From a virus: a stretch of DNA of 64,000 nt. Position 1 is the stretch's first letter. Each line of letters opens with the position of its first letter. The position numbers and the translations under genes were made by a program. Under the pieces are notes generated by a model. It was not told where the DNA came from, ran no database searches, and worked only from the letters and a program-made list of their open reading frames with translations. Of the stretch, positions 1-64,000 are shown piece after piece. The DNA lies in the IMG/VR virus record IMGVR_UViG_3300027842_000093, positions 53,491 to 117,490 of that record; one strand, written 5' to 3'.

Positions 1-126
1 CTTGTAATTCCTGAAAAGATTGAGGCTGTGTGTGTTTCACTAGAACAGGCACATGGAGCAGCGTTAATGGGAAAAGATAGGTCAGAAGATTTTTACAAAG
101 AGTTGAACAATAATTTAAAGAATTAG
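1..126 (+). CDS. C-terminal end of an unidentified upstream gene (partial)
   Basis: The frame is open from base 1 to the TAG at 124-126 and gives 41 residues of a gene that starts outside the window. The fragment has no motif I recognise. It ends in a charged, Asn/Lys-rich helix-like stretch. It has the same orientation as everything downstream, and the next gene starts 10 bases later. No function can be given. Confidence 0.6.
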   Translation, partial: LVIPEKIEAVCVSLEQAHGAALMGKDRSEDFYKELNNNLKN

Positions 127-135
127 GATTATTTT

Positions 136-792
136 ATGTTATTTAAAAATCTAAAAAAACAAATTTGTAAGCATGGCCACGATACTTTTGTTTGTGGACG
201 AAACAAATGGCGTGAGTGCAATGAATGTAAAAAATCTAAAAATCGTATTGATCCCAATAAAGATTCTAGAAGTAGACCCATCTGTATAAATGGTCACGAC
301 ATTTCTGTTGTTGGTAGAGATGAGTGGGGAAATTGCAACACTTGTGTTATTATTCGAAAAAATATATGGGATGAAAATAACAGACATAAAATTTCTGAGG
401 ATAACAAGAAATGGAAAGAAGCACACCCAGATTATTTTAAGCAGTGGAGGGCTAAACACAGGCCCGAAAGTAATGAAAAACATAAAGAATGGATAAAAAA
501 GCATCCAGAAGTTTTACGAATTGCTAGGATGAAATGTAAAACAAATCGTAATATCCGCATTGTTGCTTGGACGGATTGGAAAAGTATATTAGAATTTGAA
601 AAGAAGAAACCAACTGGCATGACAACGGACCATATTATTCCGCTTCAAAATGAGTTAGTTTGGGGTTTGCATGTTTCTTGGAATATGCAGTATTTAACTA
701 AATCAGAAAATTCTAAGAAACATAATAAAGTAAATTTAATTGAAGTATCAGAATGGTACGGTAAGATTTTAGAAAAGGAAGGATTAAAATAA
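136..792 (+). CDS. HNH homing-type endonuclease with two zinc knuckles
   Basis: 218 aa. The N-terminal part has two similar Cys-rich repeats (around residues 11-31 and 50-70; GHD...C..C pattern), likely zinc-binding DNA-recognition knuckles. The C-terminal part is an HNH nuclease: TTDHIIPL with D165-H166, then SWNMQYL (N183) and ENSKKHNK (N192), the usual ββα-metal positions. The middle is Lys/His-rich and probably contacts DNA. A paralogue lies at 5763-6437, and both end in a similar GKILxKxGLK tail. It lies as a free-standing gene between unrelated genes, which is typical of phage mobile HNH genes. Whether it homes is not visible from the sequence. Confidence 0.85.
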   Translation: MLFKNLKKQICKHGHDTFVCGRNKWRECNECKKSKNRIDPNKDSRSRPICINGHDISVVGRDEWGNCNTCVIIRKNIWDENNRHKISEDNKKWKEAHPDYFKQWRAKHRPESNEKHKEWIKKHPEVLRIARMKCKTNRNIRIVAWTDWKSILEFEKKKPTGMTTDHIIPLQNELVWGLHVSWNMQYLTKSENSKKHNKVNLIEVSEWYGKILEKEGLK

Positions 793-804
793 AGGAGCTT
801 TTAA

Positions 805-1332
805 ATGAATGAAGACTTATCAAAGGGCGTAGATATTAGAGAAGAGGTAGAACAAGTTACGATCTCAAAGGCCGACTTGCAAAAAATGCAAGAAACAATA
901 ACGCTTCTTTCTCAACAGTTTCAGAAAGAAGTGGTTCATCCAGCCGCGCCAGCCATCCAGCCAGCCCAAGCTGTTATCACAGCAGATTCCAATGCTGCCA
1001 AACCAGAAGCAGCCAAAGAAGTTATTTTAGAAGAGGTTGATGCCGCTACGCTGTTTAACCAGAATCCTTGGAGAATTGGTGCTAAAGTGCGCGTATCTGA
1101 AAAGTACCCGCAGATTCAAGGTGGAGTAAATTGGAAAGGCCGTGTGGGAACTGTTACAAAGATTACCAAAGCACCTTCAGGCGTTAAGGTTGTGGAAGTA
1201 GCTTTCGGTGATGTTCAGATTCCATTCCAGAAAGCCCACCCAACAAAGCCTGGGATTATTCAAAAGGGTTATCGCATTCAGAAAGCTATTCAGACATTCG
1301 ATGACAGTTGCTTGGAACCAGTGTACGAATAA
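805..1332 (+). CDS. Unknown protein with coiled coil and SH3/KOW-like domain
   Basis: 175 aa, with a good ribosome-binding site (AAGGAG, 7 bases before ATG). Residues about 10-45 form a heptad-like helix. An Ala/Pro/Gln-rich linker (45-75) follows. The C-terminal 90 residues (RIGAKVRVSEKYP...GRVGTVTKI) look like a small β-barrel of KOW/SH3 type with alternating hydrophobic strands. Similar barrels occur in the large modular proteins further downstream. I do not recognise the family. A virion or regulatory accessory role is only a guess. Confidence 0.7.
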   Translation: MNEDLSKGVDIREEVEQVTISKADLQKMQETITLLSQQFQKEVVHPAAPAIQPAQAVITADSNAAKPEAAKEVILEEVDAATLFNQNPWRIGAKVRVSEKYPQIQGGVNWKGRVGTVTKITKAPSGVKVVEVAFGDVQIPFQKAHPTKPGIIQKGYRIQKAIQTFDDSCLEPVYE

Positions 1333-1534
1333 GCCGTGGAAAGTACGTCCAGATAGTGCGGAAGATCTTTATTTTTGCATTTGTGGACACGAATTAATTC
1401 ACCATTATTTAACTGGTGATGGTTGTAATTCTTGCTTTTTTGAAAGCAAGCCACAAGATAAATGGCAACACAGGTTTCAACTGGACAACTTATTTTACAT
1501 CGAAGAACTTGCCAAAAAACGAGGATTGGTGTGA
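1301..1534 (+). CDS. Small zinc-knuckle protein with shared C-terminal tail
   Basis: 77 aa if the ATG at 1301 is used, overlapping the end of the previous gene by 32 bases; a later non-ATG start is possible, so the N-terminus is uncertain. It has a C-I-C-G-H...H-H...C-N-S-C pattern (about residues 26-45) that fits one zinc ion. It ends in LDNLFYIEELAKKRGLV, a tail also present on five other small proteins in this window. It is the first of three tandem relatives (next at 1531 and 1710). Function unknown. Confidence 0.65.
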   Translation: MTVAWNQCTNKPWKVRPDSAEDLYFCICGHELIHHYLTGDGCNSCFFESKPQDKWQHRFQLDNLFYIEELAKKRGLV

Positions 1535-1710
1535 GACTGGATTTGGATAACGTATGCATCTGTTCACACAAATTACGTTTTCATGTTGACCACGAAATTA
1601 TTGGTATTGTAAAGTATTGCGTAGGCGATGATATTTGTGTATGTCAGGATTTTAAATTGGACAATTTATCCTACATTGAAGACTTGGCGGAAGAACGAGG
1701 ACTTGTGTGA
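1531..1710 (+). CDS. Small zinc-knuckle protein with shared C-terminal tail (second copy)
   Basis: 59 aa from a GTG start that overlaps the previous stop as GTGA. A GAGGA ribosome-binding site sits about 6 bases upstream, which decides this start over the upstream in-frame ATG at 1462. It has C-I-C-S-H...H...C....C-V-C-Q-D-F, the same zinc-knuckle layout as its neighbours, and ends in LDNLSYIEDLAEERGLV. The spacing and pattern suggest tandem duplication of one ancestral gene. No enzymatic motif is present. It may be a small binding or adaptor protein. Confidence 0.7.
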   Translation: MRLDLDNVCICSHKLRFHVDHEIIGIVKYCVGDDICVCQDFKLDNLSYIEDLAEERGLV

Positions 1711-1889
1711 TGGATGTTCTTTGTAAATGCGGGCACACACAATCCATTCATTTTCCCGAACTCAAACACTACAAGTGTGCCGGATCTTTTAATGACGGTC
1801 TAGAAATGTTAGATTGTGAATGTAAGGAATTTGATCAGGACAATTTAAGTTACGTTGAGCAGCTTGCAAAGAAAAGGAATTTGATATGA
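1710..1889 (+). CDS. Small zinc-knuckle protein with shared C-terminal tail (third copy)
   Basis: 59 aa from the ATG at 1710, overlapping the previous TGA by one base (TGATG). GAGG lies about 10 bases upstream. The pattern is C-K-C-G-H...H....C...C-E-C-K-E-F, followed by QDNLSYVEQLAKKRNLI. It is the third member of the tandem set and is translationally coupled to the second. The pattern C-x-C-G-H with a late C-x-C is common among tiny phage proteins of unknown role. Confidence 0.75.
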   Translation: MDVLCKCGHTQSIHFPELKHYKCAGSFNDGLEMLDCECKEFDQDNLSYVEQLAKKRNLI

Positions 1890-2359
1890 TACAATGGAAA
1901 CGAGAGAATATTTTTAATTTGCTTTGTCTTTTTGGTGACGACAAACCCCATGGTTGGATGGAGTCGGTGAACTTAGGCACTCGCCTTTTCGTTCACATCC
2001 CAATTCAAAACTGCAAATTTAAAACCCATCAAGCCAAGTTTGAAGCCTTCTTTCAAAAAGCCATTGAGTATGGTATAATTGAAATGGTCCCCACTGAATA
2101 CATCGTAAAAGCGAGGACAAAGAACAACTACATGATTTCCAAAGAGGATTACAATTACAAGCTTTCAGAAAAGGGTGATGGACTTCTTCGACAGGAACAA
2201 GCTGAAAGAGAAGAAGACCGCGCTTTCTACTATAACATGTTCGACCGCTCTGTTGATGGAAAGTTTGGTGTTGACGCATTTGCTCCACTGACGCCAACAA
2301 ACCTGAACATAAAAGACAAGCAAGTTTATAAAGCAAAAGATTTGAAAAGGGGAATTTGA
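1886..2359 (+). CDS. Unknown 157-aa protein, possible winged-helix
   Basis: The ATG overlaps the previous TGA (ATGA), so it is coupled to the zinc-knuckle genes. The N-terminal 100 residues (NIFNLLCLFGDD...FFQKAIEYGIIEM...YKLSEKGDGLL) alternate helices and a terminal β-hairpin in the way winged-helix proteins do, with a KLSEKG wing-like segment. The C-terminal 50 residues are charged. I see no catalytic motif. A DNA-binding role is a weak inference. Confidence 0.7.
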   Translation: MIQWKRENIFNLLCLFGDDKPHGWMESVNLGTRLFVHIPIQNCKFKTHQAKFEAFFQKAIEYGIIEMVPTEYIVKARTKNNYMISKEDYNYKLSEKGDGLLRQEQAEREEDRAFYYNMFDRSVDGKFGVDAFAPLTPTNLNIKDKQVYKAKDLKRGI

Positions 2360-2360
2360 C

Positions 2361-2672
2361 ATGAGCAACCTACATAAGTTGTTTAAAGAGTTACAAAAGT
2401 TGGATTACGATGATTTTGATTTGTTGTGTGATGCTTGGCGTGAATCTACACAAGTAAAAAACCAGTGTAAAAATATGGGAATTAAGTACAACGATAAATA
2501 TTTAATTAATGCCGTGACGAAGAGAGCAACTTCCAAATTAAATTACCCAGGAGCGGCACCCCCAATAAATCCCCCCGGACAAAATAATCGGGATAAAAAG
2601 ATTCATCAGATAATTGTGGGTGACAATCTGGACATTATTGAAGAGGCCGCAAAAAAGAAAGGATTGATATGA
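2361..2672 (+). CDS. Unknown 103-aa protein carrying the shared C-terminal tail
   Basis: It starts at ATG 2361, just after the previous stop, with AAGGGG upstream. The N-terminus is helical and acidic (residues 1-35). A Pro/Gly-rich linker (PGAAPPINPPG, about 66-76) leads to the tail VGDNLDIIEEAAKKKGLI. It has no Cys cluster, unlike the other tail-bearing proteins, so the tail is not tied to the zinc knuckle. Its last bases overlap the start of the membrane protease gene (ATGA). Confidence 0.7.
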   Translation: MSNLHKLFKELQKLDYDDFDLLCDAWRESTQVKNQCKNMGIKYNDKYLINAVTKRATSKLNYPGAAPPINPPGQNNRDKKIHQIIVGDNLDIIEEAAKKKGLI

Positions 2673-3427
2673 TTTTAAATATACTTGCTGTCATCTTAGG
2701 AATTGCTGCGGTTATTGGAATCCACGAAGCTTCCCACATGCTTGTTTCCAAACTGTTTGGTGTAAAGGTTTTAAAATTCTCCCTGGGGTTTGGTCCAGTT
2801 ATTTTCTCCAAAAAGATTGGAGATACGCAGTACCAACTCTCCGCTCTCCCTTTGGGTGGGTACGTCCAGTGCGCTGGCGAGGACCCAGAAAGTAACGTAC
2901 AGAATGGGTTTTTCAGTCTACCATGGTACAAACGTTCCCTGATAGCCCTAGCTGGCCCTGTGGCTAACCTTATCCTTGGATTTGGACTAATCTTTGCCCT
3001 CCTCGTTTTGTTCAAAGGATGGCCTATTTTAGCGGGACTGGGACAAGCGTTTAAATTGTGCTCGTTCGTTATTACAACCAGCTTAAAATGGATATTTGGA
3101 ATGTTACCAGCAGCCAAAGATGCAGCACAAGGGTCTGGATTATCGGGCCCGATAATGGTGACAAAAATTCTGATGTCCTCAGCCAAAGAGGGAGCGGCAC
3201 AATTTTTATTTGTCTTGTCTCTTATTTCTTTAAGCTTGGGGTTGTTTAATCTTTTCCCCATACCTGCACTTGATGGAGGCCACGTCTTTCTGTACACGCT
3301 TGAAGGTATTAGGGGCAAAAAGTTTTCGAACAAAGTGTATTTGGTATGGAATTTTGTAGGGATGCTTTTGCTGGCCAGCTTAATGTTGTACACTTGTTTT
3401 TCCGACATAACTACCCTGCTTAAATAA
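2669..3427 (+). CDS. M50-family (site-2 type) membrane metalloprotease
   Basis: 252 aa. The zinc motif H-E-A-S-H lies in the first membrane segment (about residues 19-23), followed by FSLGFGPV and LPLGGYV. The third zinc ligand motif (PALDGGHV) is about residue 205, in the conserved order of RseP/SpoIVFB-type intramembrane proteases. Four or so hydrophobic segments are visible. There is no room for a PDZ domain, so it is a minimal form. Known family members cleave membrane-bound regulators such as anti-sigma factors. The target here is unknown. It sits between tiny regulatory-looking genes and a ClpP-like protease, all translationally coupled. Such a gene is unusual in a phage. Confidence 0.85.
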   Translation: MILNILAVILGIAAVIGIHEASHMLVSKLFGVKVLKFSLGFGPVIFSKKIGDTQYQLSALPLGGYVQCAGEDPESNVQNGFFSLPWYKRSLIALAGPVANLILGFGLIFALLVLFKGWPILAGLGQAFKLCSFVITTSLKWIFGMLPAAKDAAQGSGLSGPIMVTKILMSSAKEGAAQFLFVLSLISLSLGLFNLFPIPALDGGHVFLYTLEGIRGKKFSNKVYLVWNFVGMLLLASLMLYTCFSDITTLLK

Positions 3428-3771
3428 TGGACCCAAAGATTATAAACGACACATTCGAAAAAGATCCACATATTTGTTCGATGTGCGAATGTGGGTCTGG
3501 AAATCATTTAATTTTCTATTCATGCCCGTTATTCAGTGGACACCCAATCTGCCAGGATTGTTGCATGGTGGATATGATGAAAGACGATATAGATACAAAA
3601 GTATCCGCGAAGTTGGGCAACCCAATAGATAAAGCAACAATCAATTCCATTTGTCGTAGCTGTGGTATGAATAACGCCTGTCAAAATCAAAAGTTGGCTG
3701 AGGATTTAGAACGAGGAGCACTAGGAGAACCCAATGGCCCAGAACAAGACGGACCTAGAAAAACGCGCTGA
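3427..3771 (+). CDS. Cys-rich zinc-binding protein of unknown role
   Basis: 114 aa. The start overlaps the previous stop by one base (TAATG). Cysteines fall in pairs (CSMC, C-G-S-G-N-H, C-P-L-F, C-Q-D-C-C, CRSC, C-Q-N-Q), enough for two zinc sites in the first 85 residues. The C-terminal 30 residues are charged and overlap the start of the ClpP-like gene by 38 bases. It contains a possible treble-clef or ribbon fold. The substrate or partner is unknown. Confidence 0.7.
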   Translation: MDPKIINDTFEKDPHICSMCECGSGNHLIFYSCPLFSGHPICQDCCMVDMMKDDIDTKVSAKLGNPIDKATINSICRSCGMNNACQNQKLAEDLERGALGEPNGPEQDGPRKTR

Positions 3772-4396
3772 CGAGGGAGAAGAAAACGCAACACCTCCTT
3801 CACCATCTCATCCTTTCGATGAGTATGCCCACAGCACGTATGAAGAACTTCTCGAAGAGAGAATCATATTGCTCAATGGTGACATTCGAGAGAATGTAAT
3901 CGAGAAGGCCGCAATTCCCCTTATGAAATTGGCTCAAGAAAAAGGCCCAATACAGATTTACGTTAACAGTTATGGCGGTTCAATCAATGACAGCCAAGCC
4001 GTTGTGGACATCATTTCCACAATAGATAACCCAGTAATCACAATGGCTTTTGGGAAGGCTATGAGTGCGGCGTTTGATATTTTCGTCGCAGGGGATTATA
4101 GAATCTCATATCCCAATACTGTATTCATGTGTCACAGTGGTGCAGCTTCTTTAGGGCTTCAAACTCTCTCCGCTATCAATGTTGAAGCGAAGCTTCATCT
4201 CCAATATTTCGAGCGTTGGGCAAAATTTTACGCTTCCCGAACCAAAGTGTCTGAGAAAGAATGGATGGAAATTCTTAATAATTCATTAAATCGATATTAC
4301 TTCCCGGACGAGGCGTTGGCTAAAGGAATAGTTCACCACATAGTTAGTCCAGGAAACAAACCTCCTATGAAAAGCATTTTAAAAATGAAGTGGTAA
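3734..4396 (+). CDS. ClpP-like protease or inactive homologue
   Basis: 220 aa with a TAGGAG ribosome-binding site. After a disordered acidic N-terminus (1-30) comes a ClpP/crotonase-type fold. IYVNSYGGSI (about 75-84) is the oxyanion strand, GKAMSAAF (108-114) carries the nucleophile Ser111, and FMCHSGA (131-137) carries His134. At the position of the third catalytic residue, where ClpP has NRDYF, this protein reads NRYYF (186-190), so the Asp is replaced by Tyr188. ClpP proteins form ring chambers and need a Clp ATPase. A separate head protease is encoded at 33027, so a capsid role is less likely. It may be a weakened enzyme, a decoy subunit or an antagonist of host ClpP. Confidence 0.85.
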   Translation: MAQNKTDLEKRADEGEENATPPSPSHPFDEYAHSTYEELLEERIILLNGDIRENVIEKAAIPLMKLAQEKGPIQIYVNSYGGSINDSQAVVDIISTIDNPVITMAFGKAMSAAFDIFVAGDYRISYPNTVFMCHSGAASLGLQTLSAINVEAKLHLQYFERWAKFYASRTKVSEKEWMEILNNSLNRYYFPDEALAKGIVHHIVSPGNKPPMKSILKMKW

Positions 4397-4402
4397 AAAA
4401 TT

Positions 4403-5224
4403 ATGCGAAAGCCCTTAGAATTAATAAACAAAAGATTTGGTAGAATTTTAATTACTAAAAGAGTGGGTACGGATAAATGGAATCAATCTATTTGGTTGGG
4501 ACAATGCGACTGTGGAAATTCTAAGATTTTTATAGGAAATAATTTAGTAAAAGGCAGATCCAACTCATGTGGGTGTTTACGAAAAGAATTAATAACTACG
4601 CACGGCATGTCCCACACTAAATTTTATACGACATGGGAAGGTATTATTAATAGATGCACCAATCCGCGAAGCAAATGGTTTAATGATTACGGAGGTAGAA
4701 ACATTCTAGTGTGCGGATCTTGGCTTAAGTTTGAAAATTTTATGAAAGATATGTATGAATCCTATCTTTCCCACATTAAAGAGTTTGGTGAAAATAACAC
4801 TTCCATTGATCGTATTGATGTTGATGGTAACTACGAGCCAAATAATTGTAAATGGTCCACTAATAGAGAGCAACAACGTAACAAAAGAGATTCTGCTAAA
4901 ACCTTTAACTATGATCTTCATCTCAAGAATAAAAATAAATTAGCCTCTTTTCTGACATTATGTGTCCGGCGGATACGAAATTATCCAAGCTTTGAAATTA
5001 AGTTTGGTATTGATGTTATTGGGTTTCGAAAATATATTGAATCCCAATTTGAATCCTGGATGAATTGGGATAATTATGGAAGTGGGAAAGGTAAGTGGAA
5101 CCTAGGGCATAAAGTTCCAGTTTTTAAATTCGATTTGTCCGATCCCGATGATTGTAAAAGATGCTATCATTATACAAATTTCAAACCACAGAAATGGGAA
5201 GAAAATATTCGATGGAAGAATTAA
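4403..5224 (+). CDS. AP2-like/HNH homing-type endonuclease
   Basis: 273 aa. It has a four-Cys site (GQCDCGN...SNSCGCL, about 34-58), then the conserved block YGGRNILVCGSWLKFENF (about 97-114) typical of phage AP2/HNH proteins. A C-terminal HNH-like region (KWNLGHKVPV...YTNFKP) follows. The paralogue at 23552 has the canonical WEIDH at the site that here reads WNLGH, so the Asp before the catalytic His is Gly and activity may be reduced. The ribosome-binding site is poor and the gene lies between two unrelated genes, as expected for a mobile intruder. Confidence 0.8.
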   Translation: MRKPLELINKRFGRILITKRVGTDKWNQSIWLGQCDCGNSKIFIGNNLVKGRSNSCGCLRKELITTHGMSHTKFYTTWEGIINRCTNPRSKWFNDYGGRNILVCGSWLKFENFMKDMYESYLSHIKEFGENNTSIDRIDVDGNYEPNNCKWSTNREQQRNKRDSAKTFNYDLHLKNKNKLASFLTLCVRRIRNYPSFEIKFGIDVIGFRKYIESQFESWMNWDNYGSGKGKWNLGHKVPVFKFDLSDPDDCKRCYHYTNFKPQKWEENIRWKN

Positions 5225-5236
5225 AATGGTAATTTT

Positions 5237-5494
5237 ATGAAGCTCTACATTGTAACCCTCTTTGACCCTAACGGACTTTCAGATAAAATTATTAAAGTAT
5301 TTTCCACAAAAGAAAATACAGAGAAGTGGATGCGTTCTGCCAAACTAATGCACCAGGAATTGTTTGGGGATAAGACCTTTGATATTACCCAGCAATACAA
5401 GGTTAAAGAGGCAGATTTGGACAATCTTGATTTTGTGGACCTCCTTGCCGAAGCAAGGGGTCTTGGTGCTCAAGTTAAACCTTCCCAGCCCTAG
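5237..5494 (+). CDS. Unknown 85-aa protein with the shared tail motif
   Basis: It begins with a β-strand (MKLYIVTLFDP) followed by helices in a small α/β layout. The segment ADLDNLDFVDLLAEARGLG near the end matches the tail motif of the small proteins at 1.3-2.7 kb. Here, uniquely, it is followed by nine extra residues. It is the last gene before the first late-type promoter element, so it probably ends the first transcription unit of the window. Confidence 0.7.
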   Translation: MKLYIVTLFDPNGLSDKIIKVFSTKENTEKWMRSAKLMHQELFGDKTFDITQQYKVKEADLDNLDFVDLLAEARGLGAQVKPSQP

Positions 5495-5500
5495 TGACGA

Positions 5501-5540
5501 AAAACCCCTTAAAAATATAATAAAAACTGGTATTATTAGG
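5501..5540 (+). promoter_or_regulatory. Repeated late-type promoter element, copy 1
   Basis: CCCCTTAAAAATATAATAAA is followed by four bases and TGGTATTATTAGG. The second block contains an extended -10-like TGGTATTAT, and TTAAAA about 16 bases upstream could serve as a weak -35. Near-identical copies occur at 22271, 32327 and 59931, and a diverged one at 38911. It lies in the gap before the gene at 5599. An alternative reading is a T4-like late promoter with TATAATAAA as its core. Confidence 0.65.
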
Positions 5541-5598
5541 ATGTATGCTGCGTTTATATATTTTAATTTAATTTTAGGAGAACAAGAAGAGAAACAAT

Positions 5599-5766
5599 AT
5601 GGGTAAAGAAGAAATAAAGATTCGGCTAACTTGGCCGTCCGATATGGACCCGTCTACAAAAGTCCACAGAGTTAAGACAGGCTACAACAAAAAGCATGTC
5701 AAGAAAGAAATCGAAGACGCTTTGCTAGAAGCGGAAGACGAAAACGCAGACTTGGATTGGCCATGA
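5599..5766 (+). CDS. Small unknown protein (55 aa)
   Basis: ATG at 5599 and TGA at 5764-5766. AGGAGAACAAGAAGAG upstream supplies a purine-rich ribosome-binding site. The protein starts MGKEEIKIRLTWP and is charged, with a Lys-rich centre and an acidic end (LLEAEDENADLDWP). It is the first gene after the promoter element and overlaps the HNH gene start as ATGA. I do not recognise it. Confidence 0.6.
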   Translation: MGKEEIKIRLTWPSDMDPSTKVHRVKTGYNKKHVKKEIEDALLEAEDENADLDWP

Positions 5767-6437
5767 AAAAACGCAAGTGCAGAACATGCGAAACGTTCAA
5801 AAATATTATTGAATTTGGAAAATTAAAAGCGTCTTCAGATGGTCTTAATACAATTTGTAAGTCCTGTAATGCTGCGGCGGCTCTTGCAAGTTATTACAGG
5901 CACCTCAAACGAAATAGAATTACTCACAAGAAAAGTGCCATACGATGGAGAAAAAATAACAAATCTCATATTTCAAAACACATGAAAGAATATTATGGGA
6001 CAAATTCTAATAGAATAAAAAGACGACAAAAGAGGCGTATTAAAGCCAAGCCAGAAAATAGAAAACGATCCTTACAAAAATACTATAATAAAAATAAAGA
6101 GAAGTGCAGACGTAATCTTCGAGATTGGAGAAGAAAAAATCCTAAAAAAGCGAAAGCGCAGTCAAATGTTAGAAGGCATAAAGTACGAAAAGCAACTCCA
6201 AAGTGGTTATCCAAAAAATTATTTGTTAAAGTTGTTAACTTTTATGAAAGATGCCCGACAAAATTAACCGTTGATCATATCGTACCCATAAATGGAGAAA
6301 AAGTTTCTGGTTTAAATGTTCCGTGGAATCTTCAATATTTAACTCCATCAAGGAACAGCAGTAAAGGCAATAGAATAAATCTTTTAGAAGCTTCCGAACA
6401 ATACGGGAAAATATTGAAAAAAGTTGGATTAAAGTAG
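5763..6437 (+). CDS. HNH homing-type endonuclease with zinc site
   Basis: 224 aa from the ATG at 5763 (a TTG two codons earlier is less likely). The N-terminus has a four-Cys pattern (KCRTCE...ICKSCN, about 5-34). A long Arg/Lys-rich helical stretch follows (40-160). The HNH motif is LTVDHIVPI, PWNLQYL and RNSSKGN near the C-terminus. It is a paralogue of the gene at 136-792 and shares the end GKILKKVGLK. It is translationally coupled to the preceding 55-aa gene. Probably a mobile gene inserted upstream of structural genes. Confidence 0.85.
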   Translation: MKKRKCRTCETFKNIIEFGKLKASSDGLNTICKSCNAAAALASYYRHLKRNRITHKKSAIRWRKNNKSHISKHMKEYYGTNSNRIKRRQKRRIKAKPENRKRSLQKYYNKNKEKCRRNLRDWRRKNPKKAKAQSNVRRHKVRKATPKWLSKKLFVKVVNFYERCPTKLTVDHIVPINGEKVSGLNVPWNLQYLTPSRNSSKGNRINLLEASEQYGKILKKVGLK

Positions 6438-6459
6438 ATTTTATTTAAGGAGAATTACA

Positions 6460-7632
6460 ATGGCAAAATGGATTGACCAGTTGTTCAGTTTGAACAAAGA
6501 AGCATCCACGGATGCCCAACAGGAATTTACGAAGAAAGTAAAAGCTTCTGGATGGGTTGATGGAGTGATGGGAATTGACGAACCAGCTTTAGTTAAAGAA
6601 GCTGACCAGAAGATAGAAGCCGAGCTTGCTGTTCGTGATGAAATTACGAAGGAAGCGGCTTATGAACCATTTCAGACAACTGAAGAAACTCTTAAGCATG
6701 ACTACCGCAGAGACGTTTCTATCCTCAGTGACTTTACGCTTGCTTCAATGATTGCTGAAATGCGCGGCCATGCTAAGCAGGATTTTCCTGAGAACGCTAC
6801 CGAATATTTTGAAGCCGCAAAGAAAGACGTTAAATCTGACCGTAAAGCAGTTGAAAAGGAACTCTTGGAAGGTACTGGAATGTCAGCACAACTTGATACA
6901 TTTAAAGCTTTTGCTGACTACAAGAAAGATGAAACTCCTAAACAAGCTACGGAGAAAGAGCTTTACAAGCCGCAGCTAAAAGATGTCAACGATGACCTTT
7001 CCAAAGGTGGAAAGGTTGACGCTTACGCCGAGACTGATGAACAACATGCGAAAACTATGTTGGGTGTTGGCCGCGAAGAGTCTGAAAGAACAGATGTAAC
7101 CGCGCAGCCTGGGGAAGTTCATAAAAATGCCGCTTTGGTTCGTGATCCAGACACCGAGCTTCATATTGGTACGATTGTTCGTTTAGCGCGAACCATAATG
7201 ACAAAAGAAGGCTTTCTACTTCCAGAAGGTTCTAGTTGGGAAGTGACTGAATTGGACGGATACCATTACACAATTAGCGCCAATGGCAAGAGCCACACAA
7301 TCAGTGGACACGACAGCCCAAAGTTCAATAAGCTTGCATCACAGAAAGAAGCTGGATCTCCTCCATGTGCAAAATGTGGAAACAGCAAATACGAACATCC
7401 CACAGATGATGGGCATTGTTCACAATACGTTCCTCCCACATCTGAGGAGCCTAAAAAGGCTTCACAAGAGATTGAGAACCGAGCAACCAAGGAGCAGATT
7501 TTTATTAAAATTGCAGAAATTAAATCTCCGTGGGCTGTAGTAGAAAAAGACGGACAAGAAGTAATTGCCAGGATTTCAGACGAACAAGTTTCCAAAGAAT
7601 CAGTAGAGGAAAAAGAGAATTTAAATAAGTAA
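6460..7632 (+). CDS. Modular virion-associated protein with K-x-A linkers
   Basis: 390 aa with AAGGAG 7 bases before the ATG. The N-terminal 200 residues are mostly helical. About residues 235-290 form a β-rich SH3-like module (IGTIVRLARTIM...YHYTISANGKSHTI). CAKCGNSKYEHP...HCSQYV around 303-322 is a zinc-knuckle like those at 1.3-1.9 kb. LNKEAS, ITKEAA, VHKNAA, QKEAG and PKKAS separate the blocks and match the linker seen in the other long proteins here. A late structural or internal head protein is likely by position, but the family is not recognised. Confidence 0.7.
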   Translation: MAKWIDQLFSLNKEASTDAQQEFTKKVKASGWVDGVMGIDEPALVKEADQKIEAELAVRDEITKEAAYEPFQTTEETLKHDYRRDVSILSDFTLASMIAEMRGHAKQDFPENATEYFEAAKKDVKSDRKAVEKELLEGTGMSAQLDTFKAFADYKKDETPKQATEKELYKPQLKDVNDDLSKGGKVDAYAETDEQHAKTMLGVGREESERTDVTAQPGEVHKNAALVRDPDTELHIGTIVRLARTIMTKEGFLLPEGSSWEVTELDGYHYTISANGKSHTISGHDSPKFNKLASQKEAGSPPCAKCGNSKYEHPTDDGHCSQYVPPTSEEPKKASQEIENRATKEQIFIKIAEIKSPWAVVEKDGQEVIARISDEQVSKESVEEKENLNK

Positions 7633-7647
7633 TAGAGGTCGTCAGCC

Positions 7648-7830
7648 ATGTTTAAAGATGCCTATGAAATCCCTATAAACGTGGGAGACACGGTGCTTCT
7701 TAAAGATGGCTGTATTTGTTTCATAAGAGATTTTGTTGTATACGAAATGGCCGTTGAGACACTTTTAGAGGACAAACTTACACACAATTTTAGGACAGAG
7801 CAACCAAGAAACATAATGAAAATTTCGTAA
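7648..7830 (+). CDS. Small SH3-like protein (60 aa)
   Basis: Begins MFKDAYEIPINVGDTVLLKDGCICFIRDF, a pattern of short strands with GDTVLL as in KOW/SH3 barrels, and ends in a charged helix. It is preceded by AGAGG about 11 bases before the ATG and sits between two long modular proteins that contain similar barrels, so it may be a stand-alone version of one module. Confidence 0.55.
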   Translation: MFKDAYEIPINVGDTVLLKDGCICFIRDFVVYEMAVETLLEDKLTHNFRTEQPRNIMKIS

Positions 7831-7843
7831 CGAGGACACCACT

Positions 7844-10800
7844 ATGCTAGAAAAATTCGCAGGATACAAAACCCAGATTCGTGTACTTGAGAAAAAACTC
7901 AAGGAGATGGACCATTCTAAACTTTCACCAGCTAAAGTTAAAGAGGTGACGGAAGCTATCCAAAATCTCAAGAGTCTTGTCAAAGAGAAAGAAGATAAGA
8001 GAATTGAGCGCAAAAAGAAGAAAGAAGAAGCTGCTGCATCTAAACCCGTCGAAACTCCCAAAGTGGAAGCTGTTGCACAACCAGCCGAAGTTGTCAAGGA
8101 ATCTTCCCCAGCACCCACCGAAGTAACCAAAGAATCTACCGTCGAGAAATTTGCAGTTGATAGTAAAGTGGAACCCATTCGTGGTACTCCTGGAAGTTGG
8201 GGTACTGTTATCCGCGAAGCTGGAGTTAATGGTGATCCTTTAATTTACGTTAAGTGGAATGAAGGACATTTGAAAACCGCCCATGGCGATTACGGTGCGT
8301 ATTATCCTTCCGATTTGCGTCTCAAAGTGGAAGCAAAGTCTCCAACCGATTATGTTCCCCGCGAACAGGTGTACAACCTCGAAGCTGATTACAAAGGTAA
8401 ACTTTCAGCGATGATTAAGGATTTGGAAGAGGAAATTAAAACGGCTTATGATAAAGGTGAGGCAGTTTGGGCCCATCGTTTAGAACAGAAATTGTCTGAT
8501 GCAAAGAAAGCCCTTGAAGAAAAATCTGAGAAAGAAGCTGCTGGTGTCCACGAGGGCTGGGATGTTATTCTTAACGGTAAAGTTATAAATAAAGTTTTTT
8601 ATGTTCCAGGCGTATCGGCTGATGAAGTTAAAAGAGGTTTGGTTGAGCATGATGGATTTGACCCAGGAATTACAGTACGCAAAGAAAAACGCGCAGAAGA
8701 TGAAAATGGAAGTGGTGGAACCAATAAACTTAAAGTGATTGATTTAACGCCAGCGCATGATAAAGACCCACAGGAGAAAGCCACAGGCTATGGTGGAGAT
8801 CGTTCTATGGGAGCTTTGGTAGCACCTAACAGCGATGAGAATTCTTTGCCTTTAGAATCTTCTTTGGATAAAGATGCGAAGCACACTTTGAAGATTAAAA
8901 GCCTTGACGATGCTATGGCAGATTGTTCAGAAGGTGACTGGCATTTTAGCGGTACCGGAGCCAGAACAAAAGAAGAAATTGAAGAACAATTTAAAAAGCA
9001 TGTTCACGCCTCCCTCAATAAAAATTCCATAAATATTACAGTAGCTGAAAAGCTTTTCGTTGTTAATCCTTTAGCCAAGACAGCAGAGAATGAATACGTT
9101 TACGATGTATCTTTGTCCAATGGCGATAAGTTTTGTAAAATTACCTCCGAAGCCGAAATGGGTCAGGAGCATCTTTCTTATGCCATTGAGAAAGCTATTT
9201 TGAATCACAAAGAAGCATCAAACAAGTGTGCAATCTGCAATATGGAATTTAAATCGTGGGAAGAATATGACGCACATAAAAAAGAAAAACACGGCCCCAA
9301 AATGGCCAAGCTTGTAAGCAACCTCGCCTTCTTGAAGAAAGGCTCGTTTGTCTCTATTTTAAATGTTGATAAAACAAAGAAACAAGTTAAGTTTGCATCA
9401 TTAGATGGAACTCTTCGAGGTTGGGCACCAATACAGAAGTTTGCAGCATTTGCCGCTCCAGAAACCAATCTCGTTCCACATGAAAATCATCAAGATGAAG
9501 TGTTGGCTGAAAGTGGGCATGAGCTTCTAGTATCCTGTCCGGCCAACAGCACAAACGTTATTTGGAGAGCGGTTGAAGCTCCTCCGGCCACACCAGAAAG
9601 TTTGAATGATTTAGAAAGTAAGAAAATAGTTCCACACACGAAAGAATGTAATGAAGCAAATGACAGACATGTTGGGCCAACTGAAATTTGTATTTGTGAT
9701 AGTAAGAAAGAAGCAGCCAAAGATTGTCCAGACTGTCATGGAAACTTTGTAGGGAAAGAAGATGAGAAATGCCCTACATGTGGAAGGTTTGCTGTAGAAG
9801 CACATTGTGGAATGCCTCATGGAGAGAAAAAAGAAGCTCGTGGATGCGATCAATGCAATGCAGCTATGATTAACGGTGTGTTTTGTCATGAAACTGGTTG
9901 TCCCAATAAACGCAAAGAACGTGAGCAGGAAGATATGGAGATGGAAAGCTCTTTAAATAAAGATTCCCACATTCGCCACGAAGATGGGAAATGGGTTATT
10001 TACAGTCACGATTACAAAAAGAAGCTTGGAACTTATGACACTGAAGAAGAAGCTAAAAAGCGTTTGGGACAAATTGAATATTTTAAGCATCAAGGTTCAT
10101 TGCATCCATTATCCAAGAAAGAGGCTGCTGAAAAACTTAAACGTTGTGATTGCGGAAATTTAGTTTACCCAAATCATAAAGAACGATATGGGCATGAGTA
10201 TATTACCCCAACAGAATCCAAGAAAGAAGCTGGTGCAATGGATACAAAATGTGAAGAATGTGGTGAACCTTTGGGTCCTGAAGCATTCCTTTCCAAATGG
10301 CCAGTTTGTGGTAAATGCACAAAGAAACGCCATGAGAAAGCAGTAGGAAAGAGAGCAGACCAGAATATTTCTCTAGAGCAACAGATACAAGGGTTTAAAG
10401 ATCGCATGAGCGCAGTGACTGAAAGACTTTCAAATCCTCCAGTTAAAACAGCCGCTGAAACTTCAGAGCAAGCTCAAGAAGGTGAGAAGGTTATCGCCAC
10501 TCCAGAGCTTATTGAATCCATCGAGCGTGGAATTGACCTGCTCGAACAAAGGGTTGGAGAGGAAATTGCTCCAGAACAACAAACTAAATTAGAAGAGATG
10601 GAAAATCTTCTCTGGTCTGTTGAAGACTCTTTAGGACTTTCTCATCCATTACCTGAACACGAGAGGGTTGAACCAGAACATGCAACCGAAGTTGAAAAGC
10701 GCGAAGACGTTGAGAAAGAATCTGACATGTCCAACGTGCCTCCCCCCACCCCCGCGCCCCAGGGCTTTAGATATGCTTGGGAACCTATTAATAAAGAATG

Positions 10801-10855
10801 GATAATGGTAGCTGACCCTAACGCAACTGGCACAGGAACAGGTGGAACGTACTAA
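7844..10855 (+). CDS. Giant modular protein with multiple zinc ribbons (1003 aa)
   Basis: The N-terminus is a coiled coil (1-65). A Pro/Ala/Val linker leads to an SH3-like barrel (about 107-165). Further on are a C2H2-type finger (CAICNMEFKSWEEYDAHKKEKH, about 463-484), a Cys4 ribbon (CPDCHG...CPTCGR, about 628-648), CDQCNAAMINGVFCHETGC (about 666-684), and a compact module (KWVIYSHDYKKKLGTYDTEE, about 713-740) that I know as a frequent add-on in phage head proteins. Two more ribbons follow, then a coiled coil and a Pro-rich end. The modules are joined by KEAA, KEAS, KEAR, KEAG and KTAA linkers. No enzyme motif is seen. Its place among late genes suggests a scaffold, an internal virion protein or a processed polyprotein. 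Confidence 0.75.
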   Translation: MLEKFAGYKTQIRVLEKKLKEMDHSKLSPAKVKEVTEAIQNLKSLVKEKEDKRIERKKKKEEAAASKPVETPKVEAVAQPAEVVKESSPAPTEVTKESTVEKFAVDSKVEPIRGTPGSWGTVIREAGVNGDPLIYVKWNEGHLKTAHGDYGAYYPSDLRLKVEAKSPTDYVPREQVYNLEADYKGKLSAMIKDLEEEIKTAYDKGEAVWAHRLEQKLSDAKKALEEKSEKEAAGVHEGWDVILNGKVINKVFYVPGVSADEVKRGLVEHDGFDPGITVRKEKRAEDENGSGGTNKLKVIDLTPAHDKDPQEKATGYGGDRSMGALVAPNSDENSLPLESSLDKDAKHTLKIKSLDDAMADCSEGDWHFSGTGARTKEEIEEQFKKHVHASLNKNSINITVAEKLFVVNPLAKTAENEYVYDVSLSNGDKFCKITSEAEMGQEHLSYAIEKAILNHKEASNKCAICNMEFKSWEEYDAHKKEKHGPKMAKLVSNLAFLKKGSFVSILNVDKTKKQVKFASLDGTLRGWAPIQKFAAFAAPETNLVPHENHQDEVLAESGHELLVSCPANSTNVIWRAVEAPPATPESLNDLESKKIVPHTKECNEANDRHVGPTEICICDSKKEAAKDCPDCHGNFVGKEDEKCPTCGRFAVEAHCGMPHGEKKEARGCDQCNAAMINGVFCHETGCPNKRKEREQEDMEMESSLNKDSHIRHEDGKWVIYSHDYKKKLGTYDTEEEAKKRLGQIEYFKHQGSLHPLSKKEAAEKLKRCDCGNLVYPNHKERYGHEYITPTESKKEAGAMDTKCEECGEPLGPEAFLSKWPVCGKCTKKRHEKAVGKRADQNISLEQQIQGFKDRMSAVTERLSNPPVKTAAETSEQAQEGEKVIATPELIESIERGIDLLEQRVGEEIAPEQQTKLEEMENLLWSVEDSLGLSHPLPEHERVEPEHATEVEKREDVEKESDMSNVPPPTPAPQGFRYAWEPINKEWIMVADPNATGTGTGGTY

Positions 10856-10867
10856 AAAGAGCTTGAT

Positions 10868-13800
10868 ATGAAAAAGATGCCCACCGCAGTTTTGCCAGCG
10901 GATTCTGAGTATGTCTACGTACCTGATACGGACAGTTGGATTGTTCAGAAAAAGTCAGGTAATAAAGTACTGTCTAAAAAAGAAGCTTCTTTAATTATCC
11001 TCGCCCGTTTAGAAGAGATACATTCTAACTTGTTGAAGCAAGCTATTCAGCAGCAGGATGTTGTAGATTTTTATCTCCTTTCCCTCCTACCTCCAGACTA
11101 CCTACAAGGTGATGAAATAGGCACCGAACATTACGACGCCCTTTCTATTTTTAAATCGATTATTATGTCCCTCCGCGATGAATACATTGAGCGCGGTATG
11201 GATGAGTTAAAGGATGAAGCTAAAACTACAAGATGGGTTAAAGCTATTCCTGAAGAAGACATGCCAGAGGATTTGAAACCGTATTATAAATATCACGACG
11301 AACCATTTAGAAGTCGTCATGAATTTTATGAGGACGATGATAGATCATGGACTTATACGTGTTATAATTGTCAGAAAGGTTTGGAAGAAGGTGACGCTTA
11401 TATTTTTAATGACGAAACATATTGTGAAGATTGTGAAGGCGAAGCTATCAATGACGCAATAAAAGACAATGTTGCTTATTGCACAACTCACAATGTGTTT
11501 GTAACGGACGACGAGGGAATAAAGGAGTACATGTACGATTATCCAGTATCTGATGCGGAAAGTCATCCGGTAGGTCCAGAACATCAATTGGTTCGTTACA
11601 AAGAAGGAGTTCCAATTTGGGATGAGATTCAAGAAAATGCAAAGAAACAATTACAATTAGAATTTGCGAAACGAAGAAAGAAGAGAGAACAAAAACAACC
11701 CAAACAATTAAATCTTCCCCAACCCACTTCCATGGCGTTCCCCGAAGCTTCTTTAAAGCAAGCTGGTGAAGGCGGTAGCAGCGGTCAAATTCACAGTGAA
11801 GATGGATGGTGGGAAGCACCACATAATTTTGACGATTATTCTTCCACAGATTTCTACAAGATTTTTGCATTAGCCCCTTGGAAATCCATGTATGGTGGTC
11901 CTTTGTGGGCTGAAGTAGCCAAAACCATTACTCAGATGGAGGGCACAACCGATTGGCAAAAGCTTATGGTTCTTATCGACCATTTTCATGACTTGGGCCA
12001 CAATACAGGTAAGCTCTTAGACAAGTTTTCAGAGTGGCATAAATGGTTTAAAGAATTCTTAGACGAGAAAGCAAAAAAGAATTCTCTTCGATATCTTCTT
12101 CAAAGAGCTTCTGGTCCAGTTAAAAACCTCGTTACGGATTATTTACGAACATATGGAAAAACCTGGGTGGAGGAAGAAGAGGAACGTGAGTCTGCTGAAA
12201 GTAAATTGGAAGTTGGCGATGAAGCTATTTTTAATGGCCAAGTAGTTACGATTTTAAAAATATTTGAACCATCACATGTAGCTGATGTTCAATACACCGA
12301 TGGTAAAAAAGACAGAGTTGTGATTGAAGATTTGAAAGAAATAGACATGCCAGCAGCCGTTTCAAGTCAGAAAGTACAATTACGAAAACTATCTAAAAAG
12401 CACGAAGAAGAAGCCATTTGTCCATCTTGTGGGGAATGGAAACCAACTGATTTCTCTCCAGAACAATTGAAAGAGATGGACTGGGAATGTCTAGATTGTT
12501 CAACCAAACGAGCCCTTAATCCACAGGACCTTCCCGAGAATAGAGGACAGAAAGAAATTACAACTTTTGATCCTGAATATCAGTGGCTCCTTAAACTCAT
12601 AAACGTTGTAACGAAGGCAGGAGTTCCTGCCCACGAAATAAAAGCCTTGAGTACGCAACATCCATTTGTTACAATTGATGACGCAGGTGATTTGGCCGCA
12701 CAGATTTGGACATTGGCAACTGAAAGGTACCACATTCCACGAGAATGGTTGATGAAGAAATTGCCTGAAAAAAAAGCTAGTTTAAAAAAACAAGCAGAGA
12801 TTATAGAGATTGGACTTACAAGCACCTCCCCACTTTTTCCTATTTTTATAAATCCAACTCCCAATGAAGCTTTGGGGTTATTGGCACGATCTCAAACAGG
12901 CGAACTAAGATATTTATTTGGTGAGGATGGAAATACTTATCTGTGGGATGGGTATCATGGCGTTCATTTTGATGTGATAAATGAATTACATGCGTTGGGT
13001 TTTGATGTAGATGCTCACACACCACAAGGAGAAGTTGTAGGTGAAAAAGCAGTTAGACAAATTTTTGGCACTTTAAATACAAAAGCTTACGAAGGCGGAT
13101 ATCCAACCGAGGAAGACGCTACTTATATGGGTGGCGGTCCACAGGGTACCGTTGCTTATGAACCTGCTAAGCATGATTCTCAAACAGGTAGACGTGAAAG
13201 GGATGATGGAGAACCAATAGTTATTTGTCCCAAATGCAAATCAAATAAAGTAGCAAAAGAAGGCGAACAAGTTAAGTGTCAAGCTTGCGGAACTAATTTT
13301 ATTCCAGAACCAGATAGAGGTTCAGACGACCCAACAGTAAACGATTATAGCCAGAACTATTTTTTCGGACCTAGGGATCTCGGAACGGTGCCTAATAAGC
13401 AGCCAGGAGATTCCTTTTGGCAACCTTGGGGAACTGAGAACTCCGACGGAGTTTCTTCCAATGTTATGATGAGTAGTTTCAAATCCTTTATGCGTAAGCA
13501 ATCCAATTTAAACAAAGTAGCTCACTGCGGCCCTTGTTCAGTCCTTAAGATGGAAGCTCTTCACATTCTCATCGATCTTTATTACAAAGATAATGATTTA
13601 TTCCCCGAAGAAGTTATAGAAGAACTTTCTGTTGCTACAACCGAGCTTGAGGTTGATAATTTTAACGACATTTTAGAAAGTGTTATTGAAGAATATTTAG
13701 AAGAGAAAGCTGAAGAGGTCGGAGATAAACTTCCAAAGCTTAAGAACCTTTTGATTGCTCTTAAAGATATTGCGCCTAAGCTTGGGAATGAAATTGAGAT

Positions 13801-15307
13801 TGTGGATAAGCAAGCAATGCTCAAACAAGCCTTTGGCACCGTTAAAAACGTTTTGATTATCTGTTCTGGTAATACATGCCGCAGCCCAATGGCCGAGAAT
13901 ATTTTACGTTCCATCCGTCCAGACTTGAATGTTGTTTCCAGAGGTCTTTACGTTTCCAAGGGAGGACCTATGAGCCCTCCCGCAGAAGTCGCTTTGAAAG
14001 AGAAAGGCATTCCCTATCAGCCTCACACATCCAAGCAAGTAGACGCTAATGATGTAAACGCCGCTGACTTAATCCTTACAATGGAACAATGGCAGAAAGA
14101 AGAAGTTGTAAAACAATTTCCACAAGCTAAGAGTAAAACGTTCCTGCTCGGTAGCAAAGAGATTCAAGACCCAGTTGGTGGGAAGGCAGAAGACTACCAA
14201 AGAATTAGGGATGAGATTGCCCAGGAGTTGGGCAAGATGGGCTCTTTGGATAAACAGGCAAAAGAAGTTCCAACCCCCTCAAACAAAGAAGAATATCCTA
14301 AAATTTCAAAACCTAAATCAGGGTATGTAGATAATGGCATAGGTTATACATGCGGTCGTTGCGAATATTTTAATCCCGAAAGAGAAAAATGTAAAAAAGT
14401 AGAAGGAACTATTAAATCGTTTGGTTGTTGTAATTTTTGGGATGGTGAAGGTAAATTCAAAGAAAAAAATAAAACAGCAGAAAAAGCATTAGAGACGGAT
14501 AAAAGAGCGTTAACAAAAGAAGAAGCAGTTTATGTTCAATATCCAAATGTTGATTATCGTTGTGATGAGTGTGCATTTTTTAATGCAGAAGCTAAAACGT
14601 GTACCAAAGTAGACGGAGAAATCTCACCAACAGCTTCTTGTAATTTTTGGCAACCAATAAAGAATAAACAAGCTAATTTAATAAAACAAGCCAACCCTCC
14701 CAGTAGATTCTGGATTGCCCCAGATGGGAAAGAGTTTGAAGTATTCTCAGCAGGGCACGGCAAATGGATACAACAAAATCTAAAAACATTAAAACAATAT
14801 GGCATTAATCCGTCTGAAGATTTAGATAAAATGAATAAAGAAATGTATGATCGGGGATGGTCCAGAATATCTAATGAACCAGCAGGATCTGGATTTCAAA
14901 TTCAAGTGGCAGATGTAAATAAAGTTCCTTCCTACCTAGACGATTTTATAGCAAAACATTTCAAGAAAGGCGAGACAATTTTAGTTGGAGATATAGATGG
15001 AGAAGGAATAGAAATAACTGATCCCTTTCCTACTCTTCAAAAAGCTATAAATAAAAAGCCAAAATTTTGGGCATCTCAAAAGCAAGCTTCTCTTCTCGAT
15101 GAAGTATTGGACCAGACAACCCAAGATGCAATTGCAAGTGAGTACGGTCCAGCAATGCTAATCGCGTTAAGGTTCTACAACGACGGTATAAGATACGGGC
15201 AAAATCCTCAGCGTTCCATGGCTTACGCACTTGATGAAATTAAGAAGATGGGAAGACCAATAAATCAAAAAGATTTCTTGGAAGTGTTGGATACTTATTT
15301 TCAGTAA
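10868..15307 (+). CDS. Giant modular protein containing a tyrosine-phosphatase domain (1479 aa)
   Basis: A four-Cys site (YTCYNC...YCEDC) lies near 160-185 and an SH3-like patch near 450-495. A ribbon (CPSCGEW...CLDC) is near 518-540 and another (CPKCKS...CQACG) near 790-812. A WDGY module (about 655-735) recurs in the protein at 17436. A complete low-molecular-weight protein-tyrosine-phosphatase domain spans about 988-1128: ICSGNTCRSP (C-x5-R-S loop, about 997-1006) and DPVGG acid loop. Two tandem Cys4 repeats (CGRCEYF...CCNFW; CDECAFF...CNFW) sit near 1160-1260. A W-x-IAPDGKEF module (about 1280-1400) also recurs at 17436. LKQA, DKQA, KKQA and IKQA motifs flank these modules; MLKQA and SLDKQA bracket the phosphatase. 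Likely a cargo or virion polyprotein. Confidence 0.8.
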   Translation: MKKMPTAVLPADSEYVYVPDTDSWIVQKKSGNKVLSKKEASLIILARLEEIHSNLLKQAIQQQDVVDFYLLSLLPPDYLQGDEIGTEHYDALSIFKSIIMSLRDEYIERGMDELKDEAKTTRWVKAIPEEDMPEDLKPYYKYHDEPFRSRHEFYEDDDRSWTYTCYNCQKGLEEGDAYIFNDETYCEDCEGEAINDAIKDNVAYCTTHNVFVTDDEGIKEYMYDYPVSDAESHPVGPEHQLVRYKEGVPIWDEIQENAKKQLQLEFAKRRKKREQKQPKQLNLPQPTSMAFPEASLKQAGEGGSSGQIHSEDGWWEAPHNFDDYSSTDFYKIFALAPWKSMYGGPLWAEVAKTITQMEGTTDWQKLMVLIDHFHDLGHNTGKLLDKFSEWHKWFKEFLDEKAKKNSLRYLLQRASGPVKNLVTDYLRTYGKTWVEEEEERESAESKLEVGDEAIFNGQVVTILKIFEPSHVADVQYTDGKKDRVVIEDLKEIDMPAAVSSQKVQLRKLSKKHEEEAICPSCGEWKPTDFSPEQLKEMDWECLDCSTKRALNPQDLPENRGQKEITTFDPEYQWLLKLINVVTKAGVPAHEIKALSTQHPFVTIDDAGDLAAQIWTLATERYHIPREWLMKKLPEKKASLKKQAEIIEIGLTSTSPLFPIFINPTPNEALGLLARSQTGELRYLFGEDGNTYLWDGYHGVHFDVINELHALGFDVDAHTPQGEVVGEKAVRQIFGTLNTKAYEGGYPTEEDATYMGGGPQGTVAYEPAKHDSQTGRRERDDGEPIVICPKCKSNKVAKEGEQVKCQACGTNFIPEPDRGSDDPTVNDYSQNYFFGPRDLGTVPNKQPGDSFWQPWGTENSDGVSSNVMMSSFKSFMRKQSNLNKVAHCGPCSVLKMEALHILIDLYYKDNDLFPEEVIEELSVATTELEVDNFNDILESVIEEYLEEKAEEVGDKLPKLKNLLIALKDIAPKLGNEIEIVDKQAMLKQAFGTVKNVLIICSGNTCRSPMAENILRSIRPDLNVVSRGLYVSKGGPMSPPAEVALKEKGIPYQPHTSKQVDANDVNAADLILTMEQWQKEEVVKQFPQAKSKTFLLGSKEIQDPVGGKAEDYQRIRDEIAQELGKMGSLDKQAKEVPTPSNKEEYPKISKPKSGYVDNGIGYTCGRCEYFNPEREKCKKVEGTIKSFGCCNFWDGEGKFKEKNKTAEKALETDKRALTKEEAVYVQYPNVDYRCDECAFFNAEAKTCTKVDGEISPTASCNFWQPIKNKQANLIKQANPPSRFWIAPDGKEFEVFSAGHGKWIQQNLKTLKQYGINPSEDLDKMNKEMYDRGWSRISNEPAGSGFQIQVADVNKVPSYLDDFIAKHFKKGETILVGDIDGEGIEITDPFPTLQKAINKKPKFWASQKQASLLDEVLDQTTQDAIASEYGPAMLIALRFYNDGIRYGQNPQRSMAYALDEIKKMGRPINQKDFLEVLDTYFQ

Positions 15308-15310
15308 GGG

Positions 15311-15339
15311 TTGACGATAGGGGCGATTGGTGGTATAAT
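15311..15339 (+). promoter_or_regulatory. Near-consensus sigma70-type promoter for deoC
   Basis: TTGACG (15311-15316), a 17-base spacer and TATAAT (15334-15339), with an extended -10 (TGGTATAAT). Initiation 6-8 bases downstream would fall at about 15346, only a few bases before the ATG at 15349, so the message would be almost leaderless. This is the best match to the bacterial housekeeping consensus in the window. Confidence 0.75.
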
Positions 15340-15348
15340 AGAAAGAGA

Positions 15349-16062
15349 ATGGATATAGCAAAGGTTATTGATTACACTCTTCTCAAACCCCAGGAACCTC
15401 TAGGCAGTTATACAGAGCTAGTCCGTAACGCAATTAAATATCAGGTTGGTACAGTTTGTGTCAATTCCTTTCATGTTCCTCTAGTTTCTAGTTTGCTTCA
15501 TTCCTACATCCACACAGATACAAATTTGAATATAAATGTAGCTTCAACTATCGGCTTTCCATTTGGCACATCAAGTATTGAATCAAAAGTGGCAGAAATG
15601 CAGCAAGCGTTCAATGATGGGGCCGTTGAGTTCGATGTCGTAATCAATTTGAGTGCCGTAAAAACCCACGACTGGTTGAGGGTGAAACATGAATTAGAAG
15701 CTCTACGATCAGCAGTTCCAGATTTTATAAATAAATTTCATCCCACCCTTAAGATAATTTTAGAAGTGGGAATGCTTACAGATGACGAAATCAAAAAAGC
15801 ATCTGAATTATGCATTGAAACTAATTGCGACTTTTTGAAAACGAGCACAGGAATCAATGTAGAATTGGCACCAGCCAAGACAGCCGAGTATGTCAGAATG
15901 CTCAAAGATTTCTCAAAGGGTTCTAAAATTAAGGTGAAGGCCAGCGGATATATAAAAACGCTTAGTGATTTCAACATGATGTTGGATGCAGGAGCAGATA
16001 GGATTGGAGTATCAAGAACAGTGCAAATTTTAGAGGAGTTTTTAAAAGGAGAGAAACGATGA
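15349..16062 (+). CDS. deoC: Deoxyribose-phosphate aldolase
   Basis: 237 aa, normal length for the family. DeoC reversibly cleaves 2-deoxyribose 5-phosphate to glyceraldehyde 3-phosphate and acetaldehyde in deoxynucleoside catabolism, in the cytoplasm. Catalytic residues are visible: Asp96 in EFDVVIN, Schiff-base Lys164 in DFLKTSTG, and Lys197 in KVKASGYI. The TIM-barrel phosphate-binding GVSRT is also present (about 220-224). It has its own strong promoter and overlaps the next gene (ATGA). In a phage it may redirect sugar from degraded host DNA to carbon metabolism or protect dNTP pools. The role is inferred; the family assignment is firm. Confidence 0.95.
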   Translation: MDIAKVIDYTLLKPQEPLGSYTELVRNAIKYQVGTVCVNSFHVPLVSSLLHSYIHTDTNLNINVASTIGFPFGTSSIESKVAEMQQAFNDGAVEFDVVINLSAVKTHDWLRVKHELEALRSAVPDFINKFHPTLKIILEVGMLTDDEIKKASELCIETNCDFLKTSTGINVELAPAKTAEYVRMLKDFSKGSKIKVKASGYIKTLSDFNMMLDAGADRIGVSRTVQILEEFLKGEKR

Positions 16063-16496
16063 GTGAGAAATATTACGTGAGTGATGGAAATGGCGGTAAG
16101 GAAGTGTCAATCCCAGTTCGTGAGGACCCATTTAAAGCGATTTTAGCGAAGCCAGAGGCCCCAAAGAGCGAAGAAAAGGCCCCAGAGCCTGTCCAAGTAG
16201 CTGGTGACGATTTAGCCCAGGAATCAAAAGCTGCATTTAGTGGAAAAGAAGAAGGAATGGTTCCCGAGCAGCCAAAAGAAGTTGTTTACGGCCATTGCAA
16301 TAATTGTCGTTTGGAATTGACAGAAGATAAAGTAGTGAAAACTCCAATCGATTATATACGCGCTGAGGATGGAACCTTAACGAAAGCGGCTTCTCGTTTC
16401 AGTATTTTCTGCAAAAATTGTATGAAGTTTGTTACGATTATTGACCGGGACGCGCAAAAGCTTTTGAACGATATGATACGTAAGAATGTTCGCTAA
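16059..16496 (+). CDS. Zinc-ribbon protein with disordered N-terminus
   Basis: 145 aa, start overlapping the deoC stop. The first 80 residues are Pro/Glu/Lys-rich and look disordered. The C-terminal half has HCNNCRLEL and FCKNCMKFV (about 87 and 120), a Cys4 ribbon, followed by a helix. It is probably co-transcribed with deoC. No family is recognised. Confidence 0.7.
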   Translation: MSEKYYVSDGNGGKEVSIPVREDPFKAILAKPEAPKSEEKAPEPVQVAGDDLAQESKAAFSGKEEGMVPEQPKEVVYGHCNNCRLELTEDKVVKTPIDYIRAEDGTLTKAASRFSIFCKNCMKFVTIIDRDAQKLLNDMIRKNVR

Positions 16497-16521
16497 GACC
16501 AGGAGAAATAGGTAAACTAAA

Positions 16522-16740
16522 ATGATCGCTACTGCCGAGGTTCCAATGATCAAATTCACTGAAAATAGAATTTTATGTCCTAATTGTCAACGCAATAACA
16601 ATTTTGAAATTGTTATTAAGCAAGAGGATTCTAAATACTATTTGGGTGAGAAGTGCCCCAAGTGCGACCATTTTGAAGATTTTAGAGAAGTGACGAAACG
16701 AGAAGCTTTAAAGTATTTAGTTTTGGAAGACCTTCAGTAA
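16522..16740 (+). CDS. Small zinc-ribbon protein (72 aa)
   Basis: ILCPNCQRNNNFEIV (Cys pair near residue 21) and KCPKCDHFEDF (near 54) form a rubredoxin-like Cys4 knuckle, with a helix at the end. The ribosome-binding site AGGAG is 15 bases before the ATG at 16522, so the in-frame ATG at 16549 or a closer alternative cannot be excluded. Function unknown; it may bind nucleic acid or a host polymerase. Confidence 0.65.
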   Translation: MIATAEVPMIKFTENRILCPNCQRNNNFEIVIKQEDSKYYLGEKCPKCDHFEDFREVTKREALKYLVLEDLQ

Positions 16741-16777
16741 CCCCGCCGTATAAATCTGCCGCATAAGGAATCCCGTT

Positions 16778-17428
16778 ATGAAAAAGTTTTTATTGGGGCT
16801 TGTCGCCCTTTCTTTGTTGTTTTCTGCCTGTACGCCCCATGATGTTGCCGTTGCCAAGAGAATTTCCAAATCCACTGTTCTAGTTCACATTCGTTTAAGA
16901 AAAGGTGAAAGAACAGGCGGAGCACTTTGTAGTGGTGTTGTAGTCTCTCCCAATGAAATTCTTTTAGCGGCCCATTGCGTCAATCCCCCAGAAGGGATTT
17001 CAATAGATAAAATTTGGGTTCGTGATTTTAATGACAGGGTACAAGAAGCAACAGTAGAAAGAAAAGAACCACAGCAAGATTTGGCAATCCTCAAAGTTAA
17101 GAAGCGGGAAATACCTGCAAGAATTGGTAGTGAGGTTCGTGTAGGACAGCCTGTAATTGTTGTTGGGATGCCGCTTGGCGTTGAGTGGTGTGTCACAAAG
17201 GGAATAGTTTCTAAAACAGATGTGAAAGTGGAGACGGTTCCTTACGCCATATTTTTCATTACAGATGCAACAGTGCTTCCAGGAAACAGTGGTGGTGGAG
17301 TTTGGAATGAACGTGGAGAGCTTGTAGGAATTGTTAGTATGAGCACTTCTATTCTTGGGGGATTTGGAGCAGCGGGATTGGGAATTATTGTTGATACTGA
17401 AACTGTAAGAGGATTTTTGGACAGATAA
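16778..17428 (+). CDS. Trypsin-like (HtrA-type) serine protease, putative lipoprotein
   Basis: 216 aa. The signal peptide MKKFLLGLVALSLLFSAC ends in a lipobox (LFSAC), so Cys18 is probably lipidated. The catalytic triad is clear: His66 in LLAAHCV, Asp101 in QQDLAILKV, Ser171 in LPGNSGGGV. It ends after the protease domain, with no PDZ domain, so it is a minimal DegP-like enzyme. It would act outside the cytoplasmic membrane. The next gene follows 7 bases later. Exported proteases are uncommon in phages; cell-envelope modification, immunity to other phages or release are possible roles, none shown by the sequence. Confidence 0.9.
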   Translation: MKKFLLGLVALSLLFSACTPHDVAVAKRISKSTVLVHIRLRKGERTGGALCSGVVVSPNEILLAAHCVNPPEGISIDKIWVRDFNDRVQEATVERKEPQQDLAILKVKKREIPARIGSEVRVGQPVIVVGMPLGVEWCVTKGIVSKTDVKVETVPYAIFFITDATVLPGNSGGGVWNERGELVGIVSMSTSILGGFGAAGLGIIVDTETVRGFLDR

Positions 17429-17435
17429 ATTAAAA

Positions 17436-20400
17436 ATGAAAAAGATTGTAGCTAATATTCTCGATTGGCCTAAGCCGTCACTTGAGCCAGCTATATGGAG
17501 TGAAGATAATACCCTGAAACCAGAGGTAAAGAAATTTATCCTCGATTTCATTTCTTCGTTTGCCCAAGCGAATAATTTTAAAGCAACAGACCAATGGATT
17601 ACTGAAGTGAAGTTTGTGGGGTCTTTGACAACCAATTGTTGGAATTCCAATTCTGATATGGATATTCACATTGGGGTGGACCTTCCCAAGTTTGTTGAAG
17701 TAGAACGACCCGAGATGTCTGATAAAGAAGCCAGTAATTACTTGGACGAGATTCGTAAACAGGTTGACCAAGTAAAAGCAAAGGTACCAGGAACAGAACA
17801 TCCCACTGAAATTTATTTTGAAACTGAATTTACAACTCATGCCAGTCAAGCATTCTCTGGTACCTATTCTGTTTTAGAAGATAAATGGTTGGTTGAGCCA
17901 CATATTGTTGGGCAGGATTTTGACATCTCCACATTACATCCAGACCTATTAAATTTAGCTAAAGAAACGGCCTCCGAGCTTGATGCTGCTTTCGGTGAAA
18001 TTAAACGCGATGTGGCAGATATTAAAGAGCTTAACGAAACCATTAATGATTGGCCAGCCGAACAACGATCCCTTTTTGAGAAAAAACTCCAAAAACGATT
18101 AGAGGACCTCGAATCAGAAATTAAAGAGCTTGTTGTTATTCGTGAAGATGTAGCAGAGAAGCGCAAACATTATGATGCAGTATCGGAGCAAGAGGTCCGA
18201 TTTAAGTACCTCCAGAAGTATTTTTACATGCACGTTCTCACCGACCTTAAAACCCTCCTAAAACAATCCCCCGAACTATCTGTGAAAGATATTCCAGTTG
18301 TTGAGAATATTATGCAACAAGCTAATCTAAAACTCGCCTATCATGAAGATGAAAATAGAATCCTTGTAGATATGGATGACACTATTTGTCATGAAACTTC
18401 CGATAATGAATGTGGTGAACCAATGGAAGGAGTTAAAGAAGCCCTTACGAAGCTTAAAGAACAGGGTTTTGAGATTGTTATTTTTAGTCACCGCGCAGAT
18501 GAGAAGCACGGCGAAGATGAGATTAAAAAATATTTAGAGGTTCATGAAATTCCCTACGATTCTATATTCCAAGGGGAGAAGCCACTAGCTAAATTTTATG
18601 TAGACGACCGAGCAATTCATTTTGATAATTGGAACAGTGTATTAAAGCAGATTGAGAAATCTGCATCCCTTCCCAACGGATACTGGATTGATCCTTCTGG
18701 AAAAAGATACCCTGTAACTGGATTATCTGGCGGCATGTCCCACGTTGATTTTATTTATAAGCATTTTGGGGTAGGCCGAAAAGACTTCGATAAAAAAGAA
18801 AAGGAGATGTTTAAAGAGGGTTGGTCTAGAATTTCACACGACTATACAAGTGAGCAACAATTTTTTATTCAAGTTGGAAATTTAAGAAACCTACCACCGT
18901 ATTTAGATGGTTTTATCGCTGAATTTTATAAACCAAACGATCCTGTTAAAGGCATTTTAATGGAAGATGGAAAGGAATATATTACTGTAAATGATCCTTT
19001 CCCCTCTCTACAAGAAGCTGTTAACGAAGAATTGAAAAGGCCCAAAATAGAATCCTCAATCGATCTTCCAATTATCGACCCCAAGACTTTTCAACGTAAA
19101 GAACCATATGCCCTTTTCATTGGCACAGGTGATTATGGCAGTGCTGGTAAAATTGATATGTTCAATGTGTATGGCAAGCATCCCATGATTACAGAATCTA
19201 ATGCCGTGCCTACAGTTACATTGGATACATTGGTTAAAGAGAATATTCCAGTGATTGGCAAGGAACCTCGTGCAGGAGATAAGCAGCCAGTGCAGGATAT
19301 CTCAGGGTTGGTTAAACAAGCTCAATTAGGCTCTAAATACGATTATTCTTCTACCCATTTTCTTCTACCAACCAATATTGCCGAAAAGATTATTAGGTGG
19401 GGAGTGGAAAATATTCCAGAGGAGGAGATTGTTCACGACCCAGATGGAACAAAGGGAATCCAAGTTGAGAGTCACGTTACGCTGAAATACGGATTGCTAA
19501 CCGATGACTTTGAAGAGGTAAAGAGAGTATTGGATGGTGAAAAAGCGCCTCATATTAAATTTGGAAAGACTTCTTTCTTCGAACCAGAAGGCAAGGATTA
19601 CGATGTAGTAGTTATTGAGGTTGAAAGTGAAGATTTACAGGATTTAAGCAAAAAGCTTTGCTCTCAGGTCAAATGCAATGATGAGCATGATGGATACAAT
19701 CCGCATGTAACTGTTGCTTATGTGAAGAAAGGACTTGGGAAGAAGTATGAAGGTAAGGACATCATAACCGGAGAGGAAATTTATCTAGATACTTTAACCT
19801 TTTCGCCCAAGGAAGGCGAACCAAGACAATTGGAACTGAAGAATAAAGTGAAAAAAAATGCGTCCGATTATGTGCATCGAGCGTATAACCCACAAAATCC
19901 TACCGCACCAGATATATTTATTTATAAAAATCCATCCTTAGAGAAATTTAAGCAGCTATATATTGAATCTGGTATGGGCCTTAGATACTTTATAACTAAC
20001 AGCGGTGATATGTGGGTTTGGGATTCTTTAGAACTTATACATCAAGACGTAGCAGAACAATTGGGTTATGATTACAACACAGCCTTTGAAGATTTGGGAC
20101 AAGTAGAAGACGACAAAACTTTTAATAAATTTATAAAATTTTATTTTTCTAAGCCACAAAAAGAATCATCCTTCATGCCAAGTAATACCGATCTAGCTCC
20201 AAGTAATGATTGGAGTGGAGATGTAGGATGGCCTGGGAATGAAGAGATGGACCCCGTATGGCCCAGAGGTGACGGAGAAAATTATTATTCGCCAATGGAT
20301 GATCGTCCACGAGAGAAAAGTGTTTGGTGGAAGCTTTTAAATATGTTTAAGAAACAACAGCCAATGAGTAAGAAAGATGTTGTGCCTGTGAAAGAGGCTT

Positions 20401-22271
20401 CTTCCAATGTTTTTATGTTAGAAACAGATTCTGGATTGCAAACCAAAGCATTAAGAGATCCCACTCCAGAACAAGCTGGAAATTTATTTAATAGTACTCG
20501 TGGAGAGGTTCACCAGCTTCGTTGGTTTATCCCAATTGATGGACACCTTTATATGTGGGATGCCTATGATTTAACCCATTGGGATGCCATAAAGCAAATA
20601 GGAATTCCAGCTACTAAATTAGCTGAAGATATAAATACTGGAGTTGCACGTACAGATCAGGAAGCCGAAATAATTGCTGAAGAATTTAAAGAATTTGGTT
20701 TTGTTAATATGAATAAACAAGCAAAACAATGGACAACACCTAAAGAACCAGTTAACCAACCAGGAATGTCTTGGCAATGGGCTGATTATATTTACGATTA
20801 CATAGCTGAAATGTGGAGAGATTTGTTGCATGACTGGCTTGGACTTGATCCAGATAATTATGTGAAACCTGTTATTTTAATCCAAGAGATTTACGAAGAC
20901 GAAGGCGTTGTATCAGCCTGGGTCCATTTGGAATTCATCAATAAAGCTGGCACTTCGGATGCCTTTATGAAGTTTGTTATTTCGGCCAAGATTGAAGGTG
21001 AAGAGAATGTTGAACCAGAAGGCAGGGAATACTACGAACACTTAACGGATTGGGAAATGGAAGTGGTGGATTATGGGAAGAGTGACGAACTAGAGAAGAG
21101 TTCTAGTTATGGTCCAACAAATTACAAAGGGCCTTCTGTAGCTGATGAACTTTACCAAGATTCCCCATATCGCATGAATGTCACGTATTCGCCCGAAGAG
21201 GATGAAGAGTTGATGGATCAAAACGGGAAAGGTGGATACCCCAATCGCTGGATGAGTAGGCACCGTGGACCTTACTACACGAACGAAGGCAAAGTAGTAA
21301 AGATGCTTGAAGAGACGAGCGCCCTAGAAACTTTACCAGAACAACAGCCAATGCCAGAGCAAGCTAATACTGCTGTTATGACGGATGACGGATCTATTTA
21401 TTATAGTAACGATCCATACATGATTCATGTTAAGTTGATTAGAGAATTTGGCATTCCTGTTGAAAGAATTATCAGTGGTGGACATATAGTAGATGGAGTT
21501 TATTATGATACTGGTTCTAGGTCAGATACGATGCGATACGTTGAAAGGGAACTTGCTAAAAAAAGAGTTGAACAAAAGCACAAAGCATTAGGAAGGAAAG
21601 ATATTAAAGCAGACATTTCAGGTCAAGTAATTAACAATATTTTGAAGCTCATCCAACAAACTGGCGGAGCTACGTACAATTTAAGCAAAGGAAATCTCGT
21701 CGGAACAAATGCTTTTGCTGTGGCTATTTATCCTGACCGAGAGCAGATAGTTGAGGGCATTGATTTTGATACGTTGGAAGGATACGTTGCACAGAACGAA
21801 GATTTGCTTTCTAATTCCAATAATTCTTTTGGTGCGTGGGTTTCAAATGGGAAAGTATATCTGGATGTGGTTGCTACCGTACCAACGAAAGAACAAGCGA
21901 TGGAGTTGGGTTACAGGCATAAGCAGCTTGCAATCTTTGACCTCAAGAATTTAGTTGAGATTCCATTGCAGAGAGTGGCAAAATTAGCTGCTGCTGTAAG
22001 CGATAAAGAGCAACAGGCATACTATGATAAAATATTTTCAGATAGGTGGCGCGATTCATCCGATCCCATAGATGGCGGTAATGAATACAACAAGGGTTGG
22101 AGTGAACTTAATGGCAATGATTTTCCAGGGCCAAAAGATTTGGATAAAGAAAGAGCATTGCTTGACCAACTTGAAAAGCCTGTTAATCGTAATAATCCGG
22201 TTGGTTTGGGTGAATATGCAATCACTTATTATGATGCTTTTCCCGACCAGGGTGACCAGGGCGGTATCTAA
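17436..22271 (+). CDS. Giant multi-enzyme protein: nucleotidyltransferase, HAD and 2H phosphoesterase (1611 aa)
   Basis: Residues 1-200 are a nucleotidyltransferase fold: VGSLTTNCWNSNSDMDIHI with G62-S63 and D74-x-D76. A coiled coil follows (about 180-270). A HAD phosphatase spans about 305-405: ILVDMDDT nucleophile, IFSHR, KFYVDD. A W-x-IDPSG module (411-530) matches one at 10868. A 2H phosphoesterase spans about 640-805 with SHVTLKYG and PHVTVAYV, the two HxTx motifs of LigT/CPDase enzymes. Two more WD[SA] modules (about 830-905, 1007-1090) follow, and a C-terminal domain (about 1400-1510, with GKVYLDV) that I have seen in other phage proteins. KSAS, VKQA, KKNAS, VKEAS, NKQA and VAKLA mark the joints. 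NTase, phosphatase and 2H activities suggest RNA-end processing, but this is inference. The ribosome-binding site is weak. Confidence 0.8.
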   Translation: MKKIVANILDWPKPSLEPAIWSEDNTLKPEVKKFILDFISSFAQANNFKATDQWITEVKFVGSLTTNCWNSNSDMDIHIGVDLPKFVEVERPEMSDKEASNYLDEIRKQVDQVKAKVPGTEHPTEIYFETEFTTHASQAFSGTYSVLEDKWLVEPHIVGQDFDISTLHPDLLNLAKETASELDAAFGEIKRDVADIKELNETINDWPAEQRSLFEKKLQKRLEDLESEIKELVVIREDVAEKRKHYDAVSEQEVRFKYLQKYFYMHVLTDLKTLLKQSPELSVKDIPVVENIMQQANLKLAYHEDENRILVDMDDTICHETSDNECGEPMEGVKEALTKLKEQGFEIVIFSHRADEKHGEDEIKKYLEVHEIPYDSIFQGEKPLAKFYVDDRAIHFDNWNSVLKQIEKSASLPNGYWIDPSGKRYPVTGLSGGMSHVDFIYKHFGVGRKDFDKKEKEMFKEGWSRISHDYTSEQQFFIQVGNLRNLPPYLDGFIAEFYKPNDPVKGILMEDGKEYITVNDPFPSLQEAVNEELKRPKIESSIDLPIIDPKTFQRKEPYALFIGTGDYGSAGKIDMFNVYGKHPMITESNAVPTVTLDTLVKENIPVIGKEPRAGDKQPVQDISGLVKQAQLGSKYDYSSTHFLLPTNIAEKIIRWGVENIPEEEIVHDPDGTKGIQVESHVTLKYGLLTDDFEEVKRVLDGEKAPHIKFGKTSFFEPEGKDYDVVVIEVESEDLQDLSKKLCSQVKCNDEHDGYNPHVTVAYVKKGLGKKYEGKDIITGEEIYLDTLTFSPKEGEPRQLELKNKVKKNASDYVHRAYNPQNPTAPDIFIYKNPSLEKFKQLYIESGMGLRYFITNSGDMWVWDSLELIHQDVAEQLGYDYNTAFEDLGQVEDDKTFNKFIKFYFSKPQKESSFMPSNTDLAPSNDWSGDVGWPGNEEMDPVWPRGDGENYYSPMDDRPREKSVWWKLLNMFKKQQPMSKKDVVPVKEASSNVFMLETDSGLQTKALRDPTPEQAGNLFNSTRGEVHQLRWFIPIDGHLYMWDAYDLTHWDAIKQIGIPATKLAEDINTGVARTDQEAEIIAEEFKEFGFVNMNKQAKQWTTPKEPVNQPGMSWQWADYIYDYIAEMWRDLLHDWLGLDPDNYVKPVILIQEIYEDEGVVSAWVHLEFINKAGTSDAFMKFVISAKIEGEENVEPEGREYYEHLTDWEMEVVDYGKSDELEKSSSYGPTNYKGPSVADELYQDSPYRMNVTYSPEEDEELMDQNGKGGYPNRWMSRHRGPYYTNEGKVVKMLEETSALETLPEQQPMPEQANTAVMTDDGSIYYSNDPYMIHVKLIREFGIPVERIISGGHIVDGVYYDTGSRSDTMRYVERELAKKRVEQKHKALGRKDIKADISGQVINNILKLIQQTGGATYNLSKGNLVGTNAFAVAIYPDREQIVEGIDFDTLEGYVAQNEDLLSNSNNSFGAWVSNGKVYLDVVATVPTKEQAMELGYRHKQLAIFDLKNLVEIPLQRVAKLAAAVSDKEQQAYYDKIFSDRWRDSSDPIDGGNEYNKGWSELNGNDFPGPKDLDKERALLDQLEKPVNRNNPVGLGEYAITYYDAFPDQGDQGGI

Positions 22272-22310
22272 AACCCCCCTTAAAAATATAATAAAATCAG
22301 GTATTATTAG
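22271..22310 (+). promoter_or_regulatory. Repeated late-type promoter element, copy 2
   Basis: CCCCTTAAAAATATAATAAA, four bases, then GGTATTATTAGGG, starting at the stop codon of the preceding giant gene and about 70 bases before the next ATG. Here CAG replaces the TG of the extended -10. Downstream AGG...CCT could close a small hairpin. It belongs to the same five-copy family as the elements at 5501, 32327, 38911 and 59931. Confidence 0.65.
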
Positions 22311-22381
22311 GGAATGCTGTACCTACGCCCACAATTTTTATTTTAGAAGTAATTTTAATTAGACGTTTTTGGAGGTATCAA

Positions 22382-23545
22382 ATGAAAGATGTAACTCGTG
22401 AAAATTTCGAACGTGCTGAAAAAGAATTAAAGAAACAAGCTGAAGAGCTTGTTAATAAAGTTGAGCCCACTCCTACTATCCCAGAGATACAGGAAGTAGA
22501 GGCCGACCTCAAGGATTTTTCTCTTACTGATAATGGAGCTTATTTGTCAGTCGCTCATCCAGCATTGCATGATGCTATGATTGGCGTGGTATCCAAGAAC
22601 GAATACTCCAATGGCAATAAAGAAGCTATTTTACGATCTGTTTTAGAAAATAAATTCGCTGATTACGTTTCAACGCACTCCCTTAAAATTGTTGGTTCTT
22701 TCACAGAACCCACAATCAATCCCGCCCCTAAAGAAGAGGTGGTTGTAATTCCTGTCGAAAAGAAAGCTTCTGAAGAAAAACAAATTGAACCCGCCAAAGA
22801 AATAACCTCCGACCTTCCTCTACTCCGGTCTGCTGATTCTTTTCGCCAGAGCGTAGAAACGGTCGCTTTCCGATCCTCAGAAAAGCTTAATCGTTTTGTT
22901 ACTGCTGCTACCAACGGCCTTGTTGAACATCTCAAGGGATTGCGTTATGACATGCCAAAGGTAACAGAAATCGATGCTGCTAATTTGTCAGAAAATGGTG
23001 AGAGTTTCAACGGTTTCATTACTGCTTCTGTTTCCTTAGAAAATGCAACAGGACCCAAATATTTAAACCTTCCAATTACAATCTCCGCTTCTAAAGTTGT
23101 TTATCCCAACGAGAAAGAAACAGCAGATTTTGTTTCTAAAGGCATTGATCTTCGCTCTAAACTTGAAGAAACTCTTGCTCTCGAAACTCTTACAGCAATG
23201 GCCAAGGTTGACGCTGAACAAGAATGGATTGACGAAAATGTATCGAACATCCTTTCTGAACGAACGGCTGAAATAAAGAAACAGGCTTCGGATTACACCG
23301 ACGGAATCGCGTCGGTAAATCCAGGTTCACACATAAAAATGCAGAAACACCTGCTTCCAGGAGAATTAGAATCATGGGATGTAGGCGATTGTATTTACTC
23401 CGACGGGAAGAAATTTAAATTGGTTAGTAAGGGTGACGGCATAGACAGCAATGATAAGAACGCTGGAAGTGCGAGTCTTTGGGATTTCGTAGAATGTCTT
23501 CCTGATGAAGCTAGTAAAGAAACAAAGGCTGATATTCCCCGCTAA
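22382..23545 (+). CDS. Unknown 387-aa late protein with K-x-A linkers
   Basis: GGAGG ribosome-binding site. The first 35 residues are a charged helix. About residues 45-105 form one α/β block and about 140-290 a second (RSADSFRQSV...TAMAKVDAEQE). The C-terminal 75 residues (GSHIKMQKHLLPGELESWDVGDCIYSDGKKFKLV) are an SH3-like barrel. VEKKAS (about 127) and IKKQAS (about 302) separate the blocks, as in neighbouring long proteins. It directly follows the promoter element. Probably an internal head or scaffold component; no family recognised. Confidence 0.7.
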   Translation: MKDVTRENFERAEKELKKQAEELVNKVEPTPTIPEIQEVEADLKDFSLTDNGAYLSVAHPALHDAMIGVVSKNEYSNGNKEAILRSVLENKFADYVSTHSLKIVGSFTEPTINPAPKEEVVVIPVEKKASEEKQIEPAKEITSDLPLLRSADSFRQSVETVAFRSSEKLNRFVTAATNGLVEHLKGLRYDMPKVTEIDAANLSENGESFNGFITASVSLENATGPKYLNLPITISASKVVYPNEKETADFVSKGIDLRSKLEETLALETLTAMAKVDAEQEWIDENVSNILSERTAEIKKQASDYTDGIASVNPGSHIKMQKHLLPGELESWDVGDCIYSDGKKFKLVSKGDGIDSNDKNAGSASLWDFVECLPDEASKETKADIPR

Positions 23546-23551
23546 ATAAAA

Positions 23552-24424
23552 ATGAAACATGCACACAACTTTGTTGATTTAACAGGACAAGTATTTAACT
23601 TACTTACAGTTATTAAATATCTTTATACTAAAAATAAAAAGGCCCATTGGCTTTGCAAATGTGCATGTGGAGATTCAAAATACGTTATTGCTTGTACACA
23701 GACCCTCAAGGAGAATCGTACCAAATCTTGTGGTTGTTGGAAACAGGAGTCTTTCCGCAAAAGATCCACAACTCATGGTTTTAAATCCTCCGGCATATTT
23801 GAAAGCAATTTTTATGATTTGTGGGGCGGTATGAAGGCGCGTTGTTTTAATCCCAATCATAAATCTTATCCCGACTATGGCGGTCGCGGAATAACTGTTT
23901 GCGATAGGTGGCTAAAATTTGAAAACTTTCGAGATGATATGTGGAAAGAGTATTTACAAAGACGACAAGCTGGTGAAATTATTTCTCTGGATCGTCTTGA
24001 AGTAATGGGAAACTACAAACTCTCTAATTGTAAATGGGCCACGGATATAGAGCAGGGTAAAAATACAAGAGCCTACGCGCAGTCAGAAAATCATAAAGAG
24101 CATGTTTATTGGAAAAACTACATTGGCTCTTCTCTCAGCAGGTTGATTGCCCACCGCTGTAAAAGATCTAAAGTTATTGAGCCTTACTTAGGCTGTTCAT
24201 TTTTAGAATTTAAACAACACATTGATAGCCAGTTTCAACCAGGAATGTCCTGGGATAATTATGGCCGGGGTGTTGGAAAGTGGGAAATCGACCATATTTT
24301 AGGTTGTAACAATTTCGATCTTTCCAAAGAAATAGATCGTTTAAAATGTTTTAACTACACAAATCTCCGACCTTTTTGGAGTAGTGCAAATAGGCAAAAG
24401 AGTAGAATTTTAGTATCTCGTTAG
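23552..24424 (+). CDS. AP2-like/HNH homing-type endonuclease
   Basis: 290 aa. It has a Cys4 site (CKCACGD...KSCGCW, about 32-58), the conserved YGGRGITVCDRWLKFENF block (about 109-126), a basic middle part, and a C-terminal HNH-like region WEIDHILGC ... FNYTNLRPFW ... ANRQKS. It is a full-length paralogue of the gene at 4403, here with the catalytic DH intact. It has a weak ribosome-binding site and splits two long K-x-A proteins that otherwise look like one block, which fits insertion of a mobile gene. Confidence 0.85.
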   Translation: MKHAHNFVDLTGQVFNLLTVIKYLYTKNKKAHWLCKCACGDSKYVIACTQTLKENRTKSCGCWKQESFRKRSTTHGFKSSGIFESNFYDLWGGMKARCFNPNHKSYPDYGGRGITVCDRWLKFENFRDDMWKEYLQRRQAGEIISLDRLEVMGNYKLSNCKWATDIEQGKNTRAYAQSENHKEHVYWKNYIGSSLSRLIAHRCKRSKVIEPYLGCSFLEFKQHIDSQFQPGMSWDNYGRGVGKWEIDHILGCNNFDLSKEIDRLKCFNYTNLRPFWSSANRQKSRILVSR

Positions 24425-24436
24425 GAGCCTCACAAA

Positions 24437-27400
24437 ATGAAAAATTTACTAGCTTCTTGGTTTCGCAATTTAACCGCCTTCGACGAAGGACCTGTTGAAC
24501 AGTCCTTCAGTATTGTAGACCCTACTGCGGCTCAAGCAGATGGATTGAACACGGTTATACTTTCTGTGAATCCTTCTGATGAGAATTCTCCTACTATTGT
24601 GTCATTAAGGTTTGACCCAAGCGGGGTTAAATTATTTGAGAAGAAATATCAGAATGACGCCGAAGCACAAACCGAGATGGCTGCAATGGCTACAGATTTA
24701 AATGAAGCTTCTTCTCTTTCTAAGGCAGGAAAAACCGAGGAGGCCAAGAAATTGGCCGAAGCACTATTTGAAAAATATAAAAGACATTCAGAGCCAGTTG
24801 TGAATGAACAGCCAACATCTACAATGACTCAAGCTTCTCAAGACTCTTTACAATATAAGGGTTGGGCCATTCATAAGCGTCCCGAAGGTGACTGGATGGC
24901 AGAACACGATGTAATTAGTTTTCGTGCCGACAGTGTTGATACTTTGAAAGCAAAGATTGATAACGCTACACGCAAAGCTATAGGCCGTAAGCTCAAAGCG
25001 GGCATTACAATGCAGAATCTGTTTTTTGATACCGTTGATGAGGCTATGGAATTCCAAGAGAAAACAAAAGCTCTCCAAGGTCCAGAAGGTTCTGAGGAAG
25101 GCAAGCCATTATGGGAACAGATGGGTGCAGGAGAAGAGCAAGTAGCTCCTTCTAATGAAACAGAACCTGAAGAAGATACTGAGCTTGCTCCTCCAAGCTT
25201 AAGCTTTGATCGCATTGAGAAAGATAAAGCTAAAACTGATAAAGACATCGGCAAGCGTATTAAAGAGCAGGTTAAAACTGAAGTGGAATCCGCTTTGGAA
25301 CAAAAGAGTGCATCCGTGTTTGGTCCAGACCAAGAAGAGCTTGTTGAAGCTCTTCGTAAGAATGGCCGCAACTGGGATGAAATTAAAAAGATTTTTACGA
25401 AAGAACTTTCTTATAATGAAGATGACACAACTGTATTTTTAGACAGCATTCGACAGAAGGAAGAGGGCGGTCCCGCAGAAGGATTACCCATGGCTCCCAA
25501 GCCACCCGAAGATTTAGTATCGCCTGAAACCCATGATAAATTGGTTAAAGAGATTGAAGATAAATCTGAACCAAAGCCAGAGCCTTTGCCTTTAGCTGAT
25601 GAAATCGCTCGTGCAGATAATGCTGAAATTAGAAAGGTTGCAGATGTTACAGATTCTAGCCGAGGTCGTAATTGGAAAGTTACTTATTATGATAAGAATG
25701 ATAAAGTAATTTCTTCTCATACAATTAAAGATCGCACAGAAGCAGAAGCTTCTAAAGAAGCACAGGGAGATATGCCTTCAGGTTGTGAAGATTGGTCCAT
25801 GATGCCAGTTAAAAACAAAAAGTCTTCACAAGAGAAAGTAGCACTCAACCCACTCCAAGAGCCTCCAGCCGTTGGACAAGCTCCTGGTCAGCCTTTGGCT
25901 GCTCCAGTAGAAGAAAATCCAACATTTGATTCTCCAGTTCCTCCATCGCAAGACTCTAATCCAGAACCTGAATTTCTAGAAGCACCTCAAGCAGGTGACA
26001 GAGTTTATGTTATGGGAGATTATGAAACTGGTGAAGATGGATACGAAGGAACGATGGTTTCTGATTATACAAGCAAAGGCGATGAGTATGCTGTTATTTC
26101 TAAAGATAATGGAGAGAATGCAGAAGTTGCTTTGCATCGTGTTGTAAAGGCTTCCCAGAAGAAAGTAGCTCAGGTTTATTATGAAAAAGTAGCTTCTGAA
26201 ATTTATTGTAAAAATCCCGATTGTAAACGCAAAGCTACAGTTCGTAGGCCGGATGGAAATTGGTGTGAAAAACATGCTCCCACCTATGAGAAGAAAGCTG
26301 CTAAAACATGCCCTAATTGCGGAAAAGAAATTTGGGATGTTTCAACTGTAGATCAGCGTTTAAATAAATGCTGGAATTGTGGCATACGTTTTGATAATCC
26401 AGAGGAAGAATCAATTGAATCAGAAGCCGATCTAGAAGTTGAAGGTAAAGGCAACGAAGATGTAATTAGAATGTTCATTTCAGATTCTTTCCCAAAGGAT
26501 AAGATGCCTGTTTGGGGAACAAACAATCTTAAAATTACTAAATACCCCAATGGTTGGGCTTTGGTTAATTATCAAACGCCCATTCTTTATAGAGGCAATG
26601 ACAATCCCGATGTAATTGTATTTAATGCACATAAGTATTCAGTTACTACAAGTAAGATTCAGACTCAGATTCGACGTATGTTTACTGGACAGTCTGTTAA
26701 AGAAACAGACGAATCTGGAATCTATGCCGCAATCGACCAGTCTAATTTAGCCGTTCCAGAACCAGAGTTTACTACAGAGCTTAAAAATGCCAGTTTAGCC
26801 GGACAGGATAGAATTGTAACAATGGTTTCTCAAATTATGGGTAGAGAAAAGAATCTCAATCAAGAAACCGTAGCCGATCTCGGTTATATAAAAATGTACG
26901 CGGAAGATGAACTTAAAACCACTTATGGTACTGATCTTCAATCTCTTCATGAATCTGCTTTAAAATTACAGGCTGAATTGGAACATGAAGGTGAAATTGC
27001 TATTTATTTTCATAAAGAAGGGATTGAAAAGAAAGCCGATATTTATGATGATTCTGCATTTGAAGCCAACGGATGGTGCAGGGTTTGGATTCAAGAACTT
27101 GCCATTACCTCAGATGCAAAATATCCAGAAATTTTAAAAATAGCTGATGAAAATGCTCGTATTACAGCTTTGAAAGAATTTGCAAGAGAGTTAGCTCACG
27201 AGGCATTGAGAGATGCTGATAGTGCTGCTAGTAAGGTTGGAGTACAATCTTGGTTTGAATCCTTGCAACCTTCCAACCATGATAGGATTGATTGGGTTTC
27301 TTTGGCTAACCCAACACAAGAGAATGTGGAATCTTCTCTTAAAACAGCAGCCGATTCAGTTCCAGAAGTATCTAAAGAAGTTCCCACACAATTTAAAAAT

Positions 27401-27970
27401 TTAGAAAGAGCCCCCGCTAAAACAGAGCGTGAGAAAGCTCAACCCGCTACCGAAGAACAAGCTAAGTTGGTTCAGGAAATGCAGAGTTCTTTAAGCAGCC
27501 TTGAATCTATCAAATCAATGGTAGCTCAAGCTAAAGCCAAATTAAATGAAGAAATTAAAAATATCGAACAGTCAGGTGGAAGAGTTAACCTTGAAGCAGG
27601 ACTTAAAGAAAAAATGGAACGTCTTGCCAAGCTCGTCGAAGCTACAGAAAACCAGATGATTAATGCTGGAGATACCGTAGTTCGTTTAGTGCAAGAAACC
27701 AAAGAGAAACCTTTTAAACCCTCAGATGCTTGGAAGGTACAGAAGCTTGTTGAGAAATTCGCAGGTGCCCAGGAGTATCTAGATAAGGCAATTGCTGGTG
27801 CTCAGAGTTTGGCCACAACCGAACAAGTTAGGGACTTGGTATTCTTTCCTCGCAAAGTAAGTAAACTTCACAAATCGGCTGGATTTGTAGAAACCCTTGA
27901 CGCTGTATATAACGATGTTCTTGAAGCACTAAAACTTATTATTGGAAGTGACGAACCAGCGGTGGCGTAA
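24437..27970 (+). CDS. Giant modular late protein with zinc ribbons and C-terminal coiled coil (1177 aa)
   Basis: AGGAG is 8 bases before the ATG. Visible parts include a module around 138-190 (YKGWAIHKRPEGDWMAEHDV), a similar one around 410-450 (RGRNWKVTYYDKNDKVISSHTI), an SH3-like barrel around 518-570, and two zinc sites (CKNPDCKRK...WCEKH and CPNCGKE...CWNCG, about 595-650). An α/β region follows, then a C-terminal coiled coil (about 1000-1150). LEQKSAS, SQKKVAQ, YEKKAAK, LKNAS, IEKKAD, LKTAAD and HKSAG lie between blocks. It stands directly upstream of the packaging genes. No enzyme motif; possibly an internal virion protein cleaved during maturation. Confidence 0.7.
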   Translation: MKNLLASWFRNLTAFDEGPVEQSFSIVDPTAAQADGLNTVILSVNPSDENSPTIVSLRFDPSGVKLFEKKYQNDAEAQTEMAAMATDLNEASSLSKAGKTEEAKKLAEALFEKYKRHSEPVVNEQPTSTMTQASQDSLQYKGWAIHKRPEGDWMAEHDVISFRADSVDTLKAKIDNATRKAIGRKLKAGITMQNLFFDTVDEAMEFQEKTKALQGPEGSEEGKPLWEQMGAGEEQVAPSNETEPEEDTELAPPSLSFDRIEKDKAKTDKDIGKRIKEQVKTEVESALEQKSASVFGPDQEELVEALRKNGRNWDEIKKIFTKELSYNEDDTTVFLDSIRQKEEGGPAEGLPMAPKPPEDLVSPETHDKLVKEIEDKSEPKPEPLPLADEIARADNAEIRKVADVTDSSRGRNWKVTYYDKNDKVISSHTIKDRTEAEASKEAQGDMPSGCEDWSMMPVKNKKSSQEKVALNPLQEPPAVGQAPGQPLAAPVEENPTFDSPVPPSQDSNPEPEFLEAPQAGDRVYVMGDYETGEDGYEGTMVSDYTSKGDEYAVISKDNGENAEVALHRVVKASQKKVAQVYYEKVASEIYCKNPDCKRKATVRRPDGNWCEKHAPTYEKKAAKTCPNCGKEIWDVSTVDQRLNKCWNCGIRFDNPEEESIESEADLEVEGKGNEDVIRMFISDSFPKDKMPVWGTNNLKITKYPNGWALVNYQTPILYRGNDNPDVIVFNAHKYSVTTSKIQTQIRRMFTGQSVKETDESGIYAAIDQSNLAVPEPEFTTELKNASLAGQDRIVTMVSQIMGREKNLNQETVADLGYIKMYAEDELKTTYGTDLQSLHESALKLQAELEHEGEIAIYFHKEGIEKKADIYDDSAFEANGWCRVWIQELAITSDAKYPEILKIADENARITALKEFARELAHEALRDADSAASKVGVQSWFESLQPSNHDRIDWVSLANPTQENVESSLKTAADSVPEVSKEVPTQFKNLERAPAKTEREKAQPATEEQAKLVQEMQSSLSSLESIKSMVAQAKAKLNEEIKNIEQSGGRVNLEAGLKEKMERLAKLVEATENQMINAGDTVVRLVQETKEKPFKPSDAWKVQKLVEKFAGAQEYLDKAIAGAQSLATTEQVRDLVFFPRKVSKLHKSAGFVETLDAVYNDVLEALKLIIGSDEPAVA

Positions 27971-27972
27971 CT

Positions 27973-28227
27973 GTGGACACATTATTAGAATTGCTCGGAA
28001 GTATTAAAGTAATCGGGCCCATAGGAGTTATTGCTCTTATAGAGATGTGGGCCATCTACTCTTTGTTCAATCGTCTACAGGACCTTCAAGACAAAAGACT
28101 GCAAGACTATGAAAAAATGAAGGACGAGTACACGCAGCTATCGCAGGATATTAATCGCACTTTAGACACTGTTTTAAAAGTTATGGGCAAAAAAAATGGT
28201 AACGGGAATGGTACTACAAATGGATAA
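27973..28227 (+). CDS. Small single-span membrane protein
   Basis: 84 aa from a GTG start two bases after the previous stop. Residues 10-32 (IKVIGPIGVIALIEMWAIYSLF) form one membrane segment; residues 33-70 are an amphipathic coiled coil, and the end is Gly/Asn-rich. This resembles small phage holin-like or spanin-like proteins, but one helix plus a cytoplasmic coiled coil is also compatible with a packaging accessory. It precedes terminase by three small genes. Confidence 0.6.
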   Translation: MDTLLELLGSIKVIGPIGVIALIEMWAIYSLFNRLQDLQDKRLQDYEKMKDEYTQLSQDINRTLDTVLKVMGKKNGNGNGTTNG

Positions 28228-28366
28228 AAATGAATTGCTCGTAGGTAAAATTAAAGAACAAATTTCTCTAGCTGGTGTACAGGTAAAGCAACGAATGCAA
28301 AAGATTCAGCTAGAACTATTGGAAGAACTGAACAATGAGAACGGAAACGGGGTTGATTTGCATTAA
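28220..28366 (+). CDS. Small coiled-coil protein (48 aa)
   Basis: ATG 28220, overlapping the end of the membrane-protein gene by 8 bases; TAA at 28364-28366. The sequence is almost all helix (KIKEQISLAGVQVKQRMQKI) and ends NGNGVDLH. The previous protein also ends in an Asn/Gly-rich stretch. The overlaps on both sides suggest translational coupling. No function can be assigned. Confidence 0.5.
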   Translation: MDKNELLVGKIKEQISLAGVQVKQRMQKIQLELLEELNNENGNGVDLH

Positions 28367-28499
28367 TTGTGGTAATGAGTATTGGCACGTCTTATACGAT
28401 TTTCATATGGGACATGGCGATGAAGAAACTCATTTGGAATTATTACGCTGCATGGATTGTGGCGTCATAAGAACAGAAAGATTTGAAACGATAAGGTAA
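28335..28499 (+). CDS. Small zinc-ribbon protein (54 aa)
   Basis: ATG 28335 overlaps the previous gene by 32 bases. ICINCGNEY (near residue 9) and LRCMDCGVIR (near 39) form a Cys4 ribbon; a His-rich loop (HMGHGDEETH) lies between. It is the last gene before the large terminase. Tiny Cys4 proteins next to terminase are seen in other phages, but a small-terminase role is not supported by anything visible here. Confidence 0.55.
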   Translation: MRTETGLICINCGNEYWHVLYDFHMGHGDEETHLELLRCMDCGVIRTERFETIR

Positions 28500-28507
28500 A
28501 AAACTAC

Positions 28508-30136
28508 ATGTATGATTTCTCTACTTTAGTTTCGTCCAATTATGACGAAGCCAAAATCACCAATTTATCTAAAGCTGCCTATGACCCTAGCTTTTGGGCT
28601 TTACAAAATTTGGGTGTAGACCTTTACGACAACCAAGTGGATATCATTGAAGCTTCCTGTGATATCGGTGTTAAATATCTGGCTATCCTTTGTGCTCGTG
28701 GTACTGGGAAGTCTCACGCAGTAGCGGTGGCTATCGTTAAACTTTGTTTGGATTATCCAGGTCTTGCCGTAGGTATATTTGCCCCAAAAGAAGAACAGGC
28801 CAATCGCATTATTAAAGAAGAACTTATTGGGCACCTCCTTCTTCCATCCTCTCCTTGTTACAATTTTATTGACTGGAGCAACACGTCCCATTCCCACGTT
28901 CGTTTTAAGAATGGGTCAGACGTTTTAGCTCTTTCAGCTTCAGAACAAAGTCAGCAGGAAGGATATCACTTTTCAGTTGTAATTGTAGACGAAGCCCATG
29001 CCGTAAGCGACGCAAGTATTGCTACTCGTATTTCAGGAATGCTTGGGTCGTTTAAAATCTCTAAGCTCATTAAACTTGGAGTGGCAGTGGGCAGAAACCA
29101 TTTTTGGAAAAGCTGTGCCGCTCCTAATACCGCTTTCAAAGTTATCGTAAAAGATTGGACACAGTGCCCAATTCTTCTTAATCAGGGTTCTCTCACTTAT
29201 CAGGGAATGGAACTTCCAAAAGAAGTAATTGATAAGATGCCCATCACTTTGAAAAAGCAATATTTTCCTGATAGGCCTGACCTTCATTATGATTCTGTTG
29301 TAGGCATGACGGAATTGGATTTTAATTCCCACTATGCGATGATTTGGGAAAATGATGCCAATTTGGTTCTTAATGAAGAGAATCAAATTAGATTGGTTTC
29401 TGGAGATTTTGAACCACTTGAGAGAGCTAATAAAGCAAGGATGGATAAGTACTTCTTTGGACTTGATACAGCATCGGGCTCAATCCTTCCAGGTAGGAAG
29501 GACCGAGATTTTAACAACTTGGCTATTTGGCGTAAGACCCACGATAATATCTGTCAGAAAGTGGCTGTGTTTGAGTGGCAGGATGTTCCACCTTCAGATT
29601 TGATGGAAGATATAAAAGCAATCATTCATCCAGAAACTGGTTTGTTCCCTTGCGTATTTGGACTGGCCGACTTCAGTAATATTGCGATTAGTATGGTGGA
29701 TTTTTTTAAGAAAGAGAAGATTCCAATAGACGGAATCCAGTACCAAGCTACTGAACCAACAACTCATAAAAATTATAAAAACGCGATGTTCGATCAGTTT
29801 GTATTTGAACTTGAATGTGGAAGGGTGCAATATCCGAAGCTTGAGAAATTTCAGCAGGATAGAGTTTTCAATAAATCCTACCAGGAATGGTGTTTTATTG
29901 AGAGGCATCAGAAGCAAGGAATCAATGCAATTATTGAAGCGCCCTCTGCGGATTTTCACGATGATGCTCCTAACGCAGATGTTCTCGCAGTGTGGGCGGC
30001 AACACGAGTAGAAAATTACCAAGGAACTTTTGCAACTCGTCCAATGATACAACCTTTGAGCGGTCCTGGTTCTATAGCGTCCCGAGGAATCCCAAATCCC
30101 GCAGACACCACTTTGAAAAGTAGGTTTTTGAAATGA
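28508..30136 (+). CDS. Large terminase subunit (DNA-packaging ATPase/nuclease)
   Basis: 542 aa, normal for the family. The ATPase domain has Walker A ARGTGKSH (63-70) and Walker B VVIVDEAH (157-164). The RNase H-like nuclease domain has its first Asp in FFGLDTASG (D320), a second acidic site around GLADFSN (about 390) and a late Asp in NADVLAVW (about 495). It binds the portal and translocates DNA into the prohead, cutting concatemers. No obvious small terminase is adjacent. It overlaps the next gene as ATGA. This marks the start of the classic head-gene order. Confidence 0.95.
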   Translation: MYDFSTLVSSNYDEAKITNLSKAAYDPSFWALQNLGVDLYDNQVDIIEASCDIGVKYLAILCARGTGKSHAVAVAIVKLCLDYPGLAVGIFAPKEEQANRIIKEELIGHLLLPSSPCYNFIDWSNTSHSHVRFKNGSDVLALSASEQSQQEGYHFSVVIVDEAHAVSDASIATRISGMLGSFKISKLIKLGVAVGRNHFWKSCAAPNTAFKVIVKDWTQCPILLNQGSLTYQGMELPKEVIDKMPITLKKQYFPDRPDLHYDSVVGMTELDFNSHYAMIWENDANLVLNEENQIRLVSGDFEPLERANKARMDKYFFGLDTASGSILPGRKDRDFNNLAIWRKTHDNICQKVAVFEWQDVPPSDLMEDIKAIIHPETGLFPCVFGLADFSNIAISMVDFFKKEKIPIDGIQYQATEPTTHKNYKNAMFDQFVFELECGRVQYPKLEKFQQDRVFNKSYQEWCFIERHQKQGINAIIEAPSADFHDDAPNADVLAVWAATRVENYQGTFATRPMIQPLSGPGSIASRGIPNPADTTLKSRFLK

Positions 30137-30357
30137 GAAAAGAACGAGCATTGAGCGAATCAAAAAACTATCTAATTTCTGTACATGATACTCTTCGAAA
30201 AGTTTTTAGAGATGCTGCTCCAGAGGAACAAGTATTTATTACTGCTGCTTTAGAAGGCATAGAGAAAGATGTAAAACAATTAGAAATGTTAGAGGATATG
30301 ATGAAGGTTTGGAAGGCAACTAAAGGAAAGAATCTAGAAACGATAACAGAGGAATAA
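30133..30357 (+). CDS. Small helical protein between terminase and portal
   Basis: 74 aa, overlapping the terminase stop (ATGA). It is entirely helical and charged (residues 8-60, with heptad-like Leu/Ile/Val spacing) and has no Cys. By position it could be a packaging or portal accessory protein. The sequence alone gives no family. Confidence 0.65.
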   Translation: MRKERALSESKNYLISVHDTLRKVFRDAAPEEQVFITAALEGIEKDVKQLEMLEDMMKVWKATKGKNLETITEE

Positions 30358-30361
30358 AATT

Positions 30362-32083
30362 ATGGGACGACCCAAGGGCTCAAAAAATATTACTAAAAGC
30401 GCTGAACAAGTAAAAGCACCCGTATCTATTGTTACAGGTGAAGGAATTACTGGCTCCACCACTTCTTTTGGTGTAGATGCAGGATTGATGAAAATTGGTT
30501 CTTTGAATAAGCAAGCCAATTATGGTGTATCACAAACTTCTTCATTTTTCTACAGTCCAGAATTAACCACAGAATCATGGCTCCTTCCTAAGTCCCGCCA
30601 AGAAACTTGCCGCTGGGCTCGTGTATTCTACAATTTAAATCCTATTGTGCATAGCGTTATTAACATGCATTCGAAGTATCCTTTTTCCAAATTTGAGCTT
30701 GTTTGTGGAGACCCAACGGTAAAACAATTTTACGAGCAAATGTCATTTAATAAAAATTTCAATTTGTACGATTTTATGTTACAAGCTTCCCTTTCCTACG
30801 AAAAATTTGGTGAGGCCCTTTGCTTTGGTACGATGGAGAAAAAGGGTGACAAGGTTCAATGGACCAAGTTCGTTCTTCTTGAGCCAGAACTCATTGATGT
30901 AAAGTCGGATATGATGAGCGGAAAGCAAACCTTTGAGATGGTTCCAACATCTGAACTCAAACAACTTGTTACTTCCACTCGTCCTGAAGATTCTGAGGCT
31001 CAAAAGCAACTGGAAGAGTGGTCCCCAGAAATTGTAAAAGCCATTAAGGAAAATAGAAACATTCGTCTTTCAGATGAAAATGTTTCTATTATTGCAAATC
31101 TTACTGATCCTTCAGCCACTCGTGGGACAAGTCGTATTCAGTGTCTATTTAAAGATTTGATTCTAAATGACTTCATTCGTTTGGCGCAGATGGCGTATGC
31201 TCAACGTTATGTATTTCCAGTTGAAATGTGGTCCATTGGAGATATTGCAAACAACATCATTCCAAGCACGACCGATTTACAGAACTGGAAACAGCTTATC
31301 AATCAGTCTATTCAACAGCCTCCATTTTCACTTGTTACACCTCCATATGTTAAGTATGAAGCTTTGAGTACAGCAGGAAAAACATTCCCGGTAAACACAG
31401 AATGGTATGAGTATACGCTCAGCCAATTGATGATTGGGTTAGGTGTAAACAAGAATTTGATGACTGGTGATGGACCTTCATTCAGTGCAGGACTTAAAGG
31501 AATGTCCCTTCACCGTTTAATGATGGAATATAAAGCGGTTAGAGACAAATTTGAAGATTGGATTATTCATAAATTCTTTGAACCAATCGCAGAAAAGAAC
31601 CAATTTTATACAGTTGAAAATGGAATGAAGAAGCTTATTCTTCCAGAACTTTCTTGGAAGAAATCCCTCGACATTGAAGATGCTGAAGCAGAACGCGAAA
31701 TGTTCGTAAAAATGTGGGAAGCCGGAGTTATCAGCACGGAAACTCTCTTCACGAAATTCCCCACTCTTGACTTCAAGACGGAACAGAAGAAATTGGAACT
31801 TGAGCGTGGAACTATTTTTGATAAGGGTGATGGTGCTAGGTTGCCTGAGAAAATTCACAAGTCAGTTGTTAAGCCAGGAGGCGATACTGGATTTGGTGGA
31901 AAAGGCGGTGGCGGAGCAGCCCCAGGCGCTGTGAAACCAATAAAGCCAGTAAAACCCACCAAACCTGGAGAAGTTCCTGAAGGTGGAGAGCCAGCAGCCC
32001 CAGGCGCACCTGAAGGTGCTGCCCCAGCAGGTGGTGAAGCTCCAGCAGCAGCCGTTACACCAGCAACACCGACAGTGGAGTAA
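30362..32083 (+). CDS. Portal protein
   Basis: 573 aa. The position right after terminase and the pattern SRQETCRWARVFYNLNPIVHSVINMHSKYPF (about 80-110) match portal proteins, which form the dodecameric DNA gate. Helical stem and wing segments follow (LMIGLGVNKNLMTGDGPSF about 360). The C-terminus is a long Gly/Pro/Ala-rich tail (about 510-573). Near the N-terminus there is a GRPKGSKN stretch that looks like an AT-hook, and SLNKQANYG (about 47) matches the K-x-A linker, so the first 50 residues may be removed on maturation. That last point is inference. Confidence 0.85.
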   Translation: MGRPKGSKNITKSAEQVKAPVSIVTGEGITGSTTSFGVDAGLMKIGSLNKQANYGVSQTSSFFYSPELTTESWLLPKSRQETCRWARVFYNLNPIVHSVINMHSKYPFSKFELVCGDPTVKQFYEQMSFNKNFNLYDFMLQASLSYEKFGEALCFGTMEKKGDKVQWTKFVLLEPELIDVKSDMMSGKQTFEMVPTSELKQLVTSTRPEDSEAQKQLEEWSPEIVKAIKENRNIRLSDENVSIIANLTDPSATRGTSRIQCLFKDLILNDFIRLAQMAYAQRYVFPVEMWSIGDIANNIIPSTTDLQNWKQLINQSIQQPPFSLVTPPYVKYEALSTAGKTFPVNTEWYEYTLSQLMIGLGVNKNLMTGDGPSFSAGLKGMSLHRLMMEYKAVRDKFEDWIIHKFFEPIAEKNQFYTVENGMKKLILPELSWKKSLDIEDAEAEREMFVKMWEAGVISTETLFTKFPTLDFKTEQKKLELERGTIFDKGDGARLPEKIHKSVVKPGGDTGFGGKGGGGAAPGAVKPIKPVKPTKPGEVPEGGEPAAPGAPEGAAPAGGEAPAAAVTPATPTVE

Positions 32084-32085
32084 AC

Positions 32086-32328
32086 ATGGCACTCAATAAA
32101 ACAGGCAGTCCAACCAAACTTACAGTTTTAAAGCAGAGCGCATTTGAGGTGGATTTAAACGTTCTAGCAAGTGTAATTTCTGACAAATACCCAGAAAAGA
32201 AACTCTCTATAAACGATCTTCACGAAGTTCTTAAAACGCTTGGAGTTACTGATTACAAAGCCGAGGATATGCAGGAACTTGCTGGAAGGTTACATGCAGT
32301 AGGAATTACTGTTATAGGAAACGTCTAA
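32086..32328 (+). CDS. Small α/β protein after portal
   Basis: 80 aa, two bases after the portal stop. A helix-turn-helix-like layout is visible (VLASVISDKYPEKKLSINDLHEVLKTLGV), with acidic surface and no Cys. It ends exactly where the third promoter element begins, so it closes a transcription unit. Function unknown. Confidence 0.65.
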   Translation: MALNKTGSPTKLTVLKQSAFEVDLNVLASVISDKYPEKKLSINDLHEVLKTLGVTDYKAEDMQELAGRLHAVGITVIGNV

Positions 32329-32366
32329 AACCCCTTAAAAATATAATAAATTGTGGTATTATTAGG
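32327..32366 (+). promoter_or_regulatory. Repeated late-type promoter element, copy 3
   Basis: CCCCTTAAAAATATAATAAA, then TTGT and GGTATTATTAGGGG, giving an extended -10 TGGTATTAT. Immediately downstream GGGA-TATTG-TCCC can form a hairpin at the expected 5' end of the message, followed by GGTAATTTTA, which recurs at copy 4. It precedes the MuF-like and protease-scaffold genes. Confidence 0.7.
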
Positions 32367-32420
32367 GGATATTGTCCCTAGGTAATTTTAAAACAAAGGA
32401 AAGAATAGATAGGAGAATTT

Positions 32421-32684
32421 ATGCCAAACGAGAAACCAAGAAAAGAGATAAATTTCATCACTATTGATGAACATGGAAATGAGCATTTGAATCTGCATAT
32501 TTTTATTGAAAGCTTGCTTACATTATCAATGGGCACAGCCCTAGATATGGGACGTTTGGCTATTCAGCACAAAGAAGCATTTGAACAATTTCAGCGAACT
32601 GTGAAAGACGATTCATACGACCGTATTGAATTTGCACACAAAATTTTAAAGAAGTATGGTTACGAAGACAACACTAGGATTTAA
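32421..32684 (+). CDS. Small unknown late protein (87 aa)
   Basis: First gene after the promoter element, with AGGAGAA before the ATG. It begins with a β-hairpin (INFITIDEHGNEHLNLHIF), then a helix (ESLLTLSMGTALDMGRLAIQ) and an acidic helical end. Placed between portal and MuF-like genes. No family recognised. Confidence 0.65.
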   Translation: MPNEKPRKEINFITIDEHGNEHLNLHIFIESLLTLSMGTALDMGRLAIQHKEAFEQFQRTVKDDSYDRIEFAHKILKKYGYEDNTRI

Positions 32685-32687
32685 AAA

Positions 32688-33023
32688 ATGCAAGAAAGCA
32701 ACGAGTGGTCAGCAAACTTAGCTGAGAAGCACAGCATTTCGAAAATTGCTGTTGCAACAGAAGTGAGTTTGCCAACCTTCCAAAGATTATTGGGAGATGG
32801 ATACACAATTGCTATTTGGAAAACTATTAATCCAGTGCCCTGTATGCGTTGTCAGGATTTAGAAGCACAACAATTTAACTTTGCTGATTTTGTAAACAGT
32901 ACGACGCACGATGCCCCGATCTTCTCCAAATCTCATCCGAACTGCCGTTGTGTCATTATTTGTACCGGAGATGGGCTACCTACTCTTCAAATCGATTTTA
33001 CAGGAAATCCTTCAGAGGCTTAA
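32688..33023 (+). CDS. MuF-like minor head protein (C-terminal domain)
   Basis: 111 aa. The motif C-M-R-C-Q-D...FNFADF...P-I-F-S-K-S-H-P-N-C-R-C (about 46-87) is the zinc-binding end of Mu gpF-type head morphogenesis proteins, which sit near the portal. The usual N-terminal helical domain of several hundred residues is missing, so this is a short form or a split gene. Its position between portal and protease fits. It could help place portal or be ejected with DNA. Confidence 0.75.
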   Translation: MQESNEWSANLAEKHSISKIAVATEVSLPTFQRLLGDGYTIAIWKTINPVPCMRCQDLEAQQFNFADFVNSTTHDAPIFSKSHPNCRCVIICTGDGLPTLQIDFTGNPSEA

Positions 33024-33026
33024 TTT

Positions 33027-36000
33027 ATGGCATTGACAAAACGTGGAACCATTTTAAGGATTACTAAGACTGCTGCATCTGCAACGGAGCTTCTTATTGA
33101 CCGCCCTCTAATAGAAGAGACAAAAGTGGTTGAGGGAAAAAATCCTGAGTTTCTATACTTTGTTGCCAAAGCAATTGCAGCAGGGGATGAAGGTCCGATT
33201 GATAAAAATGGTTCTAGAGAGCCTAACTACAACGGAAATGCCGACTACTTCCCTAAGAAAGAAATTGAAGGCGCATATCAAACATTTATTGGCAAAGGTA
33301 TTTACCTCGACCACAACGCATCCAGCGTTATGTATTCTGTTGGTAAGATTATCGATGCTTTTCCCACGGTAGACCCAGATAATAAAGAGTGGAGCATTTC
33401 TTGTCTCGCCAAGATTGATAGAAAGCTCCATCCAGAAATTGCTCGTAAAGTAGAGACGGGTGAACTAAACACCGTTTCTATGGGTTGTTCTTGCGGTGAA
33501 TCAAAGTGTTCTGTTTGTGGAACAGTCCTTAGAACTGACGATGATCCAAAATGCGCTCACCTTTCTCCTGGGAAATTGATGCATGATTTTGAAGCAGAGA
33601 TTGACCTTCCAGAGTTTGGAATTCATAAGGGGCAGACCGTAAAGAGTTTTGCTATTAACTCTGAAATTAATTTTAATGAGCTTTCGCTTGTCGGCGTTCC
33701 TGCATGGCCACGAGCATTTGTCACAACAATTTTAAGTAATCTTAAGAATACAATTAGTAAACAAGCTTCTCTTACGAAAGAGGAGCAACTCGATTTAGTA
33801 GCGCAGTTTGAAAAGCTTGTGGACACTTTAGATGCGAACACAAAAGAACAGGTCAAAGCCGAATTTTGCGGTTGCCCAATTGTTAAGGAGAACAACATGT
33901 CCGATACCCCCCAGAAACAATCGAACGACGAAGTAACAGATTTATTGAAGAAAGTGAGTGCTTATGAGATGGAGAAGCTTGAGAATTATATCCAACATAA
34001 GACACGCAAAGCAGAAGCGACCGCTGCTGCTGATACAAAGACCAATGATTCCAATTGGATGAACGGCATCCTTGAGAAAGCAAAAAATACGGCTGCTGGG
34101 AAGGTATTTGCAAGAACGATTCAGCGATTGGCTGAAGAGGAAAAAGTAACAAAAAAGGCAGATACCGATCCTGATAAATGTGCAATTTGTGAAAAAAAGC
34201 TTGGCGACAATGATGATTATATATGTGCCAAATGCAAAGTTGAAGATGAAAAGAAAGATAAAAAATCATCCCTCACAGCTACATTTACAGTAAACAAAGC
34301 AGAACCAATGAAATCTTCTTGGACTCTCCTAGACGGTAATGACAAAGTTATTTTAGATGCTTCACTCCATGAGATTTGGGGAGACCAGTTTGAAGCAAAT
34401 CAAGATTTTGCAATCAGTGAAGAATATGGCAGAGCAATTGCCGCACGATTTTTAGATCCTAAACTTGGAGGCGTTGAGAAACTTGCCGACCTTTGGGATG
34501 TTTCTTATAAATTAAATAAAGAGGCTATTATGGACAAAACATCCGAACACGGCGAATTTTTCAAAGCTAAAGATTTCTTTGTACCTGGAAGTGATTCTTC
34601 TAATAAATACACTCCAGAGGAGATTAAACATATGCAAGAAAAAGAACACACAGAAGCGAAGGGTAAAAAGGTTGAGGCTGGGCATATTGACGAAAAATTT
34701 GATATTACGGAAGGTAAGGGCAAACTCTTTGATGCAAAGAATTTCTTTGAGCCCGGATCAGATTCCTCAAATAAGTGGAATGATAAACGAGTTAAAATTG
34801 AATACAATATTAAGTTCCCTGGGCAAGAGGAAGGTCAAAAAGGTCCAGCCGCTCCCAAGAGCAAAGATGTAAAGACAGAATACAATATTCCAGGTAAGGC
34901 TCCAGAGGCTGGTCAAAAAGGCCCTGCGGCCCCTAAGCACGAAGATGTTAAAACAACCTATGATTTTAAAAAGCCAGAAGGCGAGTTCGTTAATACAAAT
35001 AAGAAAACCAAACTTGACGAAGAACATGCTAAGTCGGAAGAGAAAGTCAAAACTGGTTACAAAGGCGATTTGATGTATGATGAAGAGAAAAAGTCCGAGA
35101 AAAAGGCTGCTAAAACTGTAGGGGACGCTCCCGAAGGCGCAGTGGCAGAAAGCCAATATCCCAAGAAAGATGCCAAAACTTCTGGTGATGAACCAGATTC
35201 TTCTTATAATAAAACAGCAAAAACCGTTGGCGATGCTCCTGAAGGTTCTGTTGAAGAGAGCCAATATCCAAAAGCCTCCGAACCAAATAAAGATCCCGAA
35301 GCTTCAGTTGCTGAAAACAATATGCCAAAGGGCACACCAAATCTAACAAAAACACCTGATAGTTCAGTTCAGGAAAAGATGCCAGCACCCGCTAAATCGG
35401 ATAAAGATCCTGAAACATCCGTAAAGGATACAGAATTTAAAAAGCATCCAGACCTCACAAGTAAGCCTGAAACTTCTTCTAAGGAAGACCAGTATCCTAC
35501 TCCAGCCAATCCAGATAAGGACCCAGATTCTTCAGTACAAAAAGGTTCTAATCTTAAAGTTGCCAAAACCCCGGAAGGTTGGGAACATGCTGTTCGTGAA
35601 ATGAAGAAAGAAAAGGATATTGATAATCCTTGGGCAGTGGCGAACTGGATGAAAAATAAAGGTTATACGCCTCATAAGAAATCTGAGCTTGATTTGAAAG
35701 CCGATTCTGAGATGTGTGAGAAATGTTCCATGCCGCTACATGAATGTGCTTGCATGGCCGCTCAGGAAGACATGGGCCCAGCAATGGATGCTCCCAAGCC
35801 GGAAGTTGGCTCAGCTTTTGACAAGGTTGAAGACAAACTTACTATTGGTGATGGGTACGATGCTTCTAAGGACAAAGAAACCAAAGAGATAGTTATTTCC
35901 AAAGATGGCAAGGAAATGAAGCGTCTTCCAGATGGTTTTGGTGCTGATGTTGCTTCTGTTACAAGTCTTCTAAAAGCCGTTCTTGGTCTTCCTGCAACGG

Positions 36001-36605
36001 AAGAGAAAAAAGATGAAAAACCAGGAGAAACCCTTTCCCCCGTAGATGAAGTTGTAGAGAAAGTTGAAGTTCATCCTGAAATGTCTTCTCCTTCCGAAAC
36101 GCCTTCCCTCAAAGCCTCTGCTCTTGAAGTTGAGCTTGAAAAGAAAGCTGCCGAACTCAAGGTTAAGGAAGAGGAAATTGGTAAGAAAGAAGCTATTCTC
36201 ATTGCCAAAGAAGCTGAAATTAAGGCTGAGAGGTTCCAAAAGGCTGTTGCTTCTCGCACAGATCGTTGCCGCAGAGTGATTGAAGCCATGCTTGAGAAAA
36301 ATGTTTTGTCAATGGATGACACGGTATTGAAAGAGAAATTGCAAGAAGGTACATATCTCTTGGATGCCCGTAAAGCTGCTCTCGATCACGCCATTTCAGC
36401 AAAGCTTAAGGAGCTTATGGCTTCCGATGATGTAGCACTTGCAGCCATTGAGAAAACAGTCAATGATATCAAGCTTCCAGAAGCTGAAGTTTCTAAGAAA
36501 GCCAATCGCGTACCTTTTGTTAAATGGGATGCAATTCCAACAGAAGAAGATGAAATAAAAGGCATCTTTGATCAAATGGGCCGTAGGTCGCATTGGAATC
36601 AGTAA
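33027..36605 (+). CDS. Prohead protease fused to a giant scaffold-like tail (1192 aa)
   Basis: The N-terminal 250 residues resemble phage head-maturation proteases: NGNADYFPKKEIEGAYQTFIG, YLDHNAS with His96, VGKIIDA, and NTVSMGCSC with Ser151, plus a small zinc-like loop (CSCGESKCSVCG...CAHL). The rest is highly charged: a ribbon (CAICEKK...CAKC), two FFxPGSDSSNK repeats, tandem 16-25-residue repeats (GDAPEG, ESQYPK, DPETSV; about 690-845), a TPEGWEHAVREMK...NPWAVANWMKNKGY module (about 850-885) common in phage head proteins, and a coiled coil (about 1030-1100). ISKQAS, VTKKAD, LNKEA, SEKKAA and VSKKAN punctuate it. It is likely a protease-scaffold fusion that degrades itself after capsid assembly. 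Confidence 0.85.
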   Translation: MALTKRGTILRITKTAASATELLIDRPLIEETKVVEGKNPEFLYFVAKAIAAGDEGPIDKNGSREPNYNGNADYFPKKEIEGAYQTFIGKGIYLDHNASSVMYSVGKIIDAFPTVDPDNKEWSISCLAKIDRKLHPEIARKVETGELNTVSMGCSCGESKCSVCGTVLRTDDDPKCAHLSPGKLMHDFEAEIDLPEFGIHKGQTVKSFAINSEINFNELSLVGVPAWPRAFVTTILSNLKNTISKQASLTKEEQLDLVAQFEKLVDTLDANTKEQVKAEFCGCPIVKENNMSDTPQKQSNDEVTDLLKKVSAYEMEKLENYIQHKTRKAEATAAADTKTNDSNWMNGILEKAKNTAAGKVFARTIQRLAEEEKVTKKADTDPDKCAICEKKLGDNDDYICAKCKVEDEKKDKKSSLTATFTVNKAEPMKSSWTLLDGNDKVILDASLHEIWGDQFEANQDFAISEEYGRAIAARFLDPKLGGVEKLADLWDVSYKLNKEAIMDKTSEHGEFFKAKDFFVPGSDSSNKYTPEEIKHMQEKEHTEAKGKKVEAGHIDEKFDITEGKGKLFDAKNFFEPGSDSSNKWNDKRVKIEYNIKFPGQEEGQKGPAAPKSKDVKTEYNIPGKAPEAGQKGPAAPKHEDVKTTYDFKKPEGEFVNTNKKTKLDEEHAKSEEKVKTGYKGDLMYDEEKKSEKKAAKTVGDAPEGAVAESQYPKKDAKTSGDEPDSSYNKTAKTVGDAPEGSVEESQYPKASEPNKDPEASVAENNMPKGTPNLTKTPDSSVQEKMPAPAKSDKDPETSVKDTEFKKHPDLTSKPETSSKEDQYPTPANPDKDPDSSVQKGSNLKVAKTPEGWEHAVREMKKEKDIDNPWAVANWMKNKGYTPHKKSELDLKADSEMCEKCSMPLHECACMAAQEDMGPAMDAPKPEVGSAFDKVEDKLTIGDGYDASKDKETKEIVISKDGKEMKRLPDGFGADVASVTSLLKAVLGLPATEEKKDEKPGETLSPVDEVVEKVEVHPEMSSPSETPSLKASALEVELEKKAAELKVKEEEIGKKEAILIAKEAEIKAERFQKAVASRTDRCRRVIEAMLEKNVLSMDDTVLKEKLQEGTYLLDARKAALDHAISAKLKELMASDDVALAAIEKTVNDIKLPEAEVSKKANRVPFVKWDAIPTEEDEIKGIFDQMGRRSHWNQ

Positions 36606-36811
36606 TTTAAGAAGTAAAATTTAAAAACCTCAATTCGAGGAAAGTTGACGGTTCGATATACTGCATAAAAGAATGAAAGCATAGATTTCCTCAGATGTCC
36701 TTTGGAAAAGTTGTTAAAGTAATGAGTCTCTGAACAACTCTCTCCTTGAAAAGAAAAGCAAAGAAAAGCCAAAACTAACTCATGTTGTTAAATTAATTAA
36801 GGAGTTACAAA
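36606..36811 (+). other. Leader region of the capsid operon
   Basis: This 206-base gap has no credible ORF. CCTCAATTCGAGG (near 36628) is a small inverted repeat. TTGACG (36645-36650) is a good -35, but the possible -10 TGCATAAAA lies only about 14-15 bases away, so the promoter call is weak. An AAGGAG ribosome-binding site ends the gap. None of the five repeated promoter elements is here, although the strongly expressed head genes follow. Confidence 0.4.
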
Positions 36812-37303
36812 ATGGCTATTACCATCTACAAAGAAGTAAATCGCTCACCAGGAGCACCAGTTCTTTCGGGAACTATCTCTGGTGGTACGGTTCTAGCTTG
36901 GGACCCAGCTAATACAGGTAAGGTTTTGCCTTTCGGTACAGGCACACCAACACCTCAACAGCCCTACGGTCTAGCCTGTGAATCCAACGTAATTCCTCCA
37001 CTCCAACCCGCGTCCGGTCTAGTTGCTGGCCAGGGTTTTGACTACACCAACTTCAACCGCGACGGTTTGATGGGTGCATTCATTAATGGTGGAGAATTCC
37101 AGTTGTACGATGACGGTCTAGGAGCAGGAAAGCCTTACGAGAATGGCACATACGCAATCAATGATCTAGTTTATGCTGATTATTCAGCAACAGGCGCAGC
37201 TAACATCACGCCTACATCTACATCTAACGTTGCAATTGGTGTTGTTACATTCTTCGATCAGGCCGTAAATCCCAATCAGCTAAGAATCAAATTGCTCATC
37301 TAA
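36812..37303 (+). CDS. Head decoration/stabilisation-like protein
   Basis: 163 aa, directly before the major capsid gene, the usual place of decoration proteins. The sequence is β-rich with many Gly/Pro/Thr turns (GAPVLSGTISGGTVLAWDP; NGTYAINDLVYADYS; IGVVTFFDQAV), has no Cys and no enzyme motif. Like the capsid gene it favours CTA for leucine and avoids TTA, suggesting high expression. Capsid surface binding is inferred from context. Confidence 0.65.
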   Translation: MAITIYKEVNRSPGAPVLSGTISGGTVLAWDPANTGKVLPFGTGTPTPQQPYGLACESNVIPPLQPASGLVAGQGFDYTNFNRDGLMGAFINGGEFQLYDDGLGAGKPYENGTYAINDLVYADYSATGAANITPTSTSNVAIGVVTFFDQAVNPNQLRIKLLI

Positions 37304-37376
37304 TAACAATTAGATAGTAAAGTTTTAACAAGATCGTCAGCAATGATGACTTGTATATTTTTCAAGGAGAATTATT

Positions 37377-38345
37377 ATGTCAGAACAAGTTACCAAAACC
37401 GCTTCTCCTGATGACATTTATGCCGCTGGCCTAACTGCCGCTCAGGTTGAAGAAAAGCTAACTCGTCTGATGAACAGTCCTGGTGGATTGCAGAAGATCG
37501 CTCAGCAAATGTTGAGCCCTCTAAAGCGCGAACTTCTATACGAAGGTCGCATTCGCCAATTGTTCCAGACGTACAAACTCGCGCTAGGCGAGGAAGCTGT
37601 GTTTGACGCCGATCTAGACGTTCCAGCCGCATCCATTTCCGTTCATGGTTTGCCACAGGAACTACAGGTCGAAGCAGATCGTATCCGCGTCGAAACTGGC
37701 CCACTAGCAACCCGTCCCTTGATCCGTTGGAACGAATCAAACTTCCGCAAGTACGATGTTCTTAATCGTACCCAGGAACGTGCGAAGGCTTCCATTATGC
37801 TTCAAGAAGACACAAAAGGTTTTCAGCTTATCGACTTCGCTGCTGGTCTAACAAATCAGACCCCAGTGAACTCACTAGCAGGAACCTCTGCTGCAACCAA
37901 TAACCCAACCGTTCTAACAACGACTGGTAAGTTGGACATGCAGACACTAGTAACAGGTATTGTTACACTACGTTCAAAGTTGCTCGTAGCTTCAAAGATT
38001 TATTTGAACCCACTACGAACTGCTGACCTCATGCTCTTCAACACAACCACATCAGGGACAGGCGGGGCCGGAATTTTCGCTCCCAATTTCCAGGATATGG
38101 CATTGAAAGCTGGTCGCGTAGGTGGAATCTGGGGCGTTGATGTCCTAGAGTCCGTAGTTGTTCCTACGGCTAACACATACGTTCTAGCCCCAGCAGATTA
38201 TCTTGGCGTTCTCGCCGTTCGTACTGATATCTCTGTTGAGACGATGAAAGATGTAAACCAGATGGCAGACATTTTTGCAATTTGGGAAGATATTGGATTC
38301 TTGATCCGATACGCCAAAGGTATCGTCAAGATCGTAGTTAGCTAA
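37377..38345 (+). CDS. Major capsid protein (HK97 fold)
   Basis: 322 aa with AAGGAG 8 bases before the ATG. It follows the protease and decoration genes and ends in a strong hairpin. The helix-rich N-terminus (residues 15-70), a charged loop region (PAASISVHGLPQ) and a long β/α part with QERAKASIMLQED and VDVLESVVVP...VLAPADYLGVLAVRTDISVE fit HK97-type capsid subunits. VTKTAS at residues 5-10 matches the K-x-A linker and may be a maturation site removing a very short N-terminus. About 16 of some 35 Leu codons are CTA and none TTA (hand count), unlike neighbours. Confidence 0.85.
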   Translation: MSEQVTKTASPDDIYAAGLTAAQVEEKLTRLMNSPGGLQKIAQQMLSPLKRELLYEGRIRQLFQTYKLALGEEAVFDADLDVPAASISVHGLPQELQVEADRIRVETGPLATRPLIRWNESNFRKYDVLNRTQERAKASIMLQEDTKGFQLIDFAAGLTNQTPVNSLAGTSAATNNPTVLTTTGKLDMQTLVTGIVTLRSKLLVASKIYLNPLRTADLMLFNTTTSGTGGAGIFAPNFQDMALKAGRVGGIWGVDVLESVVVPTANTYVLAPADYLGVLAVRTDISVETMKDVNQMADIFAIWEDIGFLIRYAKGIVKIVVS

Positions 38346-38351
38346 AAGCTG

Positions 38352-38396
38352 TAGATTTACTGGAGAGGGAGTAAAATCCCTCTCTTGATAAATCTA
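38352..38396 (+). terminator. Two-part hairpin after the capsid gene
   Basis: The inner stem GAGAGGGA/TCCCTCTC (8 bp) has loop GTAAAA. The outer stem TAGATTTA/TAAATCTA (8 bp) is separated by a small internal loop. It starts 6 bases after the capsid stop. There is no clean T run, so it may act as a terminator or as a 3' stabiliser of the capsid message. Confidence 0.65.
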
Positions 38397-38663
38397 TAAA
38401 ATTAAGGTTTCTTTTGTGGGCTTGTTCCCAATGGTAGGAGCAACTCTTGCAGGTGGAGCAACCGGAGGATGGTAATCTCCACACTCCACACAATTTTAAT
38501 AATACGCCGAGGGACAAAAATAAGTATTGAGGCTAGATTATTTGATACGTGGAAAATGGGTCATGCCATTGGAAACGACGATTCAATCTCTCTTAGCCTT
38601 TACGGGCTGACCTCTGATCCTCTTGGAATGGGCGTAAACCCGAAACCCCAAGAAGGATGATTT

Positions 38664-38738
38664 CGCACCCAAGTGTTCTGGTGAAAATTCCAGTCTCATA
38701 AGCTGGAGAGCTAGGTTCGATTCCTAGGGGCGCAACCA
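38664..38738 (+). tRNA. tRNA-Met(CAT), initiator-like
   Basis: 75 bases including an encoded CCA. The T arm CTAGG-TTCGATT-CCTAG is perfect; the anticodon arm CCAGT-CTCATAA-GCTGG gives anticodon CAT with T33. The acceptor arm CGCACCC/GGGCGCA has a C1-A72 mismatch (and one A-C at 4-69), and the 3' end CGCAACCA equals that of E. coli initiator tRNA. The D arm (GTGT-TCTGGTGA-AAAT) is weak. The three G-C pairs of true initiators in the anticodon stem are missing. A lysidine-type tRNA-Ile is an alternative. Confidence 0.8.
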
Positions 38739-38838
38739 TTTGCCTAAAGCTTTGCGCCTGATGAAGCCCTTTATTTTATAAAGGAAGAACTTGGAAGGGA
38801 TACCCAAGTAGGCATTTAGATGTTACCGACCGTTATAG

Positions 38839-38856
38839 CGTAGTTGTCCTACTACG
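38839..38856 (+). other. Small perfect hairpin downstream of the tRNA
   Basis: CGTAGT, loop TGTCCT, ACTACG. It lies about 100 bases after the tRNA and 55 bases before the promoter-like element. It has no T run after it, so it is not a clear terminator; it may be an RNA-processing signal. Confidence 0.35.
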
Positions 38857-38910
38857 AGACCAAAAAGGATAGTTTAAGGTTACGTCCTGCCGTTTATTTT
38901 CAAAATCAAG

Positions 38911-38953
38911 AAAAGACTATAATAAAATCTGGTATATATGAGGGGACACCCTC
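38911..38953 (+). promoter_or_regulatory. Repeated late-type promoter element, copy 4 (diverged)
   Basis: TATAATAAAATCTGGTATATATGAGGGG keeps the two-block layout of the other copies but lacks the upstream CCCCTTAAAAA. It has an extended -10 (TGGTATATAT). The expected start of the message, GAGGG-gaca-CCCTC (38940-38953), is a strong hairpin. It drives the fibre gene at 39044. Confidence 0.6.
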
Positions 38954-39043
38954 GACGATAAATACACAAATTTGGCTAAAGAAAAGCTCCTAGAATAGAT
39001 TAGGGCTGAAAAGCCAAAATTCAAACTAAGGAGATATAAAATA

Positions 39044-40024
39044 ATGAGTCTTTTAATACGTTCAGTTACAAATACAAGTGCAACAGTTCCACTACCACTT
39101 ATGATTCCTGGATTTGATCCAAAGAATCCAGTGGTTGTGGCTCCAAGTGCCACATTGGATATACTTTCTGTAACATCCAGTGATACGCTTCATGCTATGC
39201 AGGGACAGTTGACTGCTTTAGTAGCCGATGGTCATGTCACCGTGGCTGAGTCAATTGAATCAGTAATGCTGTTTGGTACGAGCATTCCATCAGTGTCTGT
39301 GGATTTCCTTCCAAGTCAAATGGATGCAGGACAGGTTTGGTATAATACTACAAGTGGTTTATTGAAATTGTTTAATGGTACTTCAATTCTAACTCTTTCA
39401 TCTACCATTGTAAATCCACCCCTTAACTCAGCATCTACATTTGCCGTTCTAGGAGATACTGCCGTTACAAATACTGGAAACACAGTACTTACTGGAGACC
39501 TTGGTATTTATCCAGGTACTTCTATTACTGGATTTCCTCCAGGTACTTATTCTGGGTTTCTTCACAATGCCGATGCCACAGCACTTCAGGCGCATAATGA
39601 TGCCACTTCAGCCGCAGTAGCTTTTCAAGCTATGGGCCCTGGAACTGATCTTTCTTCTACAGATCTAGGTGGACATACGGCTGTTCCTGGAGTTTATAGT
39701 ACAACTGCTGCTGCCACATGGTCTGCTGGAAACCTTACACTCAATGGTGCGGGTACCTATGTGTTCTTAATTGGAACCTCTCTTACAATGCCAGCAAGTG
39801 CAAACGTAGTGTTAACAGGTGGTGCTTTGGCGAAGAATGTTTACTTCGTAACAGGCACAACATTCACCTTTGGTGCCAATGATACTGTTAATGGTACAAT
39901 TCTAGCAGGTACATCCATTACTTTTGCAGCTTCTAGCGTTCTTAATGGTAGAGCTATTTGTTATGGCTCTGCTGGAACAACAGTTACATTCCCAAGTGCA
40001 GGTACTGTAACGGTTCCTTCCTAA
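39044..40024 (+). CDS. Virion fibre protein with ice-binding-like (DUF3494) domain
   Basis: 326 aa. The N-terminal 75 residues (SLLIRSVTN...VVVAPSATLDILS...LTALVADGHVTV) are shared with the next gene and are probably a virion anchor. Residues about 130-326 form a complete DUF3494 (ice-binding/adhesin) β-solenoid domain: FAVLGDTAVTNTGNTVLTGDLG, SITGFPPGTYSG, TWSAGNLTLNGAGTYVF, TFTFGANDTVNGTILAG. A near-identical domain lies inside the tail sheath (about 61165-61750). In bacteria such domains bind ice or act as adhesion modules. Here a role in surface attachment is more likely than ice binding, but that is inference. Confidence 0.85.
   Translation: MSLLIRSVTNTSATVPLPLMIPGFDPKNPVVVAPSATLDILSVTSSDTLHAMQGQLTALVADGHVTVAESIESVMLFGTSIPSVSVDFLPSQMDAGQVWYNTTSGLLKLFNGTSILTLSSTIVNPPLNSASTFAVLGDTAVTNTGNTVLTGDLGIYPGTSITGFPPGTYSGFLHNADATALQAHNDATSAAVAFQAMGPGTDLSSTDLGGHTAVPGVYSTTAAATWSAGNLTLNGAGTYVFLIGTSLTMPASANVVLTGGALAKNVYFVTGTTFTFGANDTVNGTILAGTSITFAASSVLNGRAICYGSAGTTVTFPSAGTVTVPS
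39443..40022 (+). repeat. Duplicated DUF3494-coding segment, copy A
   Basis: This segment and 61169-61748 are recognisably the same DNA. For example, about 55 bases from each start differ at only two positions, and the blocks around 39844-39945 and 61566-61667 are also nearly identical. Similarity at DNA level implies a recent duplication or gene conversion between the fibre and the sheath gene. Confidence 0.85.
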
Positions 40025-40048
40025 GCATAATAAGTTAGTTTTAAGAAT

Positions 40049-40090
40049 CTAAATTGGAGGGCTCGAAAGGGCCCTCTAAATTTAGGTTTT
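40049..40090 (+). terminator. Two-part hairpin terminator after the DUF3494 gene
   Basis: The inner stem GAGGGCTC/GGGCCCTC (8 bp, one T-G pair) is capped by GAAA. The outer stem CTAAATT/AATTTAG (7 bp) follows, then GTTTT. It has the same two-part design as the hairpin after the capsid gene. Confidence 0.75.
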
Positions 40091-40131
40091 ATACTATGTA
40101 GTGAAAAGTAATAATCTAGGAGTCCTCTAAC

Positions 40132-41778
40132 ATGACATTGATTATTCGTAGCGTTACAAATTTACGTTCAGTAAATATTCCTTTTACTGTTCCAACTCTT
40201 TCGGCGGTTCTTCCTCCTGTAGTTTTAGCCCCGTTTGCTACCCTTGATCTCTTATCTACAATGACTGAGGATGATCTTATTGCACTACAACATTTGTTAA
40301 ATCAGCTTGTAGCAGCAGGATCTATTTCGGTTTCCGCCACTATAGATACATCTGAGTTTGAATCTGGTTATACGGGAGGCGGTGGGTCTGTAGGTGCGGG
40401 TACTCAATTTCAATTAGCTTATTATGCTACTACTGGAAGTGCTGTTTCTGGGCTAACGACCCCTACGCCAAATAGTGCATTAGTTTCTGATGCTAATGGG
40501 CTACCAGTTGCTTCTTCTACGACAGCTACAGAATTAGGATTTGTGCATAGCGTAACATCCTCCATTCAAACACAATTGAATACAAAACTCTCGACAGCAG
40601 TAACAGCATTACATGCTGATTCACATACTAACTTAACAGGAGCAGTTCAATTAGTTTCAGGTACTAATGTTACTCTTTCCCAGGTTGGTCAAGCTATTAC
40701 AATTAATGCCGCTAGTGGAAGTACACCTCCAGCAGGTTCAAATACAGATATTCAATTTAATAATAGTGGAGCATTTGGTGCAAGTGCTAATTTAACATGG
40801 GATGGAACTACATTCTCCGTTACTGGAATGACTCATGTAACAAATAATTTAACGGTAGATACACAAGTTGTGACAGATGCTGTACATGGACGAACTGGAG
40901 CTTTAACTCTCAGTCCATTTTCTGATAGTGGGGCAGCAATAAAACTTACTACTGCTTCTGGCACATCTGTAATGGATATTGATACATCTAATTCAGATGT
41001 AATTATCCATGTGGTAACAAATCCTGGTTTTCCAGTTCTTGTTTTACGTGGAAATAATGGTAATTTGGGTAACGGACAAGCTCTCGCATTCCAAAGCGCC
41101 ACTACCAAAGAATGGTGGTTATTAGGCAATAGTACTTCTAATGGAAGTTCTAATGATGGTTTTGCACTTTTTGATAGAGACACAGCCACGAATGCATGGC
41201 ACGTAAGTGACACACATCAATTGTCAATCGATACTGGTGGAGCACATACAAATAAGTTAGATGTTAATGGAAATGCTGCTATTGGTTCTGGTTATGCTGG
41301 AATTTCTGGTGCTCCTACAAATGGATTAATTGTTCAAGGAAATGTTAGTATTGGATTCCCCACTCCCGATGCAAGCGCGGTTCTTGAGGTTACATCAACA
41401 ACTCAAGGTTTCCTTCCCCCAAGAATGACAACAACTCAGCGCAATGCTATTTCTTCTCCTGCTGAGGGGTTAATTGTTTATGATACAACTTTACATCAAA
41501 CGTGGCAGTGGCAGAATGGTGCATGGGCTGAAGTAGGTGGCGGTTCGACGCCTACAGTATCTGATTCTACTGCTACGGTTGGTGGTGCGGCTACTGAGTC
41601 TGTCGCTGTTGCAGGATTGTTAACCACATCTACAATTTGGGCAGTGACTCAACGAACAGCAGGTGGAGCAGCCCTTCCACTCCTAGCTTGGACTAATACT
41701 ACCAATGGACATCTAAATATTATTTATTCTGCTGATATGGGTTCGGGTGCAGTAGTAAGAGTATTGTTCATACCGTAA
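40132..41778 (+). CDS. Tail-fibre-like protein with shared anchor and GFLPPR module
   Basis: 548 aa, AGGAG before the ATG. Residues 1-75 match the anchor of the 39044 protein (LIIRSVTN, VVLAPFATLDLLS, LVAAGSISV). The middle is Ser/Thr/Gly/Asn-rich fibre sequence (TGAVQLVSGTNVTLSQVGQ; SNTDIQFNNSGAFGASANLTWDG). About residues 415-470 carry VLEVTSTTQGFLPPRMTTTQR...EGLIVYD, a module also found in the proteins at 54465 and 55788. The C-terminal 70 residues look like a compact head domain. Most likely a host-binding or decorating fibre. Confidence 0.8.
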   Translation: MTLIIRSVTNLRSVNIPFTVPTLSAVLPPVVLAPFATLDLLSTMTEDDLIALQHLLNQLVAAGSISVSATIDTSEFESGYTGGGGSVGAGTQFQLAYYATTGSAVSGLTTPTPNSALVSDANGLPVASSTTATELGFVHSVTSSIQTQLNTKLSTAVTALHADSHTNLTGAVQLVSGTNVTLSQVGQAITINAASGSTPPAGSNTDIQFNNSGAFGASANLTWDGTTFSVTGMTHVTNNLTVDTQVVTDAVHGRTGALTLSPFSDSGAAIKLTTASGTSVMDIDTSNSDVIIHVVTNPGFPVLVLRGNNGNLGNGQALAFQSATTKEWWLLGNSTSNGSSNDGFALFDRDTATNAWHVSDTHQLSIDTGGAHTNKLDVNGNAAIGSGYAGISGAPTNGLIVQGNVSIGFPTPDASAVLEVTSTTQGFLPPRMTTTQRNAISSPAEGLIVYDTTLHQTWQWQNGAWAEVGGGSTPTVSDSTATVGGAATESVAVAGLLTTSTIWAVTQRTAGGAALPLLAWTNTTNGHLNIIYSADMGSGAVVRVLFIP

Positions 41779-41810
41779 TAGATTTTAAATAGATAAGAAA
41801 AGGATAGAAA

Positions 41811-42089
41811 ATGATACGTAAAATAGCCATCTTTTTAACCAATTTATTGGATATTATTGATTTTCCTGGGTATACATTTTTAAACCTTTGGAGCTTAAGT
41901 TTATTGGTAGTGTGTTTGTGGGTATGCATTGAGACCAAAACCATACCAAATGCAGTAGCAGCCATATTTTCAAGTATTGTGTTGGCGTATAGTGCATCCA
42001 GTATTGGTAATAAGTACATGTCTAAGAATGGCAACGACTCGATTAAGGAGAAGAAAAGCAATGATAACAATTCTGGCAATCCTAGCTAA
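41811..42089 (+). CDS. Putative holin (two membrane segments)
   Basis: 92 aa. There are two hydrophobic segments (about residues 26-42 and 47-66: LWSLSLLVVCLWVCI and AVAAIFSSIVLAYSASSI) and a charged Lys/Asn/Ser-rich C-terminus, the usual small-holin layout. The next gene overlaps it and is a membrane-anchored protein, and a DUF5675 gene follows, so a lysis cluster is plausible. Membrane topology is inferred only. Confidence 0.6.
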   Translation: MIRKIAIFLTNLLDIIDFPGYTFLNLWSLSLLVVCLWVCIETKTIPNAVAAIFSSIVLAYSASSIGNKYMSKNGNDSIKEKKSNDNNSGNPS

Positions 42090-42648
42090 AATTAAAAATT
42101 TTGTTGTTAAATATTGGAGACAGCTTTTACTGGTCAGCTTAGGGGCTTTTTTGATGCTTAAAGCTCAGGGATGTGCGAAGAAGCTATTTCCGCCTAAAAC
42201 GCCAGTTTCAGGCCCTTCTAGCCCCACTGTACCAGTACTTCCCAAAGATGATAGGGAAATAATTAAAGTAGATACCCAGCATAATCAAACAACCGTTACA
42301 ACTGAAAAGGGTACTACGACGGTGACGGGCACACGAGATGTAACCGTAGAAGTTAAGAAAAATGGCCAAGTTGTTGTAAAAGAAAAAACAATTGGCTTTG
42401 AATGTCGTCCAGGTCTTGGTGCCCATATTGGCCCAGATGGTGGAAGATTGGACCTTACCGTGGATTGGGGCTATTGGAAGCGGGTAGATGGTTTGGTTGG
42501 TATTGGAACCGATTTTAAAAATGTACAAAATACGGATATTTTTATTGGTGCTGCGTACCAATTTTCTAATAAGTTGCCAAACACTTCTATTTTTGGTGGT
42601 ATAAATCAGCACAAGAACCCACTTATTGGTCTTCGTGTGAGGTTCTAA
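42061..42648 (+). CDS. Membrane-anchored protein with β-rich C-terminus
   Basis: 195 aa from the ATG at 42061, chosen because AAGGAG lies about 9 bases upstream; it overlaps the holin-like gene by 29 bases. Residues 16-36 (YWRQLLLVSLGAFLMLKAQGCAK) are a signal anchor with a poor lipobox-like AQGC. A Pro/Ser/Thr linker follows, then β-strands with VEVKKNGQVVVKEK and a C-terminal part (DLTVDWGYW...DIFIGAAYQFS...IGLRVRF) of amphipathic strands ending in Phe, like outer-membrane β-hairpins. A spanin-like or envelope role is possible. Confidence 0.6.
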   Translation: MITILAILAKIKNFVVKYWRQLLLVSLGAFLMLKAQGCAKKLFPPKTPVSGPSSPTVPVLPKDDREIIKVDTQHNQTTVTTEKGTTTVTGTRDVTVEVKKNGQVVVKEKTIGFECRPGLGAHIGPDGGRLDLTVDWGYWKRVDGLVGIGTDFKNVQNTDIFIGAAYQFSNKLPNTSIFGGINQHKNPLIGLRVRF

Positions 42649-42650
42649 TC

Positions 42651-42773
42651 ATGGAATGCCCCGCTTGCGGCTCAAAACTTGTTTCTTTATTAAATTGTGG
42701 CTGTCCAGATCCAAACTGTAAAAATTTGCTCGAATGTACAGAATGTCAAAGTGTGTTCAACATAGGTAAATAA
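42651..42773 (+). CDS. Tiny zinc-ribbon protein (40 aa)
   Basis: ATG two bases after the previous stop; TAA at 42771-42773, followed by the next ATG after one base. The Cys pattern is C-P-A-C-G, C-G-C, C, C-T-E-C: seven cysteines in 40 residues, enough for one or two zinc ions. It is below usual gene-caller limits, but the tight packing between genes supports it. Confidence 0.6.
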   Translation: MECPACGSKLVSLLNCGCPDPNCKNLLECTECQSVFNIGK

Positions 42774-42774
42774 A

Positions 42775-43239
42775 ATGGACCTTAATTCAATTCTTCAGTT
42801 CATTTTATCGCTTATTGGTCAAGCCAAGGTTGCCAATACATCGACAAATCAAACTCCAAGCGTAAATACAATTTCAATTCTTCGTGGTCCACTTGAGCCA
42901 TCAGCGGGAATTTTTGGAGATGGAAGTTTAACGTGGGATTCTTTCAAATTTGTATCGCTAGAAAACGAAAAGCTTTTTATCCCCGCAGGTACATATAAGT
43001 TAGAATGGCATGAAAGTCCTCATTTGGGAAACGCAACAGTCCCCTTGTTGATCGGGGTTCCAGGAAGGACAGAAATTTTATTGCATTGGGGTAATTTCGA
43101 AGCTTGTAGCGACGGTTGTATTTTGTGTGGAACTGTTAGAGATGGAAATGATATTGATACAACCCAAACTGCTTGTAAAGAACTTTTTGCGAAGATTAAC
43201 GCTGTTGGAATTGAGAATTGTCAGATAACAATCTCATAA
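42775..43239 (+). CDS. DUF5675-family protein, possibly lysis or cell-wall related
   Basis: 154 aa. After a hydrophobic N-terminus (ILQFILSLIGQ) comes the conserved layout I associate with DUF5675: LRGPLEPSAGIFGDG, FVSLENEKLFIPAGTYKLEWHESP, PGRTEILLHWGN, DGCILCG. The H-W-G-N and G-C-I-L signatures recall L,D-transpeptidase-like active sites, with His and Cys at about residues 103 and 114. The family occurs in many phages near lysis genes. Biochemical function is not established as far as I know. Confidence 0.75.
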   Translation: MDLNSILQFILSLIGQAKVANTSTNQTPSVNTISILRGPLEPSAGIFGDGSLTWDSFKFVSLENEKLFIPAGTYKLEWHESPHLGNATVPLLIGVPGRTEILLHWGNFEACSDGCILCGTVRDGNDIDTTQTACKELFAKINAVGIENCQITIS

Positions 43240-43260
43240 GATAAGACCCGAAGGAATATC

Positions 43261-43488
43261 ATGTACAAAGAACAGAACGAATGTAAACATGAAAAGTTAA
43301 CATTTGGGAGCGGAGATTTTTATATATTTTGTGTGGATTGTACAAGATCCTGGGTTCATAGGAATACGGCTGATGATACGACTTCCTACGAGCACAGTCC
43401 TTTAATTTTCAACAATGAATATCGTGTCAAATTCCCAGATAATCTCACTTTCATAGAAACGAAAGCTCAAGAAAAGGGATTGGTATGA
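43261..43488 (+). CDS. Zinc-knuckle protein with the shared C-terminal tail
   Basis: 75 aa, AAGGA before the ATG. It has an ECKHEKLTFGSGDFYIFCVDC zinc pattern (about 7-28) and ends PDNLTFIETKAQEKGLV, the tail seen in five proteins near the left end, 38 kb away. The stop overlaps the next ATG (ATGA). Its presence among tail genes shows that the tail is not confined to one operon. Confidence 0.7.
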   Translation: MYKEQNECKHEKLTFGSGDFYIFCVDCTRSWVHRNTADDTTSYEHSPLIFNNEYRVKFPDNLTFIETKAQEKGLV

Positions 43489-44069
43489 GTGAAGAAAAGA
43501 AACGCTATCGCGTTAAAGTGAAGAATTCCAAAGACAATTTAACTTATGTTCCCTTCCCCGATTTGGTTGTGAAATATACAAATGGATGGGCAGAACCTCT
43601 TAAAATAAAAGAGGGAGACGAAATTCCTTTAGAAGCCTGTGATAAAGAAGATGTAAGAAAGTCGTGGTTAGCGGGTTCGTTAAAGCGTTATACTGATAGT
43701 GGTTGGATTGAAGAATTTATTGTAAGGCCGGAACCAAAACCACTTACAGAAAAAGAATTAAAATTTTTAGAAGCAATCAAACCTATTCAGGGAACCGGAA
43801 GTATACAATCTTCGGATATTCCCACCCCTCCTACAGTTTCTAATAAAGCGGAGGAAAAACAAGAAGTAAAACCAAATTTGCCAGAAGCACAAAGTACGTT
43901 GTCCAATTTCAGCCTCGTAAAAACTTTTGACGATTTTAGTAAACTTTCTTATTTTTTGAAGTTGCGCTTTATTAAGGAATCCAACAATAAAGAATTACTT
44001 AAAGAAATTTTAAGTAAAACTGATAGCCACCAATTTAAAAATAACATCCAAGTAAGACTTTCACACTAA
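43485..44069 (+). CDS. Unknown 194-aa virion-region protein
   Basis: Coupled to the previous gene (ATGA). The N-terminal 80 residues are β-rich (RYRVKVKNSKDNLTYVPFPDLVVKY...SWLAGSLKRYTDSGWIEEF). A Pro/Glu/Lys-rich linker (80-140) leads to a small helical end. Perhaps a capsid or tail accessory; no family recognised. Confidence 0.65.
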   Translation: MSEEKKRYRVKVKNSKDNLTYVPFPDLVVKYTNGWAEPLKIKEGDEIPLEACDKEDVRKSWLAGSLKRYTDSGWIEEFIVRPEPKPLTEKELKFLEAIKPIQGTGSIQSSDIPTPPTVSNKAEEKQEVKPNLPEAQSTLSNFSLVKTFDDFSKLSYFLKLRFIKESNNKELLKEILSKTDSHQFKNNIQVRLSH

Positions 44070-44079
44070 GAGGAAACCT

Positions 44080-44862
44080 ATGGGTTCAGTAATCCCCCCA
44101 GAATTTGGAGTTCCCCTTACAGCCGATGAATTGATGTCTACGATTCCCACGTCGGTTTTGTACGGCGTGACCCCTTCAAACGAATTTATTCCAATTCAAA
44201 TTACCAGTACTGGTGAGCTTGTTGTTGAAGCTACCTTTTCTGGTTCTATTACCATAGGTGAAGTGGGTGTCGATGACAAATCTTCTTTTACATACGGCAC
44301 ATCGTTAGAGCAGCCAGTTGGAGGTGTGTATCAAGATACGTCACCAACATTAACTGCGGGGCAAACCGGAGCCGCAAGACTTACACAGTATAGAGCCTTT
44401 CATGTAAATTTAAGAGATTCAAATGGTGTAGAAATAACTCCTGCTACTCAAGTAACGTCATTAGCTATTCTCTCAGATTTAAATAAGTTTCAGTTTAGTA
44501 GTGGAGCTTTGATTGTAACCACGACAGGCGCAGCAGGAACTCCTGTAAATGTTTTCGCAGAAAATACCACAGTTCCTTCATCCATTTTAACGGCTATTTT
44601 AAGTTACACAGTTCCTGCCGGAAAAACCTTAAGTATTACAGGGGTTTATGGTTGGGGACAAGCAGATGGAGAATTTGTAATCAAAGTAGACAGTGTTGTA
44701 GTTGGCGGTGGTTGGTCTTCTCCATCATTTCGTACTTTACATTTGGATTATATAGCTGCGCCAATACCTGCAACATCAGGACAAGTTGTAACAGTGAATG
44801 TTACACAATATCAAACATCAACACAAGATTTTAAAGCAAACTTATTGGGTACATTGAATTAA
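44080..44862 (+). CDS. Virion surface protein, first of a β-rich family
   Basis: 260 aa. The Thr/Ser/Gly/Val-rich sequence is of the kind seen in repetitive phage decoration and fibre proteins. The last 90 residues (SYTVPAGKTLSITGVYGWGQADGEFVIKVDSVVV...VNVTQYQTSTQDFKANLLGTLN) form a β-sandwich-like domain with a counterpart at the end of the 45092 protein (VTLKNRDTQAQDLYVTFFTH). It opens an expanded gene set that runs to about 50.6 kb. Binding partner unknown. Confidence 0.65.
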   Translation: MGSVIPPEFGVPLTADELMSTIPTSVLYGVTPSNEFIPIQITSTGELVVEATFSGSITIGEVGVDDKSSFTYGTSLEQPVGGVYQDTSPTLTAGQTGAARLTQYRAFHVNLRDSNGVEITPATQVTSLAILSDLNKFQFSSGALIVTTTGAAGTPVNVFAENTTVPSSILTAILSYTVPAGKTLSITGVYGWGQADGEFVIKVDSVVVGGGWSSPSFRTLHLDYIAAPIPATSGQVVTVNVTQYQTSTQDFKANLLGTLN

Positions 44863-44880
44863 AGATAAGAGGAGAAGAAG

Positions 44881-45078
44881 ATGGCAGACATAATGCCGAA
44901 TTTAGAATTGAACAAGAAACGTTTAAGTGTTCATGTAACAGAGATGAAACTTCAACTAGAACGTCTCGATTTGCGTAAATTAGAAATTGCAGAAGAACTT
45001 AGAAAGATTGACGAAAACATTAAAGCAACCAATTTGGATATTCAGAATACTCAAGATTCTATAGCGAAGATGAAGTAA
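44881..45078 (+). CDS. Small coiled-coil protein (65 aa)
   Basis: AGGAGAAG before the ATG. Nearly the whole protein is one heptad-patterned helix (MKLQLERLDLRKLEIAEEL, then RKIDENIKATNLDIQNTQDS). It resembles the 86-aa protein at 55423 in layout. Likely an oligomeric spacer or chaperone for the adjacent surface proteins. Confidence 0.65.
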   Translation: MADIMPNLELNKKRLSVHVTEMKLQLERLDLRKLEIAEELRKIDENIKATNLDIQNTQDSIAKMK

Positions 45079-45091
45079 TAGGAGAATTACA

Positions 45092-45892
45092 ATGGCAGAT
45101 TTTGATGCACAACAACCAGTAAGAACTACCGCAACAGAGTTTACAACAGAAATAGCTAATGCTGCTGGAACAACTATTAATCCAGCCGAGGATTATGCTC
45201 AAGGTTCTACCACTTCTGGACAGAATGGTGTTTTAGATCAGACTGCTACTACAACAGCCGCACCAACCTATACAACAGGCACAACCAATCCACTTTCTAC
45301 AACAACGTCTGGAGATTTGAGAACTGTTTCTAAACTTGAGGATGGATCTGGAAATTCCATATCTTCCACCAGCAGTTCATTAAATGTCAATGTTACCAAT
45401 TTTCCTACAGATGCTGATGCATATGCACAAGGATCTACAACTTCCGGTCAAGTAGGTAATTTGCCTCTAGGTGCCGCAACTACCTCCGCACCTACATATG
45501 TTACTGGAACTTCTAATCCCCTATCTCTTGATACAAATGGAAATCTTCGCGTAGCTGTTGAAAATACCTCACCGACGCCAACTCCAGTTCTTACTTATTT
45601 TACAGATTCTGCTGTGGCAAGCGGCGCTACGACAACGCATTCTGTTGCAGGTCCGGTTACGTTGGATAAGATTGATTTTACAGCATCAGGTGAGATGAAA
45701 GGTACCGTTGCTATTGGTGTTACAAGCAGTGAAGTGACATATTGGAATGGTTTTAATAGCGCGTCTCATCAAGATTTTAGTTTTGTTTTGAATTTTCCTT
45801 ATGTTATTCCTACAGGATCGTCTGTGAAAGTTACTCTTAAAAATAGAGACACACAAGCACAAGATCTTTACGTTACTTTCTTTACCCATTAA
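45092..45892 (+). CDS. Virion surface protein with two QGSTTSGQ repeats
   Basis: 266 aa, AGGAGAA before the ATG. It contains two copies of a roughly 45-residue unit: AQGSTTSGQ...TTTAAPTYTTGTTNPLS...SGDLR and AQGSTTSGQ...TTSAPTYVTGTSNPLS...NGNLR. A C-terminal β-sandwich-like domain (about 165-266) pairs with that of the preceding gene. The repeats recur in the next gene and once in the 48946 protein. A receptor-binding or capsid-surface role is likely from composition and context. Confidence 0.7.
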   Translation: MADFDAQQPVRTTATEFTTEIANAAGTTINPAEDYAQGSTTSGQNGVLDQTATTTAAPTYTTGTTNPLSTTTSGDLRTVSKLEDGSGNSISSTSSSLNVNVTNFPTDADAYAQGSTTSGQVGNLPLGAATTSAPTYVTGTSNPLSLDTNGNLRVAVENTSPTPTPVLTYFTDSAVASGATTTHSVAGPVTLDKIDFTASGEMKGTVAIGVTSSEVTYWNGFNSASHQDFSFVLNFPYVIPTGSSVKVTLKNRDTQAQDLYVTFFTH

Positions 45893-45927
45893 TTAATTTA
45901 AGATAAGTTTTAAGCAAAGGATAAGAA

Positions 45928-47127
45928 ATGGCTGATTTACCTATTACGAGCGATGCGGGTGCAACGCCCATTGTCGTTAATGATCCGACTACGACAGCGA
46001 ATGTTGCTAATGTAAAAGCAGCTTCCACTGCCGCTGTTGTAGGCGATAATTCGTTAGTAGTAGCTCTTTCTCCAAATTCTCCGGTACCTACTGGAACTAA
46101 CAATATAGGAGTTACGGGAGTTGCACAAGGGTCAACAACTTCTGGAGAGCATGGGGATTTGATTCAGGGCGCTGTTACGACAGCAGCACCTTCATATTCC
46201 ACAGGACAAACCAGCCCGCTGTCTTTGACCATTGTTGGTAATCTACGAGTAGATGGAAGTTCAGTTACTCAACCAGTATCTGGAACTGTTACAGCTAATC
46301 AAGGAACTGCTAATACAGCGGCCAATAAGTGGCCAATCGAGATTGTGGATTCGGGTGGCGTTAATATAGCTACGGTCAATGCAACGAATGAGTTGCTTGT
46401 TACTGATACTGATTTAACGTTGACTCAAGGGTCTACTACGTCTGGTCAATTGGGTCCATTAATACAAGGGGCAGTTACAACATCGGCTCCTACGTATGTA
46501 ACGGCCCAAACTAATCCCTTATCTTTAACTACATCGGGAGATTTGAGAGTTGTTTCTAAAACCGAAGATGGTTCAGGAACCGCTATTACATCAACGGCAC
46601 TAGATGCAAAGCAGGGAATAGATGTAAATTTAATTGCTTCTCCGAGCCAGTCTGCCGCGTCTTCCGGCCAGATTTATGTAACATCATTTGAATTTAATCT
46701 TCCAACAAATGGAACAGAATCTCCGGCAGTATATATTAAAAATCCAAGTGGGTCTGGAAAAACATTAATTTTAAAAATAATATCTGCTTCATGTGAAGAT
46801 GCGACAAATGGAGCAGCAGTAATTCGTATATATGGAAATCCAACCACCTCCGCAAATGGAACATCGCAAACAATTTCATCAACAAGTATTGGTGGTGGAG
46901 CGGGTGCCTCAGCAATGACAGCTTTTTCAGGACCTACAGCCTCCGCCAATGGTACAGTATTATTTGCAGTAAATACAGGATCTGGAAATGTAATTGAACC
47001 TGGGCATATGCCAATAGATTTCGATGGCTTAATTAGGGTAGCAGCAAATAACACTTTGTTAATTACTGGAGAACCACAAACTAATAACATGAACTATTCC
47101 TTTACAGTTATGTGGCAAGAGGTATAA
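45928..47127 (+). CDS. Virion surface protein with QGSTTSGQ repeats (399 aa)
   Basis: Two repeat units (AQGSTTSGEHG...APSYSTGQTSPLS...NLRV, and TQGSTTSGQLG...APTYVTAQTNPLS...GDLRV) are separated by a VDGSSVTQPVSGTVTANQ linker of the type seen in jumbo-phage surface proteins. The C-terminal 150 residues (VTSFEFNLPTNGTESPAVYIKN...GEPQTNNMNYSFTVMWQEV) form a β-sandwich ending in W-x-E-x, a feature shared with the following family members. Probably an outer virion protein. Confidence 0.7.
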   Translation: MADLPITSDAGATPIVVNDPTTTANVANVKAASTAAVVGDNSLVVALSPNSPVPTGTNNIGVTGVAQGSTTSGEHGDLIQGAVTTAAPSYSTGQTSPLSLTIVGNLRVDGSSVTQPVSGTVTANQGTANTAANKWPIEIVDSGGVNIATVNATNELLVTDTDLTLTQGSTTSGQLGPLIQGAVTTSAPTYVTAQTNPLSLTTSGDLRVVSKTEDGSGTAITSTALDAKQGIDVNLIASPSQSAASSGQIYVTSFEFNLPTNGTESPAVYIKNPSGSGKTLILKIISASCEDATNGAAVIRIYGNPTTSANGTSQTISSTSIGGGAGASAMTAFSGPTASANGTVLFAVNTGSGNVIEPGHMPIDFDGLIRVAANNTLLITGEPQTNNMNYSFTVMWQEV

Positions 47128-47128
47128 T

Positions 47129-47668
47129 GTGGCGCAGAATTCATCTGGAATAATTACGGCATTAAATGGAACAATCGTTGTTCCAATAATTGGGGAAGCT
47201 TCCATAGTCTTTAATGTTACTGGAACATGGCAAGCAACATTAGGAGTTAAAGCTACTGTTGACGGCATAAATTGGTTTTCTATTCCAGGATTTATACTAG
47301 CTACACAATCCATTGCTTCGTCATTTTCTTCTAACCAAGCAGTAGCTATTAGTTGTTCTGGATTTTTGCAAGTACAATTGATTGCAACGTCTTTTACTTC
47401 TGGTACTATCAACGTAGCATGGGCAAGCAGTGGCGCAGGAACAAATGTTGTAAGTGTAACGGAAACTCTAAATATAGATGGTTCCCCAACAACCCAAATA
47501 GTTGATAATGATGGAATTTTATTTAATACAGGTCTAGCTTTACATGTGACAGATTATCTAAATAGACAGATACAAGAACAAATGCTTTTAATGGCAGAGG
47601 CTAATTTATTATCCACAGAATTAGCACGAGAAAAAACAAGCAGGTATAATTTTAAGGAGATACGCTAA
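47129..47668 (+). CDS. Virion surface protein, β-sandwich duplicated in 48946
   Basis: 179 aa from a GTG start preceded by AAGAGG. The first 115 residues (SSGIITALNGTIVVPIIG; FNVTGTWQATLGVKATVDG; NWFSIPGF; CSGFLQVQLIATSFTSGTI) are a clear duplicate of residues about 75-185 of the protein at 48946. The C-terminal 60 residues are helical and charged, ending a stalk. It is one of a tandem set of related surface proteins. Confidence 0.7.
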   Translation: MAQNSSGIITALNGTIVVPIIGEASIVFNVTGTWQATLGVKATVDGINWFSIPGFILATQSIASSFSSNQAVAISCSGFLQVQLIATSFTSGTINVAWASSGAGTNVVSVTETLNIDGSPTTQIVDNDGILFNTGLALHVTDYLNRQIQEQMLLMAEANLLSTELAREKTSRYNFKEIR

Positions 47669-47669
47669 A

Positions 47670-48323
47670 ATGCTATCAGAAATTAGAACAGGTGTAATTG
47701 TAACATCGAACGGAGCCGTAAACCCATCAAGAAGTGACAAAACAGGCGCATTGGTTGTGACAGATGGACATGGGCATTGGTCAGAAGCGGCCTCACAGCA
47801 AAAATTGTTTACTGCAATTCTTTCTCAAGGGACCACCACTGTCGCAGCGGGTAACATTGTAGGCGCAGCGGCAGCAGCTTCTACTCAATTTGCTGTTTGG
47901 AATCCTTTGGGGTCTTCTGTAAACTTAGTGCTTCAAAAGCTAAGAATTCAGCAATACTCGGGAACTCCCACAGCCGGAGGTTTGACACTTTCTTATTTTA
48001 ATGCTTCTGGTGTTGCTACATTTTTATCTACTTCTGGAGCCGTTCACAGTAATTACATTAATGGACCTTTGGGGCAAGGTGTATGTTTGGCCTCTGCTGC
48101 GGGTGCAGCATTGACTGGCGGATCAGCACTAACGACACTTTTAAATACAGGTTGGTCATCTTCTGCAACAGCATTAGCGTCTCCTGCTGGTATTGGATAT
48201 GTGGAAAACTTCGATGGTGAAGTTGTTGTTCCTCCTGGTTTTGGCGTAGTGCCTACATGGGCAGGAGCAGGAACTACTTATCTCGTTGGTTATAGTTTAA
48301 CATGGGAAGAAGTTAATTTTTAA
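47670..48323 (+). CDS. Virion surface protein (217 aa)
   Basis: Starts one base after the previous stop, with AAGGAG about 9 bases upstream. It begins LSEIRTGVIVTSNGAVNPSRSDKTGALVVTDGHG, then a β-sandwich rich in Gly/Ala/Thr, ending YSLTWEEVNF. That ending (W-x-E-E) recurs in the two next genes and suggests one domain family. Confidence 0.65.
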   Translation: MLSEIRTGVIVTSNGAVNPSRSDKTGALVVTDGHGHWSEAASQQKLFTAILSQGTTTVAAGNIVGAAAAASTQFAVWNPLGSSVNLVLQKLRIQQYSGTPTAGGLTLSYFNASGVATFLSTSGAVHSNYINGPLGQGVCLASAAGAALTGGSALTTLLNTGWSSSATALASPAGIGYVENFDGEVVVPPGFGVVPTWAGAGTTYLVGYSLTWEEVNF

Positions 48324-48339
48324 TGGAGGTTAATTTCTA

Positions 48340-48942
48340 ATGGGTGGACCTTTAGATCCTGAATTTTCTGCCATAACAGATAATAATGGAGATGTTTTAA
48401 ATGTTAACCCTAACGGGTCCATTTCTAGCTCTCCTCTTGATGGAACTAAAAATACATATTCTTTATGTACCTCCGCCATAAGTCCCCCAACCACTGCTAC
48501 AGATATTTTTCTAATTCAGGGGAGTAAAACGAAAGTAATTAGGGTTTTACGAATTGAAGTTACTGGCACACAAACTACGGCAGGACAAGTGCTACTCATA
48601 TTGATAAAGAGGCTCATTGCAAATACTGGAGGTACTGCTTCTACTTATCTTAATTGGCCTGGACACGATAGTGAAAATCCTCCAGCAACTGCTACGGTAT
48701 TACAATATTCGGCTAACCCAGTAATCACTGCTGGCGCTTTTTTGTTTGTAAGACAAAATACAACATTTATTCCAGCAGCACTTTCTGTTGCTGCTACTGT
48801 TCCTACGGTATGGACTTTTGGAGATAGGCCAGGACAAGCTATAGTGCTCCGAGGCGTAAATGAGCAGTTGGCTATAAATTTAAATTCTGTAACTATTACT
48901 GGTGGATCATTTCTAGTTAGTGTTGAATGGACAGAGGAATAA
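48340..48942 (+). CDS. Virion surface protein, paralogue of the 48946 C-terminal domain
   Basis: 200 aa. Residues about 45-200 (CTSAISPPTTATDIFLIQGSKTKVIRVLRIEVTGTQTTAG...IVLRGVNEQLAIN...LVSVEWTEE) align with the C-terminal domain of the next protein (GAFTPPSTPTDVAIITGSATKTIRITRLELSTTQSTAG...VACNFEWSEE). This is tandem duplication followed by divergence. Role as for neighbours. Confidence 0.7.
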   Translation: MGGPLDPEFSAITDNNGDVLNVNPNGSISSSPLDGTKNTYSLCTSAISPPTTATDIFLIQGSKTKVIRVLRIEVTGTQTTAGQVLLILIKRLIANTGGTASTYLNWPGHDSENPPATATVLQYSANPVITAGAFLFVRQNTTFIPAALSVAATVPTVWTFGDRPGQAIVLRGVNEQLAINLNSVTITGGSFLVSVEWTEE

Positions 48943-48945
48943 TAT

Positions 48946-50229
48946 ATGAAAGAAGTTGGCGTTGACTATTCAACATTTAAATCTCTAGTAACTAATAAAG
49001 GATTATTGACACAATATGTTGATAATGGCAATCAATATTTTATTTTTGCCGCAGAAGCTGATATATCGTGGGAAACAGTTGTACAGAAAGATGGTGGAGC
49101 GAATCAAACCGATTTTGAAACTAATTACAAATCTACTGCCAACAAAGCTTTTGGTACGACAAAAAATAATACTGGAACTATAACGTCTTTGAATGGAACA
49201 GTCATAGCTCCAGTACAGGGCAGTTCCACTATAGTTTTTAATGTTACAGGTACATGGTCTGCGACTCTTGGATTACAAGCAACAACAGATGGTATAAATT
49301 GGTTTAGTATATCTGGCTATGTTCCAACAAGTCAAGCTATTACATCATCGTTTTCGGTAAATCAGCCTGTCATCGTTAATTGTGGTGGATTTTATCAAGT
49401 TCAATTAATAGCTACTGCTTTTACATCTGGAACCATATCTGTTAATTGGGTTGCTAGTTCTGGCGATAATTCTTTACAAGTATATAGTACATCGGCACAG
49501 ACGTTTATTGTTTGGGCACAATTGAAAGATGGGGTTGGGAATAATATTACTTCCCAAGTAAATGGAACCAAACAAGCTCTTGATGTAGGCATTGATGTGG
49601 CTGGTACGCAGATTGATCCAAGATTGGTGGAAGGAGCCGTTACTACAAATCCACCTACCTACGCGACAGCCACCAATCAACCGCTATCTTTAAGTACTAC
49701 TGGTGCGTTACGTACTGAACAACTTTTAAGTTCTAAACAATATTATGGAGTAAGTACTGGAGCCTTTACTCCTCCTTCTACCCCAACTGATGTAGCTATT
49801 ATTACAGGCAGCGCCACGAAAACTATTAGAATTACAAGATTGGAATTATCTACTACTCAAAGCACTGCTGGAATAAACACATGGTTCATTGTTGTTCGGT
49901 CGTCAGCAAATAGTGGAGGAACTTCAGCAACTCCAACTATAGTTCCGTTAGATTCTACTAATAATGCAGCAACCGCCGTAGTTAGGAGTTATACAGCAAA
50001 TCCAAGTTCGCTTGGTTCGGCTGTTGGTACATTAAGGACCTCTAGGATTTTGTCTGACACTACCACTACTGTTTCCCAGCCAGCATATGTTTTTGATTTT
50101 ACGAATTCTGGAATTAGCTCAGGAATTGTACTTCGTGGCACATCCCAGGTATTGGCTTTAAATTTTAATGGAGCGACCTTACCCCTTGGGTTGAGTGTTG
50201 CTTGCAATTTTGAATGGTCCGAAGAATAA
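48946..50229 (+). CDS. Mosaic virion surface protein (427 aa)
   Basis: It combines three pieces found separately nearby. An N-terminal 65-residue domain (YVDNGNQYFIFAAEAD...DFETNYKSTANKA) is also in the small protein at 50625. A β-sandwich (about 75-185) duplicates 47129. A single TTNPPTYATATNQPLSLSTTGALR repeat unit leads into a C-terminal domain matching 48340. This shows module shuffling within the cluster. Likely a capsid- or tail-surface adhesin. Confidence 0.7.
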   Translation: MKEVGVDYSTFKSLVTNKGLLTQYVDNGNQYFIFAAEADISWETVVQKDGGANQTDFETNYKSTANKAFGTTKNNTGTITSLNGTVIAPVQGSSTIVFNVTGTWSATLGLQATTDGINWFSISGYVPTSQAITSSFSVNQPVIVNCGGFYQVQLIATAFTSGTISVNWVASSGDNSLQVYSTSAQTFIVWAQLKDGVGNNITSQVNGTKQALDVGIDVAGTQIDPRLVEGAVTTNPPTYATATNQPLSLSTTGALRTEQLLSSKQYYGVSTGAFTPPSTPTDVAIITGSATKTIRITRLELSTTQSTAGINTWFIVVRSSANSGGTSATPTIVPLDSTNNAATAVVRSYTANPSSLGSAVGTLRTSRILSDTTTTVSQPAYVFDFTNSGISSGIVLRGTSQVLALNFNGATLPLGLSVACNFEWSEE

Positions 50230-50252
50230 AATTATATTGAAGGAGAAATATT

Positions 50253-50603
50253 GTGGCCGACCCAACGACTAATTTACATACAGGTACAGAAACTGCAAGT
50301 GGAACTAGCATTGCCTTTGGTCTTCCTACCAACCAAATAGTAGGAGTATTTGTAAATGTCTCTGCTGTTTCTGGTGTTTTACCAACTCTTGCTATTTCTG
50401 TAGAGCAGTCTCCCAATGGAACTGATTGGTATAATATTCCAAATGCTTCAGGCACTGTTTCTTTTGCGGGTATTAATACTGTTGCACTTTTTAGCGTATT
50501 TCCTCCAACTGGTCAACCCTGCTGTGATACTATACGATGTGCCTGGACGATTGGTGGAGTAAATCCAAGTTTTACTTTTACCGTGGATATTGTTAACTAT
50601 TAA
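50253..50603 (+). CDS. Small β-sandwich virion protein (116 aa)
   Basis: GTG start with AAGGAG upstream. The sequence (HTGTETASGTSIAFGLP; VFVNVSAVSGVLPTLAISVEQSPNGTDWYNIPNASGTV; IRCAWTIGGVNPSFTFTVDIVN) has the layout of the -NGTDW- sandwiches seen in jumbo-phage decoration proteins and in the 47129 and 48946 proteins (DGINWFSI). It closes the duplicated family. Confidence 0.65.
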   Translation: MADPTTNLHTGTETASGTSIAFGLPTNQIVGVFVNVSAVSGVLPTLAISVEQSPNGTDWYNIPNASGTVSFAGINTVALFSVFPPTGQPCCDTIRCAWTIGGVNPSFTFTVDIVNY

Positions 50604-50624
50604 TTTTATATAGGATAAAAAATT

Positions 50625-50876
50625 ATGCAATTACAAATGTTGTCCCTCGCTTACGATCAATGGAAACAAATGCGAACTTTTTTAGCTGTTAATACCTATT
50701 ACATAAAAGACAATAAAGAATATCGCCTTTTATTAATAGATTTTGGGCGTGGTTTTATTGCCACTTCTAATATTTCTTCGGCGGTAGACATAGTAGATTT
50801 TGAAGCGAATATAAAAAGTACGGCTATTTCATCGATTTCGGTAGATGCTGCGATAGCGGCTCAAATAATTGGATGA
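50625..50876 (+). CDS. Small protein matching the N-terminal domain of 48946
   Basis: 83 aa. TYYIKDNKEYRLLLIDFGRG...VDIVDFEANIKSTAIS corresponds to the anchor-like first 65 residues of the 48946 protein. Here it stands alone, as also seems the case for the 87-aa protein at 51635. It may be an adaptor linking surface proteins to the virion. Confidence 0.6.
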   Translation: MQLQMLSLAYDQWKQMRTFLAVNTYYIKDNKEYRLLLIDFGRGFIATSNISSAVDIVDFEANIKSTAISSISVDAAIAAQIIG

Positions 50877-50880
50877 GCTA

Positions 50881-51378
50881 ATGGTTACACAAGAAGACCT
50901 TCATCCTGGAGATTTACTTTTATTTAAAGTGAAATCTTCTTCGTCTTTGGTCTCCAAATTCATCGGATGGGGACAAAAAGTTTTAGGACATGCACCAACA
51001 AAGAGCGAGTATTGCCACGTTGCTTTAGTAGCTTTTGATCCAACGTATCTTATGGAAGCAAGATGGCCAAAAACAAGAATTTGGAAAATTGATTGGTCGT
51101 ACCTAAATAAAGAATATGATGTTCAATTGTTCAGAGTTAAAAATGTAACTCCAAGACAGCAATTAGATGCGATTCATTGGGCTGAAGATCATTTAGGTGA
51201 ATGGTATGATTTGCCTGAATTGTTGGGTGGTTGGATAGCTTTTAAACATGCCCAAATATGCAGTACTTATGTTACCCAAGCAGAAAAGGCGGCGGGAATA
51301 ATTTTTAAAACAGAAGAGAATGGGTTTATTACCCCAGATGAAGTAGCAGCAGATCCTCTAATTTGGAGAGTGAAATGA
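50881..51378 (+). CDS. Papain-like (YiiX/permuted NlpC-P60) hydrolase
   Basis: 165 aa from the ATG at 50881 (a TTG four codons earlier is possible). It has HPGDLLLFKV, then YCHVALV (His46) and MEARW (Glu about 59), and later KHAQICSTYV with Cys127. This is the circularly permuted order His-Glu-then-Cys known from YiiX/YebB and poxvirus G6-type enzymes. Family members hydrolyse amide or thioester bonds of lipids or peptides. Placed among virion genes, it could be injected or used at the cell wall. Substrate unknown. Confidence 0.75.
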   Translation: MVTQEDLHPGDLLLFKVKSSSSLVSKFIGWGQKVLGHAPTKSEYCHVALVAFDPTYLMEARWPKTRIWKIDWSYLNKEYDVQLFRVKNVTPRQQLDAIHWAEDHLGEWYDLPELLGGWIAFKHAQICSTYVTQAEKAAGIIFKTEENGFITPDEVAADPLIWRVK

Positions 51379-51623
51379 TTAGAAAAGAACATGAAACAAA
51401 GAACGTCGAAGTAATCAAAGATGTTCTGTGTAATAAATGTGGTGCTAGTTGCAAGGCAATAGATTGTGATAATTTTAATTGTGCAGAACTGAAAGTTCAT
51501 TGGGGATATGGAAGTACCTACCACGATGGAGAAATTCACGAAGCTCATTTGTGCGAACAATGTTGGGAAGGTATTGTTAAAGAATTTAAGATACCAGATT
51601 TAGTGGTAGAGAATCAATATTAA
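51375..51623 (+). CDS. Zinc-ribbon protein (82 aa)
   Basis: ATG 51375 overlaps the previous TGA (ATGA). LCNKCGASCK (near 18) and LCEQCWEGIV (near 61) form a Cys4 ribbon around HWGYGSTYHDGEIHEAH, a layout I know from small bacterial and phage proteins of unknown role (CNxCG...GYGS...DG...LCxxC). Coupled to the hydrolase gene. Confidence 0.7.
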   Translation: MIRKEHETKNVEVIKDVLCNKCGASCKAIDCDNFNCAELKVHWGYGSTYHDGEIHEAHLCEQCWEGIVKEFKIPDLVVENQY

Positions 51624-51634
51624 AGGAGTAAACA

Positions 51635-51898
51635 ATGGCAAATATTCAGATTTACAATTTAACATGGACCGAATGGGCAGCTAAAGGCGGTACCGCTTAT
51701 TATATTGATTACGGAACTTCCTATCAACTCTATAAGGTTGATAGCACTCTCGCCAATCAAATACTTTGGGCCACGCATATTTTTTATGCTCCACCATTGA
51801 CTTCTACGCAGCAGATTGATTTGACAGCTTTTCTAGCTATTAAAGCCGGGTCTACTCAAGTTGATAGCGTTGACGAGGTTGTGTCAGCGAATTTCTAA
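51635..51898 (+). CDS. Small virion-region protein (87 aa)
   Basis: AAGGAG before the ATG. TWTEWAAKGGTAYYIDYGTSYQLYKVDSTLANQI recalls the small anchor domain of the 50625 and 48946 proteins, at low similarity. The C-terminal half is helical. Probably another adaptor in the head-tail region. Confidence 0.6.
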   Translation: MANIQIYNLTWTEWAAKGGTAYYIDYGTSYQLYKVDSTLANQILWATHIFYAPPLTSTQQIDLTAFLAIKAGSTQVDSVDEVVSANF

Positions 51899-51910
51899 TA
51901 AGGATCTAAC

Positions 51911-52723
51911 ATGTCTTTAAATCTTCCAATAGCTCCTATCATTAGTGGGATTTCTCCAACAACATTTACAGTATCTACTGGAAATGATGGGAATCCTCCT
52001 GGGACATTTTATAGCTTTCGTGTAATCACGAACGGTCTTATTAATTATGTAACTAGTGCTGGCATTTTATCCTCGGCTAATATGTACAACAATCTCCAGA
52101 CTATCACGGTTGTTAACGTTGCACCATCTACACAGTTCATGCTTTCTGCTTCTGCGGCTCAAGATGCCCAGGGAACAAATTCTACGGCGTATGGACCGTT
52201 TACTACATTTGTTACTTTACCTGCCGGAGTAGCAACATCTGGACCTTTTACACCACAGCAGCAAATTATTATTGAACAAAGCAGATTGTTGATGCCGCAG
52301 AAGTTTAGTGTTAATTGTAGTGATGAACGTATTCTTGCATTTGCTGAGGTTGTATTGGCAGATATTAATTTATTTCCGCCTCTTCAAGGATTTACGACAG
52401 ATACTTTAACCCCGGCAGCGCTGCCTCTTCTGTATTTTGGGATTAGCTTGATGGCAGAGTTGTTCTTTCAAATGTCGGCCACACTCCAAGACTTTAATTA
52501 CAATGATAATGGACTTTCATTGAATATTGACCAAACCGGAAAAATTGCTCAGAGTTACCAAAATATGTTAGAGTTTTACCGCCACATGATTACCAATTTT
52601 AAGAAGACACAGATTTTTGCACAAGGAGCCTTTGGTATTTCAAGCCCCAGGTATCAATCGCAAATTGGGCAGTTTTTGAAAATTTCATTAGGTTCCAGTT
52701 TCAATTGGAATTCACCGTCGTAA
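51911..52723 (+). CDS. Head-tail connector-like protein with FN3-like N-terminus
   Basis: 270 aa. Residues 1-110 (LPIAPIISGISPTTFTVSTGNDGNPPGTFYSF...LSASAAQDAQGTNSTAYGPFTTF) look like a fibronectin-type III domain, related to the start of the protein at 53301. Residues 115-270 are helical (PQQQIIIEQSRLLMPQKF, SDERILAFAEVVLADINLF, LYFGISLMAELFFQMSATL) as in phage adaptor proteins that sit below the portal. The assignment is by shape and position only. Confidence 0.6.
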   Translation: MSLNLPIAPIISGISPTTFTVSTGNDGNPPGTFYSFRVITNGLINYVTSAGILSSANMYNNLQTITVVNVAPSTQFMLSASAAQDAQGTNSTAYGPFTTFVTLPAGVATSGPFTPQQQIIIEQSRLLMPQKFSVNCSDERILAFAEVVLADINLFPPLQGFTTDTLTPAALPLLYFGISLMAELFFQMSATLQDFNYNDNGLSLNIDQTGKIAQSYQNMLEFYRHMITNFKKTQIFAQGAFGISSPRYQSQIGQFLKISLGSSFNWNSPS

Positions 52724-52746
52724 CATCCCAAACCCAGGAGTTGTCT

Positions 52747-53301
52747 ATGAACGATAAACTACCATTCAGTGAGGCCAGCGGCAAAAAGCCGTTACATGGC
52801 ACTTACAAAGTATCTTTTACGATTAATATAGATGTGGAAGATAGGATTCTCGCTTCTGATTTTGGGTATTTTATTACCGATGGTTTTGGGGAAAATCTTG
52901 TGGAGAAAGTGGCCTCGCTTGACGTGGAGAAAATTTATAAAGTAGCTAAGGTGGAACTTAAACCTGGGGATTTAGTTTACTTAAGTCGAGATATTTCTGT
53001 TACAGCCACAGTTGTAAAAGATAATGGTGGTATTTATTGTGTGGGATCTGTTGGCCAACCAGTTTGTGAGAAATACACTTTGAACTTGCCTCGTGGTATT
53101 GTGGCAGAAGTGAATAAAGTAGCTGAAGGTCAAGCAGAACTTTTGGGCTTCGACAATGTTATTGAAGCGGCGTTTATCAATCCTGAAACAGATGAGCCTT
53201 TTTGGGAGAATGTACGAATTGATTTAATAGCTGTAGATTTAGATGCGGTAGAGAAGATTGAAAATACTCCGAAGCCTGTGGATGACGGGGAGGTAGCCTA
53301 A
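52747..53301 (+). CDS. Unknown β-rich structural protein (184 aa)
   Basis: The start is ATG 52747 with AGGAG about 6 bases upstream; this is preferred over an in-frame TTG at 52705 that would overlap the previous gene. The sequence alternates short strands (TYKVSFTINIDVEDRILASDFGYFI; LKPGDLVYLSRDISVTATVV; IRIDLIAVDLDAV) and is acidic at the end. Its stop overlaps the next ATG by one base. Confidence 0.65.
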   Translation: MNDKLPFSEASGKKPLHGTYKVSFTINIDVEDRILASDFGYFITDGFGENLVEKVASLDVEKIYKVAKVELKPGDLVYLSRDISVTATVVKDNGGIYCVGSVGQPVCEKYTLNLPRGIVAEVNKVAEGQAELLGFDNVIEAAFINPETDEPFWENVRIDLIAVDLDAVEKIENTPKPVDDGEVA

Positions 53302-54455
53302 TGCCTTTAAATACTCCCGTAGCGCCAACAATTTCTGCTATAACCTCGTCTGGTTTTACTGCAACTAGAAATCCAGATGGAAATCCTGGAGGTACCTATT
53401 ACCTTTGGATGATTTCATATAATACTTCCACGTTTTATGCAGATGGAAGTGGAGGATTAAGCAGTACGCCAATTTTTCTCTTGGGGTCGTCCCAAAATGT
53501 ATCAAGTATTCCTCCAAACACAACAGCTTCCGTTGCTTTAGAAGCTGCTCTTGATTCAAGTGGAGGAGGGCATACTGGTTTTGGTCCGGCAGTGGGTCCA
53601 ACTACTTTGGCTACCGCACCTATAGCACAGCCTTACCAAGCTATTTTTTCAACAACCGTTACAGCCTTTTGGCTACCAAATGGTAATCCCAATGGGACAC
53701 AATTTGATGTCCAATTGTCAACAGACCCAAGTTTTTCAATTGGAGTACTTGATTCTGGCTGGATTACAGCACCGACACATGAATTTACAAATCTTCTTCC
53801 CAGCACTATTTATTACGGTCAGGTAAAAGCTCGAAATTCAATACTTGTAGAAACCTCCTTTACATCTTTAGGGCCAGTTACGACTCTTACTGGGCCCTCC
53901 AATGTTAGAGCTTTACAAGTAACAAACCTGCTTGATAACAGAGGTTTCTTATTGCAATGGGCTCCAAATATTGAAAACAATATTGTCGCTTACAAAGTAT
54001 ACAGAAGCAGTTCTCCCACGGACATAAGTAGTTTTTCTTTAATTAATAGCACACCCGCGAATGTCACGTCATATATCGATAACGTTTCATTTACCTTTGG
54101 GTTGGTGTATTACTACATTGTAACTGCTTTGGACAACGGAGGAAACGAATCTTCTCTAGACACAGCCAATCCCACTCAGGATATGTCTTTTCATTCGTTC
54201 GAGGAACAGCCATTTCCTACTGTTATACTGTCTTCGGATGTAATTAACAATGAAACGCCAAGTGGGTTAGTGAACGGAGCGAATACTTTATTTACTACAG
54301 CATATCCGTACAAAAATCAAACGCTTTCGGTTTATCTAAACGGAGTTAAATTAATGCTTACTGTGGATTATATTTTAACTCCTCCTCAGCAGTTTACTCT
54401 TTTAGCGGCTCCCCTTTCTACAGATTTTCTTCGTATTGAATACGTAAGATATTAA
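53301..54455 (+). CDS. Multi-FN3 virion protein
   Basis: 384 aa. Three fibronectin-type-III-like domains are visible (about 5-105, 110-198 and 203-290; the last with LLQWAPNIENNIVAYKVYRSSSP and YYYIVTALDNGGNES). A C-terminal 85-residue β domain (SGLVNGANTLFTTAYPYKNQTLSVYLNGVKL) of the kind found at the end of phage fibres follows. FN3 domains on virions usually mediate weak carbohydrate binding. A tail or neck fibre is likely. Confidence 0.75.
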   Translation: MPLNTPVAPTISAITSSGFTATRNPDGNPGGTYYLWMISYNTSTFYADGSGGLSSTPIFLLGSSQNVSSIPPNTTASVALEAALDSSGGGHTGFGPAVGPTTLATAPIAQPYQAIFSTTVTAFWLPNGNPNGTQFDVQLSTDPSFSIGVLDSGWITAPTHEFTNLLPSTIYYGQVKARNSILVETSFTSLGPVTTLTGPSNVRALQVTNLLDNRGFLLQWAPNIENNIVAYKVYRSSSPTDISSFSLINSTPANVTSYIDNVSFTFGLVYYYIVTALDNGGNESSLDTANPTQDMSFHSFEEQPFPTVILSSDVINNETPSGLVNGANTLFTTAYPYKNQTLSVYLNGVKLMLTVDYILTPPQQFTLLAAPLSTDFLRIEYVRY

Positions 54456-54464
54456 GAGGTAATT

Positions 54465-55340
54465 ATGACAGCCAATTTTAAACATATTAATGCGGGAGAA
54501 CAAATATTTGATGGGTCTATTACAGCATCTCTTTTAGCTCCTAATGCAGCCGTTTTATCTGTGAATGCAGATAGCAATCCTAATTTAACCGGAACCATTC
54601 AATTCGTTTCTGGAACCCATGTCACTCTTTCTCAAGTGGGGCAAGTTATCACAGTTAATGCAACAGGTGAACTTTCTACAACCCTAACATCTTCTCATAT
54701 CTTTGTAGGGAATGCTTCAAATATTGCCACGGATACCGCCTTATCTGGGGATGCTACTCTATCTAATACTGGAGTATTAACGTTAGCCAATACAGCCGTA
54801 ATCCCTACCTCTTATACGAATGCTAATATTACTGTAGATAGTAAAGGTAGAATTACAGCCGCTTCTAATGGTGTATCTAGCGGCATAACACAATTGACCG
54901 CAGATGTTACGGCAGGACCGGGAAGTGGTTCTCAAGCCGCTACCGTTGTTAGTGTTGGTGGAAGTAGCGCAGTCAATATACATAGTGCTGAGTTGGCCGC
55001 AAATGCCGCTACAGCATTAAATACGCCTTCAACTATAGTGAAACGTGATGGCAGCGGAAATTTTGCAGCGGGAATTATTACAGCGTCATTAACAGGTCAT
55101 GCCAGTCTTGATTTAGCTCTAACAGGCGGTACCTTAACGGGCGCTCTTGGAATTGGTGAGTCACCAATTGCAAGTGCTATTTTAGATGTAGCTTCGACCA
55201 CACAAGGTTTCCTTCCTCCAAGAATGACAACAACTCAAAGAACGTCTATTAGTAGTCCTGCTGAGGGTTTACAAGTTTATGATTTGACGGATCATCAATT
55301 ATATCAGTGGAATGGAAGTAGCTGGGTTATTTTAGGATAA
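54465..55340 (+). CDS. Fibre-like protein with GFLPPR module
   Basis: 291 aa. ANFKHINAGEQIFDGSITASLLAP leads into Thr/Ser/Ala-rich fibre sequence with TGTIQFVSGTHVTLSQVGQVITVNA, which is also in the 40132 protein. A C-terminal block ILDVASTTQGFLPPRMTTTQR...EGLQVYD...YQWNGSSWVIL ends the protein. The last module is shared with 40132 and 55788, so these three genes are related by module exchange. Probably a fibre. Confidence 0.75.
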   Translation: MTANFKHINAGEQIFDGSITASLLAPNAAVLSVNADSNPNLTGTIQFVSGTHVTLSQVGQVITVNATGELSTTLTSSHIFVGNASNIATDTALSGDATLSNTGVLTLANTAVIPTSYTNANITVDSKGRITAASNGVSSGITQLTADVTAGPGSGSQAATVVSVGGSSAVNIHSAELAANAATALNTPSTIVKRDGSGNFAAGIITASLTGHASLDLALTGGTLTGALGIGESPIASAILDVASTTQGFLPPRMTTTQRTSISSPAEGLQVYDLTDHQLYQWNGSSWVILG

Positions 55341-55354
55341 AAATAGAAAGGTAG

Positions 55355-55383
55355 TTGTAATTCTTGATAAGACCTGATATAGT
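55355..55383 (+). promoter_or_regulatory. Sigma70-type promoter before the coiled-coil gene
   Basis: TTGTAA (55355-55360), a 17-base spacer and TATAGT (55378-55383). It is followed 39 bases later by an ATG with AGGAGAG upstream. It is unrelated to the five repeated elements. Moderate match only. Confidence 0.5.
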
Positions 55384-55422
55384 ATGTACAGGCAGTAAAA
55401 TAACTCTAGGAGAGAAAAGAAA

Positions 55423-55683
55423 ATGAATGAGAATGACAAAGTACAAGATGCACAAGTAGTGGAGAGGCCCGTTGCTCATAAAGATACACTTGCGTTAGAA
55501 GCACTTCGTACCCAGGTTACAAATGCGCGAGATGATTTCAAGAAGCAATTAGCTAATGTTAAGGACGCAATCGAAACCCGCGAAGAAGAGCTTAAGAATT
55601 TAAATATTAAGAAGCTCAAACTTCAAGGTGCGATTGAAGCTTCAGATATTTATCTAAAGCCAGCCACCCCTGCTTCTAAGTAA
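55423..55683 (+). CDS. Small coiled-coil protein (86 aa)
   Basis: AGGAGAG before the ATG. Residues 23-75 form a long heptad helix (LALEALRTQVTNARDDFKK, then ETREEELKNLNIKKLKLQG). It has its own promoter upstream and a terminator downstream, so it is probably made separately and in quantity. Similar in build to the 65-aa protein at 44881. Possibly a fibre-assembly chaperone. Confidence 0.65.
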   Translation: MNENDKVQDAQVVERPVAHKDTLALEALRTQVTNARDDFKKQLANVKDAIETREEELKNLNIKKLKLQGAIEASDIYLKPATPASK

Positions 55684-55704
55684 TTAATCTTCCATAGAAA
55701 TTAA

Positions 55705-55749
55705 GAAATCCTTCGCTGTTTAAAACAGCGAAAGGTTTCCTTTTGTTTT
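55705..55749 (+). terminator. Rho-independent terminator
   Basis: The hairpin CTTCGCTGT-ttaaa-ACAGCGAAAG (one bulged A) is extended by GAAATC/GGTTTC and followed by CTTTTGTTTTG. It closes the small coiled-coil gene and precedes the Kelch fibre gene. Confidence 0.8.
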
Positions 55750-55787
55750 GTAATACAAACAATACATTAAGTTTTTAGAGGTTTTAA

Positions 55788-58301
55788 ATGCCTTCTCCCA
55801 CTTGGACATTTACTGGTTCTTTACCCAACACACCTAGATCGGGATTTGGATACTCTGTTCTACAAAATGGAAAAGTATTGATTGCTGGAGGAGATTCTCC
55901 TTTTTCTTCTCCAACCGCTTTACCCAATGCTACTCTATATGATCCCATGACGGGAATATGGACAGACACCGGATTTTTAAATACGGCTAGACGAGATGTA
56001 ATGTCAGTTACTTTACAAAATGGTAAAGTACTTATTGTGAGTGGAGCAGATACTTCAAATACTCCTTTAACTTCCTGTGAACTATACGATCCTACCGCCG
56101 CTACTTGGACATTTACTGGTTCATTAAGTGTTCCAAGACAGGGTATTATACCAGTTTTATTGTCCAATGGAAAAGTATTAGTTACTTGTGGAAATGATGG
56201 TGGTTCTGTTCTTTCAACTGCGGAAATCTACGATCCTGTAGCAGGTACGTGGAGTATTACTACTGGCGCTCCAATTCATTCACGATCAGGGTATAGCGCA
56301 GTTGTATTGGGCAATGGTAAAGTACTTATTGCTGGTGGAGAATCTCCTATAGGCACAAGTCTTTCAACTTGTGAACTATATGATCCAACGACTGATACTT
56401 TTTCCACGACGGGAAGTATGGCATTCCCACATGCAAATTTAGAAGTGGGCGATAACGATTGTTGTTTATTGCAGGATGGTACTGCATTGTGGGCAGGTGG
56501 TATTTCATCTGCTGGAACTACTGCTGCGAAAACATCAGAAGTGTATGATCCAGTAGCAGGTACATGGGGACATACCGCGCTCATGGCCTCAATGCATGAT
56601 GGTAGTATTCCTATAGTTTTGGGAAATGGGTTGGTTTTATTAGCAACTGGACATTCGTATCCACCCGTTTCCACTACAGAGTTGTATGATCCAATTGCAG
56701 TATCGTGGTCTATCACTACCTCACCAAATACCCCACGAGTGTACGCAGCGTTTATTAGATTATCATCCAATATTGTTTTGATGGCTGCTGGAGATAATGC
56801 ATTTTCTAGCGATTTAGTTACAGCCGAGTTATTTAATTATGGAGGAGTTATTATGGGAACACTTTATTCAGTCGATGGAACAACAGGAAATATAGTTACA
56901 GCAGGAAGTATAACTGCTGCTGGTGGAATTACTTCAAATACTACAACATCTGGTTTTCTTCTTCCACGATTAACCACTACGCAAAGAAATGCTATAGTTT
57001 CTCCCACTACGGGGTTAGAGATTTTCAATACAACAACTAATGAAATTGAATTTTATAATGGGACAATTTGGACAGCGGTGGGTGGCGGAACGCCAGGATC
57101 TACTAGTGGAGCAGTGCAATTTAATGCGTCTGGTTCTCTTGGTGGCGATGCAGCTAAGTTTTTCTGGGATGACACAAATTTTAGACTTGGGATTGGTACC
57201 AATACTCCAGCAGTATCTTTGGATGTGGTCGGGGATATTTCTACTACCACAAAGCTTAATACGAATGAAGTAAAAGGTAAAACTACTGGATCTTTAGCAT
57301 TACAGCCTTTTGACAATTCTTCTTTTGTAAAAGTTCAAACATCAGATGGAACTGTGGATATTATTTCAATAAATTCCTCAGACAGCAATCCAGTAGTAAA
57401 ACTTAATAGTGTTCCTTCTGTTACATTGGATGTTCCTGTCATCACTAGTACTGGTGATAACCTTAATATTAATGCGGGGCTTGCACATATATTCATAAAA
57501 GATAGTGTAAATAATACGGTTATTACTGTTAATGTCGGCGGTTCCCTAGGTTCTCCAGTACCAGTTATTTTTAATACTGCTCTAGATATGAGTACCAGCA
57601 ATAAAATTATTCATCTTGCTGATCCTACAGCAGCACAAGATGCCGCCACAAAGAATTATGTTGACACAAATTTCTTGATGCTTACTGGCGGTACACTAAC
57701 GGGAAATTTAACACTTGCTAATGAACACGCGGTTTTATTTCAAGATACTGGATCTAATACGGTCACTTTAGAAGCTCCTACTACTATTACTTCCTCATAT
57801 ACTCTTAAATTGCCCATTGCTCAAAGCAGTGGATCGCAAGTTCTAACAAATGATGGTTCTGGTAATTTAAGTTGGACAACTAGTGGCGGGAGCAGTTCAC
57901 TCAATTTAGTTTATGCTAATGCTACTGGCGAGGTAATTGTTTCGACTGGAACAGATACATTCATTGATCTTCAAGCTACAATTACTCCTTCATCAAACAC
58001 TAAGAAAGTATTGGTCCGAGCCGTGGTTATGTGCGCTATTATCGATGCTGGGGCTGTTTACTTCGATTTCAAAATATCGAGAGATGGTGGTGTCACATTT
58101 GTGTATGTTGCTGATAGGATTATTGGTGATGTAGCTTCTACTGGTCAAATCGCAAATACGGCTGTAATTGAATGGCTCGATTCTCCGGCTACATCTTCTC
58201 CAGTCACTTACGGTATTTATGCTAGGTCAGAGGGTAGTGGCATAAGATTGGATATTAATAGTGGAAATAATGCCAGCAGTATCACATTGATGGAAGTATA
58301 A
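55788..58301 (+). CDS. Kelch β-propeller tail fibre (837 aa)
   Basis: Residues 1-350 hold seven Kelch-type blades with the pattern W-x-x-T-G-x-L...R...V-x-L-x-N-G-K-V-L-I-x-G-G (near 5, 54, 105, 151, 201, 252 and 300), each with an ELYDP or EIYDP strand: a full propeller. Then come GFLLPRLTTTQR (about 385), fibre sequence shared with 40132 (GKTTGSLALQPFDNSSFVKVQTSDG), and a C-terminal 120-residue β-sandwich. Kelch propellers bind proteins or sugars. Here the propeller is N-terminal and the usual fibre sequence follows, so it may be displayed or may be the virion-bound end. Host recognition is inferred. Confidence 0.85.
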   Translation: MPSPTWTFTGSLPNTPRSGFGYSVLQNGKVLIAGGDSPFSSPTALPNATLYDPMTGIWTDTGFLNTARRDVMSVTLQNGKVLIVSGADTSNTPLTSCELYDPTAATWTFTGSLSVPRQGIIPVLLSNGKVLVTCGNDGGSVLSTAEIYDPVAGTWSITTGAPIHSRSGYSAVVLGNGKVLIAGGESPIGTSLSTCELYDPTTDTFSTTGSMAFPHANLEVGDNDCCLLQDGTALWAGGISSAGTTAAKTSEVYDPVAGTWGHTALMASMHDGSIPIVLGNGLVLLATGHSYPPVSTTELYDPIAVSWSITTSPNTPRVYAAFIRLSSNIVLMAAGDNAFSSDLVTAELFNYGGVIMGTLYSVDGTTGNIVTAGSITAAGGITSNTTTSGFLLPRLTTTQRNAIVSPTTGLEIFNTTTNEIEFYNGTIWTAVGGGTPGSTSGAVQFNASGSLGGDAAKFFWDDTNFRLGIGTNTPAVSLDVVGDISTTTKLNTNEVKGKTTGSLALQPFDNSSFVKVQTSDGTVDIISINSSDSNPVVKLNSVPSVTLDVPVITSTGDNLNINAGLAHIFIKDSVNNTVITVNVGGSLGSPVPVIFNTALDMSTSNKIIHLADPTAAQDAATKNYVDTNFLMLTGGTLTGNLTLANEHAVLFQDTGSNTVTLEAPTTITSSYTLKLPIAQSSGSQVLTNDGSGNLSWTTSGGSSSLNLVYANATGEVIVSTGTDTFIDLQATITPSSNTKKVLVRAVVMCAIIDAGAVYFDFKISRDGGVTFVYVADRIIGDVASTGQIANTAVIEWLDSPATSSPVTYGIYARSEGSGIRLDINSGNNASSITLMEV

Positions 58302-58342
58302 AATAAGTTTATTAAGAGAGGTATATTCCAATCGGACACATA

Positions 58343-58930
58343 ATGGAAATTTTGCCTGACGTTACTAACAATGGGCCAACCAATTTTGAATATTATTTTA
58401 CTTCTATTCGAGATAGGTTGAAATGGTTGAGTGCTGCTGGACACGAAAGAGTATTGCTTTTGAAACGTAGATATGATGGTCAGCTTTGTCCATTTACCTC
58501 TACTGTTCGGCATTCCAGTCAGCAACACGTTCAAGATACTATTTGCTACGGGACAAATTTTATCAATCCAAATGTGAACTTGGCAAATACTCCAGGATTT
58601 AATTCTGCCAGTGCTACGTCAGTAGCTCTTCCAGATGGCTTGGGTGGGTATTATCATTCCATAGAAATTACTGCAAGTTTGATGGCTGGCGGATACAATA
58701 ATGTGAATGATAAAGATGTAGGTTGGAAACGAGAATACACACCCAGGTCTTGGACACTTTGGGAACCCACATTGGAAAAGGGTGATGTAATTGTTCGTCG
58801 AAATGGACAAAGATTTATGATTACCCAAGTGGATCAGTGTAGGTGGAGACATTTTGTTACCCACCAAAAGTTTGATATCACGCTTTTAGAAACTAATCAT
58901 CCAGTTTATCAACTTCCTTTAGGATTATAA
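58343..58930 (+). CDS. Neck/head-closure-like structural protein
   Basis: 195 aa. The position just before the terminator- and sheath-type genes matches a neck protein. The N-terminus (TNFEYYFTSIRDRLKWLSAAGHERVLLLKRRYDGQLCP) is helix then strand; the centre has LCPFTSTVRHSSQQHVQDTICYGTNF, with two Cys and a His; the end is β-rich (LEKGDVIVRRNGQRFMITQV). Family not recognised with certainty. Confidence 0.6.
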   Translation: MEILPDVTNNGPTNFEYYFTSIRDRLKWLSAAGHERVLLLKRRYDGQLCPFTSTVRHSSQQHVQDTICYGTNFINPNVNLANTPGFNSASATSVALPDGLGGYYHSIEITASLMAGGYNNVNDKDVGWKREYTPRSWTLWEPTLEKGDVIVRRNGQRFMITQVDQCRWRHFVTHQKFDITLLETNHPVYQLPLGL

Positions 58931-58931
58931 A

Positions 58932-59930
58932 ATGGGATACACGCCCGACTATGTTGTAAGGTCACAGATTATCACGAAGATTCGTGATCAAGTTATTAAT
59001 AACATTCGTAGGCTTCTCTCTACGGACCCAAAATATACTTACGTAGAACTTCCTAGTGGAGAGTATGATTTTACCAACACAAAAGTAATTATCTCGGATA
59101 TTTTTCCCCAGGATCATGCATTTTATCCTGCTATTGTTGTTGAAAATATAAGTGGCGCTGAAACTCGTTATTTGGGCCCAGAATCGGAATATATACCAAA
59201 AAGCTTGCCTCCTTCAGCAGAAGATAATACAACGTCCACACCTTTCAATGTCACAGCGGTGATAGATTCCACACATTTAGGTGTTAGTTCGTTGACAGGT
59301 CTTAATATTGGCGATGTTATTATGCAAGGAATAAATACCACAACCATTGCTTTTGTAGGTCTGCCCATTACGATTTCAAGTGTGCCGGATTCCACTCATA
59401 TAGTTGTTTCTTCTATAGCAGGAATTAAAATTGGAGATACAATTGTTCAAGGCGTACATACCACGACCGTTCAAGCCGTAGGAACAAATTCGGGCCCAAA
59501 TTATGTACAGGTGGCAAGCTCTTCTGGTTTTGTGGTGGGAACCGCGTATGATACAAATGTTCCTCAGATTACAGTTGGTAGCACATCTGGATGGGCAGTA
59601 ACAACAACCAATCTAGCCGGAAATGAATTGTTGTTTTCTAGCATTGTTTCAACCGTAACAATCAATATTTATACAATCGATGATTCGATCCAGAGAGATG
59701 AAATTACTGATTTGCTTTACAACAATTTTAAATACACTACAACGGATTTAGCTAATTTTGGTATAGAAATAATCAAAACGTCATTCCCAACATTCGCTTC
59801 TGCGTACAATGAGGGGAGATGGTTCTTTTCAGGTAAGCTTGTAATGGATGTTTACAGTGAGTGGAATGGTGTGGTAGCACCCGCTGTGAATATAACAGCT
59901 AACAATGTTTCTGTAAGTTTAAGTGAATAA
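58932..59930 (+). CDS. Tail terminator-like protein with inserted tandem repeat
   Basis: 332 aa. The N-terminal (QIITKIRDQVINNIRRLLS...FYPAIVVENISG) and C-terminal (INIYTIDDSIQRDEITDLLYNNFKY...SGKLVMDVYSEW) parts together fit a tail terminator/completion protein of about 190 residues. Between them, residues about 95-235 are an insertion containing a tandem ~55-residue duplicate (VIDSTHLGVSSLTGLNIGD...GINTTT; VPDSTHIVVSSIAGIKIGD...GVHTTT). Such domain insertion parallels that in the sheath. Terminator role by position and pattern. Confidence 0.6.
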   Translation: MGYTPDYVVRSQIITKIRDQVINNIRRLLSTDPKYTYVELPSGEYDFTNTKVIISDIFPQDHAFYPAIVVENISGAETRYLGPESEYIPKSLPPSAEDNTTSTPFNVTAVIDSTHLGVSSLTGLNIGDVIMQGINTTTIAFVGLPITISSVPDSTHIVVSSIAGIKIGDTIVQGVHTTTVQAVGTNSGPNYVQVASSSGFVVGTAYDTNVPQITVGSTSGWAVTTTNLAGNELLFSSIVSTVTINIYTIDDSIQRDEITDLLYNNFKYTTTDLANFGIEIIKTSFPTFASAYNEGRWFFSGKLVMDVYSEWNGVVAPAVNITANNVSVSLSE

Positions 59931-59970
59931 AAAACCCCTTAAAAATATAATAAATTGTGGTATTATTAGG
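59931..59970 (+). promoter_or_regulatory. Repeated late-type promoter element, copy 5
   Basis: CCCCTTAAAAATATAATAAA, then TTGT and GGTATTATTAGGG, nearly identical to the copy at 32327 through the core and again in CTACGTAATTTTA downstream. It starts one base after the preceding stop codon and lies about 75 bases before the sheath ATG, which has AAGGAG. Probably gives high expression of sheath and tube. Confidence 0.7.
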
Positions 59971-60043
59971 GAGTACCATACCTACGTAATTTTACACAGT
60001 ATTAAACTCGATTTAAGTAATTTAAGTTAAGGAGATTACCCAA

Positions 60044-62974
60044 ATGCCTTCTATCAATAATCAACCAGTTTTACCCGGAGTATTCACGCAGGTACAACAG
60101 CAATTGCTCCCCTCAGTTACGGGCGGAATTCGTGTAGCCGCTTATATTGGAACTGGGCGTTTAACAAATTTAGTAACAGGTGAAGCCGTTACTCGCGGTA
60201 GCGGAAATGACGACGCTCTTTCTCATACCGCAGTTGCATTAGATGGAACAACCATTACAGATCAAAATTTCGCCACGTATGAATCAGGTGTGGATTATTC
60301 CTCAACCCCGGTTTCTGGTGGAATGGCATGGCTTACTGGTGTTACTTCTTTAACAGGTACCACACATGATCCTTATGCAAGTCTTAGTGGATTAAATTTT
60401 CAATTGCGTATTGCTAATGGGGCTATTCAAACCATTCCTTTTACCACAGAAACTACAGCAGCGCAAGTCGCGGCAACTTTGAATTCATCTATGACTGGAG
60501 CCGTTGCTTCAACCACTCCATCTACTCATGCTACTGGAATCGTTACAGTTGTAGATTATACAAAATTATCTTTAGCTTCCGCTAAAGGTACAGCCACAGT
60601 CGTAGATTATACAATGCTTGCTGGGGCTGTTCTTACAATTCATGGCCACGCTCTAACCGAAGGTGTTGAATGGACAGCAGCTACAAGTAATTCAGCTACT
60701 GCTACAAGTTTAGCATCTGCTATTACTACGGCCACAGCAACAACTCTTTCTACTGGATCTGCTTTAGGAGCCGTAGTTACAATTACGGCCAATACCGCTG
60801 GTGCAGTAGGAAATACAATTACTTTGACTACATCCGATGCGGTCCATCTTCCAGTTTCTGGAGCAACTTTAACTGGTGGACAAAATAATGCAATTTTAAC
60901 GGTTAATGGTATTTCTCTTACCCAAGGAACACAATGGACAGCGGCTACGAATAATAACGCCACTGCTACTTCATTAGCAAATGCTATTACAACTGCTACG
61001 GCCACAACTCTTTCTACTGGATCTGCTGTTGGCAATGTTATTACAGTAACCGCAAATGCAGCAGGGCCTTCTGGAGATAATATTACTTTAACCACATCTA
61101 ATTCTACTTATCTTCCAGTTTCTGGTGTTAGTTCTTCTAATCCATATCTTGCTACATCAGCAACGTATGCCGTTCTAGGAGATACTGCCGTTACAAACAC
61201 AGGAAACACAGTACTTACTGGAGACTTGGGCGTTTCTCCTGGAAGTAGCATTACGGGTTTTCCTCCAGGTACATTTTCTGGTTCTCTTCATCAAGGTGAT
61301 GCTGCTGCTGCACAAGCTCATACTGATGCTACTTCTGCTGCAACTACGTTGCAAGCAACAGGTCCAGGAACTGATATTACTTCAACAGACTTAGGTGGTT
61401 TTGTTGCAACACCTGGAACGTATTCAGCAGCCGCAGCAGGAACATGGTCTGCCGGAAACCTTACACTCAATGGTGCAGGTACTTATATATTCTTGTTTGG
61501 TACAAGTCTTACAATGCCAGCCGCCGCAAGTGTAATATTAGAAAATGGTGCCACTGCTAATAACGTTTACTTCGTAACAGGTACAACCTTTACATTTGGT
61601 GCCAATGATACCGTTAATGGAACTATTCTAGCAGGTACATCCATTACTTTTGCAGCTTCTTCAGTATTGAATGGTAGAGCTTTAGTTTATGGTCCCAGTG
61701 GAACAACCGTTACATTTCCAAGTGCTGGTACTGTTACTGTTCCGGCCAGTTCGACTTTATCAGGTGGAGATAATTCACTTGTAATTACAACAACTGCTTC
61801 ATTTAATTCTTCTATTTCAATTGAAAACGGAACGGCAAATTCTATTCTTGGATTTGTTGCGGGTTCATTAGTTTCTACTCCACAACGTCCAGCCCTAGGT
61901 GTTGTTTACTTTGTAAATTATGAATGGGCTAAGGCTGTAGGTGATGGACAGAATTCTTTTGAGCCACAGTTTTTCTTTCTACAGAATTTTAGTTCAGTTA
62001 CAAATGCTGTGGGAACTGTTGGCGGAGGAGATTCTCAGACAGCTAATATGGGAGGCGCTTGGACTCTTCCAATTGCTGCTCAATTGGCACAAGAAAACGG
62101 AGCAAGCATTGTATGTTTAATGCAAATGAATCCTGTTGATGGTGCCAATGCTTCTCAGGTTCGTGCAGCCCTTACGAAGCTTCTAATTCCAAATATTAAT
62201 ATTGTTGTTTCTTTGGATGCAGCAGACAATGCAATGCTAATTCCAGATATTACGAACCACGTCATTACTGCCTCAAGCACAATTAATCGATTAGAGAGAA
62301 CGGCATTTATTGGTTTTTCTCGCCTATCAAATCCTAGCGATACAACAATGCTTGGATATGCAACGGCAGCTTCCAGCAATCGTGTTGTTGTTGTGAATCA
62401 AACGAATACAACTTATTCCATGTTCATTGGGACAAACACAACAGCTTCAACTGTAGATGGTACAATGATGGCTTCTGCACTTGCTGCTCTTCGAACAAAT
62501 CCAGCATTTGACGTTGCCCAGCCTCTTACTCGTGAAGTGGTTTCAGGAATTGCAACAACTAATACTTTGGCACAATCTGAAAAAGTTATTCTTTCCAATA
62601 ACGGCGTACTGATTGTGGATAATATTTCTGGTTCGCCAAAGGTTGTATTTGGTACAACAACGGCATTTGATACTATTCTAAATCAACTTTATCAGGTGAC
62701 AGAGATTGCAGATTATTGTACTCAAACTATTCGTGGTCTTCTAGATCCTATTTTTATCGGACAGAAATTGCTGGCAAATACACCTTCACAGGTTGAAACT
62801 GTGACTTCCGCAATTTTGTCAGATATTGAATCTAGTAACATCATTGAATCATTTACACAACCAATCGCAACAGTAAACCCACTACAACCAACACAGATTT
62901 TGGTGAATGTGGGCGTACAGCCCGTATTGGAATTGGATACAATCTTAATCACATTAGGTTTGAATTTAGCCTAA
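60044..62974 (+). CDS. Tail sheath protein with inserted DUF3494 domain (976 aa)
   Basis: The start (NNQPVLPGVFTQVQQQL...IRVAAYIGTGR) and C-terminal 380 residues (RPALGVVYFVNYEWAK; ANMGGAWTLPIAAQL; TTAFDTILNQLYQVTEIADYCTQTIRGLLDPIFIG; ILVNVGVQPVLELDTILI) follow contractile sheath organisation. Between them are two tandem ~85-residue repeats (LTIHGHALTEGVEWTAAT..., LTVNGISLTQGTQWTAAT..., about 195-355) and a complete DUF3494 ice-binding-like domain (about 374-570) nearly identical to that at 39044. At 976 aa it is roughly twice a normal sheath. The insertions would project from the tail surface. Confidence 0.85.
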   Translation: MPSINNQPVLPGVFTQVQQQLLPSVTGGIRVAAYIGTGRLTNLVTGEAVTRGSGNDDALSHTAVALDGTTITDQNFATYESGVDYSSTPVSGGMAWLTGVTSLTGTTHDPYASLSGLNFQLRIANGAIQTIPFTTETTAAQVAATLNSSMTGAVASTTPSTHATGIVTVVDYTKLSLASAKGTATVVDYTMLAGAVLTIHGHALTEGVEWTAATSNSATATSLASAITTATATTLSTGSALGAVVTITANTAGAVGNTITLTTSDAVHLPVSGATLTGGQNNAILTVNGISLTQGTQWTAATNNNATATSLANAITTATATTLSTGSAVGNVITVTANAAGPSGDNITLTTSNSTYLPVSGVSSSNPYLATSATYAVLGDTAVTNTGNTVLTGDLGVSPGSSITGFPPGTFSGSLHQGDAAAAQAHTDATSAATTLQATGPGTDITSTDLGGFVATPGTYSAAAAGTWSAGNLTLNGAGTYIFLFGTSLTMPAAASVILENGATANNVYFVTGTTFTFGANDTVNGTILAGTSITFAASSVLNGRALVYGPSGTTVTFPSAGTVTVPASSTLSGGDNSLVITTTASFNSSISIENGTANSILGFVAGSLVSTPQRPALGVVYFVNYEWAKAVGDGQNSFEPQFFFLQNFSSVTNAVGTVGGGDSQTANMGGAWTLPIAAQLAQENGASIVCLMQMNPVDGANASQVRAALTKLLIPNINIVVSLDAADNAMLIPDITNHVITASSTINRLERTAFIGFSRLSNPSDTTMLGYATAASSNRVVVVNQTNTTYSMFIGTNTTASTVDGTMMASALAALRTNPAFDVAQPLTREVVSGIATTNTLAQSEKVILSNNGVLIVDNISGSPKVVFGTTTAFDTILNQLYQVTEIADYCTQTIRGLLDPIFIGQKLLANTPSQVETVTSAILSDIESSNIIESFTQPIATVNPLQPTQILVNVGVQPVLELDTILITLGLNLA
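61169..61748 (+). repeat. Duplicated DUF3494-coding segment, copy B
   Basis: Partner of 39443-40022. Both encode the whole domain from AVLGDTAVTNTGNTVLTGDL to FPSAGTVTVP with only scattered changes, and the DNA is strikingly conserved. Here it lies in frame inside the sheath gene. Confidence 0.85.
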
Positions 62975-63015
62975 TAATAGATAGAATTTAACAAAGAAAT
63001 TTAAGGAGAATCACA

Positions 63016-63546
63016 ATGGCCCAGCTAGGTGATACACAAGCACGATTAAGTACATCAGTTTCACTTTTTCTTTTACCACAGAGTTTAAATGCTACCACAT
63101 TAAATAATCCTGCGGCTCTTCTTTCATTGGCGCAGCAATCTACTAAGATTGGTGCTGTGCAATCATTTACCCAAACTCAACGTCGAAATACAGATTTTCG
63201 ATTTGAGTTGGATTCTGATCAGCAAGGCAAGCCCGTTGAAAGATTGCCTCGTACAGTGGATGAATACAGCCTTCACGCGGATCGTGTGATGTTGTATTTG
63301 TCAGATGCTCTGGAAGAGTTGGGAATTTCTGGTGACGACATTGTAAACAACAATGCTCCAATTGGTATTTTGAAACAGGAAATTGCACCCGCAGGTTCAA
63401 CGGCTCCTACAAAGAGTACGATATTCACTGGTGTTTGGATTCATTCCGTTTCTGCCACATACAACATTGCTGGTGGAGACCTAAGAGTTCTAGAGGGCGT
63501 TGATTTCGGATACACTTCGTCCACAGTCGTTGGAGAGCCAGCCTAA
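63016..63546 (+). CDS. Tail tube-like protein
   Basis: 176 aa, directly after the sheath, with AAGGAGAA before the ATG. Myovirus tube genes nearly always follow the sheath gene. The sequence (IGAVQSFTQTQRRNTDFRFELDSDQQGKPVERLPRTVDEYSLHADRVMLY) begins with the arm-and-strand pattern of tube proteins and ends in β-hairpins (WIHSVSATYNIAGGDLRVLEGVDFGYTSS). Assigned by context plus fold pattern. Confidence 0.75.
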   Translation: MAQLGDTQARLSTSVSLFLLPQSLNATTLNNPAALLSLAQQSTKIGAVQSFTQTQRRNTDFRFELDSDQQGKPVERLPRTVDEYSLHADRVMLYLSDALEELGISGDDIVNNNAPIGILKQEIAPAGSTAPTKSTIFTGVWIHSVSATYNIAGGDLRVLEGVDFGYTSSTVVGEPA

Positions 63547-63572
63547 GAAGCATCAGCAACAAGAGGATAATA

Positions 63573-63779
63573 ATGTCTAAAGAAATACAGTATTGTTTAA
63601 ACTGTGATGGATATACCCTTCTTGAAGAAGATGATTACGATTTTTGTAAGAAGTGTCAAATTGAGACATTGCAAAATAGAGTGAACATTAATAAACAATT
63701 AGCGGATTACCTCATACAACAAATTCCAGAATCTAATCGAGAGCAGGTTGCAAAAGCAGCGTGGGCCAGCATTAAGTAA
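63573..63779 (+). CDS. Small zinc-ribbon protein (68 aa)
   Basis: YCLNCDGYTLL and FCKKCQIETL (near residues 7 and 25) form a Cys4 ribbon, followed by a helix. It lies between tube and the next tail gene. Role unknown; it adds to the many tiny Cys4 proteins in this genome. Confidence 0.65.
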   Translation: MSKEIQYCLNCDGYTLLEEDDYDFCKKCQIETLQNRVNINKQLADYLIQQIPESNREQVAKAAWASIK

Positions 63780-63808
63780 AAAAGATAAGAGAGTAAAGGA
63801 GTCATAAA

Positions 63809-64000
63809 ATGGACTTGAAAAGTTTCTCAGCATTGAATCGTATTGAGAAAGAATTTGAGATTGTAAAAGACTTGAAAGTATCGATGCATACACTTTCGGT
63901 ATTGCAACAGCAGCAAGCATTGTCTGAATTGATTGTTTCTCCAGCCGGACAAGATCCAGCACTTCGCGCTGTGGTTCTTCAGCAAGCTTTACTTGTTTAT
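63809..64000 (+). CDS. N-terminal part of a probable tail-assembly protein (partial)
   Basis: ATG 63809 with AAAGGAG upstream; 64 codons are open to the end of the window. The sequence is helical (SALNRIEKEFEIVKDLKV; MHTLSVLQQQQALSEL). In myoviruses the gene after the tube is usually the tail-assembly chaperone, often with a frameshift, before the tape measure. That identity is a guess from position. Confidence 0.55.
   Translation, partial: MDLKSFSALNRIEKEFEIVKDLKVSMHTLSVLQQQQALSELIVSPAGQDPALRAVVLQQALLVY

Follow-up and report, generated by a model that had tools for sequence, protein, structure and literature searches.

A short lysine-alanine signal, K-x-A, is common to the giant modular proteins, the prohead protease, the portal, a small MuF-like protein and, though not as regularly, the capsid protein encoded in a 64,000-nucleotide stretch of viral DNA (the window: IMG/VR record IMGVR_UViG_3300027842_000093, positions 53,491 to 117,490), and the evidence set out below supports its being a constrained signal. 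Its location at many module boundaries, at both ends of the protease and near the starts of portal and capsid suggests that one protease processes the giants during head assembly. It is likely, in our judgement, that the gp21-fold protease encoded at 33027 cuts the giants, as polyproteins, in trans, and that their modules are packaged as internal head proteins.

All seven giant ORFs are present at the starts given by the initial annotation, and each linker string that it quoted is found in them. ORFs follow longest-ORF rules and are not gene-finder calls. The six giants other than the protease contain these features (window coordinates, strand, description):

6460..7632, plus: modular protein of 390 aa; four [LIVM].K.A matches, the first, SLNKEA (aa 10-15), N-terminal
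7844..10855, plus: modular protein of 1003 aa; PHROG 6353 (aa 237-279) and 3684 (aa 708-766)
10868..15307, plus: putative polyprotein of 1479 aa; seven motif matches
13802..13831, plus: tandem candidate sites VDKQA/MLKQA (aa 979-988), immediately upstream of the phosphatase module
13832..14245, plus: low-molecular-weight phosphatase module (aa 989-1126); LMWPc, E 1.7e-25, aa 995-1122
14246..14260, plus: candidate site LDKQA (aa 1127-1131), immediately downstream of the phosphatase module
14708..15055, plus: W module (aa 1281-1396), with NLIKQA in front
17436..22271, plus: putative polyprotein of 1611 aa; nucleotidyltransferase-like, HAD phosphatase, W, 2H phosphoesterase and PHROG 17808 modules
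17478..18056, plus: nucleotidyltransferase-like module (aa 15-207); phrog_36119
18303..18668, plus: HAD phosphatase module (aa 290-411); phrog_1238
18651..18665, plus: candidate site IEKSA (aa 406-410), at the HAD/W boundary
18681..19025, plus: W module (aa 416-530)
19308..19322, plus: candidate site LVKQA (aa 625-629), upstream of the 2H module
19467..19796, plus: 2H phosphoesterase module, LigT/Acb1-like (aa 678-787)
19848..19862, plus: candidate site VKKNA (aa 805-809), downstream of the 2H module
21660..21971, plus: PHROG 17808 module (aa 1409-1512), followed by candidate site VAKLA (aa 1514-1518)
22382..23545, plus: protein of 387 aa; three candidate sites, LKKQA, VEKKA and IKKQA
24437..27970, plus: modular protein of 1177 aa; five matches, without an annotated enzyme

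The 7844 protein also has Cys-rich parts that look zinc-ribbon-like by eye. Relatives of the nucleotidyltransferase-like module occur as stand-alone ORFs of ~250 aa as well. In tblastn searches against phage records, the 17436 and 10868 giants match by single modules only, and the 24437 protein gave no match. Scans with single proteins recovered near copies at two loci for 17436 and at one for 10868, and the alignment scan recovered 35 loci. At a mean pLDDT of 51.9, the predicted structure of the polyprotein is too uncertain to place linkers by itself and is a weak test of the linker hypothesis.

The recurrence of K-x-A in these proteins withstands comparison with shuffled controls. In the seven giants, [LIV]-x-K-x-A occurs 36 times against 10.0 expected, a count reached in 0 of 2000 whole-protein shuffles; given this expectation, about 10 of the 36 matches are probably random. 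Shuffling within blocks of 10, 20 or 30 residues gives expectations of 11.9, 11.1 and 10.7, and 0 of 1000 shuffles of each kind reach 36. Changing the register abolishes the excess (KA 59 vs 56.8; A.K 46 vs 56.6), and exchanging the lysine leaves little of it ([LIV].E.A 11 vs 10.4; [LIV].R.A 5 vs 3.0), while [LIV]K.A, [LIV].K..A, [LIV].K.G and [LIV].K.S show a mild excess (ratios 1.7-1.8) and the K..A spacing stands at 74 vs 56.8. The early genes (104 plus-strand ORFs of at least 60 aa, left of the window in the same 117,490-bp record) give 18 vs 17.5. The 30 plus-strand ORFs from 39044 on, which hold the tail genes, give 3 vs 3.6, all three matches within ORF 52705; the motif had been called rare there, which amounts to chance level rather than depletion. 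The seven window proteins show no excess of the glutamate motifs of known proteases, and in relatives the excess is weak (A.E 1.14-fold, [SAG].E 1.07-fold), a result that hints at a different specificity. K-x-A as initially described proves to be the core of a wider consensus, S-[LI]-x-K-[EQT]-A|[SA]-L, with S and A preferred at P1'; some homologous sites have R at P3 or G at P1, and P3 is sometimes V or I.

Across the window and its relatives, K-x-A is often found at much the same distance from a given module although the neighbours differ; this holds for the 2H phosphoesterase, the phosphatase, the PHROG 17808 domain and W, a repeated module of ~120 residues. Among the 31 W copies with a complete N-end, 14 have K at W-9 together with A at W-7 (0.27 expected), and in both LMWPc copies homology starts at the second residue past the site. 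PHROG 17808 has K-x-A upstream in 7/8 and downstream in 8/8 cases; the 2H module is preceded by it in five of eight, Ala being retained in the remaining three, and followed by it in five of eight, with K-x-S/G in three. In agreement with the proposal that the motif lies between rather than inside domains, 3 of 99 matches fall inside recognised domains against 15.2 expected, on a domain list that we assembled ourselves and with matches up to 8 residues from a domain edge scored as outside. For many of the recognised domains the closest strict site is far off, gaps of more than 100 residues being common. When the window is compared with one relative over columns of 30-90% local identity, motif K is conserved in 27/27 positions and other K in 277/362 (p 0.0013), motif A in 24/27 and other A in 193/288 (p 0.017); the constraint lies on K and A and not on the x positions. 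With G001 (near-identical to the window) and G008 and G010 (without a protease match) excluded beforehand, and ORFs under 250-300 aa left out of the pooled sets, seven of nine genome sets, the window included, surpass the top of 300 shuffles by at least five matches; L091 surpasses it by one (12 vs 11), and the short G004 set stays under it (8 vs 3.4 expected, maximum 11).

These results bear on two simpler readings. That Lys/Ala-rich amphipathic helices or linkers produce the motif incidentally is highly improbable: the proteins are rich in K, E and A, and I and L, too, exceed expectation at the second residue past [LIV].K (123 vs 75.5 and 127 vs 98.6), but local shuffles yield no excess of the observed size, which rules out Lys/Ala-rich patches as the cause, and the register, tail and early-gene controls, as well as a constraint on K and A that spares the x positions, argue against it. 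Composition bias alone, which the initial annotation had allowed as an explanation, is therefore rejected by the local shuffles and register controls. Even less probable is that the linkers are joints of DNA recombination serving module shuffling, with no role in the protein. Homology between the polyproteins does tend to end near the sites, breakpoints adjoining them about twice as often as random positions; however, the codons for Lys and Ala at motif sites are close to background usage, so that the signal lies in the protein, and portal, MuF-like protein and protease, which show no shuffling there, have the motif near their N-termini too.

Directly downstream of the other giants lie the head genes:

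30362..32083, plus: portal; phrog_16240; N-terminal NITKSA (aa 9-14) and SLNKQA (aa 47-52)
32688..33023, plus: small MuF-like protein; PF04233 at E 7e-4, below cut-off; N-terminal candidate site ISKIA
33027..36605, plus: prohead protease fused to a long tail, 1192 aa; eight motif matches
33060..33074, plus: candidate site ITKTA (aa 12-16), ahead of the protease domain
33075..33767, plus: protease domain (aa 17-247) of T4 gp21 fold; candidate site ISKQA (aa 243-247) at its end
37377..38345, plus: major capsid protein; phrog_2522; VTKTA (aa 5-9) and GLQKIA (aa 37-42)

The identification of the 33027 product as a prohead protease is borne out by the 'head maturation protease' profile phrog_18299 (E 2.5e-15), by the flanking portal and capsid genes, and by an AF2 model (pLDDT 79.9) that superposes on T4 gp21 (5jbl) with Z 13.4 and rmsd 2.5 over 147 aligned residues and matches the gp21 fold in Foldseek (E 4.3e-4). 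H96 and S151 are invariant in 22 rows of the alignment and are presumably the catalytic residues. Querying the PDB with the protease sequence returned four matches, none a protease, and a Pfam S77 search is uninformative, as it found no match in this record nor in the control genomes. Once rows ending at a contig edge are excluded, as for all head-protein counts given here, [LIVM].[KR].[AG] is found ahead of the protease domain (residues 8-20) in 34/37 rows (20/23 distinct), the exceptions being L009, L025 and L048, compared with 1.3% of 13-residue windows of the tail; Lys5/Gly7, invariant where the fold begins, fit this loose motif and were left out of the count. The stretch behind the domain has [KR].[AG] in 36/38 rows. 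The N-terminal site is predicted to form part of a beta strand (aa 3-16, pLDDT ~74) rather than a linker, and the tail carries several closely spaced sites.

The portal SLNKQA and capsid VTKTA noted initially are both present near the N-termini. Across the alignment rows, the MuF-like protein has the strict motif in 22/24, the capsid N-terminus in 25/50 (36/50 for [LIVM].[KV].A), and residues 1-20 of the portal in 3/17, the loose motif being found there in 13/17. Portal and protease are both K/R-x-G in L042, L049, L040 and others. A strict co-change of P1 between the two proteins is contradicted by L029, L014 and L019, in which K-x-G in the portal accompanies K-x-A in the protease, a mismatch now read as P1 tolerance.

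From this motif, its constraint and positions, and the fold of the protease, we infer cleavage, the link between enzyme and sites, packaging and injection. The giants would consist of folded modules (nucleotidyltransferase-like, HAD phosphatase, 2H phosphoesterase, a tyrosine-phosphatase-like enzyme, Cys-rich pieces and the repeated W) joined by short linkers, many with S-L-x-K-x-A|(S/A). The 33027 serine protease would read an aliphatic residue at P5, Lys at P3 and Ala (or Gly) at P1, release itself by cuts at aa 16 and 247, and trim the portal and the MuF-like protein, as well as the N-terminus of the capsid protein in some lineages. The giants would be cut in trans, most likely within the prohead, and single modules would become internal head proteins delivered with the DNA; the description of these proteins as self-processed would thus hold for the protease's own polypeptide only.

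The sites might be real and yet belong to a different protease, either a host enzyme or the trypsin-like protein encoded at 16778, among the giants (PF13365, E 2.4e-25). Trypsin-like enzymes favour Lys; the proposed cut, however, lies two residues past Lys and not at it, the 16778 protein is probably exported, given what looks by eye like a lipoprotein-type signal sequence at its N-terminus, and the gp21-fold protein itself has sites at its domain ends, so that we regard this reading as very improbable. Another proposal, that the giants are cleaved as core or scaffold fillers, chopped and mostly cleared rather than kept as cargo, is unlikely, though to be taken seriously: the closely spaced sites in the protease-gene tail would suit it, whereas enzyme folds can be recognised in several modules, few matches fall inside them, and the relatives of one of them occur as free-standing genes. 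Somewhat less probable again is an uncut docking or hinge peptide, such as a scaffold- or portal-binding site loading intact giants into the head. Fixed spacing and constraint would look alike under this proposal, and the polyvalent N4 virion RNA polymerase is described, in the available part of the source, as packaged without processing (PMC5512222). Against it, the motif flanks modules on either side, bounds the protease domain at its two ends and recurs near the N-termini of portal and MuF-like protein, like self-processing or propeptide sites, and the S/A preference at P1' recalls SPN3US, whose sites prefer S there according to the accessible text (PMC5694885, PMC10052503).

Processing of the giants by the 33027 protease, our preferred reading, can be compared with several known systems. 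Fold similarity to herpesvirus assemblin is found at Z 4.7-6.7, below the level that would be decisive alone. Assemblin is likewise joined to a downstream tail and has Ala at P1 of its sites, but its role is scaffold release, unlike that proposed here, and the assemblin-type pattern [VLI].A[SA] is not enriched (15 vs 14.1). The internal proteins of T4 are loaded via a short leader (the capsid targeting sequence) that the prohead protease cuts, and are then injected; they are single small proteins per gene, whereas the window has many modules per gene. The giants look like polyvalent proteins, a class already known from phages and conjugative elements, in which several unrelated enzyme domains share one polypeptide and whose phage members are encoded with virion genes; packaging was predicted for them, and autoproteolysis for peptidase-bearing members (Iyer et al. 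2017, PMC5512222, as far as accessible). Indeed, the 17436 protein falls within the range of two to 15 domains that defines the class, and the giants sit among virion genes: those for portal, protease and capsid follow directly, and ahead of these comes an ORF resembling a terminase (TerL_ATPase, E 0.004, below cut-off). Of the domains typical of the class (zincin metallopeptidase, ART, ParB and Pol-beta nucleotidyltransferase), a nucleotidyltransferase-like one occurs in the window, others only in the relative G007: ART-PolyVal (29.0 bits, below its cut-off of 31.2), ParB (23.5, below 26.3) and the DUF6782 metallopeptidase (30.0, cut-off 27). Unlike in polyvalent proteins, the peptidase of the window has a gene of its own, and candidate sites for this enzyme accompany many of the modules; the accessible part of PMC5512222 describes no recurrent site, and places the assemblin-like peptidase always C-terminally, whereas it is N-terminal in the window protein.

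With T4 gp21, phiKZ and SPN3US gp245 the window protease shares the fold with invariant His and Ser, the place between portal and capsid genes, predicted self-cleavage, and several head proteins bearing a short motif with Ser favoured at P1', as far as the available text of these sources goes (PMC5694885, PMC10052503). It differs in its predicted P1 Ala/Gly and P3 Lys, in the ~945-residue tail behind the protease, and in its candidate substrates, which are multi-module polyproteins, while the SPN3US protease mostly trims N-terminal propeptides (PMC5694885, PMC10052503). The gp21-fold proteases studied (T4, phiKZ, 201phi2-1, SPN3US) cleave C-terminal to Glu, according to the part of the source at hand (PMC5694885), so that a preference for P3 Lys and P1 Ala would be new for this fold. 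Neither a K-x-A prohead site nor a phage head polyprotein was found in a non-exhaustive literature search. If the reading is true, polyvalent proteins gain a processing rule readable from sequence and, as the cut sites would define the modules, many uncharacterised phage effectors could be parsed and expressed singly; a new specificity is predicted for a well-known protease fold, testable in isolated phages with the same signature, and phages would have a counterpart of the polyprotein strategy of eukaryotic viruses.

A wider reading, which joins virion-cargo polyproteins, a Lys-P3/Ala-P1 gp21-fold protease, a packaging tag and an old, widespread system, is tentative, and we lean slightly against it as a whole. 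Within it, precursors of many modules would yield proteins that are delivered separately, one of them the 2H phosphoesterase, which could disarm cyclic-nucleotide defence, and W, flanked by the K-x-A sites, would act as the tag bringing each cargo into the prohead. Seven isolated relatives were assessed on head-region proteins chosen by annotation and place, with 500 shuffles. In phiKZ, a phage outside this set, whose prohead protease is gp175 and whose prohead cleavage motif is S-x-E, the same count recovers S-x-E (50 vs 32.6), although only as the fifth pair in an unbiased list; [LIV].K.A is at chance (9 vs 8.3) and plain K.A slightly elevated in its head proteins (45 vs 35.1, 19/500 shuffles). 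K.A does not exceed all shuffles in I3 (35 vs 22.0, maximum 37), Myrna (35 vs 21.4, maximum 35), E3 (15 vs 12.9) or Stormageddon (32 vs 19.8, maximum 37). Text searches found no word stem 'cleav' in the available text of the Myrna capsid paper (PMC7150772), and neither 'mass spectrometry' nor 'structural proteins' in that of the Tunturi paper (PMC11924767). In three of the seven phages K.A lies above all 500 shuffles, namely Bacillus phage G (40 vs 19.9), Tunturi_5 (50 vs 27.6) and Rhodococcus phage Finch (44 vs 23.4), and this K/R-x-A signature in head genes suggests an old, widespread system, as does the R-x-A form in the head genes of Gordonia phage Stormageddon (R.A 53 vs 29.1).

The window spans bases 53491-117490 of a virus record 117,490 bases long and carries seven large genes coding for 387 to 1611 residues, which lie upstream of and among the terminase-like, portal and capsid genes. 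The modules recognised in their products, named by the window start of each gene, are the following.

10868 protein: low-molecular-weight phosphatase (LMWPc), E 1.7e-25
17436 protein: nucleotidyltransferase-like domain, phrog_36119
17436 protein: HAD phosphatase, phrog_1238, E 4e-24
17436 protein: 2H phosphoesterase, PF13563, E 7.8e-10
17436 protein: phrog_17808 module, PHROG profile match
33027 protein: head maturation protease, phrog_18299, E 2.5e-15

A match of the 17436 protein to Acb1 (PF23474, E 9e-4) remained under the cut-off, and Foldseek placed LigT-type 2H enzymes at the top for its low-confidence model, with Acb1 and HAD phosphatases lower. Relatives of the nucleotidyltransferase module, of about 250 aa, occur as free-standing ORFs in other viral contigs (L094, L095, L097, L100, L111), and K-x-A is absent from those ORFs.

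The initial annotation proposed that a recurrent K-x-A linker in these giants marks cleavage sites of the 33027 protease. Counting against shuffled controls bears out the enrichment, with [LIV].K.A found 36 times in the seven proteins against 10.0 expected and none of 2000 shuffles reaching 36. A Lys/Ala-rich composition can be discarded as the sole cause, as the expected count barely moves under local shuffling. The bias towards the giant proteins held, but the supposed rarity in tail genes did not, the tail count being at chance level; the early-gene count is at chance level as well. Head-region ORFs contain 699 distinct K.A places (732 with duplicates, against 450 expected). Taking the predicted cut after Ala (P1), 84 such ORFs of at least 250 aa from the window and eight relatives are enriched around K.A in S at P6, L/I at P5, E/N at P4, E/T/Q at P2, S/A at P1' and L at P2'. 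In [LIV].X.A[SDEANQ], X is Lys 155 times against 43.6 expected, with no outlier among the seven other residues tabulated, and Lys and Ala codon use at window sites is close to background. As a positive control, the identical count on 16 phiKZ head proteins recovered S-x-E, the motif established by experiment in that phage (50 vs 32.6, 2/500 shuffles; 39 vs 19.7 and 0/500 in the first 260 residues only); [LIV].K.A is not enriched in that set (9 vs 8.3), while plain K.A is mildly up (45 vs 35.1, 19/500 shuffles).

Among head-region proteins from isolated relatives, no residue pair is more over-represented than K.A in Tunturi_5 (50 vs 26.9) or in Bacillus phage G (40 vs 20.4), and KTA is the top triple in Rhodococcus phage Finch (17 vs 1.3). 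In Gordonia phage Stormageddon the leading signature is R.A (53 vs 29.1) and RTA, the signal is weak in Mycobacterium phages I3 and Myrna, and head-region proteins of Rhodococcus phage E3 give no K.A signal.

The motif is also under constraint. Between the window and the related genome G005, the motif Lys is conserved at 27/27 alignable sites (277/362 for other lysines, Fisher p 0.0013) and the Ala at 24/27 (193/288 for other alanines, p 0.017), with the x positions conserved at 17/27. As had been anticipated, the sites mostly fall between domains: only 3 of 99 [LIVM].K.A matches in domain-bearing proteins lie inside recognised domains, against 15.2 expected by length. For some homologous modules, not for all copies, site offsets are near-constant across differing surroundings. 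The site precedes the 2H match by 49 residues in the window and by 46, 49 and 45 in relatives G003, G006 and G007, and LMWPc by 5 in both copies; the protease match in the window and G003 has one site 50 residues upstream and another 13 downstream. G005 has no strict site ([LIVM].K.A) nearer to 2H than 266 residues, and G015 none nearer than 310; in these two, variants (TKTA and EITA) stand nearby in the alignment, and gaps above 100 residues are frequent for other domains. K-x-A lies upstream of phrog_17808 in 7/8 copies, the exception being that of the window, and downstream in 8/8; 2H is preceded by K-x-A (5/8) or I-T-A (3/8) and followed by K-x-A (5/8) or K-x-S/G (3/8). In the phosphatase alignment, homology starts at the second residue past the site and the upstream regions are unrelated. 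More generally, local homology between polyproteins starts no more than 8 residues from a site in 77 of 486 cases (35.2 at random, maximum 53 in 1000 sets) and ends equally close to one in 80 of 552 (39.6, maximum 58).

The same signature accompanies W, a repeated module of about 120 residues with 34 copies in the window and relatives, up to seven per protein, collected with a profile seeded with two window segments. Family scans gave no match to W except a weak one to phrog_1615, of unknown function, at the start of two copies (G005 aa 410-442, E 1e-5; G006 aa 1237-1275, E 2.1e-6). In 31 copies aligned on the conserved Trp, 14 combine Lys at Trp-9 with Ala at Trp-7, 0.27 being expected, and 19 have that Ala; the positions linking it to the aromatic pair are variable, and V-T-A, I-V-A or I-T-A replaces K-x-A in some copies.

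His96 and Ser151 are invariant across 22 rows of the protease, which also has a C-x2-C...C-x-H cluster. Its model (pLDDT 79.9, pTM 0.73) matches T4 gp21 with Z 13.4 (rmsd 2.5, 147 residues), followed by herpesvirus assemblins at Z 4.7-6.7; unrelated rows reach about 4-4.7, and the modelled resemblance to assemblins would not be decisive alone. At residues 8-20 the loose motif [LIVM].[KR].[AG] is present in 34/37 rows (20/23 distinct; strict K.A 24/37), with variants including ITKTA, INKTA, ILKTA, IRKAG, ISKVG, IIRTG and IVRQG, against 1.3% of 13-residue tail-protein windows. A 17-residue stretch at the domain end carries [KR].[AG] in 36/38 (strict K.A in 25). The N-terminal site lies within a predicted strand, the C-terminal one (aa 243-247) in a region with pLDDT below 50. 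At 33033-33047 (aa 3-7), Lys5 and Gly7 are invariant, and this L-x-K-x-G, which also satisfies the loose motif, may be a second site or a fold element. The MuF-like small protein encoded at 32688 has the strict motif in 22/24, and the portal in 13/17 within its first 70 residues (3/17 within the first 20, where the loose motif reaches 13/17). The capsid is the weakest candidate substrate, since its N-termini have the strict motif in 25/50 and [LIVM].[KV].A in 36/50. A slightly varied GLQKIA|QQM (37485-37502, capsid aa 37-42) occurs in most relatives compared, including those without the N-terminal site, and could be either a true capsid cut or merely a conserved helix.

The simplest account of these observations is a prohead protease specific for S-L-x-K-x-A|, with the giants as its polyproteins; the 33027 enzyme would cut them within the prohead, and the modules would be packaged and delivered. 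The main rival for the motif is that it serves as a docking peptide and stays uncut, and the main rival for the function is that the giants are processed as scaffold rather than as cargo. According to the excerpted account in PMC5694885, the proteases of T4, phiKZ, 201phi2-1 and SPN3US cleave after Glu, whereas the seven window giants are enriched in K-x-A and show no excess of Glu motifs. The nearest known class is the polyvalent proteins, for which section 8 of PMC5512222 suggests processing chiefly via built-in metallopeptidases. The literature searched gave no description of one head protease serving many modules.

Several protease genes in related loci (L054 2341-7044, L052 3082-8022, L038 5095-9345) contain long in-frame inserts, of about 400 aa in the two measured, each starting with a Cys three residues past the invariant Ser (SMGC|FK.GT); the L054 record has Hint/intein profile matches. 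The portal ORF of G015 (L073 11538-15524) is far longer than usual, intein, HNH and LAGLIDADG profiles matching its added parts, and long portal ORFs are also found in L040, L043, L048 and L009. Other genes are interspersed with those of the giants.

5757-6437: HNH-type endonuclease between giant genes, PF01844 E 9e-4, under the cut-off
15349-16062: stand-alone DeoC/LacD-family aldolase with polyprotein genes on either side, PF01791 E 7.1e-10
16778-17428: trypsin-like protease that begins with a lipoprotein-like signal sequence, PF13365 E 2.4e-25
23552-24424: HNH-type endonuclease between giant genes, called by eye, without a Pfam match

The trypsin-like protease has PADLOC matches to protease components of defence models (best E 7.4e-11), and ORFs resembling the aldolase in location and, by eye, in N-terminus are present in G006, G007 and G015.
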